From an uncultured bacterium (GTDB taxonomy: Bacteria; Cyanobacteriota; Vampirovibrionia; Gastranaerophilales; Gastranaerophilaceae), in assembly GCA_902765215.1 (NCBI GenBank), contig CACWZA010000013.1, forward strand, positions 1 through 53,120: 53,120 bases of DNA, given 5' to 3'. Within the stretch, counting starts at the first letter, position 1; each line of letters begins with the position of its first letter. The position numbers were made by a program, and so were the translations under genes. Of this stretch, positions 1-53,120 are shown piece by piece. Under the pieces are notes generated by a model, which saw nothing but the letters and a program-made list of their open reading frames with translations, did no database searches and was not told the origin of the DNA.

Positions 1-70
1 CGTTAAACGGCATCGGCAAAAGCGTGGTTTTGCCTTTATGCCTCTGCTCGTAATCCGCTTTCGGTACCAT
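1..70 (-). CDS. N-terminal fragment of an unrecognised protein, cut by the window edge
   Basis: Reading the minus strand from an ATG at 68-70 gives an open frame to the window edge, 23 residues beginning MVPKADYEQRHKGK. An AGGGG lies about 12 bases upstream, too far for an ideal ribosome binding site. The next upstream in-frame stop is close, so the gene cannot extend much further 5'. It would be divergent from mgtE, sharing the 71-234 interval. No family can be named from so few residues, and chance openness is possible. Confidence 0.3.
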   Translation of the reverse strand, partial: MVPKADYEQRHKGKTTLLPMPFN

Positions 71-148
71 TTTTATATTTACCCCTGCGGTCAAAGAAAT
101 GGTACATCAAACCCATAATCGGTGCTTTTATGTTTACCCTAATTTTAA

Positions 149-165
149 GGACAACTTTGTTGTCC
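149..165. promoter_or_regulatory. Perfect 7-bp inverted repeat (GGACAAC-TTT-GTTGTCC)
   Basis: GGACAAC (149-155) and GTTGTCC (159-165) are exact reverse complements around a TTT centre. The element sits between the divergent 1-70 frame and mgtE, about 35 bases upstream of the presumed mgtE -35. No T-run follows it, so a terminator is unlikely. A repressor operator or a leader hairpin for the minus gene is possible. This is inference from symmetry and position only. Confidence 0.35.
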
Positions 166-199
166 CCAAAATAATATTTTATTTATTTCTCTCCCCATG

Positions 200-228
200 T
201 TCATGTAAAAGAAAATTTGTTATATAAT
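200..228 (+). promoter_or_regulatory. mgtE promoter, probably leaderless
   Basis: A perfect -10 hexamer TATAAT lies at 223-228, with a weak -35 TTCATG at 200-205 (17-base spacer). Exactly six bases separate the -10 from the ATG at 235, which puts the transcription start on or next to the start codon. No usable ribosome binding site fits between them. This rules out the alternative TTG start at 217, which would lie upstream of its own promoter element. Confidence 0.6.
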
Positions 229-234
229 CAGGGT

Positions 235-1605
235 ATGATAAATGTTGAAAGCATAGTAGAAAGAATTCGTGAAATAATCGACGACGAGAACACCAAACAG
301 TTAAAAGAGGTTCTCGACGGTTATCATGCTGCCGATTTGGCGGATATTTTTGAAGAACTGACTACTCATGAGCGTTTGTCATGTTTTAATCTTGTTGATG
401 AAGAAAAGGCATCAGACCTTTTGGAATATTTATCTGCTCAGTTACAGGTTGAGATTTTAGGCGAAATAGATCAGGAATATGCATCAAGACTTATCGCAAA
501 GATGCCTCATGATGAGGTTGCCGATGTACTCGGTGACATGGAAGAGGACGAATCAGAACAGTATCTTGATAAACTCCCTCACAAATTTTCATCTGAAGTC
601 AGAGAACTGATGACTTATAACGAGGAGTCTGCGGGCGGTATTATGAACCCGATTGTCCTTACGGTCAATGCTGATTCTGAGGTTAAAGATGTTCTCGATA
701 CAATAAGAATAAAAGCGGAAAAAGATAACTTAGATTTGTACTATGTATATGTAGTTGATAAACAGGATCACTTGTTAGGGGTTGCATCATTGAGAAAATT
801 ATTAACTTCCCCTATCAGATTACAGATTACGGAAATAATGACTCGTGATATAGTCAAACTTCATGTTGATGACAGACAGGATTATATCGCTGATGAGTTT
901 ATGAAATACCAGTTTAACGCACTCCCTGTTGTAGATTTGTATAACAGATTAAAAGGGATAGTTACCTGGGACGATGTTCAGGACATTGTTGAAGAAGAAA
1001 CGACAGAAGAAATCTATACATCTTCAGGTATCGCAACCGAAATGGTTGAAGATGAGGACGATATCTTAACGGGGAATCTTTTGCATGCGGTAAAAGCGCG
1101 CACACCGTGGTTATTTATTACTTTGATAGGTGAATTTCTTGCGGTTAATGTTGCAAATCATTTTAATCATACATTGGAAATTCTGCCTGTAATTGCAATA
1201 TTTATGCCATTACTTGCGGGGCTCGGCGGTAATATCGGAACCCAAAGTATCACTCTTATGGTGCGTGGTTTATCAACAGGGCAGGTAACTCTGAAATCTG
1301 CTTTCCATCATATATTGAGAGAATCTGCTATCGGACTTTTGATAGGTACTTTATTCGGTGTGCTTGTTATGGCGGTAACATGGGGCTGGCATCACCATGT
1401 CGGACTTGGTATTGTTGTCGGTCTTTCTATGGCAATCAATATGACTTGTGCTACCTTAATCGGTACTCTGACTCCGTTTGTTCTGAAGAAAATGAAGGTT
1501 GACCCTGCAATTGCTTCAGGCCCTGTGATTGCAACAACTATTGATGTTGTAGGTTTGTTTATTTACTTCTCATTTGCAACAGCATATATTATGAAATTAG
1601 GATAA
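235..1605 (+). CDS. mgtE: Magnesium channel/transporter MgtE
   Basis: Inner-membrane Mg2+ channel of the MgtE family; 456 residues from the ATG at 235, the usual family length. The order is typical: a soluble acidic MgtE N-domain (about residues 10-125, EELTTHERLSCFNLV and DVLGDMEEDE), a CBS pair (about 135-255, with AGGIMNP and EIMTRDIV), then about five membrane segments from residue 285. The pore region shows GLGGNIGTQSITLMVRG, and the last helix carries TTIDVVGLFIYF, whose Asp matches the pore Mg2+-site Asp of characterised MgtE channels. In those channels the cytosolic domains sense Mg2+ and close the pore. The gene stands alone on a likely leaderless transcript; HIT follows after about 90 bases with its own promoter. 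Confidence 0.95.
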   Translation: MINVESIVERIREIIDDENTKQLKEVLDGYHAADLADIFEELTTHERLSCFNLVDEEKASDLLEYLSAQLQVEILGEIDQEYASRLIAKMPHDEVADVLGDMEEDESEQYLDKLPHKFSSEVRELMTYNEESAGGIMNPIVLTVNADSEVKDVLDTIRIKAEKDNLDLYYVYVVDKQDHLLGVASLRKLLTSPIRLQITEIMTRDIVKLHVDDRQDYIADEFMKYQFNALPVVDLYNRLKGIVTWDDVQDIVEEETTEEIYTSSGIATEMVEDEDDILTGNLLHAVKARTPWLFITLIGEFLAVNVANHFNHTLEILPVIAIFMPLLAGLGGNIGTQSITLMVRGLSTGQVTLKSAFHHILRESAIGLLIGTLFGVLVMAVTWGWHHHVGLGIVVGLSMAINMTCATLIGTLTPFVLKKMKVDPAIASGPVIATTIDVVGLFIYFSFATAYIMKLG

Positions 1606-1665
1606 GGGCAGGGGAAATATATCGGTATCGCCTTTTTCTGTGTGTCTGATAATATTTGTGCTTTA

Positions 1666-1674
1666 TGTTATAAT
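1666..1674 (+). promoter_or_regulatory. Extended -10 promoter for the HIT-speE operon
   Basis: TG (1666-1667), one base, then TATAAT (1669-1674) forms an extended -10. No convincing -35 is visible at the right distance, as expected for extended -10 promoters. It lies 22 bases upstream of the HIT start and just upstream of its AAAGGAG ribosome binding site (1681-1687). Confidence 0.6.
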
Positions 1675-1696
1675 TAACCAAAAGGAGTTTAGTGAT

Positions 1697-2011
1697 ATGG
1701 AAGATTGTATTTTTTGTAAAATTATAAGCGGTGCGTTTGGCACGGAATTTGTTTATGAAGATGAAACAGCGGTTGTATTTAAGGATATTAATCCGAAAGC
1801 AGATATTCACCTTTTGGTTGTTCCGAAAGTGCATGTTGCAGATTTGAACGAGTGCAGTGAAGAATTAATCGGAAAACTCATGGCCGTTGTTAAGAAAGTG
1901 ACAGTCAAAGAAGGAATTAAATCATACAGAACAGTTATCAATACAGGAAAAGATGCAGGACAGGAAGTTTTCCACTTGCATATACATATTTTAAGCGGAG
2001 GAATTAAATAA
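1697..2011 (+). CDS. HIT family (histidine triad) nucleotide-binding hydrolase
   Basis: A 104-residue protein of the HINT branch of the HIT superfamily, cytosolic enzymes that hydrolyse purine-nucleotide phosphoramidates or AMP conjugates. The N-terminus has CIFCKIISG, and the C-terminus has GQEVFHLHIHI with the triad His93-x-His95-x-His97. The ATG at 1697 is chosen because AAAGGAG stands nine bases upstream; the longer reading frame from 1640 would run through the promoter. The stop codon overlaps the speE start by one base (TAATG), so the two are translationally coupled. The physiological substrate cannot be inferred. Confidence 0.93.
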   Translation: MEDCIFCKIISGAFGTEFVYEDETAVVFKDINPKADIHLLVVPKVHVADLNECSEELIGKLMAVVKKVTVKEGIKSYRTVINTGKDAGQEVFHLHIHILSGGIK

Positions 2012-2862
2012 TGACATTAACTCAGGAAAGATATTATAAAGAAATAACCCCAAACGGTTACGGGATAGCGATAAAAAGAGGGGAAACTTTGTTTTCCGAT
2101 CAGTCGGAATTTCAAAAAGTAGAAATTTTTGAAACAGATTCAACCTTAGGCAGAGTTTTAACTCTGGACGATTTGATGATGACAACAGAGGGTGATGAGT
2201 GGCATTATCACGAAATGATAGCTCATATCCCTATGATGCAGCATCCGTGTCCAAAATCAGTTTTGGTTATCGGCGGCGGCGACGGCGGTACAATAAGAGA
2301 AGTTTTAAAACATAATACGGTTGAAAAGGTTGTCCTCTGTGAGATAGACGGAATGGTTATTGATGCCTGCAAAAAGTATTTGCCGACTATTGCATGTGAG
2401 CTGGATAACCCGAAAGTTGAAATTTTGGTAGAAGATGCGATTGAATATATCAAGGGCAAAGAAGATATGTTTGATATAGTTCTTATTGATTCAACAGATC
2501 CTATGGGCCCTGGGGAAGGGTTGTTTACTGACGAGTTTTATACCAATGTAAAACGCTCACTCAAAAAAGGCGGGATAATGGTTGCTCAATCAGAAAGTCC
2601 TTTTGCGCAGGCTGATGCGGTACAAAAAATGTATGTTCAGCTTAAAAAAGTGTTCCCGATTTGTGCAACTTATACATCTAATATACCAACTTATCCGGGC
2701 GGATATTGGGCTTGGGCATTTTGTTCAAATGATGTAAAACCGTTATCATATTATGCTGATGACAGAGAACAGGCAATTGTGGAAACCTGCAAAATTTATA
2801 ACAGAGATTATCACAATGCAAGGTTTGCACTTCCAAACTATTTGAAAAAATTGATAGGATAA
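2011..2862 (+). CDS. speE: Spermidine synthase (polyamine aminopropyltransferase)
   Basis: Transfers an aminopropyl group from decarboxylated S-adenosylmethionine to putrescine, giving spermidine and methylthioadenosine. The 283 residues match the family length. Visible motifs: the N-terminal beta domain with LGRVLTLDDLMMTTEGDEW, YHEMIAHIP, the nucleotide-binding GGGDGGTIREVLKH, the acidic residue after strand 2 in VVLCEIDG, the catalytic loop LIDSTDPMGPGEGLF, then QSESPF and YPGGYWAWAF. A GGAGGA ribosome binding site lies within the end of the HIT gene. No speD or speA is in the window, so the polyamine pathway must be completed elsewhere. Confidence 0.96.
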   Translation: MTLTQERYYKEITPNGYGIAIKRGETLFSDQSEFQKVEIFETDSTLGRVLTLDDLMMTTEGDEWHYHEMIAHIPMMQHPCPKSVLVIGGGDGGTIREVLKHNTVEKVVLCEIDGMVIDACKKYLPTIACELDNPKVEILVEDAIEYIKGKEDMFDIVLIDSTDPMGPGEGLFTDEFYTNVKRSLKKGGIMVAQSESPFAQADAVQKMYVQLKKVFPICATYTSNIPTYPGGYWAWAFCSNDVKPLSYYADDREQAIVETCKIYNRDYHNARFALPNYLKKLIG

Positions 2863-2882
2863 TTCTTAATAAATTTATAATA

Positions 2883-2912
2883 AAAAGCGGAGAAAAATCT
2901 CCGCTTTTTTTT
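2883..2912. terminator. Bidirectional intrinsic terminator
   Basis: GCGGAGA (2887-2893) pairs with TCTCCGC (2898-2904) around a four-base loop. It is flanked by an A-run (2882-2886) and a T-run (2905-2912), so it can terminate speE on the plus strand and the 2911-3525 gene on the minus strand. The T-run overlaps the minus gene's stop codon. Confidence 0.9.
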
Positions 2913-3525
2913 ATATATAATTGCCTACCTGAAGAAATGCTTTCGGATGGCTTACATTCAATTCCCCCGGATTAGCTTCGTTTTTATACAAAGTAATATC
3001 GCTGTATGTTGTATAATCATTCGGGTACTTAAAGAAGGCTGCATGATAGTCGGCATCTTTTCTGAAACTAAAGGTCATTCTTTGAATACTTGCAACAGGA
3101 CGGCCTTGTCTGTCATATTCCGTCAGTTTGTCACAACCCCCGTCTTTTCCTATTGTTGATGCAATAACAACAGTATCTTTTCCTTTAAAAATTGCTGGAT
3201 CTAACTTGTCAGATTTGCATGAAACTAAAAGGTTATCACCGCCTGAGATACCGTAACCCATTTTATACAAATCATCGTAATTAATAGGTTTACTGTTTTG
3301 CATAGCAATAAATTTTGCCTCAACCTTCTCTTTTGTTAATGCTTCATTCTTTGCACCTTCTGCTTTTTTTGCATTGATTAGCGCTTTTGCTGCTGCAGCC
3401 AAAGCATCCATTGCATCATCAAAATCTCCCCCTGCCGTATCAATCGGAGATGTCATACTTTCTCCCCTGTATCCCTTAAAACTAATACCTGAATTTTGCG
3501 CACACGAAATACTGTTAATGTTCAT
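2911..3525 (-). CDS. Hypothetical protein with N-terminal SFKGY motif
   Basis: No family recognised; 204 residues. The ATG at 3525 is preferred because GGAAGGTGG lies six bases upstream; a TTG six codons earlier would overlap that site. The protein opens MNINSIS, then SGISFKGYRG (about residues 12-21), an Ala/Lys-rich helical stretch (FDDAMDALAAAAKALINAKK), and a mixed region with TYSDITLYKNE and a C-terminal FLQVGNYI. There is no signal peptide or membrane segment. The F-x-G-Y segment near the N-terminus recurs in the GH13-like protein at 10250-14530 (AFQGYQ), and both genes share a motif upstream. It is a monocistronic gene ending at the bidirectional terminator. Confidence 0.75.
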   Translation of the reverse strand: MNINSISCAQNSGISFKGYRGESMTSPIDTAGGDFDDAMDALAAAAKALINAKKAEGAKNEALTKEKVEAKFIAMQNSKPINYDDLYKMGYGISGGDNLLVSCKSDKLDPAIFKGKDTVVIASTIGKDGGCDKLTEYDRQGRPVASIQRMTFSFRKDADYHAAFFKYPNDYTTYSDITLYKNEANPGELNVSHPKAFLQVGNYI

Positions 3526-3578
3526 CACTAACCACCTTCCCAACTAAATTACACACATTCATATAAAGCATTTTTTCT

Positions 3579-3592
3579 GAGATTTTTGCTAG
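3579..3592 (-). promoter_or_regulatory. Shared upstream motif CTAGCAAAAATCTC
   Basis: On the minus strand CTAGCAAAAATCTC begins 67 bases upstream of the ATG at 3525. A near copy (CTAGCAAAAATTTC, 14574-14587) lies 57 bases upstream of the GH13-like gene, the only other gene here with the F-x-G-Y N-terminus. AT-rich -10-like sequence starts 25-30 bases downstream in both. It may be an activator site or alternative -35 element; the divergent flavodiiron gene could also use it. Confidence 0.35.
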
Positions 3593-3676
3593 TTTTATAA
3601 AAATTTTAATAATTCTTAAAAGGGGCAAGAATACCCTTATTTTTGATAATCGGGTTATTACATTCTGCCATTTTCG

Positions 3677-3685
3677 TGTTAAAAT
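3677..3685 (+). promoter_or_regulatory. Extended -10 promoter for the flavodiiron gene
   Basis: TG (3677-3678), one base, then TAAAAT (3680-3685) matches an extended -10. It stands 34 bases upstream of the start codon at 3720, leaving a short leader with an AAGGA (about 3708-3712) ribosome binding site. Confidence 0.5.
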
Positions 3686-3719
3686 TCAGTTATGGTCATA
3701 CATAAATAAGGAAAATAAG

Positions 3720-4910
3720 ATGAGAAAACTTGTAAAAAATAATGTAAACTGGGTAGGTTATCTTGATTGGGAACTGGAAACTTTTCACGGTGATGACTAC
3801 TCAATTATGAACGGTTCAAGTCAAAATTCATACTTAATTGAGGAAGAAAAAACTGTTCTTATTGATACGGTTTGGACTCCTCATAAAAACGATTTTGTGG
3901 AAAATTTAAAATCAGAAATTGATTTGAAGAAAATAGACTTTATTGTTGCAAACCACGCAGAATGTGACCATTCAGGTTCCCTAACTGCTCTTATGAAAGA
4001 AATACCAAATACTCCGATATACTGTACTGCACTATGCCAAAAAAGTATTGAAGGTCAATACGGTAAACAGGATTGGGATTTTCATATAGTAAAAACGGGC
4101 GACTCAATAGATATCGGGAACGGTAAAAAACTTATCTTTATTGAGATGAAAATGCTGCATTGGCCTGATTCTATGGCAACTTATATGACAGGTGATAATA
4201 TTCTGTTCTCAAACGATGCTTTCGGTCAGCATTTTGCTGTTGCTGAATTGTTTAATGATAAGGCAAATCAGTGTCTGTTGTGGCATGAAGCGTTAAAATA
4301 TTTTGTTAATATTTTAAATCCGTTTGCAGTTTTGGTTTCTAAAAAGATAGATGAGATTAAAGGGCTAAACCTTCCAATTGATATGATAGCACCGTCACAC
4401 GGAGCAATCTGGAGGAATAACCCAATGCAAATAATTGAAAAATATGCAGAATGGGCAAATGCATATCAGGAAAATCAAATAACAATTGCTTATGATACTA
4501 TGTGGGAAGGCACAACAAAAATTGCCCACAAGATTGCGGAAGAAATTCAAAAACAAAGCCCTGATACGGTCGTAAAAGTGTTCAATATATCTAAACAGGA
4601 TAAGAACGAAATTATGACAGAAGTGTTCAAATCAAAAGCTATTGCGGTTGGTTCGCCAACAGCGGTGAATGATATTCTTGCATCGGTTACAGGCTGGATG
4701 GCTTTCTTAAAATCATTGAAGTTTAAAAATAAAAAGGCTGCCGCTTTCGGTTGTTACGGCTGGAGTGGAGAGTCGGTTAAAATTTTGCAGGAAAAACTCA
4801 GAGAATCAGGGTTCAATGTGATTGATGAGAATATTAAATCTCTCTGGAATCCTGACGAAGAAGATTATGCAAAAATACCGGAACTTGTAACTAAGTTATT
4901 AGAAGAATAG
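3720..4910 (+). CDS. Flavodiiron protein (A-type flavoprotein, O2/NO reductase)
   Basis: Cytosolic enzyme that reduces O2 to water and/or NO to N2O, protecting anaerobes; 396 residues, the two-domain core length. The metallo-beta-lactamase-like domain (1 to about 250) carries diiron ligands in NHAECDHSG (His79, Glu81, Asp83, His84), His147 in MLHWPDSM, Asp166 in NDAFGQHF, and His227 in APSHGAIW. The flavodoxin domain (about 255-396) begins IAYDTMWEGTTKIA, the FMN phosphate loop, and includes GSPTAVNDI and FGCYGWSGE. No rubredoxin domain is fused, so the electron donor is elsewhere. The NO versus O2 preference cannot be read from sequence. It ends only eight bases from the convergent yraN stop, with no terminator visible between. 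Confidence 0.95.
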   Translation: MRKLVKNNVNWVGYLDWELETFHGDDYSIMNGSSQNSYLIEEEKTVLIDTVWTPHKNDFVENLKSEIDLKKIDFIVANHAECDHSGSLTALMKEIPNTPIYCTALCQKSIEGQYGKQDWDFHIVKTGDSIDIGNGKKLIFIEMKMLHWPDSMATYMTGDNILFSNDAFGQHFAVAELFNDKANQCLLWHEALKYFVNILNPFAVLVSKKIDEIKGLNLPIDMIAPSHGAIWRNNPMQIIEKYAEWANAYQENQITIAYDTMWEGTTKIAHKIAEEIQKQSPDTVVKVFNISKQDKNEIMTEVFKSKAIAVGSPTAVNDILASVTGWMAFLKSLKFKNKKAAAFGCYGWSGESVKILQEKLRESGFNVIDENIKSLWNPDEEDYAKIPELVTKLLEE

Positions 4911-4918
4911 TTCAATAG

Positions 4919-5275
4919 TTAGATATTTTTTAAATGTTCTATCTTTTTCTCAGGTTGTAATACTATTGATATTGCATCAATACGGAACTTTTTGTATTGA
5001 GGGTTTTCCGCTAAATAACTGTAAAGTCCCGTTTTAATATTTTTATATTTTGTGGGAGTAATTGCTTCAAAAGGACTGCCGAGAAACTCTGTTTTTCTTG
5101 TTTTGACCTCAACACAAACGAGAGTGTTTTTATCTTTTGTATCAAGTGCGATAATATCTATCTCGCACGCACGGGAAAAATGTTTATTTCTTTCTATAAT
5201 TTTATACCCTTTTTCTTCAAGAAATTTTACGGCAAGGTCTTCCCCTAAAGCTCCTGTTTGTTTGTTATCAGGCAT
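4919..5275 (-). CDS. YraN/UPF0102 family endonuclease-fold protein
   Basis: A 118-residue member of the YraN family, which has a restriction-endonuclease-like fold and no firmly established role. Motifs: the N-terminal GALGEDLAVKFLEEKGYKII, then EIDIIALD and VCVEVKTRK, giving the Asp...Glu-x-Lys core. The usual GEID is CEID here (ACEIDI), a neutral variation. The start overlaps the 3' end of the upstream activase gene by eight bases (ATGCCTGA), so it is the last gene of a minus-strand operon. Confidence 0.92.
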   Translation of the reverse strand: MPDNKQTGALGEDLAVKFLEEKGYKIIERNKHFSRACEIDIIALDTKDKNTLVCVEVKTRKTEFLGSPFEAITPTKYKNIKTGLYSYLAENPQYKKFRIDAISIVLQPEKKIEHLKNI

Positions 5276-6005
5276 GAATAAGTTCCCCTTCTTTATCGGA
5301 ATTAATCAGTCCTTCGCAGAGCATAAATCTGCCCAATAATTCAACTTCACAATAGTATTTTAATGATTCTACAAAACATTTGTTTTCACAGAATCCGCCC
5401 GATAAATAAATTTTTTTAGGTTTTTTTGCAAAACTCCATGCGTTGAAGGCTATTCCGTGTACAAATTTTGAGATTGCTTCTACGGGTTTTGCTCCGTTAG
5501 AAATGTCATCCATAATTTTTTCAAGTCCAAAAGTTCCGCAGGTTACTGAAAATTTTTCTTCATTAAATTCGAGTTCATCCCTTGAAACATTATAGAATTT
5601 TAAAAGCATTTCGACTGTTGCGCCTGTTGAGCTTGCACAAGATGTATTCCAGTCCATATCGTGAAATTTACCGTCTTTAAATCTTATCCATTTTGCATCA
5701 CGGCTTCCCAAATCTAAGATTGTTGCATCTTTATCAATGATATTTTTACTCCCGTTTGCAAGTGCAATAATTTCATTTTCATCAGCATTTCCCATGTGCC
5801 CGCAACATTTTTTTATTTCAAAAATTTTGCTAAAATTTTTGGATTTTAAAATCGATGAAGGTAAGATGTAATAATCTTTCTCGCCACTTGATTTTACTAA
5901 AAATTTTCCAAAATTTTCACGCAAATTTTCAGATTCAGCGGTGTCTGAATTATTATTTACCCATATAATTTTTGAATATGTTGTTCCTGCATCTAAATAT
6001 ATCAT
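5268..6005 (-). CDS. BadF/HgdC-type activase-like ATPase (ASKHA fold, [4Fe-4S])
   Basis: Resembles activators of 2-hydroxyacyl-CoA dehydratases: ASKHA-fold ATPases that inject an electron into a dehydratase partner. The 245 residues are near the usual length of about 260. Phosphate-1 motif LDAGTTYSKIIW (residues 4-15), phosphate-2 motif ILDLGSRDAKWI (96-107), and adenosine motif IYLSGGFCEN (199-208) are all present. Cys123 (SCASSTGATVE) and Cys156 (VTCGTFGLEK) align with the two Cys per subunit that hold the bridging cluster in HgdC, so the redox function looks intact. No dehydratase alpha/beta subunits are adjacent; the neighbour upstream is an unknown 238-residue protein. The true partner is unknown. 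Confidence 0.8.
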   Translation of the reverse strand: MIYLDAGTTYSKIIWVNNNSDTAESENLRENFGKFLVKSSGEKDYYILPSSILKSKNFSKIFEIKKCCGHMGNADENEIIALANGSKNIIDKDATILDLGSRDAKWIRFKDGKFHDMDWNTSCASSTGATVEMLLKFYNVSRDELEFNEEKFSVTCGTFGLEKIMDDISNGAKPVEAISKFVHGIAFNAWSFAKKPKKIYLSGGFCENKCFVESLKYYCEVELLGRFMLCEGLINSDKEGELIHA

Positions 6006-6021
6006 TTTTTCTTGTTTTTCC

Positions 6022-6738
6022 TTATCTCAGCCTTATAAATGCTTCAATCTTTGCACGAATCGAGTTATTTGCAAAATCATCTATATCAACATAGAGCCCG
6101 TTATATTTGTCTGCCAGATATTTTGCAAGTTGTGCTTTTGAACAAAATGCCTGTGCATAGAAAACGGTAGGCACATCCTCGTCAACGAACATTTCAAGGT
6201 CAATATCTGCGGGCACACCCGCTTCAACACATCTTGTCCAGCCGTACACATGGGTTTCGTCAGGGAATAATCTTAAAAGTTCCAAATCGTTTGGTGGTAC
6301 TCCCCAAAACCCGAATTTTGCTTTAACTTGCGGAAGGTCATATTTTACGGGATTAATAAGGTTGTTTGTAATAGTGTTTACCTTGTCGTATAAAGGCATA
6401 TTACTTGTTGAAATAACTAAATCTTTTCTTTTTTCTGTTTGTTCAAACTTGGTTTCAACAACATTAAATCCCTTATCCTTCAAAACCTGTGCTGCAAACC
6501 AGCCGCTGTCACACTTGTCTTTTCCTGTCGGAGCAATAATTTTTACAGGTTTTATAGCTAAAGAGTTATTGATAATGTTTTTAATAATTTTGCAATATGA
6601 TTCGGGCAGAAGATTTAAATCAGGATATCCAAAATCAATGTCCAAATCTATCCATTCGGCATTCGGATATTCTTTCTTTGTTTCTTCTGTCACCTGAGGG
6701 TCAGGATACCCCCAAAAACCTATTTTTTCTCTTGCCAT
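6022..6738 (-). CDS. Unrecognised protein with duplicated FGFWG/IGFWG segments
   Basis: A 238-residue soluble protein I do not recognise. Two internal segments resemble each other: KIGFWGYPDP near residue 5 and KFGFWGVPPND around residue 143, each followed within 20-30 residues by an acidic or aromatic stretch, which suggests a two-lobed domain. It also has APTGKDKCDSGWFAAQVL and TRCVEAGVPADIDLE. Three Cys are present (in DKCDSG, TRCVEAG and AFCSKAQ). It lies 16 bases upstream of the activase-like ATPase and is presumably co-transcribed. It may be the activase partner, or a diverged remnant of the HgdB/DUF2229 group, but the sequence does not establish that. No ribosome binding site precedes the ATG; see the promoter at 6745. 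Confidence 0.75.
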   Translation of the reverse strand: MAREKIGFWGYPDPQVTEETKKEYPNAEWIDLDIDFGYPDLNLLPESYCKIIKNIINNSLAIKPVKIIAPTGKDKCDSGWFAAQVLKDKGFNVVETKFEQTEKRKDLVISTSNMPLYDKVNTITNNLINPVKYDLPQVKAKFGFWGVPPNDLELLRLFPDETHVYGWTRCVEAGVPADIDLEMFVDEDVPTVFYAQAFCSKAQLAKYLADKYNGLYVDIDDFANNSIRAKIEAFIRLR

Positions 6739-6744
6739 ATAACT

Positions 6745-6750
6745 ATAATA
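6745..6750 (-). promoter_or_regulatory. -10 hexamer exactly six bases from an ATG (leaderless start)
   Basis: The minus strand reads TATTAT, six bases, then ATG at 6738. There is no purine-rich ribosome binding site upstream of this ATG. The geometry is identical to that at mgtE (TATAAT, six bases, ATG). No good -35 is visible. This would let the downstream three genes be transcribed separately from the TPR-glycosyltransferase pair. Confidence 0.45.
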
Positions 6751-6797
6751 GTTTGAAAACAGAAAATTTGAAACAAGTTAAGATTAAGTTTTTACAA

Positions 6798-8477
6798 TTA
6801 TTTCTTTTTTGATTTTCTGAATTTTGCCGCATCTTTTTTGATATATTCGTTTAATTTTGCGGAAACATCTTCCCATGAGCGTCTGTCTTTTTGGCGGATA
6901 ATTGTTATAGACGGATACCACTCAGTCTTTTTGGTATTATCAAACCATCTCCAGTCAGGTGCTTTACATAAAAGGAGATAAGTTTTTACTCCCAAAGCGC
7001 CTGCAAGGTGTGCTAATGCGGTATCAACCGTGATAAGTATATCTATATTTTTTAATAATGCCGCCGTTTGTGCAAAGTCGGTAAATTCTTGTGACAAATC
7101 GGTTATCTGCGGATATTTTTCCAACATTCCGAAGATATCACCCATCTGGAAAGAATAGAAATGTATATCAGGTATATCAAACAAAGGTTTGAAATAATAA
7201 GGGGCATCTATCGTTCTGTATACGGCATCACGAATCCCCATACCTAACGCTTTCCAACATAAACCTATTTTTAAATCATCGTTTTGAAAATAGTTTATTT
7301 TTTGCAGTTCTCTTGTTCTTTCGTTGCAACGCAGATATTCCTGTTTAGCAGGTATATTATGATATGTCATGTGCAAAAGATTCGGAATGTCAAGTATCAT
7401 TACAAATTTATGATACCTGCAGCTGTCGCCTTCTTTTATTATCTCAATATTAGGATATTCCTCCGGTGGAAAACTTTGTTGAAATAATGTGACAAGGTTT
7501 TCTCTGGCTGCAAAATATACTTTTTTAAATTTTTTGGCAACAAGAGGAATGTATCGTATAAACTGAATATTATCACCAAGACCTTGTTCTGAGTATACAA
7601 GCAGAGTTTTATCAGGATAGTCTTTTCCGTCCCATAATTTTCTTCTGTTCAGATCAAGAAATGGCTGGATTACTGAGCGTTTTTCGTAATATTTGTATCC
7701 GAGTTTCATTTTTCTTTGTGCCATATAAATTGAAGCAAGGGTGTAGTTATAATCTATATCTTTTTCAGGCCCGAGTGCGATGTATTTTTTAAGGTACTTT
7801 TCCGCATTAACAAAATCTTCAGAGTGTTTACAGCATACCCCAAGGTTATAATAACTGCTGTTTAATCCTTGTTTTGCAGCTTTAATATAATATTTTTTTG
7901 CTCCTTCGTAGTCATTAAGAATTGCTTCGTATGTAAACCCTTTTAAATTATTAACAGTAGCACTGTTTGGAAAAAGTTCCTCCGCTTTTTTGCAGCAATC
8001 AAGTGATTCTTGAACCATACCTACCTGAATATACAAGTGTCCGAGTGTTGAGTATGACTGTGCACTTGGCATTTCTTTTATATATTCTTTTGCTACTCTG
8101 ATGGCTTCTTCTTCCAGTTCCAGATGTGTGTAAGATGAAATACATCTTCTGTAGATAAAATTTTCTTTTTTGTGTTTTGTCAGTTCTTCATATTGAATGG
8201 CTGCATCTTCATAGTTATTACATTCATAATTTAAATCAGCCATCAAATTGAGTGTGTCAACGCTTTTTTGTATGTCAAATGATGTCTTGATTGTTGTAAT
8301 AGCTTTATCTTTTTTATGCATATGAAAGTATTTTCTTGCAATATCATTTAATACATCAGGATTTTTGCCCCATGTTTCTAATATGTGAGAAATTACAAAC
8401 TCTGCGTATTCAACTTTTCCGTATGCAATACATTTGTCACATAAATTTAATAATTCCTGAATGTTGTTTACTTTCAT
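6798..8477 (-). CDS. TPR-glycosyltransferase fusion (paralogue 2)
   Basis: A 559-residue cytosolic protein: tetratricopeptide-type helical repeats over about residues 1-280 (for example DAAIQYEELTKHKKENFIYR and AKKYYIKAAKQGLNSSYYNLG), followed by a GT-B glycosyltransferase C-domain of the heptosyltransferase/GT41-like kind. The C-domain shows VYSEQGLGDNIQFIRYIP near residue 295, LCWKALGMGIRDA around 410, and the sugar-nucleotide signature TVDTALAHLAGALGV around 490. An AAAGGAAC lies upstream of the ATG at 8477. It follows its paralogue by 12 bases and has the same domain order, so the pair is a tandem duplication. Donor and acceptor are unknown; surface polysaccharide or protein O-glycosylation are both plausible. 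Confidence 0.85.
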   Translation of the reverse strand: MKVNNIQELLNLCDKCIAYGKVEYAEFVISHILETWGKNPDVLNDIARKYFHMHKKDKAITTIKTSFDIQKSVDTLNLMADLNYECNNYEDAAIQYEELTKHKKENFIYRRCISSYTHLELEEEAIRVAKEYIKEMPSAQSYSTLGHLYIQVGMVQESLDCCKKAEELFPNSATVNNLKGFTYEAILNDYEGAKKYYIKAAKQGLNSSYYNLGVCCKHSEDFVNAEKYLKKYIALGPEKDIDYNYTLASIYMAQRKMKLGYKYYEKRSVIQPFLDLNRRKLWDGKDYPDKTLLVYSEQGLGDNIQFIRYIPLVAKKFKKVYFAARENLVTLFQQSFPPEEYPNIEIIKEGDSCRYHKFVMILDIPNLLHMTYHNIPAKQEYLRCNERTRELQKINYFQNDDLKIGLCWKALGMGIRDAVYRTIDAPYYFKPLFDIPDIHFYSFQMGDIFGMLEKYPQITDLSQEFTDFAQTAALLKNIDILITVDTALAHLAGALGVKTYLLLCKAPDWRWFDNTKKTEWYPSITIIRQKDRRSWEDVSAKLNEYIKKDAAKFRKSKKK

Positions 8478-8489
8478 TTTATGTTCCTT

Positions 8490-10127
8490 TTATATTTCCT
8501 CTAATCTGTCGTAGATTAAATCAGTTTCAATATACCAGTCGCGGCGGTCTTTTTGTTTAAAAAGCTCGACCGATTTGTACCATTCTGTTGATTTTTCGTG
8601 GTTAAACCATCTCCAGTCGGCACAGTAAGGAATTAGTCCAAAAGTCTTTATTCCCAACGCTCCTGCAAGGTGCAGGCATGATGTGTCTGCCGTTATGAAT
8701 AAATCAAGATTTGCTAAAGCAGAAGCCGTATCATCAAATGATTTAAGGTCACTTGTGATATCTGTCATCTGAGGATATTTTTCTTTTGCATCAAAGATGT
8801 CATCCAGTTGAAAAGAGTAGAATTGAACCTTTTCCAACTTGAACAATTTGTCAAAATATTCCACATTGATAGTTCGCTGAATTGCTGCCCTCATGCCTGT
8901 TCCGCCTGCTTTCCAGCACATACCGACTTTGTATTTATCGGTATTGAAATATTTTTTTGCGAAATAATCCTTTTTGGTGAGGTCGCATTTCAGGTATCCG
9001 TTACTGCTTGGGATATGGTTAAAGTCCATTTTCAGGTATAACGGAATGTCTGAGGACAAAGAATAACAGTCATACCGACCAACTTTGTTCATTTCGGAAT
9101 AGAAATCTACATTTGGATATTTGTCTGCTGAATAGTTTTTCTTAAAAAGGTCAAGACACTCAATTCGTGTCATTACTTTTACATATTTGAATTTTTCTGC
9201 AAGAAACGGAAGATATCTTATGAACTGAATATGATCTCCGAGTCCCTGATCGCAATAGTATAAAAGGGTATCATTAGGTCTGGAATCACCTTCCCATAGG
9301 TTTTTTAGTGAATTAATTTCCGGAGTTTTATCTCGTTTTTGGAAATATTCGTACCCTTTTTCGATATTTTTTTGTAAAAGATAAAGTGTCCCAAGAGAAG
9401 CCTGTGAGTGTATTTCCTGTGGCATTAATTCTATCATTTTAAGATAACATTTTTCTGCTTTATCAAGCTGTCCTGTTTTTTGATAACTTACCCCAAGATG
9501 ATAATATGCTTCTTTTGAACCGTAATCTATTGCGGTCATATAGCAGTCTTGTGCCAGTTCTTCATTTGAATATGAAAATTCCTGCAGGGTTCCCGCAATA
9601 ATCCACGCGGTATTTGATGTAGGATATTTTTGGATTGTTTTAGCACACATTTCTTCTGCGTCTTTTATCCTTCCCATATCTATGTAACTTTGGGTTAATC
9701 TAATCATTGAAGGTTCAATATCGGGGTGTTTGGAATAGAATTTTTGTGCGTATGCGTATGAAAAGTTATACATTTCCATTTCGCGAAATGCCTGAATGAT
9801 TCTGTCATAAATTTTTATACTGTCAGGATCATATCTGAACAGTTCTTCATACAGAATGACAGCATCATCAAATTTTCTGAGTTGATACTTACAATGTGCA
9901 AGTGCTGCAACAGTCGGGGCAGTTTTTCTTTTGTTGTAAGCGTTGGTTAATATTTTTTCAGCCCCTTTGAATTTTTTTTGGCGAATATAAAGTCTGCCCA
10001 AAAATGCCTGAAGAATATCATCATTCGGGTCTTTCGCCAGTAATTCAAGATATATTTTTTCGGCAGCGGCATATTCTTTACGTTTAATAAGAATATTAGC
10101 CTGTGCCAATAATTTTGTGTTAATCAT
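8490..10127 (-). CDS. TPR-glycosyltransferase fusion (paralogue 1)
   Basis: 545 residues from the ATG at 10127, which is preferred over the ATG at 10160 because a perfect TATAAT (10143-10148) lies between them. The N-terminal half is TPR-like (KEYAAAEKIYLELLAKDPND, AYYHLGVSYQKTGQLDKAEK). The C-terminal half carries YYCDQGLGDHIQFIRYLP, MCWKAGGTGMRAA and TADTSCLHLAGALGI, the same landmarks as its downstream paralogue. Such TPR plus GT9/GT41-like fusions act on surface glycans or proteins in several bacteria. First gene of a run that continues through 6798-8477. Specificity cannot be inferred. Confidence 0.85.
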   Translation of the reverse strand: MINTKLLAQANILIKRKEYAAAEKIYLELLAKDPNDDILQAFLGRLYIRQKKFKGAEKILTNAYNKRKTAPTVAALAHCKYQLRKFDDAVILYEELFRYDPDSIKIYDRIIQAFREMEMYNFSYAYAQKFYSKHPDIEPSMIRLTQSYIDMGRIKDAEEMCAKTIQKYPTSNTAWIIAGTLQEFSYSNEELAQDCYMTAIDYGSKEAYYHLGVSYQKTGQLDKAEKCYLKMIELMPQEIHSQASLGTLYLLQKNIEKGYEYFQKRDKTPEINSLKNLWEGDSRPNDTLLYYCDQGLGDHIQFIRYLPFLAEKFKYVKVMTRIECLDLFKKNYSADKYPNVDFYSEMNKVGRYDCYSLSSDIPLYLKMDFNHIPSSNGYLKCDLTKKDYFAKKYFNTDKYKVGMCWKAGGTGMRAAIQRTINVEYFDKLFKLEKVQFYSFQLDDIFDAKEKYPQMTDITSDLKSFDDTASALANLDLFITADTSCLHLAGALGIKTFGLIPYCADWRWFNHEKSTEWYKSVELFKQKDRRDWYIETDLIYDRLEEI

Positions 10128-10142
10128 AGCAATTCTATTCCG

Positions 10143-10148
10143 ATTATA
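10143..10148 (-). promoter_or_regulatory. -10 hexamer of the TPR-glycosyltransferase operon
   Basis: A perfect TATAAT on the minus strand, ending 15 bases upstream of the ATG at 10127. No consensus -35 is present 16-18 bases further upstream. It excludes the longer start at 10160. Confidence 0.5.
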
Positions 10149-10200
10149 TAGTATCACCATTTTAGGACTGAACCATCAACCTTATATTGGATATTTTTAC

Positions 10201-10232
10201 AAAAAAAAGACTGCCCTTGAGCAGTCTTTTTT
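10201..10232 (-). terminator. Intrinsic terminator of the GH13-like gene
   Basis: GACTGC (10209-10214) pairs with GCAGTC (10221-10226) around a six-base loop. On the minus strand it is followed by an eight-T run (plus-strand A's 10201-10208). It lies 18 bases past the stop of the 10250-14530 gene and upstream of the operon promoter at 10143. Confidence 0.88.
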
Positions 10233-10249
10233 GTTTATAGAATTAAAAA

Positions 10250-13200
10250 TTAATCTTTAGAAGTTAAATCAATATTTTCACCGACAGAATCAGTTTTTGT
10301 CTGGTAAGCATCAGATGCCGGCATATTGTGGATACGGTTGTATAATTTGCGGGCACGTGTTTGGCTTTGAACGAGTTGAGTTCTTTCCTGTTCGATGTTT
10401 TCAGGTATATGATACAACATCATTACCCCGTCAGGAGCTGTTATTTCGTTCAGGTCTATATCAGCACCGCTTTCGCCGTATTCTTTTCTGATAAAGTAAT
10501 CGTCACCGTTGTTGTAAACCTTGTAGATTGATTTATCCTGAGGGTTTACATTGCGGAACTTAGTATCAGTGCTCAAGGAAATCTTACCCTTTGGCCCGTT
10601 CAGATAGATACTTTCTAAGGTCATATTTGTAGGGTGAAGATCGTTGAGTGAAATCTTAGGATCTGTAGAAATACCGTTAGGGTTAAATACAGATATGTTC
10701 ATTGCACCGTTTGCAGCATGTGAAATAACTGCCGAACATTCTTTTCCGTCTTTGCCTGTTTGTTTGTTCAGTTTGTGCATTGTACCGTTATTCAAAGCTT
10801 CCATAATATTCATTCCGTCATCTTTTCTTTGAGCGGTTATGTCCATTATAGAGTTTCTGTATTTATCAATATCTTCACGGTAGTTTTCAGAATTTTTATC
10901 AACAATAGACCAATCGAGCGGTGCACGGTTATCAAGATATGTGTTTCCGCATTTATCTTCGTAACCTGTCATACCAAGTTCATCACCTGCGTAGATTGTC
11001 GGGTTGCCTGCTAATGCACCGAGGTATCTCATGATAATTCTTGTTTTTGCACGACCGACTTCTGTTGCTTTAGAATCTACTCTGTTTCTGTATGCAAGAA
11101 GTTCGTCTTTGTTTAAGAATTCTTTGCCGCCATTAATATGTACAGCCTGATCGTAGATAATATCAAATGCGTCAGGTACAGGTTTTACCCCAAATCCGTC
11201 TTTTTCGTTTATCTTCTTTAATGAGTCTGAAACGATATTGCTGTGCGGATCTTCGTCTGCATTTTTGTAGTATCTGCCGTTTACGACATCTTGTACTGCC
11301 TTAGAGAATAATTCGTACATTCTGTCATATTTAGCATCAACTTTATCGTATTCTTTTTGTTTTTTATCATCACTCATACTAGAGTTTTTGATTTTTTCAC
11401 ATTCTTCGTATTTGATTTTAGAGTTTACATCACCAATGCTGTTTCTCAAAAGTTCACCGTTAGCGATTGCTTTTGAACTTGCATTTCTGAAGTATAAATC
11501 GTCATTTTTGATAATGTTCCAATCCTGTTCGTTCAAACTTTCAGGCAATTTGTCGTTCATTATCATATATGCAGTTTTTCTGTGTCCCACATCGTCTTTG
11601 TTGTTAAGATTTGCGTGGAATAAACTCATATCCATTGATAAACAATGTATCATTCTCGGTTTATCGTGATTGCTTGCAAAAGTATACGAGTTTCTCTTGT
11701 AGTCAATAGATTTTGCAGCAAATCTGCTGAGAGAGTCTTCCAATTTTGCAACACGATTTTTATCATTATTTCCAACTTTATCATCTCCTGTTACATAACT
11801 ATAACCAAACATATCGGAAATTCCGTCGAAGAAATATGAGTAATTTGCTTCGGAGGTTATTCCTGCCAAATCAAGTAATGAGCTGATTGCTTTGTTTTCT
11901 GTGTCATAAACAACGCTGCTTCTGTCATCAGGCATTGAATCGTTAATCATCATATCAACGTCGGTAAGTTCCGCAACGGTGTATGAATGAGGGTTTTCAC
12001 CCTTGATTGCTTTAACCATATTACTCCAGAAGGTTATGTTGTTCTTCCAGGCGGTATCAAATCTTTGGTTACCGTTTCTTACAGAGTCGAAGTCAGCAAC
12101 GTCTTTTGCTGCGTCAAATCTCCAGTCTAAACCGTAACCACCTTTGTTGACCATTACTTCAGCGAATTTAAGGCTGTTTGCGTTTGTATTTTCAAAACGA
12201 GTATTGATTGATTTTGCAACGAATTTTACGTTGTCGTTCATCAATCGTTGTACGCCGTTGTGCATTCTGTTTGCAATTTGATTTGCTTCATCTTCCTGAC
12301 TGTCGCCGTTGATGTTCATGTGAGCCAAAGTTCCGCGTTTTGTCATATCGTCATAGTCGTATGCAATTTCGCCGCCCTTAATTATTTTGGCTTTTGCACT
12401 AGGCATTAATGCTTTTGTTACCGCATATCTTGCGATATCCTGACCTACTAACGGTATCAGATATTTACCGTATTCTGTCATTTCACCGTCTTTTGTGAAT
12501 AATTTTTCTTTTGAATTTTTGTTTACTTCTATAAGTACTCTGTCTGCAAAGTCTTTAATGTCCTGAGTAAATACATCATTTACTTTGTTGTAAGTTTTTT
12601 CATATTTTTTAGGTACTTTATAGCTTGAATCGTTCATTGCTTCATATCTTGTCTGACCAACGTGGTCGCTGTCAGGTGACAACTTAGACAAATATGGTGA
12701 TGATAATGCACCCTGTACATCAGGTGAAAATTCGATAGAATCTAAAGGTAATTCCATCAAGGATTCAATCAGTGCTTCATCATAATTTTCCTGTTTAGGA
12801 CGCATTTCGTAATTGCCGTCAAGAACATTTGCGATAACATCTCTGTCTAATCTTAAATCGTTAGGCAGTTTAGGGTTCTTAGGGTTTTGAGTGTCTATAA
12901 TTCCATCAATTCTGTTTTGAGCTTTTGCAGGGTTATTGGAAATTTCCCCTATTGTTTTTGCCGTATATTCTTCTAATGCGTTTCTTACACTTCTTGTTCT
13001 GTATCTTGCAACAGATACTGCCATATCCTGTACCTGATTGTTTGCTCTGCGTAAGTTATCCATTTCGATAGCGCGTTGAGCAGGGCTCTTTATGTCAGAG
13101 ATAAGTTCATTATCGTAGTTTGATGTAAAGTAGTTATACTTTGCAATATCTGTGTTTGCGTTCCAGCATACGAAACCGCCTTCTGTTTTAGGCGATATTT

Positions 13201-14530
13201 TTAATCCTGAAAATTCACCGATAAACATTGCCCCGCGTGGAGAATTAATCTTAATTCTGTCTTTTGCAGGACGGGTTTTGTTAACTTCGTTCAGGCTTGT
13301 TATGTTCTTTCTAAGCTCGTTTGCATCAACCTTGAAGTGATATGGCTGAGCAGTATCATCGTGAGTGTTTATTGCTAATTTGTTGTCGTCAGGAGTTGTC
13401 TTATCGTAAGCAATAATCACATTTTTCTTGTCTTTTCTTTGTTCGTCAGAAACCATTGTATCATCAAAGATTTGGAATTCTGTCGGTTTGTCAGGGTCAT
13501 AGTCTTTATTGTCAGGCATGTCGTAAGAGCCGTCTTTCTTAAGTACTATATCAAACGGTGCGTTAACAATTTTACAGTTCAGATTTTCATAATTCTTAGG
13601 AATGACGCCCATTCCCAAAGCACCGTCTTTAAGCCCCATCATTCTGAAATAGTAAAATTCGTCAGGTAAATCTTCGTTATCCATCCATTTGATTGCTCGT
13701 TGAAGGTGAATACCCTGCAATCCTTCGGATGTGAAAGTACCGTCATCAACGGTGTTCATGCCGTATCTGAAGGCTGTTTTTTGTAATGATAACAGGTTGT
13801 TTCTGTTCCCGATACCGCCTGCAGGCAGCATGTTGTTTTCTGCCCAGTATTTGTCTGCGGCAACTGTTGCTCCGCCCTGTAAAGGAGTGGTAATTAATCG
13901 CTTGCAGCCACTTTCCGCAAGTTCAGGAATTTTTGCTTCCAGACCTGCCATTGTTCCGCCGTTTACTGTCCCGAAAGTTCTTACGGTTTTGCGGACTTTG
14001 TCTGCTATTTCTTTCTTTTGTTTGTCTGTCAGTTCCACAATTTCACCGGTATTTTTTGCATCAAAACCGGCATGGGTATAGCCCGGGTTGAAAGTATCTG
14101 CAATACCAAGATACATAGGACCTTGCTGAGTAACTGTTGTTCCCTTTCTTGTTATAATCGTGCAGCCGTGAGGCTCATTATTATCCTCATGAAGGTATTT
14201 TACGTCACCTGTATATTTGTTTCTTAAGATAAGTCTGTATGCAAAAGGTTGTCCTTCTTCCAAATCAAGGTCATAGTCAGGTTCTAATATAATACCGTCT
14301 GTCGGAACATTAGCTCTGTAAAATGGTTTCAATTGACCATTACAGCCTTCTTCTACAAAGAAGTTGTTCTTCTTATCTATACCTACCCTGTAACATTCCA
14401 ATTCGCAATTGTACTTTGTAGGATCGTACATGCAGTTAATATGGTACGCTTCCGCACCGGTTTCGGTTTGTTTGTGCTGATAGCCTTGGAATGCAACACC
14501 TTTGACCTGACGAGTATTATTAATTTCCAT
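10250..14530 (-). CDS. Large GH13-like (alpha-amylase family) protein with N-terminal FQGY motif
   Basis: A 1426-residue protein with the landmarks of the GH13 alpha-amylase clan, probably acting on alpha-glucans. Visible: a barrel start TVNGGTMAGLEAKIPELAES (about 190), the nucleophile region YGLDWRFDAAKD (Asp near 804), a candidate acid in TVAELTD (about 853), the FASNHDKPRM region IV motif (about 955) and NPTIYAGDELGM (about 1183). Spacing is odd: roughly 600 residues separate the first landmark from the nucleophile, two to three times the norm, so a long insertion (about 430-790) breaks the barrel. Residues 1-60 contain VKGVAFQGYQ. No signal peptide. AAGGAG nine bases upstream supports the ATG at 14530. 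Exact activity (amylase, transferase, debranching) is unresolved. Confidence 0.8.
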   Translation of the reverse strand: MEINNTRQVKGVAFQGYQHKQTETGAEAYHINCMYDPTKYNCELECYRVGIDKKNNFFVEEGCNGQLKPFYRANVPTDGIILEPDYDLDLEEGQPFAYRLILRNKYTGDVKYLHEDNNEPHGCTIITRKGTTVTQQGPMYLGIADTFNPGYTHAGFDAKNTGEIVELTDKQKKEIADKVRKTVRTFGTVNGGTMAGLEAKIPELAESGCKRLITTPLQGGATVAADKYWAENNMLPAGGIGNRNNLLSLQKTAFRYGMNTVDDGTFTSEGLQGIHLQRAIKWMDNEDLPDEFYYFRMMGLKDGALGMGVIPKNYENLNCKIVNAPFDIVLKKDGSYDMPDNKDYDPDKPTEFQIFDDTMVSDEQRKDKKNVIIAYDKTTPDDNKLAINTHDDTAQPYHFKVDANELRKNITSLNEVNKTRPAKDRIKINSPRGAMFIGEFSGLKISPKTEGGFVCWNANTDIAKYNYFTSNYDNELISDIKSPAQRAIEMDNLRRANNQVQDMAVSVARYRTRSVRNALEEYTAKTIGEISNNPAKAQNRIDGIIDTQNPKNPKLPNDLRLDRDVIANVLDGNYEMRPKQENYDEALIESLMELPLDSIEFSPDVQGALSSPYLSKLSPDSDHVGQTRYEAMNDSSYKVPKKYEKTYNKVNDVFTQDIKDFADRVLIEVNKNSKEKLFTKDGEMTEYGKYLIPLVGQDIARYAVTKALMPSAKAKIIKGGEIAYDYDDMTKRGTLAHMNINGDSQEDEANQIANRMHNGVQRLMNDNVKFVAKSINTRFENTNANSLKFAEVMVNKGGYGLDWRFDAAKDVADFDSVRNGNQRFDTAWKNNITFWSNMVKAIKGENPHSYTVAELTDVDMMINDSMPDDRSSVVYDTENKAISSLLDLAGITSEANYSYFFDGISDMFGYSYVTGDDKVGNNDKNRVAKLEDSLSRFAAKSIDYKRNSYTFASNHDKPRMIHCLSMDMSLFHANLNNKDDVGHRKTAYMIMNDKLPESLNEQDWNIIKNDDLYFRNASSKAIANGELLRNSIGDVNSKIKYEECEKIKNSSMSDDKKQKEYDKVDAKYDRMYELFSKAVQDVVNGRYYKNADEDPHSNIVSDSLKKINEKDGFGVKPVPDAFDIIYDQAVHINGGKEFLNKDELLAYRNRVDSKATEVGRAKTRIIMRYLGALAGNPTIYAGDELGMTGYEDKCGNTYLDNRAPLDWSIVDKNSENYREDIDKYRNSIMDITAQRKDDGMNIMEALNNGTMHKLNKQTGKDGKECSAVISHAANGAMNISVFNPNGISTDPKISLNDLHPTNMTLESIYLNGPKGKISLSTDTKFRNVNPQDKSIYKVYNNGDDYFIRKEYGESGADIDLNEITAPDGVMMLYHIPENIEQERTQLVQSQTRARKLYNRIHNMPASDAYQTKTDSVGENIDLTSKD

Positions 14531-14573
14531 GGAAAGACACTCCTTATCTTATATAATAAGAAACGCAAAAAGC

Positions 14574-14587
14574 GAAATTTTTGCTAG
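14574..14587 (-). promoter_or_regulatory. Shared upstream motif CTAGCAAAAATTTC
   Basis: Minus-strand copy of the motif also found at 3579-3592, here 57 bases upstream of the GH13-like start, with an AT-rich -10-like TATTATATAA downstream. It is embedded in overlapping palindromes (GCTAGC 14583-14588; TAGCATGCTA 14585-14594). It could serve either this gene or the divergent small gene at 14728. Confidence 0.35.
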
Positions 14588-14612
14588 CATGCTAATAACA
14601 TATTAATAAAAA

Positions 14613-14628
14613 TTTACATTAATGTAAA
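14613..14628. promoter_or_regulatory. Perfect 16-bp palindrome TTTACATTAATGTAAA
   Basis: The sequence equals its own reverse complement over 16 bases and sits midway in the divergent interval between the GH13-like gene and the small gene at 14728. Size and symmetry fit a dimeric repressor operator. Its TTTACAT/TGTAAA half-sites recur in the hairpin upstream of the giant gene (21117-21151). Confidence 0.4.
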
Positions 14629-14662
14629 GTTTTTGAAATCATTTATTGAGTGGGTATAGGGG

Positions 14663-14691
14663 TGTACAAATTTAAAAAAATAATTTATAAT
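14663..14691 (+). promoter_or_regulatory. Promoter of the small acidic protein gene
   Basis: TGTACA (14663-14668), a 17-base spacer and a perfect TATAAT (14686-14691). Transcription would begin near 14698, 30 bases before the start codon at 14728, whose AGGAG (14717-14721) is well placed. Confidence 0.6.
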
Positions 14692-14727
14692 TTAAATGCA
14701 AGTTAGTTTAAAAAACAGGAGATTAAA

Positions 14728-14937
14728 ATGTCGTTTGGAGTCGGCGGTAACGATCCGTTCAGATCATATTCATCAAATGCTGATGCAGGTGGTGGTATGG
14801 GCGTTTTTGTAAAGAAGACCAAAAAAGATAATAAAGAGCAAAAAGAAGAAAAAAAAGAGGAAGAAAAAACCCTTCTCGACTTTGGTGATGATCAGGATGA
14901 TGATAATTTAATCATTGAAGGGTTTGACGATTTATAA
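14728..14937 (+). CDS. Small highly charged hypothetical protein
   Basis: A 69-residue protein with no family recognised. A short Gly/Ser-rich start (MSFGVGGNDPFRSYSS) is followed by a Lys/Glu block (about residues 31-47) and an acidic tail (LLDFGDDQDDDNLIIEGFDD). It should be largely disordered, soluble and not exported. A good promoter, AGGAG six bases upstream and a possible terminator make it a real gene rather than chance. The acidic tail could act as a protein-interaction peptide, but nothing confirms that. Confidence 0.7.
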   Translation: MSFGVGGNDPFRSYSSNADAGGGMGVFVKKTKKDNKEQKEEKKEEEKTLLDFGDDQDDDNLIIEGFDDL

Positions 14938-14970
14938 AAACTGCCTTTGAATTTTGTATATCCAAACGTA

Positions 14971-14999
14971 TCGGAGCATAATTGCTTCGGTTGTTTTGT
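14971..14999 (+). terminator. Possible weak terminator of the small gene
   Basis: CGGAGCA (14972-14978) pairs with TGCTTCG (14983-14989), with one G-U pair and a TAAT loop, followed by the T-rich GGTTGTTTTGTG. The tail is interrupted by G's, so efficiency would be low. Confidence 0.4.
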
Positions 15000-15016
15000 G
15001 CCCTATTGTTTATTTT

Positions 15017-15045
15017 TTTACTTTTGTTTCATCTTGAAGTAAAAT
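15017..15045 (+). promoter_or_regulatory. uvrA promoter with a very short leader
   Basis: TTTACT (15017-15022), a 17-base spacer and TAAAAT (15040-15045). Transcription should start near 15052, only about 13 bases before the uvrA ATG at 15065, with GGGGAG (15055-15060) between. No LexA-like box is evident to me. Confidence 0.55.
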
Positions 15046-15064
15046 GTCATTAAAGGGGAGCAGG

Positions 15065-17905
15065 ATGAACGAAACAATTTCAATTCGCGGAGCAAGACAA
15101 CATAATTTGCAAAATGTATCTTTAGATTTGCCTAAAGATCAGCTCATCGTTTTTACGGGAGTTTCAGGTTCCGGTAAAAGTTCGCTTGCTTTTGATACCA
15201 TATTTGCAGAAGGTCAAAGACGATATGTAGAGAGCCTTTCCACTTATGCAAGACAGTTCCTCGGGCAGATGGATAAACCTGATGTTGATTCTATTGACGG
15301 GCTCACTCCTGCAATATCGATTGACCAAAAATCGACAAGCAATAACCCGCGTTCTACCGTCGGAACAGTAACAGAGATTTATGATTATTTAAGACTTTTA
15401 TGGGCAAGAGTCGGAACTCCGTATTGTCCTCAGTGCGGAGCAGAGATAAAACCACAGACCATAGATGAAATTGTCGCAAGTATTTTTAAACAGCCGGAAG
15501 GCACAAAAATACAGATTTTAGCTCCCGTTGTTAAGGGTAAAAAGGGTGAATATTCTTCGCTGTTTAATGAATTAAGACAAGAGGGGTTTGTAAGGGTAAA
15601 AGTTGACGGTGAGGTTTATAACCTTGACGAGGACGACATTGAACTTGCTAAAACAAAGAAACATGATATTTATGTTGTTGTTGACAGAGTTGTTGTAAAA
15701 GAGTCTGCCCAATCAAGAATATCTGACAGTGTACAAACCGCACTGCAGAAGTCTAACGGGCTTGTTATTATTGATGTTATCGGGCAGGAAGAAATAATGT
15801 ACAGTGAAAAACTTGCATGTGAAAACTGCGGGATAAGTTTTGAAGAATTAGCACCGAGAATTTTCAGTTTCAATAACCCGTACGGTGCGTGTGACCGTTG
15901 CGGCGGCTTGGGTTTTGATTTTATGGTGGATGACGATCTTGTCGTACCTGATAAAACAAAATCTCTTGCTCAGGGTGCAATTTATCCATGGAGTAAAACG
16001 GCAAACAGTTATTATTTTGATCTTTTGCAAAGTGTCGCAGACCACTACGGGTTTAGTATGGATACCCCTTTTGGCGAATTGTCAAAGGAGCATCAGCATA
16101 TTATTTTGTACGGTTCCGGTAAAGAAACTCTCTGGATAAATGTCAAAAAATTCGGAACAAAGCGTTATCAAAAAAAATTGAGAAGATATGAAGGTGTAAT
16201 TCCGTTTTTGATGAAACATTATCAGGAATCGGAAGGGGAATACTGGAGAGAAGAAATTCAAAAATATATGATAACTACTCCTTGTGAAGCGTGCGGAGGA
16301 GGAAGGTTGAAGCCGTTTCCGCTTGCCGTAAGAGTTGGCGGAAAAAATATTCATGAATTTTGTACAATGCCGATTGATGAGGCGCATAAATTTATAACCG
16401 ATTTGTACATAACCCTTACGGATTTTCAGTTAAAAATAGTTAAACAGGTTCTTGATGAAATAAGAGCCAGATTAAAATTTATGATGGATGTTGGTTTGAG
16501 CTATCTTGATTTGGCCCGTATGGCAGGCACTCTTTCAGGAGGCGAGGCGCAGAGAATACGCCTTGCAACCCAAATCGGAAGCGGACTTTCGGGGGTATTG
16601 TATGTTCTTGATGAGCCGTCTATCGGGCTTCACCAAAAAGATAATGACAGACTTATTAAAACCCTGTTGAGATTAAGAAATCTCGGTAATACCCTTATCG
16701 TTGTTGAACACGATGAAGATACTATGAGAAATGCGGACTATATAGTAGATATCGGGCCTATGGCGGGTGTAAACGGCGGTAAAATAGTCGCTCACGGGAA
16801 AATTGACGATATAATAAATTCAGAAGAATCTGTCACGGGGAAATATCTTTCAGGCAAAAAATTTATTCCTATACCTGATAAATTAAGAGAAGGTAACGGT
16901 GAGTTTTTGCATGTAAAAAATGCGTTTAAAAACAATCTTAAGAATATAAGTTTGGATATCCCACTCGGTAAAATAAATGTATTGACGGGGGTTTCGGGTT
17001 CAGGAAAATCAACCCTGATGAACGATATTATTTATCAATATGCACTCCATAAATTGAGAGGGAATAAGCCAAAACCTCAGGGAATTGAAGAAATTACGGG
17101 GTTTGAACATATAGATAAAGTTATTGATGTTGATCAGTCGCCTATTGGCAGAACTCCGCGTTCTAACCCTGCAACATATACGGATGTTTTCACTCCTATC
17201 CGTGAACTTTTTGCCAAAACAAATGAGGCAAAAATGAGAGGGTATAAAGCGGGAAGATTCAGCTTTAATGTAAAAGGCGGACGGTGTGAGGCCTGTAAGG
17301 GTGACGGACTTTTGAAAATTGAAATGAATTTCTTGTCCGATGTTTATGTCAAGTGTGATGTTTGTGGCGGACATCGTTATAATAAGGAAACTTTAGAGGT
17401 TAAATATAAAGGCAGAACTATTTATGATGTTTTGGAAATGAGTGTTAAAGAGGCATTGGAATTTTTTGACAGTGTTCCTCAGATTAAAAATAAACTTCAA
17501 ACTTTGAATGATGTCGGGCTTGATTATATTAAACTCGGGCAGAGTGCTACAACCCTCTCGGGCGGGGAAGCCCAACGAATAAAACTTGCCTCTGAACTCA
17601 ATAAAAGAGCAACGGGAAAAACTCTGTATCTGCTTGATGAACCGTCTGTCGGTCTGCATTGGTCAGATTTGGATAAACTTATTAAGATTATTCAGCGACT
17701 CGCAGATTCGGGGAATACAATTTTGATTATTGAACACAATATGGACTTAATAAAAATTGCAGATAATATTATTGATTTAGGGCCGAACGGCGGAAACGAC
17801 GGCGGAACAATAATAGCGCAGGGTACTCCGCAGGAAATTGCAATGGTTGAAAACTCATATACGGGGCAATATTTAAAGGAAATTTTAGCAAAAGCTCAGG
17901 GGTAA
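15065..17905 (+). CDS. uvrA: UvrABC excision nuclease subunit A
   Basis: DNA-damage sensor ATPase of nucleotide excision repair, working with UvrB. 946 residues, the normal length, from the ATG at 15065; an ATG at 15044 overlaps the -10 box and is not used. Two ABC modules are intact: first P-loop GVSGSGKSS (32-40), then CPQCG and CENC zinc ligands, CEACGGGR, signature [13 protein letters not shown] and Walker [11 protein letters not shown]; second P-loop [18 protein letters not shown] paired with [21 protein letters not shown] and [10 protein letters not shown]. The uvrB and uvrC genes are not in the window. It stands alone, ending at a bidirectional terminator. Confidence 0.98.
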
Positions 17906-17924
17906 GGGGTAAATATAGTTATTA

Positions 17925-17959
17925 AAAAACAGGTCGAAAAAATCTTCTGACCTGTTTTT
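17925..17959. terminator. Bidirectional terminator between uvrA and the SPFH gene
   Basis: CAGGTC (17930-17935) pairs with GACCTG (17949-17954), extended by A's (17925-17929) against T's (17955-17959), with a 13-base loop. It serves uvrA on the plus strand and the SPFH gene on the minus strand. Confidence 0.85.
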
Positions 17960-17979
17960 GTAATTGTTTATTTTCTTTA

Positions 17980-18954
17980 TTATTTAGCCTTATCAAACAT
18001 TTGTTTAATACCGTCAACAGAGCTTAAAATACCTGTTGCTTCATAAGGCATATAGACAACCTTGTTATCTTTCCCGTCAGTCATTGTTTTTAAGGTTTCA
18101 AGATATTTCATTGCAATAAGGTATTTATCAGGCTGTCCTTTTTCTTTGAGTGCATTGATAATCTTTTCGATTGCCTGTTGTTCACCTTCTGCCTCAACAA
18201 CTCTTGCCTGAGCGATACCTTCCGCTTTCAGGATTGCTGCTTGTTTTTGACCTTCCGCAATATTGATTGCAGATTCTTTTTCACCTTCCGCTTTCAGAAT
18301 AGCTGATTTCTTTAAACCTTCCGCTTCAAGGATAGCAGCACGTCTGTCACGTTCTGCTTTCATTTGTTTTTCCATAGCGGTTTGAATATCAACAGGAGGT
18401 ATAATATCCTGTAATTCTACACGGCTGATTTTTACACCCCATTTGTTTGTTGCTTCATCAAGAATAATTCTCAATTCCTGGTTAATTTTGTCACGGGAAA
18501 CTAATGTTTCATCCAAATCTATCTGACCGACAAGGTTTCTCAAAGTTGTTTGAGTTAATTTTTCTATAGCATCAGGCAGGTTTTGGATTTCGTAAGTTGC
18601 TGATTTAGGATCAACAATCTGGAAATACAAAAGTGCGTTAATGCTGATTGATACATTATCTTTTGTGATTACATTCTGACGAGGGAAGTCGTAAACCGTT
18701 TCTCTCAGGTCAATTCTGTCAATTTCTTTTATAAAAGAATAGGTTTTTCCGTCTAAAGTTTTTTGGGTTGTCTTCCATAAAATACCTCTCGGAGTTTCGA
18801 TAACAGGTATAATAAAGTTAAACCCTGATTCTAAAACTCTGTCGAATTTACCTAATCTTTCTACGATTACAACTTCTGCCTGTTTTACGATAATAACACC
18901 TTTAATTACGACTATGATTGCAAAAGCTACAAGTACTGTTAATAATAAGCCCAT
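17980..18954 (-). CDS. SPFH/Band 7 (stomatin-like, QmcA/paraslipin) membrane protein
   Basis: A 324-residue membrane scaffold of the SPFH superfamily. One N-terminal transmembrane segment (about 3-22) is followed by the Band 7 domain (QAEVVIVERLGKFDRVLESG, IDLRETVYDFPRQNVITKDN), with SRVELQDIIPP. Next comes a charged coiled coil with repeated AILKAEG/AEGEKE heptads (about 210-265) that drives oligomerisation. In this family the pair with NfeD supports membrane quality control and microdomain formation. The NfeD gene ends 16 bases upstream of the start, so the two form an operon. AAGGAG precedes the ATG at 18954. Confidence 0.93.
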   Translation of the reverse strand: MGLLLTVLVAFAIIVVIKGVIIVKQAEVVIVERLGKFDRVLESGFNFIIPVIETPRGILWKTTQKTLDGKTYSFIKEIDRIDLRETVYDFPRQNVITKDNVSISINALLYFQIVDPKSATYEIQNLPDAIEKLTQTTLRNLVGQIDLDETLVSRDKINQELRIILDEATNKWGVKISRVELQDIIPPVDIQTAMEKQMKAERDRRAAILEAEGLKKSAILKAEGEKESAINIAEGQKQAAILKAEGIAQARVVEAEGEQQAIEKIINALKEKGQPDKYLIAMKYLETLKTMTDGKDNKVVYMPYEATGILSSVDGIKQMFDKAK

Positions 18955-18970
18955 TTATTTTCTCCTTATT

Positions 18971-19393
18971 TTAATCAATTCTTTCTACATAAATAATCAA
19001 GCTTTCGTTTCCGATTATTTTGACATTTGCGCCTTCGGGAATTTCTCCTTCGCCTTCGTATCTTGCTTCCCACCGTTCACCGTATATTGTAATTGCCCCC
19101 GATGTTTTTGTAATCGGTGAAATAACTTTGGCAATCTGACCGATGTATTTATTTTCCATGCCCGTTTTTTGTGATTTGTCTGTTTTAAGATTCATCAAAA
19201 TCGGTCTGAGAATCAAAAGCATTACTGCGGACAGAAAAACAAACGATAAAATAATCAGATTAAAATCGGTGATAAAAAGTGCAACTCCTGCCGTCAAAAA
19301 AGCGGCAAAAGCGAGATTTAAAAAGAACATTGCAGGGGTGAAAATTTCAAGGATGAAAAACAATAACCCTACAATCAACATTATTTTCCACAT
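18971..19393 (-). CDS. NfeD family membrane protein (short form with OB-fold)
   Basis: 140 residues from the ATG at 19393. A GTG three codons earlier would overlap the TGAGGT ribosome binding site, so it is not preferred. Three hydrophobic segments occupy about residues 3-62 (VGLLFFILEIFTP, AFAAFLTAGVALFITDF, LIILSFVFLSAVMLLILRP). The C-terminal OB-fold domain includes GQIAKVISPITKTSGAI and GERWEARYEGEGEIPEGANV. The serine-protease ClpP-like domain of long NfeD proteins is absent. Partner of the downstream SPFH protein. Confidence 0.9.
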   Translation of the reverse strand: MWKIMLIVGLLFFILEIFTPAMFFLNLAFAAFLTAGVALFITDFNLIILSFVFLSAVMLLILRPILMNLKTDKSQKTGMENKYIGQIAKVISPITKTSGAITIYGERWEARYEGEGEIPEGANVKIIGNESLIIYVERID

Positions 19394-19413
19394 AATACAC
19401 ACCTCATAAAATC

Positions 19414-19439
19414 AAGGCGTCAGGATACTCTGACGCCTT
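19414..19439 (-). terminator. Terminator of the DUF1858 gene
   Basis: AAGGCGTCAG (19414-19423) pairs perfectly with CTGACGCCTT (19430-19439) around a six-base loop. On the minus strand TTGATTTTAT follows, a moderate T-tract. It lies just past the DUF1858 stop and directly upstream of nfeD. Confidence 0.75.
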
Positions 19440-19452
19440 AATATCTTAAAAA

Positions 19453-19656
19453 TTATCTGTTAATTACTTCGTTAATATCTGCAACCATCTGGTCAGGATC
19501 AAAACCATGAACTCTTGCACCTGCTTCTAAGTTTTCAAATCTTGCAGCAGCACAACCGAGGCAGCCTAAACCATATTTTGCAAAAACTTCTATACTTTCA
19601 GGATATTGTTGAGCAATATCTAAAATACCCATTTCCTTTGTAACCATTTTTTCCAT
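19453..19656 (-). CDS. DUF1858 domain protein
   Basis: A 67-residue protein matching the DUF1858 small domain, often associated with hybrid-cluster proteins or found alone in anaerobes. The hallmark Cys pair is in LGCLGCAAARFENLEAGARV, followed by HGFD and a C-terminal helix. The N-terminus VTKEMGILDIAQQYPESIEV fits the domain start. AAAGGAG seven bases upstream supports the ATG at 19656. Its function is not established; the Cys pair suggests metal or redox binding. Confidence 0.88.
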   Translation of the reverse strand: MEKMVTKEMGILDIAQQYPESIEVFAKYGLGCLGCAAARFENLEAGARVHGFDPDQMVADINEVINR

Positions 19657-19752
19657 TGTTTTACTCCTTTATTAAAATCTTTTACATTTTCCCTTGACTT
19701 TTTTTCAGTCGTCATTAAATACATTGTATAACAAAATGAAAGGTTTGAAAAT

Positions 19753-19920
19753 ATGGATTTCTTTAAAAAGTTTTTTGAAAATGACAAAACAGTTGTAGGT
19801 TTATGCGACCTTAAACGCAGACAAACAGTTAACTCTTTTAATTTTGCAAGATTGCAAAGTTTTAACAGACCATTTGCCCCGAGTGAAATTCCGGGCGGAC
19901 TAGTATACGCAAAATTCTAA
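19753..19920 (+). CDS. 55-residue hypothetical protein
   Basis: An open frame of 55 codons with AAAGG nine bases upstream of the ATG, starting MDFFKKFFENDKTVVGL and ending EIPGGLVYAKF. It has Lys, Arg and aromatic residues, one Cys, no membrane segment and no family I recognise. A hairpin with a T-run follows (19953-20005), which supports it as a transcribed gene. It is divergent from the DUF1858 gene. Confidence 0.55.
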   Translation: MDFFKKFFENDKTVVGLCDLKRRQTVNSFNFARLQSFNRPFAPSEIPGGLVYAKF

Positions 19921-19952
19921 TCCTTATTCATAATAATAAAACACACACAAAT

Positions 19953-20005
19953 GGGTAAATAGATGGTTAAAATAAATCAGTGTAAGTATTTACCCTTTTC
20001 TTTTT
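19953..20005 (+). terminator. Terminator with mutually exclusive hairpins
   Basis: GGGTAAATA (19953-19961) pairs with TATTTACCC (19987-19995), followed by TTTTCTTTTT. A second GGGTAAATA (20006-20014) could instead pair with the same TATTTACCC around a ten-base loop. The first hairpin would terminate the 55-residue gene; the alternative is an anti-terminator-like fold. Confidence 0.5.
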
Positions 20006-20023
20006 GGGTAAATATATAAAATG

Positions 20024-20090
20024 CCCCTCACCCGAATATCTAATAATTTGCAGGCAAATCATAAGATATTCGACTTCTCCCGCGGAGAGG
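20024..20090. repeat. REP-like compound hairpin element
   Basis: CGAATATCT (20033-20041) pairs with AGATATTCG (20064-20072). Inside, ATTTGC (20046-20051) pairs with GCAAAT (20054-20059). Then CTTCTCC (20074-20080) pairs with GGAGAGG (20084-20090) over a CGC loop. The flanking CCCCTCACCC also nearly pairs with GGAGAGG. The GC-rich CTCCCGCGGAGAGG end stands out from the AT-rich surroundings and resembles dispersed REP/MITE sequences. It lies just past the gshB stop and may stabilise or terminate that mRNA. Confidence 0.5.
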
Positions 20091-20104
20091 TTGCTATTTT
20101 TCAT

Positions 20105-21055
20105 TTACCCCACTTTGATATTTGCCTGTGAAAGTATGTAGTCGCAGACCTTCTTTTCTATATTTGTGCAGAAGTTGTTATTGATTTCTTTTATAAAATA
20201 ACAAGGACTTGTTACATTGATTTCTATTATCTGACCGTCAATAACATCCAGCCCTGCCATACAGATACCCATTTTGTTCAGTTTTTTCGCAACTTGGGTA
20301 AAGTTTTCTTTTTCTGTATCTGACAGAATCCCTTTTTTCACAAAATTATCGTTATGTGTGTTAAATTTGAAATCGTCCGAAGTCGGCAGTTTGATAACAC
20401 ATTCGTCTAAAACGGTGTCGCCAAGGGTGAGTACGCGTTTATCTCCGTATTTTACGGCAGGAATGAATTTTTGTACCATTACAACCGAATTTTCATCATT
20501 AGTCATACCGTTTATTATAGAACGTGTATTCGGGTCGCCCTGATGAAGGTACATAACTCCGCTTCCGAAACATTTGTTCAGCGGTTTTAAAATAATTTCT
20601 TTTTGTTCTGCCAAAAATTCTTCTATCTTATCTCTTGATGCGGTTACCATGTGCTCAGGCATATATTCAGAAAACAGGATTGCGTGCAGTTTTTCGTTAA
20701 AGTTTCTGATTGCATGGTGGTCGTTTATGATTTTTGTATTTGCAAAATCAAGAATATAAGTTGCATTGATATAATCATTATCAACAGGAGGATCAGGACG
20801 AAACATAACCAAATCGTAGTTATCGATTTTTTGTTCGAGGCTTTCTTTTTTGTAGAAAATGTTTCCGTTTTCCGTGTACGAGTTATAAACCGTTGCCCAC
20901 GCAGTTGTTCCTCTGAGGTATAAACGGTTGTTTGTCGTTATATGGACAGTATTTCCCCGTTCTAAAAATTCTTTGATAAACCAAAAGTTTGTGACAAGGT
21001 TATTAAATTCAAAGTATTTTAACTCAATTTTGTCTATAACAAATAAAATATCCAT
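20105..21055 (-). CDS. gshB: Glutathione synthetase (prokaryotic GshB)
   Basis: Ligates gamma-glutamylcysteine and glycine using ATP. 316 residues, the GshB length, with an ATP-grasp fold. Diagnostic motifs: VMFRPDPPVDNDYINATYIL (83-102, the family's RxDPP...ATYIL signature), the ATP-binding Lys in ILKPLNKCFGSGV (155-167), and metal ligands Glu278 and Asn280 in IEINVTSPCYFIKEI. The usual glycine-rich loop is altered (CFGSG rather than GGxG), but other core residues are intact. GAGGT is five bases before the ATG at 21055. No gshA is in the window. Glutathione synthesis is uncommon in low-GC anaerobes and points to cyanobacteria- or proteobacteria-like ancestry. Confidence 0.93.
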   Translation of the reverse strand: MDILFVIDKIELKYFEFNNLVTNFWFIKEFLERGNTVHITTNNRLYLRGTTAWATVYNSYTENGNIFYKKESLEQKIDNYDLVMFRPDPPVDNDYINATYILDFANTKIINDHHAIRNFNEKLHAILFSEYMPEHMVTASRDKIEEFLAEQKEIILKPLNKCFGSGVMYLHQGDPNTRSIINGMTNDENSVVMVQKFIPAVKYGDKRVLTLGDTVLDECVIKLPTSDDFKFNTHNDNFVKKGILSDTEKENFTQVAKKLNKMGICMAGLDVIDGQIIEINVTSPCYFIKEINNNFCTNIEKKVCDYILSQANIKVG

Positions 21056-21080
21056 ACACTACCTCTTTCGTTGTTAGATT

Positions 21081-21109
21081 ATTGTACTACAAAGGGAAGG
21101 GTTTGGTAA
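21081..21109 (-). promoter_or_regulatory. gshB promoter
   Basis: On the minus strand TTACCA (21104-21109), a 17-base spacer and TACAAT (21081-21086), giving a leader of about 20 bases before the ATG. Both hexamers are partial matches. Confidence 0.4.
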
Positions 21110-21116
21110 ATAATTG

Positions 21117-21151
21117 TTTACATTACGGCTGAATTTCAGCCATATTGTAAA
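21117..21151. promoter_or_regulatory. Two-part inverted repeat between gshB and the giant gene
   Basis: TTTACA (21117-21122) pairs with TGTAAA (21146-21151), and inside GGCTGA (21127-21132) pairs with TCAGCC (21136-21141). No T-run follows, so it is not a terminator. It lies between two divergent promoters and shares TTTACAT/TGTAAA half-sites with the palindrome at 14613-14628. It may be an operator for the giant gene or gshB. Confidence 0.4.
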
Positions 21152-21232
21152 TAAATATTAAGAAAACCCTAGTCCTTTTGGATGATTTTTTAAAAAAGCC
21201 GTACATCATGTGTATGATTGTGTTTCGGACAC

Positions 21233-21261
21233 TTGTACACATCTGCGAGATATATTATAAT
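21233..21261 (+). promoter_or_regulatory. Promoter of the giant surface-protein gene
   Basis: TTGTAC (21233-21238), an exact 17-base spacer and a perfect TATAAT (21256-21261), among the best promoters in the window. The leader, about 21268-21350, contains the palindrome TAGTAATTACTA and a small stem CTACAT/ATGTGG (21290-21306). The GGAG at 21340-21343 is spaced seven bases from ATG 21351; an ATG at 21345 is too close to it. Confidence 0.7.
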
Positions 21262-21350
21262 ATAGTTATAGTAATTACTACTGTTTAATCTACATGAATT
21301 ATGTGGGATGAGGCTACATAAGTAGAAAATAATTTAGTTGGAGAATGAGT

Positions 21351-24300
21351 ATGAGACGTGCAAACTTTATGTCTGCCGCATTAATGCTGTTGGCCCTTGC
21401 TGTGGGCTCATTTGGGTGTGCTGATGCGTGTAGTGTGGAAAATGGGAAGATTAATAATTCCGTAAAAGATGATAGTTCAATAGTAAAAAAAGTATCAAAC
21501 GATTTTTACTTAAAACGCAATGCCATAAAAGGCTTTGCTTCTGATTTATTTGTATATTCTCAAACTCAAACTCAAACAACCTCAAACTCATATTCTAACT
21601 TTAATTCAGCAGATTTAAACAGAACTCATTCTCAATTTATCCCAACTATTTCAATCAACAAACCGAACCTTCCTATGACGGAATGTTTGGAAAGAGTTGC
21701 TTATTCAACTCAAAAACCTGCTGTAAACGGCAGTAATGCTCCTCCTGATGTCGGGCGGGCAACAGGTTTCGCGGTCAATCTTGATGAGGCGGAAAAAACT
21801 TCTTCCGAACAAATGGCTGTGAAATATTTTAATTCCCAATTTATTACCAATAGTCCTGGAATCGAATTACTTGCGTACGACAATATTAATGATGCCGTAT
21901 CATCTACTGATGCAAATAAGGAATACGAGATGTCTGCAAATGAAACATTGGTAAGAAACTTCGGTAATCTTGCAGGGACAATATTGGAAATTATTGGTAA
22001 TAATTATGGTATCAGCAGTGGCGGATATACGGTATTGAATATCCCGTCAGGCAAAACCCTTATTGTTAACAGTGTTGGTTTAACGGCAGGAACTATTGAA
22101 GGCGGTAACTTCGCCGTTGTGAACAGCTGGAACGGATTTACCAGCACAGGTACAGGTGGTGCAATCTACAATAATGGCGGAACAGTAACGATAGAAGATT
22201 CTGTCTTTTCTTCTAATACTGCATCTACCGGCGGTGCGATTGCCAATACCAATTCAGGTACTATGACCATCAGCGGTTCTGTGTTTACCGGAAATACAGG
22301 TCAGTATGGTGCTTCTATCTGGAATAACGGGACACTGTCCGTAACCGATACAATTTTCTATAAAAACGAAATAACTGGTGACAGTAATAACGACCGTGCA
22401 GGCGGCGGTATTTTTAATGAAAGAAATCTGTTGCTTGTTGATAATTCAAAATTTATAGACAATATAGGTGTATATGGCGGTGCAATTTATAATAAGAGCG
22501 GTTGGACAATTACTTTAATAAAAGATTCGGAATTTTCAGGCAACACCGTATCAGGTACCAACTCAACCAACCACGGTGGCGCCGGTTTACATAACCGTGG
22601 AACTGTTACAACAATTCAGGATTCCGTATTTACTAACAATGCCACTAAAGGGAGCGGTGGTGCTATCTTTAATACGGGTACTATCGGGGCAATTATAGAT
22701 ACATCTTTCACCAATAACTGGGCAGTTACATACGGTGGTGCTATCTATAACGCAGGTACAATAACTATTGTTGCAAATAATGATGATGTTATTTTTGAAG
22801 GTAACAAACTCGGAACGGTTACTATTGATGCTGACGGTAATGCATCTATTTCTTCAACATATACATTAAACGATATTTATAATAACGGTGGCGGCGGGAT
22901 AAGATTAAATGCCAACACCGGAAAATCAATAGTATTTAACGGAACAATTACAGGTTCTAATAAGGATATTTATATTGGTAACACGACTGCAACCGTCACT
23001 CAGACAGGCGGTACATATCAATTTAATAATGCTGTTTCAGGAAACAGTTTCCTTTTATATAACAATCCTAATATCAAAATGGGCAGCTATACAGATCCTA
23101 ATACAAATGAAACATATTACGGTAAATTAACTTTAAACAATTTTTATACATACGATAATCATGGTGCTAATCTTGATACTCAAAATAATCATGCGGAAGC
23201 TCACAGTTTAGGAAGAGTTAATATTCAGGGTGATATTATTCTTTCTATTGATGCTGATTTGGGAGCAAGTACTCCTGCAATCGATAATTTCACCGCATCA
23301 AGTTTTTCATCTTCAAACGGTTCAAGGTTTGTTATAAACAGTGTAAAAATAGTTTCTGATGCTGTTCAGAAAGTTGTATCTTATGTTGTTGCAAATGATG
23401 TTTTGAGAGAATATTTCTCACTGGCAACTGAAGGTATGGAAATTGAAGGTCTAATACCGGGTAAAAGTTATATCCTTTCTTATTCAACAACAACGGGTAA
23501 ATTAACATTCACTTCAGAAAGTGTATTTACAACCTTGTATGATGCTATCCACAATCCGGATGAAGAACGAATTTATTCTATGGCTGAAGATGAAGATCTT
23601 ACTCAGGATTTGGGAACAATGGATGGTACAAATGCGTCTTTGGTAATTAGCGGAAATAATTATTCAATTAATGGTAACGCAAAACAAGGTATATATGTCG
23701 GGGCAGGTAATACTCTGACTATTAATGATGTTGGTTTGTATGAGGACGATATCGTAAGAGCATCATGGAATGGTATGGATACAGAAAATCTTACAGATCA
23801 TGATGCAAGTGTTGCGACAGTATACGGTACATTAAATGTCAATGATTCCGTATTTTATTATAACCAGACAACCTATAGTGCAGGTGTATTTGCTGTATAT
23901 GGTAACGGTTTTATCCAAAATTCAACCTTTATCAGAAACTCAGGTAATGTTGCAGGTGCTGTAATGGTTGCAGGTGCGAATGGAAAAGCATTAATAACAG
24001 ATTCATTATTTAAAAATAACAACGCAGAAAAAAGCGGTGCAGTAGCTGTTAATGATACGGGTGCGTATGCTAAGATTTCAGGTTCTGAAATTACGGGTAA
24101 CTATGCATCAACTAACGGTGGTGCTGTATATAACAAAGGGGAAGCTGTTATTCAGACTTCGGATGTAGAGTCAAATATAGGCGGTACTGCAGGTGCTGTT
24201 GATAACAGCGGAAAAGTTACACTGATAGATACGGATGTTAAAAATAACTCAACATCGGGTACATCAGGTGCAATTAGCAATAAAGGTACTGTTCAGGTTG

Positions 24301-27300
24301 TAGCTGATACAAAAGATGTTGTTTTCCAGGGTAACAAAGCAGGTGCAACAATTACCGATAACGGAGACGGTACATACTCTGCATCAGGCGGAATGGCTGT
24401 TGCCGTTACTTCTGACAGAAGTGTTGATACAAATGTAAATCTCAATGCTGCATCAGGCAAAACAATTATATTTAACGATGCCCTGAAAACTACTTCAGGT
24501 TCACATAATGCAAACCTGAACCTCAGCGGAAGCAGTAATACATATACTGATATGAATACTTCAGGAATTCAATCAACGACAACTATTAATAAAACGGGCG
24601 GAACTTATGTATTTAACAATGCTGTTGACGGTTATGCAATGAAGATGAACAACAATGCACAGGTGCAAATGGGTTCAACAACCGTTAATGGCGGAACATC
24701 TTATGGTACATTAAATCTGACTTCGTTTGAAAATGATGCAAACGGCGGTAAAATTGATACCCAAAATAACCATATAGAAACTCATAAAATGGGTACATCT
24801 TTCGTGTTAAACTCTGATTTGAGAGTCGGTGTTGATGCGGATTTGGTAAACGAAGTTGCAGATAAATTTGTTATGGACGACAATGTTCAGACAGTAAACT
24901 TCAACGGACACAGTATTATCATAAATGCGATAAAAGTTATTGTTGATGCTCCTAGTGAAGATCCTGTTTCGGTTACCGTTGCTGACGGAAACTTAAAATC
25001 AGCTTTCAAATTGACAACTGATGAAATGGAAGTTAATGGGGTTGCTGATGATATGAGTTATTTGGTAACCTATTCCGTATTAACAGGTAAATTAACTTTT
25101 AAAGGCAGTTTGAGTCCTTCAACAACCCTGCATGATGCGGTACAGGATACAACTGCTTTTCGTAACTATACAATGAGAAGAAGTGAAAATGTCACCGAGG
25201 ACTTGGGTACAATGGGTGGTGACGGTTCTATTCTCTCAATAAACGGCGGTGGATACAGTGTAAACGCTAACGGTTATAAAGGTATTACCGTAAAAAGCGG
25301 TCAAACCTTACACATTAGAAATGTGGGTACTTGGACAACTACAACTGACGATGAAGGCAGACTGACAGATGCTCAGATAACAAGATCATGGAATGGTTCA
25401 TCAATGGCAAATGGGGCTGTTTTACATGTAAACAGCGGTGGTGTTGCATCAGTTGAAAACAGTGCATTTACTAATAACAAAGCGCCGAGTGGTGAAGGTG
25501 GTGTAATCTACAATGAAGGTACATTGACCGAGTTATCAGGGGTATTCAAAAATAACTCAACTTCAGGCGGTGATGCGGGTGCTATCAGAAATACAGGTGT
25601 TATAGTAAACGGAACGGCTGATTTCATCGGCAATTATATCTATGGTGGCAGTGCTTCCAATGGTGGTGCTATATACAATACAGGTACAATAGTAAAATTG
25701 ACGGCTAATTTCATCGGGAACTACAACAGCCGTAATAATACTCAGGCAGGATACGGTGGCGCTTTCATATCATCAGGCGGTAATTCAAGAGTAGGTTCTC
25801 TTGTCGGTTATTTTAAAGGAAATTATGTTTCTACATTAGCTACTAATAATGTTGGCGGTGGTGCATTGAGAAGCAGCGGTGAAGCTAAAACCTATGAAGT
25901 TATTGCTGATTTTGATGAGAATTATGCAATAGGCGGTTCCGGCGGTGCTGTATATGCACAAGGTCAAAGCGGTCAAATCGTCTTGGTTGACAGTTCATTT
26001 ACAAACAATGCAGCAACAGTAAATGGTGGTGCAATATCCTCCCATGACCAACAGGTGCGTTTAATTGCAGATAAAAAGGACATATTGTTCCATAATAACA
26101 GAGTTGGTGCAATAACAAATAATGGTGACGGTACATTTACTGTTGATGAAGATGCAGAATATAACGATATTTATACAGGTAGAGATCTTTCGCTGAACGC
26201 GGCTGAAGGAAGAACTATTACTTTTGACGGTAAAGTTCAGGTTGGTTCTATGACTGTTCAGGGTACTCCTACTAAGGTTGTGCTTTCGTATGATAATGAA
26301 ACCGGTGCCGTAACTTCAACCAATGAAACTATTAACCAAATGGGCGGTACATACATATTTAACAATGTTGTTAATATATCAACATCATTCTTTAAAAATG
26401 ATGCACATATAAAACTTGGTTCTGTCGTTCAGGATAACGGTGATACAACTTATGGGGTATTGAATATATCAAGATTTGGTTCTCAGGGCGGACTTCATAT
26501 TGATTCTATGAATGACCATATAGATACTACTTCTCTGGGGGTAATTGGTCCGGGGTACGGTGAAGCGGTTAACGGAACCTTAAATGTTAGTATTGATGTG
26601 GACTTGGCGGGGACTACTACCGGTGGTGATGCTGCTGCCGATAAGATTGTTGCTACAAGTCTGGGCAGCTACTTTAGTTCTAGTTCAAATTTTGCGATTG
26701 AAGATTTGAATATAATGTCTAAACTCGCTTCATCTGAAAGATTGGAAATCAATGTATTTAATGATGTGTTAAAAGGTCGTGTAAAGAATGACTGGACTGT
26801 TAAAAAGATTGACGGTTTGATTGACGGCTCTGATTATTATGTTACATATCAGGCTGCAACAGGTAATTTGCTGTTTGGTGGTAATGATATATTTGGTTTG
26901 TATTTGAAGATTCATGAAACAGATGCCGTTCGTAATTATGAAATGTCTTATGATGAAGATGTTCCTGTTAATCTCGGAACAATGGAAGGTGAAAACTCAA
27001 CTCTGAATATTGACGGTAACGGTCATAGTATTACCGGCAACGGTTATAACGGTGTTACTGTTGAAAGCGGACAAACTTTGAATATAGATAATGTTGGTAC
27101 CTGGACAGAAGTTCTGGATGATAATAACAGAGTTGTCGGTGCAAATGTGACTAAATCGTGGAACGATTTTGTTTCAAATGAGGGTGGTGCAATATACATT
27201 AACAATGGTGCTACGGTCAATATTACAGATAGTGCGTTTGTAGGTAATACTGCATTGTCAAACCGAGGCGGAGCTATCTTTAATGCAGGCAGAATGGGTG

Positions 27301-30300
27301 TATTATCAGGTGTATTAAAAGAAAATACTGCATCAAAAGGTTATGGTGGAGCATTGTATAATGCAACGACAGGTTTAATAATTGATTTAAGCGCAGATTT
27401 CATAGGTAACTATGCAATAAACAGCAACCATCACGATGGTGGTGCTATCTATAATCAGGGCAAGATATATGAAGTATCGGGTAACTTTATCGGTAACTAT
27501 GTATATTCAACAAGTGATGCTCATGGTGGTGCTATATCAATAGGACACGCAAGTAATACGGCAATAGGTAAAGTTACAGGTTTATTTAAAGGTAACTATG
27601 CTCAAAGTACCGGTACGGGCGCTCGTGGTGGGGCGTTATATATGAGAGATGGCGGACACTACTACGAAATATCTGCCGATTTTGAGGAAAACTATGCAAT
27701 TGGCGGTTACGGTGGTGCAATAGAAGATGACTATGGGCCTTCTTATATAATTGATGCCACTTTTAAAAATAACGCTGCAACAGTTAACGGCGGTGCATAT
27801 TGGGTTGGTTCTAACAGTTATATTATTGCAGACCAAAGAGATGTTGTCTTTACAGGTAACAAAGTAGGTACAATTACAAATGACGGTGAGGGTAATTTTA
27901 CAATCACAAATTATACATATAATGATGTTGCGGGTAACAGTACTATATTATTGAATGCTGCATCAGGCAGAAGAATAAGATTTGACGGATCTGTTGTGAA
28001 CCCGAACAATAATGCATGGTTAGATATTAACCGTACTGATAGTAACCATAAAAGAACTGTTATGACCTACAGACCTGAAACGGGTACTATCGGTATTGAT
28101 ACAGATGTATTAATCGATCAGGTCGGCGGTATTTACCAATTTAATAATAATGTTGAAAAATTTGCTATGCATTTGTACACGGGTTCGCATATTAAACTTG
28201 GTGAAGCTGAACAAACTGACGGAACAACTTCTCATGGTAAGTTGATGCTTCGTTCATTCCAAACGGAAGGCGGCGATACTCCTGTAACAATTGATTCTCA
28301 AAACAATTATGCAGATAGTCATCAATTGGGTAGTGATGTAATTTTGCGTTCTAATGTTAATGTATTGATTGATGCGGATTTGGCAGGTGCTACAACTGAC
28401 GATTCTGCTCCCGGTGCCGATCAGTTCTCTGTTACAACTTTCCACAGAGATAACCAAAATTACAGAAAATTTGTTATAAAAGATATCAGTATTGTGTCTA
28501 AAGCGGCAACGGACGATATGTTAGAAGTTAATGTTGCTGACGAGTTGTTAAAAGGATATTTCCAGCTCGAAGGTGATATTAAAGCAGTTGACGGGGTTGT
28601 TGACGGTTCTGCATATTATGTAACATATCAGGCAGATACAGGTAATCTGCTCTTTGGCGGACAAAGTGTTTACGGTTTATACTTTGCTGTCCATACTCCT
28701 GATGTTGAAACTTATACTTTAAGTGCAGATTCGGAAAACTATGTTAACCTCGGAACATTAGAAGGGGAAAACAGATCTCTTGTTATTGACGGGGCAGGAC
28801 ATGATGTTAACGGTCACCAACACTCAGGTATAACTATTCAGGAAGGTCAGTCTTTAACAATCAAAAATGTTGGTATGACTGAAGAAGGTGAAGTTGTAGA
28901 AGGTGCAAAAGGCTGGAATAGTTTCGGTACAAATTCTATATTTGTTAATGAGGGTATTTTAGATATCCAGAATGTTATATTATCAGAAAATATCATTGTG
29001 GAAAATGATGTCTATGGTGGTCTTATAAAAAATACGGGTATAGTCAATAATATAACGGGACAAATTTTAAATAACTCAATGGGTGGGGCTACTTCTCAAA
29101 CGGCATATCCGAGTTATGCTCGTGGCGGAACATTGATTGAAAATAATGGTGGTTTAATTAAAAACATTGATGTTAATATGAGTGGTAACTGGGTTTCTTA
29201 TAACAATATGGATTCTGCAGCAGGTCTGATTTGGAACAGAACGGCTGCATCGAATATATTATCTATTTCCGGTAATTTCTCAGGCAATTATGTTATGTCG
29301 CATGATAGAGATGAATCAGGTATTATATCAAATCTCGGTAAAATTGGTTCTATAACAGGTGTTTTCTCTAATAACGGTGCATTCGACAGTAGAAATAATC
29401 ACACCGGTTATGGTGCAGCTATCAGAAACTATAATGGTGCGTATATATATAGAATAACTGCTGATTTTATAGGTAATTATGTTTTTAGTACAGTTAATAC
29501 AAATCAGGGACGCGGTGGTGCAATTGACCAAAATAACGGTAATATGTACTTTATTGATTCAACCTTTACCGATAATATGGCAGGCAATAGTGGTGGTGCT
29601 ATATCCATAAATAACGGTAGTATGTATATGATATCCGAAAATAGAGATACAATTCTTACCAATAACATGGTAGGTAATATTGTTCGTGATAATGAAACAG
29701 GTGCTGTTTCTATGTCGGGTGCAATAAAATATATCGATTTGTATTTTGGTGATAATGGCTGGTTATACCTGAATGCTGATGAGGACAGAGCAGTTGTATT
29801 TGATGGTTCAATTGTAACTAATAAGACTAACAATAACCCAATAATAATAAACCGTGATAATATTGCGTTATATGAAATGACATATAATGAAGATACGCAA
29901 ACTATAAATGTAGAAACAACGGGTAATGCTCCTATTGGTGGTGATTATGTATTTAATAGCCCTGTAGGAAAAATTATTATAGGTAACTATGGTGGGAATA
30001 TTATACTGGGGTCAAAAGAGCAGGAAGACGGTACTACTACTTACGGTTCTTTTGATATAGGCAGATATGCAACTTATCAGGCTGTCGGTTCAATTGATAC
30101 CCGTAATAATCATATTGATACAAACAGTTTCGGTAATGTAGGTCAGGATAATAACTGGCGAATGGATTTTGATACAATCTTGAAACTCGATGTTGATTTG
30201 GGTGAAAACCCTGCATCAGATGTCTTTAACGGTACGGCAGGCGGTTATATCAGAAATAACTCCAAATTTATAATCAAAGAAATAAACCTCATAACAGAGG

Positions 30301-33300
30301 CGTTAACTGATGATTTGTATTCACTTACTGTAACAAGTAACAGTCTGAAGAACTATTTCCGCACGGAAGGTGAAGATGAATCACCTGTTATAACAACCAG
30401 AACGGAGGATGGTACAAGATATATTGCAACTTATCAGGCAGGCAGTAATGACGGTAAACTCTTGGTAGGTAAAGATAACCTCTACAATGAAATTCATCTT
30501 CCTATTGCTGAGAGAACATATACAATGGAAGCCGATGAAGAAGTTACCAAAAATCTTGGAACAATGGAAGGTGACAACTCAACTCTCACTGTTGAAGGTA
30601 ACGGTTATGATGTTAACGGTAATAACCATGGCGGTGTAACCGTTCAGGCAGGACAGACAATGAATGTTCGTAATGTCGGTATGGACGAAGACGGAAATAT
30701 CACGGGTGAAGGTTTCCATGGGTTCTATAACAGTCGTGTTTTTATAAACAACGGTACACTTGATCTTCAGAATGTAGTATTTAGCGGAAATACTACTAAT
30801 AACGCAAATATTGGTGTTTCGAATAATGCAGGCGGTATTGTAACCAATTATACCGGTGCATTTATAAACCATGATATAAACATAACTCAAAGCACAAACG
30901 CAGGTATGATATACGGTGCAGGTGCCAGTGATGCAAAATTGTATAATATGGTACTTGATATTAAGGATAATAATTTTATATCAACGGGTACACTTTATGC
31001 AGTTATAGTTGCATGGAGCGGTGCACCAATTGGTAACATTGATATTGATGTTGAAAATAACAAAATATTTTCAGGCGGAATGAACCGTGGTGCAATAATA
31101 TTCTCATGCCAGCAGACAACTCAAAATATAAGCGGTACATTTAAAAACAACGTAATGAAAGGTACTTCTCAGGGCGGACTTATAAATGGTTACCAAAACT
31201 ATATCAGAAATATTACCGCCGATTTTGAAGATAATATTGCAATTGGTGTAACCGGTTCTGTATTAACACATACATCAGGCGGGGAAGAACGTTTTGTTGA
31301 CAGTACATTCAAAAACAATTGGGCGTCAAACTCTGCTGCAATATATACAGAAGGTGGTTTGCGTATATATGCTGTTGATAAAAATGTAATATTTACGGGT
31401 AACAGAATTGGTGAAATAACAGATAACGGTGATGGTACATACACAATTGCTGATGATGCTGATTATATAGATGTATATAGTACAAACTATATGAATTTAG
31501 TTGCAGCTGAAGGTAAATCAATTACATTTGACGGTAAAGTTACCGGTTCTGCAGGCTTAAATCTGAATATGTCAAACGAAGTGCGTTATGTATGGACAGG
31601 GGAGCTTAATAGCGATTCTGTGGCAGTTCAAAACGGTGGTGACTACATATTCAATAACCTTGTTTCAGGAAAAGCACTTAGTTTGTATAATAATGCTAAT
31701 GTAAAACTCGGTTCAAAAGAACAATCAAACGGTACTACAACCTACGGTCATTTAGACCTTGTTTCATTAACAAACGACACCAACGGTGGTGTTATCAGTG
31801 CTCAAAACGGTCATATTGATGAAAATAACCTCGGAGCTGTTACGTTAAAAAGTAATCTTATCCTTAAATTTGATGTTGATTTGGCAGGGGTTACATCAGG
31901 CGGTACTCCTACAATTGATAAATATAATATTTCAAGCGTAACAGGTTCATACAAATTTATCATGGGCGGTTTCGGGGTAGTTTCCGATGCTGAAACGGAT
32001 GATCCTGTTATTATAAATGTTGCAAACGATGATTTAAAATCATATTTTGCTCTTACATCTGCAACAGGTTCCGTTATGAGCGGTCTTGCAGAAGATGTAT
32101 ATTACTTAATTACTTATACAGAATCTGACGGTAATCTGAAGTTCCGTAATATAGGTAACTGTTTATATGTTGCGGTTCACAGAACAGATGATGTCCGTGA
32201 ATATGATATGTCAGGATTTGGCGAAGGTGTTGATGAAGAATTATTTATGGACTTAGGCCCTATGGAAGGTACTAATGCTACTTTGACAATTAAAGGTGCA
32301 GGTCACGGTGTTAAAGGTACTGTTGAAGGGGTTTCTTATGCAGGTATAACCGTTTCTAACGGCAATACTCTGAATATGGAAAATGTCGGCGAATACACAA
32401 TGAAAGATGCTGACGGAAACGATACGGATAATATTAATGAAGCTGTTGATGTTGAAGTTTCTAATTCGTGGAACGGTATGAGAACAACAACCGGCGGCAG
32501 TGTAGCAACTTATAATTCAGGTACTCACGGTAAAATAGAAAATTCAGTATTTGCAAATAATGCATCAACAAATGCTCCGGGTGGTGCTATTGTTGACCAT
32601 GCAGGGATAACAATTGATAAATCTGTCTTCTATGGTAACTATGGTGGCGGTTTAGGCAGTCATAATGTTCCGGGTGGTGCAATTTATGTAACAGGTAATA
32701 GCGCAGGTACCGTTATAACGAACAGTATTTTCAAAAATAACATATCGGATAATATTGGTGGGGCTATATATATTACAGGTAATACACAAATTTCAAATTC
32801 ATTATTCATAGGTAACAAATCTTATTATCCGGGTGGTGCAATATTTGCAACTACTTCATTGTATGTAGTTGAAAATTCAAGATTCTTTAATAATGATGCT
32901 GAAACCAATTATGGTGGGGCAATATATACTGCATCAGGCGGTACAATCAGGGGTTCTGAATTTGAAGGTAACACAGTAAGCGGAAGTGGTGGTGCCGTGT
33001 ATAGTTCAGGCGGTACAACAATTTATGATTCCGTATTTAAAGATAACTTAGCAAGCAGTTCAGGTGGTGCTATTTATAACTCAGGCACTACAAACATTAT
33101 TGCCGAAAACGGTAATGTTGAATTCTCAGGAAACAAATCAGGTGTAACAATAAACAGAGATTCTAACGGTAATGTTACATCTACATCGGGCGGTACTCTG
33201 AATGATGTTTATAACAGCGGTTCATTATACCTTAAGGCTAAAAAAGGTGTAACAGAGCCTGAAGAAGAAGGCGGCGAAGGTGAAGAATATACAAGAAGTA

Positions 33301-36300
33301 TAACCTTTGGCGGTTCAATAGAAAACGGTTCTGTATATGTCGGTGACAGCGACTACATGGGTGATGTTAATCTTAATAAGGTTAAAAACGCATCAGTATA
33401 TGTTAACGGCGGTAATGCTAACATAATAAATGTCGGTTCACTTGATGAGAGCGGAAACCCTGTAACCACATTCAGTGACGGTACAAATACAAGAATTTAT
33501 GTATACACAAACGGTACATTGAATACTGAAAATTCAGTATTTGCAAATCAAACTTTATCTTCAAGTTCATCAAGTTACGGCGGTACAAACGTTTTTGTCA
33601 GCGGTGGTACGGCTAACCTTGGCGGTTCTTATATCAACAATGTATTAACCACTACAGGGAACAGTTACAGATTAGGCGGCGGTGTCGTATATGTATCTAG
33701 CGGTACGGCTAATCTGTCAGGTGATTTCAGGGCGAATAAGATATATAACTATAATGTCCAATCAGGAAGCAGTAATTATAAAGGCGGTGGTGTTGTTTAT
33801 AACCTCGGCACTCTTAACACAACTGCTGATGCAACTTTCACAGGTAACTATGTATATTCTTATGTTACAAATAGCGGTAGTAACCGTTTGTATGGTGGTG
33901 TAATAGTTAACTATGGCAGAGCGGAAAATATATTGGGTACCTTTACGGGTAACTATATCAAAAACTTCCAAACACAAGACTATATCTACGGTTACGGCGG
34001 TGTAATTTACAATGTGTCAGGTGCAACAATTGATAAAATTGACGCAACCTTTACAGGCAACTATGTACATTCACAAGTTCAGGCAACAAACCATGATGTC
34101 CACGCTTATGGCGGTACTATTGCTAACCAGGGTACAATAGGTACGATTTCAGGTACTTTCACAGACGGTTATGTATTGTCTAATATGAACTCAACAAGCC
34201 GTTCAAATTATGAAAATGCTTATGGCGGTGCAATTTATAACACAGGAAGAATAGACAGTATTACAGCTGCAACTTTTGACGGTAACTACGCAGAAGCTCG
34301 TTATGCTTATGGTGGTACTATCTATAATTCAGGTACAATAGGCTCAATTACAGATACCGAAATCAAAAACAGTTATACTTTATCAAAGAATAATTCTTAT
34401 CAATATGGCGGTGCGTTGTATAATGTAGGCACTATTACAGATTTATCCGCTAAATTTACAAACAACTATATTAGTACAACGGGTACTCAATATGCTTATG
34501 TATATGGTGGTGCTTTATATAACTCATCTACAATTTCAAACCTTGCTTCTGATTTTATTGGCAATTATGTTATTTCAAATTCATCAGGTTACGGTAATTA
34601 TGTATATGGTGGTGCTGTTTATATTTCAGGTAATGTTTCAGGTATTTCAGGCAAATATAAAAATAACTACATAAGTACAATAGGTAACTACGCTTATGGT
34701 GGTGCTTTATATTACGGAAATTCTAACCCGTTGAATATTTCTAATTCTGAGTTTACGGGTAACTATATCTATAATAATTCATCAACATATTATAAAGCTA
34801 ATTATGGTGGTGCTATTAATACACAAAATACTGCATCCGTAAATATATCTGACTCAGAGTTTAATAATAATTATCTTAAAAATATGAATGGTTATGCTTA
34901 TGGTGGTGCTATTGGTATAAATAGCGGCAATCCGATTACAACCATAAGTAATTCATCATTTGAAGGTAACTATGCAAGTTCGTACAGTTCTCAATATGGT
35001 GGTGCAATATATCAATATGGCGGAACATTAAATCTTATTAATACTGATTTCAAGAAGAACTATACGGCTTATAAAAATTCAACGGGTTATGATGATAATA
35101 ACAATATAAATGGTTACGGTGGTGCGGTATATGTTACAAGCGGCTCAAATCATACAATAAGCGGCGGTACTTTTGAAGGAAACAAAGCATATTATGGCGG
35201 TGCTATATATGGTCAGTTTACTTCAATTACCGATGTTGTATTTAAAGGTAACTATTCAAGATATTATGGCGGCGGTATGTATGTCTGGGGTAATGGTGCT
35301 ATAACAGGTACTTTTGAAGACAATATTACTACTAACTATGGTGGTGCTATATATGTATCAAGCGGTGCAAGACAAATAAGCGGTACCTTCACCGGTAACT
35401 ATGCAAGCAATGGTGGTGCTATTTACAATAGTGTATCAGGTTATAATTCAAGTGTGGCAGGTACCTTCACAAACAACACCGGTAACTATGGTGGTGCTGT
35501 GTATTTCGCAGGCTCAACTTATCTGGTAGATGTAACAGGTACATATAAAGAAAACTCTGCTGTTTATAACGGTGGTGCTATTATAACGAGTTACCCATAT
35601 TTGACAATACACGATGCAGTCTTTGAAGAAAACAGTGCAAATCAGGGTGCGGCATTGTACTACTCAACATCTACAACGACAGCGACAAATATCAGAGATA
35701 CACAATTTAAAGATAATACCGCAACAACCGCAGGTGGTGCTATATATGTTAATTCAGGTGCTGTAGCAACCACAGGGGTTACATTTGAAGGTAACACTGC
35801 AAAAGAAGGTGGTGCTGTATATAATAAATCTACATTTACGGCGACTGATACTACATTTACAGGCAATACCGCAGAAGATGCAGGCGGTGCTATCTATAAC
35901 TCAGGTACAACAAACCTGAATGCCGTAAACAGTGATGTGGTATTTGAAACTGCAACTGATACTGTATATAACAAAGGCAAACTTAATTTGAGCGCATCTG
36001 AAGGAAAACAAATTGTATTTAATGCTGATGTTACGGGTGATGGCGGTACAATTAATGTTAAACAGGGTGATGTTGCATTAAATACCGAAATATCAGGTAA
36101 CACAATTAACCTCAATAACGGTAATATCAAGATGAGTACTTCATCTAATATTGCGGATGATGCTACACTTGTTGCAAACGGCGGTAGTATTGATTTCATC
36201 AATGATGAACTTCAGACAACAAATGTTGGTAACCTGAAACTTTCTAAAAACTTACTTTGGAAATTAGATGTTAATTTAGACGAAGAAACAGGTGATATTA

Positions 36301-39300
36301 TTAAGGCAACAAGTATTGTTCCTCACGAAAACAGTATCCTTGTTCATACTTTGAATGTTCTTGCGGAAACTGACTCTGATGAGGTTTCAGTTCATATCGC
36401 AGATGACAGTGTGAAAGAATATGTGAGTGTAAGTGCCGGATTAACAATCAACAGCACTTCAGACAGAGTTGCTAAATATATTTCCTATGACAGCGGACTG
36501 GGTAATATTGTACTTGCTTATAACTTTACTTTAAAAGAAGCTGTTGCTGACACATTAAGCCAAAGAGTTTATGTAATGTCAGAAGACGAAATGGTTGATT
36601 CAAGCCTCGGTAATATGGGCGGTGACGGTTCAACCCTTATGGTATCAGGATCAGGATATTCTATTATCGCTGACGGTGATGATATAGAAGGGGTAAATGT
36701 TGCAGCAGGTCAAACACTTGAAATCACAGGTGTAAACGGTGAAAATGGCGGATTTACAGGTTTCGGGACAGCAGAAAGACAGGGCGGTGCTGTTAAGAAC
36801 GCAGGCACTTTGAAGATTAATGATTCTAAGATGTCTGCTAACACTGCAAAAGAGGGTGGTGCAATTTATAATACAGGCACAGCAAATCTTACAGATACAG
36901 ACTTTATAAATAATACTGCAGAAGAAAAGGGCGGCGCTATTTATAACGCACAAGATGCCGTAACTAATATAAGTGCTGTTACAAAAGATGTAACCTTTAG
37001 CGGTAATACGGCTGATTCTCAGTCAAATGCTATATATAACGAAGGAACTGTTAATCTGGCTGCCGATAAGAACAGAAACATTATATTAAATGACAGTGTT
37101 GACGGTAACGGCGGTACTATCAATGTTAATAACGATTCGAAAGGTGTTGTTCAGGTTAATTCAACAATTTCAAATAATAATGTTAATTTAAATAGCGGTA
37201 CCTTAAATCTCAAAGGAGATATTGATAATACATCAACCTTGTATGCTAAGGGCGGTACTTTGAGTCTTGTTGACGGTGAAGTGGCTTCAACTCCAAAAGA
37301 AGTCGCAAATGTAAATATGCAGACAGATTTACTGTTAGGTTTGGATATTGATTTGGAAGCACGTGAAAGTGATAAGTTCACAACATCTAATCCAACCTAT
37401 AACGATAATAAGATTTTAATTTCAACCTTTAACATTATTGCTGATGCAACTTCATCTACAACAAGAGTTAATGTTGCTGATGGTGATATGAAATCTCACT
37501 TCGGACTCGCTGATGATATTTATATTATTGCAGAAGGCGCAACTACAGGTTATATGCTCAATTATGATGAGGCAACGGGTGACGTTGTAATCGGTTCAGG
37601 CATGGATTTGGTACATGTAACACGTGCAACTACTCCTGTTGAAAGAAACTATGCCCTTGCAGGTGATGAAAATATTAAAGAACAACTCGATTTATTGCCT
37701 GAAGGCGAAGATAAAACAAGTATCGGTACAATCGGTGGTGAGGGTGCAATCCTGACAATCCAGGGCGGCGGATATTCTATTGACGGTTCTGATGCAAAAT
37801 CACTTGGTTTTGTGGTTAATTCAGGTCAAACCTTAAATATCAGAAATGTGGGTTCTGCAACCATAAATTATAATGATGACGGTGACATATCAGGAGCAAC
37901 TCCTGAAGCAGGGATGCATCATTTCAATTCAACTCAGTCTGAAAGTACTGCTATCAAGAACAATGGCGGGAATGTTAATATTATAAACTCTGTATTTTAT
38001 AATAACGCAGGTAATGGTATCGGCGGTGGAGTTGTTCACTCTACCGGCGGTAATGTATACGCACAGGGTATATTTGTAGCAAATTCAGGAACGGCATTCC
38101 AGACGAAAGATACTAATCTGACCATTGGTGATAATTCAATATTTAACAGTAATACACCATATAGCAGTGCAGCAGGTATTACGGCATCCGGTACTATTAC
38201 TTATGATTCAGCAACAGGTGTAATAAGTAACGTAACATCAAATATAGTTATCGGTGATAATTTATCATTTGTTTCTAACAGTGGTGGCGGCGGCGGATCG
38301 CTTTTAAATGCAGGTAATTATACATATTCTAACAGTACTCCAATCAATTCTTTAATTATCGGTGATAATGCATATATTGCCAACAATACCGGTAACGGTA
38401 CTATTCAGGTTGGTGGTATGGTAACCAGAGATAGTTCTAATCAGATAAAAGATGTATCAACCACCGTTGATATTGGTAATAATGCAAGATTAGTTAATAA
38501 CCAGGGTGGTATCTGGGTTGGATATGCAAAGAGATTCTCAATTGGTGATGATTTCTTGTATCAGGGTAACGTGAATGCCGGAAACTATGCTTACGGTAAC
38601 TATTCATACAATTCAACTACTAATGAGAATACTGCAATATTAGATTTCTCTCTGGGTGACAGAGCAAGAATTATAAATAATAACGGTACCTATGGTCAAA
38701 TAATATCAACATACAACGTAAAGAGTGTTACTATAGGCGATGATTTATACTTTGCTAACAATGCTACTTCGGGTCCTCCGGGGAATGCAATATATTCATA
38801 TAACAATTACTCTACAAATTATTCGGAAGGAAATATTGCAACTCACACAGATATTTCTATAGGTAATAATGCTCAATTTGTAGATAATACGGGTGACTTG
38901 TTCTATATTTATTATGTAAAAAGTTTTGAAATCGGCAATAATGCACTGTTCCAAGGAAATACAGGTAACAACCAGGCAATCCTGATGTTTTACGGTGCTT
39001 ATATAGGGACTACAATTAGCGGTAACCCTGTTGTAATAGGCGGTACTGATGTAACAATAGGTGATGGGGCTAAGTTTATAGGCAACATCACAAGCAGCGG
39101 ACAGGCAATTGTTGACGCATATTATACAAACAGTATCACTTTTGGTGATGATATTGAATTTATAAACAATACCGCTCCTCAATCAATCTTATATGTTTAT
39201 GGTAACACATATACCGGTAATAATCAGCTGAAATCTATGAACACACTTACAATGGGTGACAATGTAAAATTCATTGGTAATACCCAGTTAGCAGGTGGCA

Positions 39301-42300
39301 GTAACGGTATAATTTATACAAGTTACATAAAAGAAGCAATAATAGGTGATAATTTAGAATTTAGGAACAATACAACCGGCGGTTATTCTATTTATAGCGG
39401 TTATAACTCTTCATATAGAATAGCGGATGATTATTTGTCAGCAGGTAAGTTCACCATAGGTGATAATGCCAAATTTGTAGGTAATAAGGCAACTACTATG
39501 GGTTCAGGCAGCAGCGGTTTAATATATATTGGCGGAAACAAAGGGATGTTTATAGGTGAAAATGCCCTTTTTGAAGACAATGAATCTAACTCTCAATTGA
39601 TATATGCAAGCGGTTATTCTTCTCAGTATGGTCAGTACGATTACTATACTTTGGGTGATTTGACAATCGGTGATAATGCCAAATTTATTAATAACAGTAC
39701 TGTTTGCGAATTGATACTGATTTATTCAAGTAAACTTCATCTTGGTAAAAATACATTAATCGAGGGTAACACTTCTACTGCTACAACTTCTACTCCGTAC
39801 AGTTACGGTTTAATTCGTACATCAAGTTCAAGTTCTGATATGACTATTGAAGAAGGAACCGTTATTCAGAATAACACAGTATCGATAAATAACCCTTCTG
39901 CAGGCAGTCTTGGTGGTATTTTAAGGGTAGAAAACGGCTCCTTCAATATTAATGCAACTGTTAAGAATAATACATATAAAACATCTTCTGTAAGCAGCGG
40001 ATTCGGCGGTGGTGCATTATATATTAACTATGGTGCTCACGGTTCTTTCACAGGTTTGTTTGAAAATAACAAATTTGAAAGAGAAATTGCACAAGGTTCT
40101 ACTGTTAGCGGATATGTTGGTGGTGGTGCTGTTTATATTTCAGGCACTTCAAGACTGGAAACTGATGCAGATTTCATTAAAAACTCAGTGGTTGAAAACA
40201 TCAGCGGTAACTACTCAGGTGGTGGTGCAATGTATGTTACAAACAGTTCAACTGTTACTATAACAGGCGGTACATACAGAGAAAACCTCTTTAAACCAAC
40301 AAGCTCATATTCAGGCGGTGGTGCAATTTATGCTAGCAATAGCGCTGTATTGACTATCTCTGATGCTGTATTTGATTCTAACGAAACCAAGAGTGCTTAT
40401 GGTGGTGCTATTTATTTAGATTTTAGTGCTACAGCAACGATTTCAGATACAGAATTTACATCTAACAAAACAGTCACCGGCGGTTATGGTGGTGCTATCT
40501 ATACGGAAAGATCCTCAAACCTGACAGTATCAGATTCAAGCTTTGAAGATAACAAATCAGGTTCAGGTGGTGCTATTTATATTGGCAGCAGTTCAGGTAC
40601 CACTACTTTAACTGACAATACCTTCACGAATAACACTGCAACAAATAACGGTGGTGCTATCTATAATTCAAAGAGTGGCACAACGGTTACGGGCGGTTCA
40701 TTTGAAGAAAATACGGGTAACTATGGCGGTGCTATTTATACATCTGCTTCTATGACAATTAACAGTGAGTTTACCGATAACTCAGGTAACTATGGTGGTG
40801 CGGTATATGCAACTTCAGGTATAACCGTAGCGGGTGGTTCGTTCTCTGAAAATACCGCTAAATATGGTGGTGCATTAGACTTAAATTATTCATCTGCTTC
40901 AACCATCTCAAATGGTGTTACATTTGAGAATAACAGAGCTTCAGAGCAGGGCGGTGCTATCTATAATAATGGTAACTATGTAAACTTGTACGGTGTAAGC
41001 CTGTCAAATAACACTGCAAAACAGGGTGGTGCTATTTACACATTAACATCTTCAAGTCAAAGCACTATAATAAGTGATAATGGTTCAACTTATACATCAA
41101 ACACTGCAAGAGACAGTGGTGGTGCTATATATAGTGCAAACGGCATCTTATCAATAAATAATAGTGCAACCTTTACATCAAATACCGCAGGTAATTATGG
41201 TGGTGCTATCTATATAAATAACCTTATTTCAACCACATCAATGATGAATCTTAACGGTGACAGCTTCACTTCTAACAGGGCAAAACACGGTGGTGCGTTA
41301 TTCATCAGAGATTATAATATACCTTCAACAGGAACTTATATGATATCTATGGGTTCTACAAACTTTACCGATAACATTGCAACAATCGCAGGTGGTGCAA
41401 TATATCTGGATAAAGGTAAGATGATGTTAGGCGGTAACACCTTCTCAGGTAACACTGCAAATAATGGCGGTGCTATCTACAACAATGATTATATCGAAGT
41501 ATTAGGCGGTGTTACATTCACCGGTAACTCTGCAACAGGTAACGGCGGTGCTGTTTATAACACAGCAAATGGTCAAATTTTATTCAAAGGTAGTGCAACT
41601 TTTGCAACTGAAACAGATACAGTTTATAACCTTGGTGAAATGACTGTTAATATGACTAATCCAAGTGATGCTGTAACCTTAAATGCTGATGTTGCAGGTA
41701 ATGGCGGTACTATAAATATTGATAATGGTGTTGTTCAGGTCAATGCGGAAATTGCAGATAACACGGTTAATCTGAATAACGGCACACTGAAATTCGGCGA
41801 AAACGGTAATATGTCAGATACATCTAGTATTATTGCCGAAGGCGGTGATGTAAGTCTTATCAACAGTACAATGCAGGAAACAAGTCTTGGTAATGTTACC
41901 TTGAATGCTGATATGGAAGTCGGTATTGATATTAACCTCTATGATGAAGTCGGTGATATCTTAAAAGCAGCAGCTGACATTACTGATATTACTGATACTC
42001 ACAAGATTATCATAAAACATATTAATGTAACTAATGAAACAATGGCTAACAAATCAGAAATTTATATTGCTGATGAATATATGAGAAAAGTCATTGTTCT
42101 TTCTGATGATTTAGATATAAATATTACTCCTCCTGCTATTGCATTTGATGATACTACAGGTTGTTTGATTATTGGTGGTGATGATTACAAACTTGTTGAT
42201 GCAATTGCGGATGAAGCTGTCCAAAGACGCTATACAATGTATGCTAACGAAGTAGTAGACGGCGATCTTGGTACAATGCAGGGTGAAGATGCAACTCTCG

Positions 42301-45300
42301 TTGTATTGGGCAGAAATAAATCTATTTTGGCTGATAGTGCAGGAATTAAGGGTGTAACCGTTCAGGAAGGTCAAACCCTTGAAATTAAAAATGTAAACGG
42401 TGCTGATGGCGGTATTAAAGGATTTGGCGACAGTACAGACAGTGAAGGCGGTTTCATTAACAACGAAGGTACAGTAAATATTACTAATTCCAAATTTACT
42501 GAAAACACTGCAAATCAAGGTGGTGCTATCTACAACAAAGGCACTGTAACTTTAGTTGATACAGAATTTACTAACAACACTGCAACCGATAACGGTGGTG
42601 CTATCTATACGGCAGAAGGGGCTACAACAACATTTATTTCAGGTGATACAACAATTTCGGCTAATACCGCAGGCGGTAATTCTAACTTTGCATATAACGA
42701 AGGCAGAATGAATATCAATACTGACGGAACAATTAATCTTCAGGATAGTATTACGGGTAATGACGGTGTTATTTATATAAATAATGCGGAAGTTTCTGAC
42801 AGAAACACAGGTAATGTTAACCTGACATCAACAATTTCAGGCAACAATATTCACCTTGACGGCGGTACTTTAACTGTCGGTTCTGTCGGTGTAATAGATA
42901 ATGCTACTTCTACCCTGACAGCAGGCGGCGGTACTTTGAGCCTTATTGATAACACAATTAATACAAAAGAAATATCTAATATTGTATTAAATAGTGATTT
43001 ATTACTCGGTATAGATATAGATTTACTTGGTGATGTTGATAAACTTACTTCATCAAATATTGTATTTAATGATAACCAGATATTGATATCCGTTATCAGT
43101 GTTGCAGTAAATTCAGATACTGACGACGAAACAATTATTCCGTTTGCAGATGCTACAATCAAAGACCACGTTGATTTATACGATAACTTAACTATTGAAA
43201 TCGGGCCGAGTGCTCATGAACAAAGCTTTGCTATTGAATACAGAAAATCTATCGGTGCAATAGTAATTAACCCTAATGTTAATCTTGTCGGAATTACAAG
43301 ACGCGATAATCCTAAGACAAGAAGTTATATGATAGTTAGTGACGAAATTATTAAAGACGAGTTAACTGATTTAGATCCTTCTGAGGATAAAACATCAATA
43401 GGTGAAATCGCAGGCGGTGAAGGTGCTAAATTAACCATATACGGTAGCGGACACTCTATTGACGGTACAGATGCTAACGCATTAGGTTTCAAAGTTGCTG
43501 CAACACAAACTTTGAACCTGAGGAATATTGGTGCGGCAACCGTAACAACTGACGAAGACGGCAATATCACAGGTGTTACACCGACAGCAGGTGTACACGG
43601 TTTCAATTCAGGACAAACCTTGAGTACGGCTATACTCAACAATGGCGGTACTGTTAATGTGACAAATTCAGTCTTCTATAATAATAGCGGTAACGGTGAA
43701 GGCGGTGCTGCTATCTATTCAATCAGCGGTACAGTATATGCTCAGGGTATCTTCAAGAACAACAACGGCCCATATGGTGGTGCTATATATGCAAAAGATG
43801 TTACAACCCTGACAATTGGTGAAGGCTCCATCTTTGAAGCAAACAACGGTTATGCAGGCGGCGGCGCATTCTATGCGCTTGGTACTGTTGATTATGATAC
43901 AACAACAGGAATTATAAACAGTGTTACTACTGATATTGTTGTTGAAAATAATGTGGCAATGATTAACAATACCGGTACATATTCTGATGGTGTTCATATA
44001 AGAGCAGCAAACGTAAATTCACTTTCAATCGGTGATAATTTCTATATGTATAACAATAATACCCAAAGCTCTCAAATATATATTACGGGTACTACAACGA
44101 CCGATTCTGAAGATAATATTGTAGACAGAACAACAACATTTGAAATCGGCAAAAATGCAAGATTTATAGATAACATCGTTAGTACATCAACAATTGCAGT
44201 AATTGTTGGTGATAATATTAAGTCCATAACTATCGGGGATGATTTGTATATAGATAATGCCCGTAATAGTTACGGCAATACTTATGCTTCATTCTTACGC
44301 GGTAACTATGTAAATACAATTGCTATAGGTGAGAATGCCCAAATACTTAATTCTTACGGGGCTTCGGTTTACGGTAATTATGTAAATACAATCACCGTAG
44401 GTGAAGACTTGTTAATGAAGAATACAAACGGGGTAGGCATATATGCAGTTAATGTTGATACTGTTAATATTGGTGATAATGCAACCTTTACTAATAATAC
44501 CGTTTCAGGTGGTTCAGGTATAGGCGTATTTGCTTCTAACACAAGACAAATTATATTTGGTAATTACGCAACCTTCTCAAATAATACAAACGATGCCGGC
44601 GGTGGTATTGGTGTATATTCATATTCAGGCAGTACAGAAACCGAATTGATTAAATTTGGTAACTATGCAACCTTTGAAAAAGGTCACGCAACAGGTGGCG
44701 GCGGTACTGTTGTATATGCAACTGCTCCTGCTCACAGTAGTGCAGATACAGGCGAAATAACATCAAACCTTAATATAGAATTTGGTAAAAATCTGACAAT
44801 TTCAGGTAACTATTCAGCTTCTTCAGCAGGTGCATTTAATCTTTCTAATATAAACAGTTTAACAATAGATAACGGTCTTAAGTTCACAAACAACTATGCT
44901 CAAAGAGCAGGTTTCATGAATTATAGCGGTTCAACAATAGTAAAAACATCTACCGGTGAAATAAATGCTCTCGGTGATATAAGAATCGGCAATAATGCCC
45001 TGTTCAAAGGAAACTATGGTGGTACAAGTATGGGTACCATTGTATATGCTTCCGGCTTCAACAGTTTCTCTGTGGGTGATAATCTTGTTGTCGAATCTAA
45101 TATTACTGCACCAAGTACAATGCAGCAGATGTTTAGTTTCCAGGGTAGTACATCAGTTCTCACGGAAACAGGAAATTATGCTTCAACAGGTGATATTGTT
45201 ATAGGTAATAATGCAAGATTCTCAGATAACATTGTTCAGGGTATTTTGTATACTTCATATGTAAAATCTGTCACTATAGGTGATGATGTAACATTTGAAA

Positions 45301-48300
45301 ATAACACTATCGATAGCCAAAGTATGTCTGCAATGATGTATTTTGCGGGTGCATCAAGAACCAATAATGATGGCGAAAAGAGTTTCACTACTGATGTAAC
45401 AATCGGAGATAACATATCCTTTGTAAATAATAACATTAGCGGTATGGGCAGACTTGTCTACGGGGCAAATATTAATTCGTTAGAAATAGGTGATAATGCA
45501 CTCTTTGACGGTTATGGCGGCGGCGATACCGTCGGTGGTGCTATTTATATGTCAAACGGCAATACTTTCATATTAGGCGAAGATGCGCAGTTCTTATACA
45601 ATGAATCTATAAGTAATGAATCGAGTGGTGCTGCTGTTTATTTATCAATGTTAAATTCTGCTGTTATAGGTAGCGGGGCAACCTTCAGTTATAACCGTGC
45701 AATAAATAACGGTGGTGCAATGTATGTTAACAGTGTTGCCGATTTCCAGATTACTGATGCAACATTTGAAGAAAACTCAATAAAATTGTATGGTGGTGGT
45801 GCTATTAGCATAAGTGGTAGTACTGCTTCTATTTCCAGTTCAACCTTCAGAGGAAACCGTGTTGAAGATGATATCCTAAGTAGTGGCGGTGGTGCTATAC
45901 TTTTATATAATACAAATCTTACCCTTACAAATGATACATTTAGCGGTAACTCGGCATTCGGTCATGCAGGTGCTTTAAGTGTGAACGGCGGAACAGTAAA
46001 TATTTCAGGTTCAACCTTCAGTAATAACGAAGACCGTATGGATACAGAACTCGAAGTAACAGATACAAGTATGGGATCACAAGGCGGCGGTGCTATCTAT
46101 GTAACACCTGATTATAATTCGGATGCTAAGTTGTTAGTTTCTGATACGGAATTTGAATCAAATACATCAGGCACAAAAGGTGGTGCTATATCAATATATC
46201 CGTATACAAATACATCTGAAAATAATGCAAAAGTTGGTATTGAACATTCATCCTTTGCATTAAATACAGCAGGTACATCAGGTGGTGCAATACATCAGGC
46301 AGGTAACCATGTATTGACATTATCGGATGTAACATTTGAATCTAACCAGGCAGGCACATCAGGCGGTGCAATAATGCTTGATAAGTTAGAATATCAAACA
46401 GGCGGTGGCATCGGATATATGACTGCTAAAGGTTTAACCTTTGAGTCTAACTCTGCAACGCTTAACGGTGGTGCAATACATAACGAATTAAATGTATATA
46501 TTCAGGATTCATCATTCACTTCAAATGCCGCAGGTGGACTTGGTGGTGCTATATATAACGATACAACAGGTTATATAGTATTAATAGCTAATGAATCAAA
46601 TGTTATCTTCAGAGATAATACTGATTCTACAGGGGCAAATGATATCTATAACAAAGGTACATTATTGCTCAATGCTGCAGAAAACAAAAATATAGAATTT
46701 TACGGAAAAGTATCAGGTGATAACGGTTCAATCGTTGTTAACTCTGATGTTACTGTTCCTGTTCAATGGGATGAAGACGGTGATATAACAGAAGAACCGT
46801 CAGACTTTGTTGCTCCTAAATCAGGCGGATATGTATTCTACAACACTGTTTCAGGCAACACATTAAATATTAAAAACGGCGGTGCCGTAATTCTCGGAAA
46901 ATATACTGATATAAATGAAAATACAACTTACGGTTCATTAAATATTTCAGGTTTAACCAACGATGAAAACGGCGGTATATTAAACGCTCAAAATGATAAG
47001 ATGCAGGATCTCACAGTCGGTTCTATGGTATTAAATAGTACCTTAGACTTCCTGATTGATATAGATGTTGTGGAAGGCACTGCGGATAATATTACGGTCG
47101 CAGAAGGCTCATCAGGTACAGTTCGTCTGTCTGATATCAAATTTGTAACTCCGTTAGAGGATCAATCAGGAACAATAAGAATAATTTATAACTCTAACGA
47201 AAATACAATTCTTACTTTGGCTGATTCTGCAACAGGTTCTGTTATTGAGGAAGAAGAGAAACACGCTGATGTGTTTGTTCCTGTTGTACAATGGGATGAC
47301 ACATTTGACGCTGAATACACAATAACAAAAACTACAACATCTGAATTTGCAGTAACAGGTTCAGAAGAAGGATTACAAGACAGTATTACATATTCTACTG
47401 TTGTTGAACGCGGTGAAGAAAGACATAATCAGGTATCTATGGGCGATACACTTGTATTGTTAAATCAATTCGTAACCGATCAGGACAGAAGATTTATATT
47501 TGATACATCAGAAGATACTCACCTTCTCGGTGCTGATTTAGGCACAACAACAGAAGGTAAGATATCTATTGAAGGTGTTCGTGACGGCGACAATATGTCT
47601 ACTGTCAACATGGATGGAAAAGGCGGATTTAGTCTTGAAAATGAATCAACCTTAGTAATTGAAAATACGAAATTCAGAAACGCAGCTGAAGGTACAGTAA
47701 TAACAGTATCAAATGAAAATGCTGTAGTTAATATTGATAACTCAATGATTGACGGTGCAATTACAGGTACTGAAACATTTACCTTAACTACGGAAGGCAC
47801 AACAACCGTAACAGGTAATATTACAAAGGCAAACCTCACAAACGCAGGTGACTTGACTATAAAAGGTCTTACCGGAAGTATTACCAATAACGGTATGATT
47901 GTAAGCAGCGGCGCAATCACAGGTAATATTATTAACAACGGAGATTTTACAAACAGTGCTGCTGTTATCGGTGATATAACAAATAACGGTACAATAACAA
48001 ACAGCGGCGGAATTACTTCCGAATTATATACAGGTGGTGAAGGTTCAACTCTTAACAATAATGCCGCATTATCTGCGACAACAATAACAAACAGCGGTAC
48101 GATATTAAATGAAAGCACAATCACAGGTGCAATTACAAACAATGAATTTGGCAGCATTACATCACTTGCCAATGCAATTACAGGTAATATTCTCAATAAC
48201 GGTGATTTGTACTTAACAGGCGGTACAAACGCAAATGTAATTACAGGGTCAGGTACAACAACCTTCTCTAATACATCTTCTTCATCAGTTAATATTACCA

Positions 48301-51300
48301 ACAATGTTGTGAACGAAGGTGAATTTACAAATACTGCGGTAATTACGGGTAATGTATTAAATAATGTGACATTTACTAACGAAGGAACAATCGACGGTGA
48401 TGTTGAAAGCAGATTTGCCTTCACTAACGAGGGAACAATCACGGGCGAAGTTAAAAATATAGGTGAATTTACTAACAATTCAACTATATCAGGTGATGTT
48501 ACAAACGAAGGCATAATGACATCTGCAATTGAAAATATGACTGCAGGAATATCAAATGCCGGAGATTTGAACTTAACAGGTGCGTTAGCAAAAACAATAA
48601 CAGGTGACGGTACAACCTATATTAATAATACATTGACAATGAACAACGGTGCTCAGATTGACGGCACATTAGACTTAAATGATGGCGCACTAACCGTATC
48701 TGAAGGTTCTATTACGGAACATACTTTAGGCGGTATCGCAGGTACGGGTAATGTAGCTTTAGATATAGATTTCTCAGGTGAAGATGTCGTAACAGACAGA
48801 TTTAATGTATCATCAAGCGGTGATGGTGTTATGACAATTACATCCCTGAATTTAATCGCAGGTGATAAGAGAGATTTCACATATCAAATTATTACAGGCG
48901 CAGGTGAAAACTTCAAAATTGAAATTTCTGATGATGTAACATCACAATACAATTACCATCAGGATGATTCAAATGAATATGACGAAATCGTTCAGGCAGA
49001 AACAACCTGGGATCAGGTATACTATCATCACGATATTACAATTATCCACGATAAAACATTATCAATAGTTGATAACACAACTCTGTCATATCTCACAACA
49101 GATATTGATGTTGATGAAACAACTTCATTAGGTGACATTGTTGCTGTTGTAAGCAGAGCAAATATTGGTGACAGAAGACTTTATACAACTGATGCTTCTG
49201 CACTTCATACAGTAACAGAAGGTATTGGTACTGCTGCAGCAGGCAAACTCACAATTGAAGGTGCAGTCGGGGTTGATGAAAATGACAATCCTACAATATC
49301 AACAATTGACTTTGACGGTAACTCAGGTTTTGGACTTGAAAATGCTACCGAGTTAACCTTCAAGAATGTGAAAGTAACGGGTACTGATACTGTTGTTACC
49401 GTATCAAATACTGATGCATCAGTAACCGTTGATAATTCAGTTATTGATGGTGCAATTACAGGTACTGAAACCTATGATTTAACAACAAGCGGAACATCTG
49501 ATATAACAGGTGCTATAACAAATGCTAATTTGACAAACACAGGTGTATTAACAATAACAAGTCTTACAGGTACTGTAACAAATAGCGGAACACTTACAAA
49601 CAGCGATTTAATCACAGGTAATGTTACAAACAGCGGAACAATATATAACGAAAATGTAATTATGGGTGATATTATCAATAATGCAAGCGGCAGCATAACA
49701 TCATACGCAGAATCAATCATAGGTGATATCGCTAACGAAGGTGACCTCTACTTAACAGGCGGTACAAACTCAAACGCAATTACAGGCGGCGGTACAACAA
49801 CCTTCTCTGAAGATTCTGTTAACATAGCAGTTATTACAAATAATGTTGTAAACGAAGGCACATTGTTCAACTTCGCTTTAATCAGCGGTGATGTATCAAA
49901 TGCCGGTTATATGTCATCTCCAACAGAATATATGGCAGGTGCTGTATCTAACACTGGTGAATTATTCATAACAGGCGTTCTTGATAAGACAATCACCGGA
50001 GATGGCAGAACTTATTTAGATTCAGAATTAACTCTTAATTCCGGTGCTAACATTGAAGGAACCTTCGATCTGGGCAGCGGCGAATTGACTATATCTCAGG
50101 GTTCAATTACTCAACATTCAATCGGTTCAACTTTCGGTGATGCAAATGTTGCAATCGATATTGATTTCTCAGGCACAGATGTCGTGACAGACAGACTGAA
50201 TCTTACAAATGCTCCGGAGGGCGAAAGTAGTATAACAATTACTTCATTAAATATAATTGCAGGTGAAAAGAAAGACTTTGCTTACGAAGTCGTAACAAAT
50301 GCAGGTGATAATTTTGAAGTCAGATTAACTGATGAAATTAAAGAAGAATTTAATTTCTTTGTTGACGATTCATACTCTTATGATGAAGCATACGAAGCAA
50401 ATACCGAATGGACTCGTGTATATAATCATCACGATATCACCGATATTCACCAAAAAGATTTATCAATCGTAAATAAAACAACACTTACTTATGTAACAAC
50501 TGATATATATGAAGATGCAACAACTTCATTAGGTGACACTCTTGTTCTTGTAAATTCTGATACAACAAATCCGACAAGAAGATTCTATACTGCAGACCCT
50601 GCAGCAGAATACATTTTGTCAGAAAATCTCGGCGCTACTTCAGCAGGCAGTTTGACAATTGAAGGTGTTACAACAGAAGTAGGCGGTGTTGTAGTTAAAT
50701 CTAAACTTAATCTCAATAATAAATCAGGTTTTGAATTATCAAATGAAACGGCTCTCACTTTCAAAGATGTGAAAGTAGAAAATGCAGAAAGTGATTTGAT
50801 AACTGTTTCCGAACCTAATGCAACCGTATATGTTAATAACTCTATCCTTGACGGAACAATTACAGGTATAGAAGCATTTAACCTTATAACAAGCGGAACA
50901 TCTGAAATTACCGCTGCAATATCAAATGCAAATCTTTCTAACTCAGGTAATTTAACCTTAATGAGTTTAGACGGTTCATTGACAAACGACGGTGAAGTTA
51001 CAAATACAGGACTGATTTCAGGTGAAATTGTTAACAATACCGGTGCTGTTATAAATTCAGGTGCACACAACCTTTATGATGTAACAGGTGTTGTGAACAA
51101 AGGTATTATCAATCTTTCAAGCGGTAATCTGGAAAGCAACATTACCGATGTCGGTACAGTTAATATTGTCGGTGCTGTTACTAATACAAATTCAAAAACA
51201 ATTACTCAAAACTCAGTTACTGTTAGTGATTCAGCTTCATTGACAACAAATGCAAATGATATTACATCTGCTTCAGGTATAACAAATGACGGTAATTTAT

Positions 51301-53120
51301 ACTTAACAGGCGGCACAAACGCAAACGCAATCACAGGCGAAGGTACAACAACCTTCTCGAATGAATCTATTAACAATGCATCAATTACAAATACGGTAAT
51401 AAACCAGGGTGTATTAACCAACAGCGGTAATATAACAGGAAACTTTACAAACAGATTAAATTCAACAATGACAAACAGTGCCGTAATTTCAGGTAATGTA
51501 TTAAACTCAGGCAGAATGACTTCTTCAATAGACAATATGCTGGGTACTGTATCCAACACAGGTGACTTATACTTAACAGGTACATTAGCAAAAGAAATCA
51601 GCGGCAGCGGTGCTACATATGTTGACGGTACACTGACACTCGATAATGGAGCTTCAGTTGAAGGCAGATTCAACTTTAATGATGGCGGCGTAACAATATC
51701 TGCAGGTGAAATAACCTCTCATAGTATCGGTACTCTCTTAGGCGAAGGTAATATATCAATTGATATTAACTCAGGTGCTCAAACGGTTGATAATATTACT
51801 TCAGCAAATGTAGGCAGTGGAACCTTAACGATAGTCGCACTTAATGATATCGGTACTAAACCTGTTGCAGAAGGAACATATACATACGAAGTATTGTCTG
51901 TACAGGGTGTTACACTCGAAATCATTGACGAAATTACATCAAGTGACGAATGGTATGCAGAATATACTGTTACTCACAGTCCTAAAACCCCTGATGTAAT
52001 TCAGGAAAATACGGCTTGGACTCACATATATTATAATCGCTGGACAGATACTCATACAGGTAAGAGCCTCACAGTTGATGGCGGAAACCTTGTATTTGAT
52101 GTAATTAACCATACAACAGATGAAAAAGAAGTTCTTGGCGATACTCTCGCTTTGGTTAACAGAGCAGAAATTGACAGAAACTTTGTAACCGATACGGTTG
52201 AAACATATACATTATCAGATGATTTAGGTACAACTGCAGCAGGCAAATTCGCTATTAAGGGTGTAACAGAAGGCGATAATAAATCAACTGTTGACCTTAA
52301 CAGCAAAGACGGTTTTGCTCTTACAAATGCTACAGAACTGACCTTCAAAGATGTAAAAGTAACAGGTACTGATACTATTGTAACCGTATCAAATACAGAT
52401 GCATCCGTAATCGTTGATAATGCAATTGTTGACGGTGCAATCACAGGCACTCAAAATTATGACTTAACAACAAGCGGAACATCTGATATAACAGGTGCTA
52501 TAACAAATGCTGATTTGACAAATACTGGTGTATTAACAATAACAAGTCTGACAGGTAGTGTAACAAATAACGGAACACTTACAAACAGCGGTTTAATCAC
52601 AGGTGATGTTACAAACAGCGGTACATTAACAAATAACGGCGGAATTACTGCAACAACATATACAAATGGTGCAGATTCAACTCTTAATAATAAGGCTGCA
52701 TTATCCGCTACAACAATAACAAACAGCGGTGAAATTATAAATGAAAGCACAATCTCAGGTGCAATTACCAACAATGCGGGCGGTTCAATAACATCACTTG
52801 CAAATACAATAACAGGTAATATTGCAAACAATGGTAACTTGTACTTAACAGGCGGTACAAACGCAAACGCAATCACAGGCGGCGGCACAACAACCTTCAG
52901 TAATACAACAGGTAATACTGCATCAATCACAAATAATGTAGTAAACAACGGAACCTTAACAAACAGTGGTGCAATCACAGGTAATGTGACAAATACAAAC
53001 ACCTTAACAAGCAGCGGAACAATAACAGGTGACGTAACAAACAGCGGCACAATGACATCAAACGCACAAATCACGGGTGATGTAACAAATACAAATACCT
53101 TGAATAATAATGCTAAGATA
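21351..53120 (+). CDS. Giant exported repeat protein (beta-helix, PMP-like), at least 10,590 residues, 3' end outside window
   Basis: One reading frame from ATG 21351 reaches the last base of the window in phase; translation of sampled segments throughout found no stop. The N-terminus is a signal peptide (MRRANF, then MSAALMLLALAVGSFG), with an ADA cleavage site before Cys27; the Cys23 context (SFGC) is a poor lipobox. After a Ser/Thr/Asn-rich stretch (about 60-180) come three repeat classes: GGAIYN...FxxN as in polymorphic membrane proteins (22140-46600), IGDNAxF repeats (two blocks), and TNSGTITG repeats (47750 to end). These sit in large modules opened by an LGTMxG...GQTLxIxNVG header (15 seen). 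The composition, rich in Gly, Asn, Thr and Asp and very poor in Cys and Trp, predicts stacked right-handed beta-helices more than 1 MDa long. A surface adhesin or sheath is likely. A C-terminal barrel, sorting signal or secretion domain is not visible here. Confidence 0.93.
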   Translation, partial: MRRANFMSAALMLLALAVGSFGCADACSVENGKINNSVKDDSSIVKKVSNDFYLKRNAIKGFASDLFVYSQTQTQTTSNSYSNFNSADLNRTHSQFIPTISINKPNLPMTECLERVAYSTQKPAVNGSNAPPDVGRATGFAVNLDEAEKTSSEQMAVKYFNSQFITNSPGIELLAYDNINDAVSSTDANKEYEMSANETLVRNFGNLAGTILEIIGNNYGISSGGYTVLNIPSGKTLIVNSVGLTAGTIEGGNFAVVNSWNGFTSTGTGGAIYNNGGTVTIEDSVFSSNTASTGGAIANTNSGTMTISGSVFTGNTGQYGASIWNNGTLSVTDTIFYKNEITGDSNNDRAGGGIFNERNLLLVDNSKFIDNIGVYGGAIYNKSGWTITLIKDSEFSGNTVSGTNSTNHGGAGLHNRGTVTTIQDSVFTNNATKGSGGAIFNTGTIGAIIDTSFTNNWAVTYGGAIYNAGTITIVANNDDVIFEGNKLGTVTIDADGNASISSTYTLNDIYNNGGGGIRLNANTGKSIVFNGTITGSNKDIYIGNTTATVTQTGGTYQFNNAVSGNSFLLYNNPNIKMGSYTDPNTNETYYGKLTLNNFYTYDNHGANLDTQNNHAEAHSLGRVNIQGDIILSIDADLGASTPAIDNFTASSFSSSNGSRFVINSVKIVSDAVQKVVSYVVANDVLREYFSLATEGMEIEGLIPGKSYILSYSTTTGKLTFTSESVFTTLYDAIHNPDEERIYSMAEDEDLTQDLGTMDGTNASLVISGNNYSINGNAKQGIYVGAGNTLTINDVGLYEDDIVRASWNGMDTENLTDHDASVATVYGTLNVNDSVFYYNQTTYSAGVFAVYGNGFIQNSTFIRNSGNVAGAVMVAGANGKALITDSLFKNNNAEKSGAVAVNDTGAYAKISGSEITGNYASTNGGAVYNKGEAVIQTSDVESNIGGTAGAVDNSGKVTLIDTDVKNNSTSGTSGAISNKGTVQVVADTKDVVFQGNKAGATITDNGDGTYSASGGMAVAVTSDRSVDTNVNLNAASGKTIIFNDALKTTSGSHNANLNLSGSSNTYTDMNTSGIQSTTTINKTGGTYVFNNAVDGYAMKMNNNAQVQMGSTTVNGGTSYGTLNLTSFENDANGGKIDTQNNHIETHKMGTSFVLNSDLRVGVDADLVNEVADKFVMDDNVQTVNFNGHSIIINAIKVIVDAPSEDPVSVTVADGNLKSAFKLTTDEMEVNGVADDMSYLVTYSVLTGKLTFKGSLSPSTTLHDAVQDTTAFRNYTMRRSENVTEDLGTMGGDGSILSINGGGYSVNANGYKGITVKSGQTLHIRNVGTWTTTTDDEGRLTDAQITRSWNGSSMANGAVLHVNSGGVASVENSAFTNNKAPSGEGGVIYNEGTLTELSGVFKNNSTSGGDAGAIRNTGVIVNGTADFIGNYIYGGSASNGGAIYNTGTIVKLTANFIGNYNSRNNTQAGYGGAFISSGGNSRVGSLVGYFKGNYVSTLATNNVGGGALRSSGEAKTYEVIADFDENYAIGGSGGAVYAQGQSGQIVLVDSSFTNNAATVNGGAISSHDQQVRLIADKKDILFHNNRVGAITNNGDGTFTVDEDAEYNDIYTGRDLSLNAAEGRTITFDGKVQVGSMTVQGTPTKVVLSYDNETGAVTSTNETINQMGGTYIFNNVVNISTSFFKNDAHIKLGSVVQDNGDTTYGVLNISRFGSQGGLHIDSMNDHIDTTSLGVIGPGYGEAVNGTLNVSIDVDLAGTTTGGDAAADKIVATSLGSYFSSSSNFAIEDLNIMSKLASSERLEINVFNDVLKGRVKNDWTVKKIDGLIDGSDYYVTYQAATGNLLFGGNDIFGLYLKIHETDAVRNYEMSYDEDVPVNLGTMEGENSTLNIDGNGHSITGNGYNGVTVESGQTLNIDNVGTWTEVLDDNNRVVGANVTKSWNDFVSNEGGAIYINNGATVNITDSAFVGNTALSNRGGAIFNAGRMGVLSGVLKENTASKGYGGALYNATTGLIIDLSADFIGNYAINSNHHDGGAIYNQGKIYEVSGNFIGNYVYSTSDAHGGAISIGHASNTAIGKVTGLFKGNYAQSTGTGARGGALYMRDGGHYYEISADFEENYAIGGYGGAIEDDYGPSYIIDATFKNNAATVNGGAYWVGSNSYIIADQRDVVFTGNKVGTITNDGEGNFTITNYTYNDVAGNSTILLNAASGRRIRFDGSVVNPNNNAWLDINRTDSNHKRTVMTYRPETGTIGIDTDVLIDQVGGIYQFNNNVEKFAMHLYTGSHIKLGEAEQTDGTTSHGKLMLRSFQTEGGDTPVTIDSQNNYADSHQLGSDVILRSNVNVLIDADLAGATTDDSAPGADQFSVTTFHRDNQNYRKFVIKDISIVSKAATDDMLEVNVADELLKGYFQLEGDIKAVDGVVDGSAYYVTYQADTGNLLFGGQSVYGLYFAVHTPDVETYTLSADSENYVNLGTLEGENRSLVIDGAGHDVNGHQHSGITIQEGQSLTIKNVGMTEEGEVVEGAKGWNSFGTNSIFVNEGILDIQNVILSENIIVENDVYGGLIKNTGIVNNITGQILNNSMGGATSQTAYPSYARGGTLIENNGGLIKNIDVNMSGNWVSYNNMDSAAGLIWNRTAASNILSISGNFSGNYVMSHDRDESGIISNLGKIGSITGVFSNNGAFDSRNNHTGYGAAIRNYNGAYIYRITADFIGNYVFSTVNTNQGRGGAIDQNNGNMYFIDSTFTDNMAGNSGGAISINNGSMYMISENRDTILTNNMVGNIVRDNETGAVSMSGAIKYIDLYFGDNGWLYLNADEDRAVVFDGSIVTNKTNNNPIIINRDNIALYEMTYNEDTQTINVETTGNAPIGGDYVFNSPVGKIIIGNYGGNIILGSKEQEDGTTTYGSFDIGRYATYQAVGSIDTRNNHIDTNSFGNVGQDNNWRMDFDTILKLDVDLGENPASDVFNGTAGGYIRNNSKFIIKEINLITEALTDDLYSLTVTSNSLKNYFRTEGEDESPVITTRTEDGTRYIATYQAGSNDGKLLVGKDNLYNEIHLPIAERTYTMEADEEVTKNLGTMEGDNSTLTVEGNGYDVNGNNHGGVTVQAGQTMNVRNVGMDEDGNITGEGFHGFYNSRVFINNGTLDLQNVVFSGNTTNNANIGVSNNAGGIVTNYTGAFINHDINITQSTNAGMIYGAGASDAKLYNMVLDIKDNNFISTGTLYAVIVAWSGAPIGNIDIDVENNKIFSGGMNRGAIIFSCQQTTQNISGTFKNNVMKGTSQGGLINGYQNYIRNITADFEDNIAIGVTGSVLTHTSGGEERFVDSTFKNNWASNSAAIYTEGGLRIYAVDKNVIFTGNRIGEITDNGDGTYTIADDADYIDVYSTNYMNLVAAEGKSITFDGKVTGSAGLNLNMSNEVRYVWTGELNSDSVAVQNGGDYIFNNLVSGKALSLYNNANVKLGSKEQSNGTTTYGHLDLVSLTNDTNGGVISAQNGHIDENNLGAVTLKSNLILKFDVDLAGVTSGGTPTIDKYNISSVTGSYKFIMGGFGVVSDAETDDPVIINVANDDLKSYFALTSATGSVMSGLAEDVYYLITYTESDGNLKFRNIGNCLYVAVHRTDDVREYDMSGFGEGVDEELFMDLGPMEGTNATLTIKGAGHGVKGTVEGVSYAGITVSNGNTLNMENVGEYTMKDADGNDTDNINEAVDVEVSNSWNGMRTTTGGSVATYNSGTHGKIENSVFANNASTNAPGGAIVDHAGITIDKSVFYGNYGGGLGSHNVPGGAIYVTGNSAGTVITNSIFKNNISDNIGGAIYITGNTQISNSLFIGNKSYYPGGAIFATTSLYVVENSRFFNNDAETNYGGAIYTASGGTIRGSEFEGNTVSGSGGAVYSSGGTTIYDSVFKDNLASSSGGAIYNSGTTNIIAENGNVEFSGNKSGVTINRDSNGNVTSTSGGTLNDVYNSGSLYLKAKKGVTEPEEEGGEGEEYTRSITFGGSIENGSVYVGDSDYMGDVNLNKVKNASVYVNGGNANIINVGSLDESGNPVTTFSDGTNTRIYVYTNGTLNTENSVFANQTLSSSSSSYGGTNVFVSGGTANLGGSYINNVLTTTGNSYRLGGGVVYVSSGTANLSGDFRANKIYNYNVQSGSSNYKGGGVVYNLGTLNTTADATFTGNYVYSYVTNSGSNRLYGGVIVNYGRAENILGTFTGNYIKNFQTQDYIYGYGGVIYNVSGATIDKIDATFTGNYVHSQVQATNHDVHAYGGTIANQGTIGTISGTFTDGYVLSNMNSTSRSNYENAYGGAIYNTGRIDSITAATFDGNYAEARYAYGGTIYNSGTIGSITDTEIKNSYTLSKNNSYQYGGALYNVGTITDLSAKFTNNYISTTGTQYAYVYGGALYNSSTISNLASDFIGNYVISNSSGYGNYVYGGAVYISGNVSGISGKYKNNYISTIGNYAYGGALYYGNSNPLNISNSEFTGNYIYNNSSTYYKANYGGAINTQNTASVNISDSEFNNNYLKNMNGYAYGGAIGINSGNPITTISNSSFEGNYASSYSSQYGGAIYQYGGTLNLINTDFKKNYTAYKNSTGYDDNNNINGYGGAVYVTSGSNHTISGGTFEGNKAYYGGAIYGQFTSITDVVFKGNYSRYYGGGMYVWGNGAITGTFEDNITTNYGGAIYVSSGARQISGTFTGNYASNGGAIYNSVSGYNSSVAGTFTNNTGNYGGAVYFAGSTYLVDVTGTYKENSAVYNGGAIITSYPYLTIHDAVFEENSANQGAALYYSTSTTTATNIRDTQFKDNTATTAGGAIYVNSGAVATTGVTFEGNTAKEGGAVYNKSTFTATDTTFTGNTAEDAGGAIYNSGTTNLNAVNSDVVFETATDTVYNKGKLNLSASEGKQIVFNADVTGDGGTINVKQGDVALNTEISGNTINLNNGNIKMSTSSNIADDATLVANGGSIDFINDELQTTNVGNLKLSKNLLWKLDVNLDEETGDIIKATSIVPHENSILVHTLNVLAETDSDEVSVHIADDSVKEYVSVSAGLTINSTSDRVAKYISYDSGLGNIVLAYNFTLKEAVADTLSQRVYVMSEDEMVDSSLGNMGGDGSTLMVSGSGYSIIADGDDIEGVNVAAGQTLEITGVNGENGGFTGFGTAERQGGAVKNAGTLKINDSKMSANTAKEGGAIYNTGTANLTDTDFINNTAEEKGGAIYNAQDAVTNISAVTKDVTFSGNTADSQSNAIYNEGTVNLAADKNRNIILNDSVDGNGGTINVNNDSKGVVQVNSTISNNNVNLNSGTLNLKGDIDNTSTLYAKGGTLSLVDGEVASTPKEVANVNMQTDLLLGLDIDLEARESDKFTTSNPTYNDNKILISTFNIIADATSSTTRVNVADGDMKSHFGLADDIYIIAEGATTGYMLNYDEATGDVVIGSGMDLVHVTRATTPVERNYALAGDENIKEQLDLLPEGEDKTSIGTIGGEGAILTIQGGGYSIDGSDAKSLGFVVNSGQTLNIRNVGSATINYNDDGDISGATPEAGMHHFNSTQSESTAIKNNGGNVNIINSVFYNNAGNGIGGGVVHSTGGNVYAQGIFVANSGTAFQTKDTNLTIGDNSIFNSNTPYSSAAGITASGTITYDSATGVISNVTSNIVIGDNLSFVSNSGGGGGSLLNAGNYTYSNSTPINSLIIGDNAYIANNTGNGTIQVGGMVTRDSSNQIKDVSTTVDIGNNARLVNNQGGIWVGYAKRFSIGDDFLYQGNVNAGNYAYGNYSYNSTTNENTAILDFSLGDRARIINNNGTYGQIISTYNVKSVTIGDDLYFANNATSGPPGNAIYSYNNYSTNYSEGNIATHTDISIGNNAQFVDNTGDLFYIYYVKSFEIGNNALFQGNTGNNQAILMFYGAYIGTTISGNPVVIGGTDVTIGDGAKFIGNITSSGQAIVDAYYTNSITFGDDIEFINNTAPQSILYVYGNTYTGNNQLKSMNTLTMGDNVKFIGNTQLAGGSNGIIYTSYIKEAIIGDNLEFRNNTTGGYSIYSGYNSSYRIADDYLSAGKFTIGDNAKFVGNKATTMGSGSSGLIYIGGNKGMFIGENALFEDNESNSQLIYASGYSSQYGQYDYYTLGDLTIGDNAKFINNSTVCELILIYSSKLHLGKNTLIEGNTSTATTSTPYSYGLIRTSSSSSDMTIEEGTVIQNNTVSINNPSAGSLGGILRVENGSFNINATVKNNTYKTSSVSSGFGGGALYINYGAHGSFTGLFENNKFEREIAQGSTVSGYVGGGAVYISGTSRLETDADFIKNSVVENISGNYSGGGAMYVTNSSTVTITGGTYRENLFKPTSSYSGGGAIYASNSAVLTISDAVFDSNETKSAYGGAIYLDFSATATISDTEFTSNKTVTGGYGGAIYTERSSNLTVSDSSFEDNKSGSGGAIYIGSSSGTTTLTDNTFTNNTATNNGGAIYNSKSGTTVTGGSFEENTGNYGGAIYTSASMTINSEFTDNSGNYGGAVYATSGITVAGGSFSENTAKYGGALDLNYSSASTISNGVTFENNRASEQGGAIYNNGNYVNLYGVSLSNNTAKQGGAIYTLTSSSQSTIISDNGSTYTSNTARDSGGAIYSANGILSINNSATFTSNTAGNYGGAIYINNLISTTSMMNLNGDSFTSNRAKHGGALFIRDYNIPSTGTYMISMGSTNFTDNIATIAGGAIYLDKGKMMLGGNTFSGNTANNGGAIYNNDYIEVLGGVTFTGNSATGNGGAVYNTANGQILFKGSATFATETDTVYNLGEMTVNMTNPSDAVTLNADVAGNGGTINIDNGVVQVNAEIADNTVNLNNGTLKFGENGNMSDTSSIIAEGGDVSLINSTMQETSLGNVTLNADMEVGIDINLYDEVGDILKAAADITDITDTHKIIIKHINVTNETMANKSEIYIADEYMRKVIVLSDDLDINITPPAIAFDDTTGCLIIGGDDYKLVDAIADEAVQRRYTMYANEVVDGDLGTMQGEDATLVVLGRNKSILADSAGIKGVTVQEGQTLEIKNVNGADGGIKGFGDSTDSEGGFINNEGTVNITNSKFTENTANQGGAIYNKGTVTLVDTEFTNNTATDNGGAIYTAEGATTTFISGDTTISANTAGGNSNFAYNEGRMNINTDGTINLQDSITGNDGVIYINNAEVSDRNTGNVNLTSTISGNNIHLDGGTLTVGSVGVIDNATSTLTAGGGTLSLIDNTINTKEISNIVLNSDLLLGIDIDLLGDVDKLTSSNIVFNDNQILISVISVAVNSDTDDETIIPFADATIKDHVDLYDNLTIEIGPSAHEQSFAIEYRKSIGAIVINPNVNLVGITRRDNPKTRSYMIVSDEIIKDELTDLDPSEDKTSIGEIAGGEGAKLTIYGSGHSIDGTDANALGFKVAATQTLNLRNIGAATVTTDEDGNITGVTPTAGVHGFNSGQTLSTAILNNGGTVNVTNSVFYNNSGNGEGGAAIYSISGTVYAQGIFKNNNGPYGGAIYAKDVTTLTIGEGSIFEANNGYAGGGAFYALGTVDYDTTTGIINSVTTDIVVENNVAMINNTGTYSDGVHIRAANVNSLSIGDNFYMYNNNTQSSQIYITGTTTTDSEDNIVDRTTTFEIGKNARFIDNIVSTSTIAVIVGDNIKSITIGDDLYIDNARNSYGNTYASFLRGNYVNTIAIGENAQILNSYGASVYGNYVNTITVGEDLLMKNTNGVGIYAVNVDTVNIGDNATFTNNTVSGGSGIGVFASNTRQIIFGNYATFSNNTNDAGGGIGVYSYSGSTETELIKFGNYATFEKGHATGGGGTVVYATAPAHSSADTGEITSNLNIEFGKNLTISGNYSASSAGAFNLSNINSLTIDNGLKFTNNYAQRAGFMNYSGSTIVKTSTGEINALGDIRIGNNALFKGNYGGTSMGTIVYASGFNSFSVGDNLVVESNITAPSTMQQMFSFQGSTSVLTETGNYASTGDIVIGNNARFSDNIVQGILYTSYVKSVTIGDDVTFENNTIDSQSMSAMMYFAGASRTNNDGEKSFTTDVTIGDNISFVNNNISGMGRLVYGANINSLEIGDNALFDGYGGGDTVGGAIYMSNGNTFILGEDAQFLYNESISNESSGAAVYLSMLNSAVIGSGATFSYNRAINNGGAMYVNSVADFQITDATFEENSIKLYGGGAISISGSTASISSSTFRGNRVEDDILSSGGGAILLYNTNLTLTNDTFSGNSAFGHAGALSVNGGTVNISGSTFSNNEDRMDTELEVTDTSMGSQGGGAIYVTPDYNSDAKLLVSDTEFESNTSGTKGGAISIYPYTNTSENNAKVGIEHSSFALNTAGTSGGAIHQAGNHVLTLSDVTFESNQAGTSGGAIMLDKLEYQTGGGIGYMTAKGLTFESNSATLNGGAIHNELNVYIQDSSFTSNAAGGLGGAIYNDTTGYIVLIANESNVIFRDNTDSTGANDIYNKGTLLLNAAENKNIEFYGKVSGDNGSIVVNSDVTVPVQWDEDGDITEEPSDFVAPKSGGYVFYNTVSGNTLNIKNGGAVILGKYTDINENTTYGSLNISGLTNDENGGILNAQNDKMQDLTVGSMVLNSTLDFLIDIDVVEGTADNITVAEGSSGTVRLSDIKFVTPLEDQSGTIRIIYNSNENTILTLADSATGSVIEEEEKHADVFVPVVQWDDTFDAEYTITKTTTSEFAVTGSEEGLQDSITYSTVVERGEERHNQVSMGDTLVLLNQFVTDQDRRFIFDTSEDTHLLGADLGTTTEGKISIEGVRDGDNMSTVNMDGKGGFSLENESTLVIENTKFRNAAEGTVITVSNENAVVNIDNSMIDGAITGTETFTLTTEGTTTVTGNITKANLTNAGDLTIKGLTGSITNNGMIVSSGAITGNIINNGDFTNSAAVIGDITNNGTITNSGGITSELYTGGEGSTLNNNAALSATTITNSGTILNESTITGAITNNEFGSITSLANAITGNILNNGDLYLTGGTNANVITGSGTTTFSNTSSSSVNITNNVVNEGEFTNTAVITGNVLNNVTFTNEGTIDGDVESRFAFTNEGTITGEVKNIGEFTNNSTISGDVTNEGIMTSAIENMTAGISNAGDLNLTGALAKTITGDGTTYINNTLTMNNGAQIDGTLDLNDGALTVSEGSITEHTLGGIAGTGNVALDIDFSGEDVVTDRFNVSSSGDGVMTITSLNLIAGDKRDFTYQIITGAGENFKIEISDDVTSQYNYHQDDSNEYDEIVQAETTWDQVYYHHDITIIHDKTLSIVDNTTLSYLTTDIDVDETTSLGDIVAVVSRANIGDRRLYTTDASALHTVTEGIGTAAAGKLTIEGAVGVDENDNPTISTIDFDGNSGFGLENATELTFKNVKVTGTDTVVTVSNTDASVTVDNSVIDGAITGTETYDLTTSGTSDITGAITNANLTNTGVLTITSLTGTVTNSGTLTNSDLITGNVTNSGTIYNENVIMGDIINNASGSITSYAESIIGDIANEGDLYLTGGTNSNAITGGGTTTFSEDSVNIAVITNNVVNEGTLFNFALISGDVSNAGYMSSPTEYMAGAVSNTGELFITGVLDKTITGDGRTYLDSELTLNSGANIEGTFDLGSGELTISQGSITQHSIGSTFGDANVAIDIDFSGTDVVTDRLNLTNAPEGESSITITSLNIIAGEKKDFAYEVVTNAGDNFEVRLTDEIKEEFNFFVDDSYSYDEAYEANTEWTRVYNHHDITDIHQKDLSIVNKTTLTYVTTDIYEDATTSLGDTLVLVNSDTTNPTRRFYTADPAAEYILSENLGATSAGSLTIEGVTTEVGGVVVKSKLNLNNKSGFELSNETALTFKDVKVENAESDLITVSEPNATVYVNNSILDGTITGIEAFNLITSGTSEITAAISNANLSNSGNLTLMSLDGSLTNDGEVTNTGLISGEIVNNTGAVINSGAHNLYDVTGVVNKGIINLSSGNLESNITDVGTVNIVGAVTNTNSKTITQNSVTVSDSASLTTNANDITSASGITNDGNLYLTGGTNANAITGEGTTTFSNESINNASITNTVINQGVLTNSGNITGNFTNRLNSTMTNSAVISGNVLNSGRMTSSIDNMLGTVSNTGDLYLTGTLAKEISGSGATYVDGTLTLDNGASVEGRFNFNDGGVTISAGEITSHSIGTLLGEGNISIDINSGAQTVDNITSANVGSGTLTIVALNDIGTKPVAEGTYTYEVLSVQGVTLEIIDEITSSDEWYAEYTVTHSPKTPDVIQENTAWTHIYYNRWTDTHTGKSLTVDGGNLVFDVINHTTDEKEVLGDTLALVNRAEIDRNFVTDTVETYTLSDDLGTTAAGKFAIKGVTEGDNKSTVDLNSKDGFALTNATELTFKDVKVTGTDTIVTVSNTDASVIVDNAIVDGAITGTQNYDLTTSGTSDITGAITNADLTNTGVLTITSLTGSVTNNGTLTNSGLITGDVTNSGTLTNNGGITATTYTNGADSTLNNKAALSATTITNSGEIINESTISGAITNNAGGSITSLANTITGNIANNGNLYLTGGTNANAITGGGTTTFSNTTGNTASITNNVVNNGTLTNSGAITGNVTNTNTLTSSGTITGDVTNSGTMTSNAQITGDVTNTNTLNNNAKI
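33500..35960 (+). repeat. Densest class A run, Tyr-rich FTGNYV variants
   Basis: About 2.4 kb of uninterrupted class A units inside the expanded module that opens at 32253. Many carry the variant ending FTGNYV/FxGNYI with Tyr-rich linkers (YAYGGAIYN, YVYGGALYN), unlike the NTA endings elsewhere. This expansion accounts for much of the module's 4.35 kb, against about 1.7 kb for the earlier ones. Confidence 0.8.
36606..42266 (+). repeat. Two-module block, copy 1
   Basis: A short module (header 36606) plus a long module (header 37722) with a class B block and then class A repeats. The short module ends with a distinctive linker including EDKTSIGTIGGEGA, matched at the equivalent place in copy 2 by EDKTSIGEIAGGEGA. 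Confidence 0.75.
38116..39780 (+). repeat. Class B repeats, copy 1: IGDNAxFxxN
   Basis: Units of about 25-40 residues built on IGDN (or IGEN, LGKN) with A/L-x-F and a following NN or GN, for example TIGDNAKFVGNKA, MFIGENALFEDNE and LHLGKNTLIEGN. GGAIYN is mostly absent, so this is a distinct rung type within the same module. It ends near the class A run at 40000. Confidence 0.8.
42267..47537 (+). repeat. Two-module block, copy 2
   Basis: The same order of elements as copy 1, with the headers offset by 5661 bp (36606 to 42267) and 5676 bp (37722 to 43398). The last part (about 46650-47530) departs from copy 1 and instead resembles the tails of the early modules (SGGYVFYNTVSGN, TTYGSLNISG, LNAQNDKM), suggesting recombination between module types. 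Confidence 0.7.
43810..45700 (+). repeat. Class B repeats, copy 2: IGDNAxFxxN
   Basis: A second block of the same unit (LTIGEGSIFEANN, EIGKNARFIDN, RIGNNALFKGN, VIGSGATFSYN) lying about 5.7 kb after the first block and in the same order relative to its module headers, followed again by class A repeats. It is diverged, so the duplication is not recent. Confidence 0.8.
49341..49640 (+). repeat. 300-bp near-identical repeat, copy 1
   Basis: It aligns without gaps to 52326-52625 at a fixed offset of 2985 bp and differs by scattered, often third-position changes. It encodes the end of a header (LTFKNVKVTGTD), a VTVSNTDASVTVDN segment and the following class C rungs. Confidence 0.8.
52326..52625 (+). 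repeat. 300-bp near-identical repeat, copy 2
   Basis: Partner of 49341-49640. The offset spans two modules, so the intervening module (header 50628) is the more diverged one. Either a two-module tandem duplication or gene conversion explains it. Confidence 0.8.

What the first reader, a model, noticed from the sequence alone, without database searches (positions are those of the whole stretch)
21351..53120. A single exported protein of more than 10,590 residues, still open at the window edge
Starting from ATG 21351 the frame stays in phase to base 53120, and the translated samples at about 22, 25, 28, 30, 33, 35, 40, 43, 47.5, 49 and 53 kb are all open and in the same repeat style. It has a signal peptide, a ribosome binding site and a strong promoter, so it is an expressed exported protein, not a chance frame. 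Proteins of this size are among the largest known bacterial polypeptides. The class A repeat is known from chlamydial Pmp proteins, but those are roughly ten times smaller. The whole looks like a surface fibre or adhesin.
Basis: partly seen in the sequence, partly recalled or inferred. Interest (0 to 1): 0.88.

Follow-up and report, generated by a model that had tools for sequence, protein, structure and literature searches.

The report
Giant gut-bacterium autotransporter surface fibre
An uncultured gut relative of cyanobacteria carries a gene for one exported protein of at least 10,590 amino acids, most likely a self-secreting surface fibre built from about fifteen linked beta-helix blocks; it is one of a whole set of such giants in its genus, slightly larger than the largest autotransporter I found reported.

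Summary
The open frame is real: ATG 21351 to base 53120, 10,590 codons, no stop, no N. It ends only because the contig (C13 of G000) ends. Mis-assembly is unlikely: no exact internal repeat reaches 50 nt, while the assembler's word length appears to be 99. Sister species hold frames of 9,618 to 14,637 residues. The genome belongs to Candidatus Gastranaerophilales.

The protein is a signal peptide, then about 15 beta-helix blocks with chlamydial-Pmp-type GGA[ILV]/FxxN coils, joined by a ~330-residue module (14 copies plus one N-terminal half). In paralogues half of that module sits just before the barrel. The missing C-terminus is probably on contig C42: it overlaps the window's last 9 bases in frame and carries the same modules, then a helix plus 12-stranded barrel whose model matches type Va autotransporters (AIDA-I, EspP, BrkA). 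Joined: 11,795 residues. Relatives of 4,100 to 6,000 residues with this design are complete inside contigs.

Best reading: a giant type Va-like autotransporter, a cell-anchored fibre probably for adhesion. BigE (10,429 residues) is a precedent, so this is a new variant of a known kind; the lineage, the joint and the number of giants are new. Expression and adhesion are unproven.

The parts
21234..21261 (+). promoter-like hexamers TGTACA-16-TATAAT
   Evidence: consensus scan, 10 of 12; not evidence of function
21340..21343 (+). Shine-Dalgarno-like GGAG, 7 nt before ATG 21351
   Evidence: sequence
21351..53120 (+). giant open frame, 10,590 codons, 3' open at the contig end
21351..21428 (+). Sec signal peptide, residues 1-26, cleavage proposed after ADA
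   Evidence: read by eye from the translation; no predictor was run
21855..22079 (+). N-terminal half-joint (start cap of the first beta-helix block), residues 169-243
   Evidence: joint HMM, model positions 241-328, E 2.9e-7; 9.6e-7 with an HMM from other genomes only
22080..22862 (+). first beta-helix block with GGA[ILV]/FxxN coils, residues 244-504
   Evidence: Pmp core motifs from residue 294; PF02415 hit at 22698-22751
22863..23741 (+). joint module 1, residues 505-797
   Evidence: E 3.6e-47
24420..25334 (+). joint module 2, residues 1024-1328
   Evidence: E 3.1e-49
26148..27104 (+). joint module 3, residues 1600-1918
   Evidence: E 1.7e-46
27915..28877 (+). joint module 4
   Evidence: E 5e-40
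29727..30683 (+). joint module 5
   Evidence: E 3e-39
31458..32396 (+). joint module 6
   Evidence: E 1.1e-50
32397..35897 (+). long beta-helix block, residues 3683-4849, rich in GGAIY/FxxN coils
   Evidence: motif counts; PF02415 hits
35898..36737 (+). joint module 7
   Evidence: E 8.1e-42
37023..37856 (+). joint module 8
   Evidence: E 2.3e-43
37848..39800 (+). variant coil region with [IF]G[DENK][ND] repeats (approximate limits)
   Evidence: motif histogram
41598..42398 (+). joint module 9
   Evidence: E 3.8e-37
42696..43535 (+). joint module 10
   Evidence: E 8.7e-36
46629..47666 (+). joint module 11
   Evidence: E 1.7e-51
48423..49373 (+). joint module 12
   Evidence: E 1.9e-36
49929..50774 (+). 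joint module 13
   Evidence: E 7.9e-34
51444..52358 (+). joint module 14
   Evidence: E 2.4e-37
47700..53120 (+). 3' region of about 520-residue tandem units (43-47% identical) with ITGxVTNSG-type coils
   Evidence: self-comparison; motif histogram
23463..25064 (+). one representative unit (cap, beta-helix, joint), 534 residues, modelled
   Evidence: AlphaFold2 pLDDT 85.2, pTM 0.87; best VIA match the autotransporter passenger Vag8, Z 24.7, 342 residues, rmsd 3.1
53112..53120 (+). GCTAAGATA, the last 9 bases, identical to the first 9 bases of contig C42 and in frame

Best explanation
The frame encodes the signal peptide and nearly all of the passenger of a giant type Va-like autotransporter of a Candidatus Gastranaerophilales bacterium. 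It would be exported by Sec. A C-terminal helix plus 12-stranded barrel, probably on contig C42 (total about 11,795 residues), would be inserted by BAM and thread the passenger out C-terminus first. Outside, the chain folds into about 15 right-handed beta-helix blocks separated by a repeated joint, giving a cell-anchored fibre of the order of 0.2 micrometre. Its most likely role is adhesion to gut particles, mucus or other microbes. The joint carries the same domain that lies just before the barrel, where other autotransporters have an autochaperone, so I propose it lets each block fold on its own as it emerges. Shown: the frame, the modules, the family barrel, the predicted folds, an Omp85 in the genome. 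Inferred: the C13-C42 join, secretion, the folding role of the joint, adhesion.
For: Frame. Pmp core motif GGA[ILV]-x(14,18)-FxxN: 30 copies against 0.06 in shuffles. PF02415 hits over cut-off. Joint: 14 full plus one N-terminal half, also found with an HMM made from other genomes only, 0 hits in shuffled sequence. Beta-helix model: pTM 0.87, Z 24.7 to Vag8. C42: in-frame 9-nt overlap, the only overlap of 8 nt or more for this contig end among all 94 ends; random pairs of positions in such genes reach 9-11 nt about 8 times in 100,000. C42 is the only contig start that opens into a frame of this family, and an HMM made from C13 joints alone finds its joint at 7.3e-51. Barrel: helix plus 12 strands, pTM 0.78, top 19 Foldseek hits all autotransporter domains, best E 8.3e-15. 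Barrel relatives score PF03797 over cut-off. Same design complete inside contigs: 6,011, 4,297 and 4,146 residues. Omp85 present.
Against: The barrel is not on the same contig; the join rests on 9 bases plus module similarity. Four passenger contigs of this genome lack an end (C7, C8, C11, C13). The C42 barrel itself has no Pfam hit. The pre-barrel domain matches no autochaperone family by sequence. No transcript, peptide or electron-microscopy evidence. The related giant on C9 loses its frame just before the barrel, within 600 nt of a contig end, so degeneration of such genes cannot be excluded.
Confidence: 0.77

Rival explanations
1. The protein is real and exported, but C42 is not its C-terminus and it leaves by another route, or is a soluble or periplasmic giant.
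For: No barrel on the contig. Assembly gaps leave the end unknown, and four passengers of this genome (C7, C8, C11, C13) break off inside their repeats.
Against: All other family members whose 3' end is visible go into the same linker and barrel. C42 is the only matching open contig start.
Confidence: 0.12
2. The long frame is an assembly artefact that joins several shorter genes.
For: Repetitive protein in a fragmented metagenome-type assembly.
Against: No exact repeat of 50 nt or more in the gene, and 20 pairs of contig ends share exactly 99 nt, pointing to a word length of 99. Frames of 9,618 to 14,637 residues occur in other species' assemblies. No internal signal peptide or barrel was seen on reading the translation.
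Confidence: 0.03
3. A decaying or phase-varied gene that makes no full-length product; the long frame survives by recombination among paralogues.
For: C9 shifts frame before its barrel; some barrel relatives in other genera contain stops; shared barrel sequences at many contig ends suggest exchange.
Against: 10,590 codons without a stop and steady codon-position G+C need continued selection. C9's break lies at a contig end, where assembly errors are common.
Confidence: 0.08
4. A giant autotransporter whose main task is not adhesion: a protective coat, a predation or contact device, or a carbohydrate-active surface.
For: A giant protein of an Omnitrophota species was proposed to form a coat or act in predation (PMC10066038); the beta-helix model also matches epimerases, lyases and phage tailspikes.
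Against: No catalytic family found in the parts scanned; the matches to enzymes are at the level of fold only.
Confidence: 0.2

Closest known systems
BigE, autotransporter of 10,429 residues (Celik et al. 2012, PMC3419190)
   Same: Single-chain giant autotransporter made large by replicating a passenger segment (eight-fold), C-terminal barrel
   Different: Its relatives are betaproteobacterial, BrkA-like passenger, EstA-type barrel. Here about 15 Pmp-type blocks with a different joint, a different barrel lineage, and several giants per genome. No sequence comparison with BigE was made
Chlamydial polymorphic membrane proteins (Pmp; PF02415, PMP_M PF07548)
   Same: GGA[ILV]/FxxN beta-helix coils, signal peptide, C-terminal barrel; Pmp has an autochaperone-like middle domain before the barrel (PMC11166332)
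   Different: Pmps are far smaller (PmpD 1,530 residues). PMP_M was not found here, and the pre-barrel-type domain is repeated at every joint
Type Va autotransporter barrels AIDA-I, EspP, BrkA, EstA, NalP
   Same: Helix plus 12-stranded barrel by model; Foldseek E to 8.3e-15
   Different: 11-19% identity; a barrel family of its own, several members with charged C-terminal tails after the last strand
Giant proteins of Omnitrophota (39,678 residues; PMC10066038)
   Same: Giant surface-type proteins, possibly for cell contact
   Different: Described with many transmembrane helices and few known domains; no comparison by sequence was made

Membership tests
Type Va autotransporter | N-terminal Sec signal peptide | tested here: met
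   by inspection, MRRANFMSAALMLLALAVGSFGCADA; no predictor available
Type Va autotransporter | right-handed beta-helical passenger | tested here: met
   one 534-residue unit modelled, pTM 0.87; VIA Z 24.7 to Vag8, other beta-helices 19-24; Foldseek alone weak, best E 1.5e-3
Type Va autotransporter | alpha-helical linker and 12-stranded C-terminal barrel | tested here: met
   for C42 and its family: helix 6-39 plus 12 strands, Foldseek top 19 autotransporters
Type Va autotransporter | that barrel is on the same polypeptide as this passenger | tested here: inconclusive
   C13 ends before it; 9-nt in-frame overlap with C42 and shared modules; complete single frames in relatives
Type Va autotransporter | PF03797 signature | tested here: inconclusive
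   C42 has no hit and the genome search none; three barrel relatives score 43-52 bits, cut-off 26
Type Va autotransporter | autochaperone domain before the barrel | tested here: inconclusive
   a conserved domain is at that place but no Pfam or PDB sequence match; not modelled alone
Type Va autotransporter | BAM (Omp85) in the same genome | tested here: met
   three PF01103 hits, best 7.6e-45
Chlamydial Pmp | PF02415 repeat / GGA[ILV]-FxxN core | tested here: met
Chlamydial Pmp | PMP_M middle domain PF07548 | tested here: not met
   no hit in C42, window 21351-30000 or the pre-barrel and joint alignment A5; the rest of the passenger was not scanned
Chlamydial Pmp | chlamydial origin | tested here: not met
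   nearest named barrel relatives are Candidatus Gastranaerophilales
BigE group of giant autotransporters | sequence relationship to the BigE passenger and barrel | not tested
   no BigE sequence was fetched; size and replication compared from PMC3419190 only

The most novel reading that the evidence does not exclude
A genus of gut Gastranaerophilales devotes 5% or more of its genome to several autotransporters of 10,000 to more than 14,637 residues, larger than any autotransporter I found reported. Each beta-helix block is closed by its own autochaperone-like joint, so a million-dalton passenger is secreted and folded block by block, a modular solution to passenger length.
Probability: 0.4. 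Interest if true: 0.75.

Novelty: new variant of a known kind. Interest (0 to 1): 0.6.

Why it matters
It puts giant type V secretion in a non-photosynthetic cyanobacterial sister lineage common in animal guts, where my full-text searches found no relevant autotransporter report. The repeated joint makes a concrete question testable: how far can an autotransporter passenger be lengthened, and does it need a folding nucleus per block? It also helps explain why these genomes fragment: similar barrels and giant repeats sit at contig ends, so the largest surface proteins are likely to be cut or lost in short-read assemblies.

Tried and rejected
A 26,690-residue frame on C11 is false: 72,000 bases there are withheld and read N; only about 2,660 residues are visible. 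Gene order does not test the C13-C42 join: in sister species the gshB and TPR-gene neighbourhoods carry no giant gene. Pfam, NCBIfam and PDB sequence searches did not name the C42 barrel or the joint. PF03797 finds nothing in the genome, although relatives do match it. The first genome-contig scan with the N-terminus found no relatives. No Rfam family or tRNA in the window. Papers naming Gastranaerophilales or Melainabacteria with autotransporters or Pmps: none relevant in the held library.

Full report
OBSERVATION. The frame is as described. It is open from 21333 to 53120; the better start is ATG 21351, with GGAG 7 nt upstream. It holds 10,590 codons without a stop and the window has no N. 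By base composition the chance of such an open run is about 10^-352, and codon-position G+C is even along the gene. The mass of the visible part is 1.109 MDa, pI 4.3. The window is the whole of contig C13 of assembly G000 (2.15 Mb, 47 contigs, 97% complete), so the gene is cut by the contig end.

ASSEMBLY. The longest exact repeat inside the gene is between 40 and 49 nt, with none of 50 or more. Across the genome, 20 pairs of contig ends share exactly 99 nt, which suggests an assembler word of 99; repeats of under 50 nt should not have misled it inside this contig. The right end of C13 shares no such 99-nt end with any contig, so it is a dead end rather than a repeat branch. Coverage could not be checked.

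ORIGIN. The nearest named relatives of the family's barrel are Candidatus Gastranaerophilales / Melainabacteria, many from rumen and other gut samples. Seven same-genus genomes were available. Frames of the same kind occur there: G006 C180 14,637 residues (open at both contig ends), G006 C131 12,294, G002 C23 12,543, G002 C128 9,618 (contig contains 100 N). In the own genome, C9 holds a 12,803-codon frame and C7 a 5,255-codon one; C26, C30 and C34 run off their contigs inside the linker or barrel. Adding the visible frames of C7, C9, C11, C13, C26, C30, C34 and C42 gives about 117 kb, 5.4% of the genome (my sum; a lower bound, since 72 kb of C11 is withheld and C8 is left out).

ANATOMY. After a Sec-type signal peptide (by eye), the passenger carries 77 GGA[ILV], 143 FxxN and 30 copies of the Pmp core GGA[ILV]-x(14,18)-FxxN described in PMC11166332; shuffles give 0.06 cores on average. 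PF02415 hits lie over the curated cut-off. A joint module of about 330 residues occurs 14 times in full and once as an N-terminal second half. An HMM built only from other genomes finds the same 15 places, and shuffled sequence gives none. In paralogues and C42 the first half of the module lies directly before the barrel linker. Thus the module is an end part of one block plus a start cap of the next. The last 1,800 residues are roughly 520-residue tandem units, 43-47% identical.

FOLD. A 534-residue unit (23463-25064) modelled with 20 relatives gives pLDDT 85.2 and pTM 0.87, almost all beta. Foldseek alone is weak (Ag43 1.5e-3, pertactin 3.1e-2), but VIA aligns it to the autotransporter passenger Vag8 at Z 24.7 over 342 residues, rmsd 3.1, with many other right-handed beta-helices at 19-24. 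This supports the fold, not a function.

THE MISSING END. Contig C42 (8,014 bases) opens at base 1 in a frame of the same style and runs 1,208 codons to a stop: passenger tail, one full joint, one terminal half-joint, linker, barrel and a charged tail. Its first nine bases equal the last nine of C13 and keep the frame. Among all 94 contig ends no other end overlaps the C13 end by 8 nt or more, and no other contig start opens into a frame of this family. Random pairs of positions in such genes overlap by 9-11 nt about 8 times in 100,000. An HMM of C13 joints alone finds the C42 joint at 7.3e-51 but not the joints of C9 or C26. Four passenger contigs (C7, C8, C11, C13) need an end, and C7 and C11 end in a shared 99-nt repeat, so I judge C13-C42 likely (about 85%) but not proven. 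Joined: 10,590 + 1,208 - 3 = 11,795 residues.

BARREL. Twenty relatives (A1) give a model with a long helix and 12 strands, pLDDT 82.5, pTM 0.78. The first 19 Foldseek hits are all type Va autotransporter domains, led by AIDA-I at 8.3e-15. C42 itself has no Pfam hit, but three barrel relatives of the same order reach PF03797 at 43-52 bits, cut-off 26. The genome has Omp85.

COMPLETE RELATIVES. In other genera the same design is complete within a contig: G195 C13 6,011 residues in a 165-kb contig, G114 C8 4,297, G051 C1 4,146, with joints and barrel. The joint is almost confined to one family of the order: 101 of 239 family genomes, and in a class-wide sample 96 of 97 positive genomes belong to that family. 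Among the matches listed in those two surveys, frames over 9,000 residues appear only in the window's own genus.

MECHANISM. Sec export, BAM insertion of the barrel and C-to-N threading follow from established knowledge of type Va secretion. The joint contains the domain that in this genus precedes the barrel, the place of the autochaperone in other autotransporters (PMC5767081) and of the autochaperone-like middle domain in Pmp (PMC11166332). From this I infer a folding aid per block. Sequence searches did not confirm it, so it stays a hypothesis. With about 22 residues per coil and 4.8 angstrom rise, both taken from general knowledge, the fibre would be about 0.2 micrometre. Adhesion is inferred from the class of protein.

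NOVELTY. BigE at 10,429 residues, with an eight-fold replicated passenger, was called the largest known autotransporter in 2012 (PMC3419190). A review of autotransporters reports, in its most diverse adhesin group, passengers of 280 to 3,333 residues (PMC9289746). Larger bacterial proteins of other kinds exist (39,678 residues, PMC10066038). The present protein is therefore a new variant of a known kind: another lineage, another joint, and many giants per genome.

Noticed in passing
L037:9104-12103 (-) (G000:C7:29104-32103): A type II Cas9 (PADLOC PDLC01256, E 1.5e-50) in this Gastranaerophilales genome.
   Followed up: partly
window 10250-14530 (-): A 1,426-residue protein with no Pfam, NCBIfam or PADLOC hit but an amylase-like stretch AGNPTIYAGDELGMTGYE, possibly a divergent GH13 enzyme.
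   Followed up: partly
L045:3150-3627 and L105, L111, L123, L124: Long charged or repetitive tails after the last barrel strand (about 155 residues in C42; QSVNKPAPVQQVKP repeats in G004), which would lie in the periplasm; unusual for autotransporters.
   Followed up: no
L029/L030 (G000:C9 61184-61775): The C9 giant (about 12,770 residues from its Met) loses frame between the pre-barrel domain and the linker, within 600 nt of the contig end; assembly error or decay.
   Followed up: partly
G000 contig ends C3 L, C6 R, C9 L, C11 R, C26 L, C31 R, C37 L: Barrel C-termini sit at many contig ends: similar barrels of paralogues fragment the genome and may exchange by recombination.
   Followed up: partly
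window 37848-39800 and 43848-45530: Blocks in which the GGA/FxxN coils give way to [IF]G[DENK][ND] coils, a second coil class within one protein.
   Followed up: no
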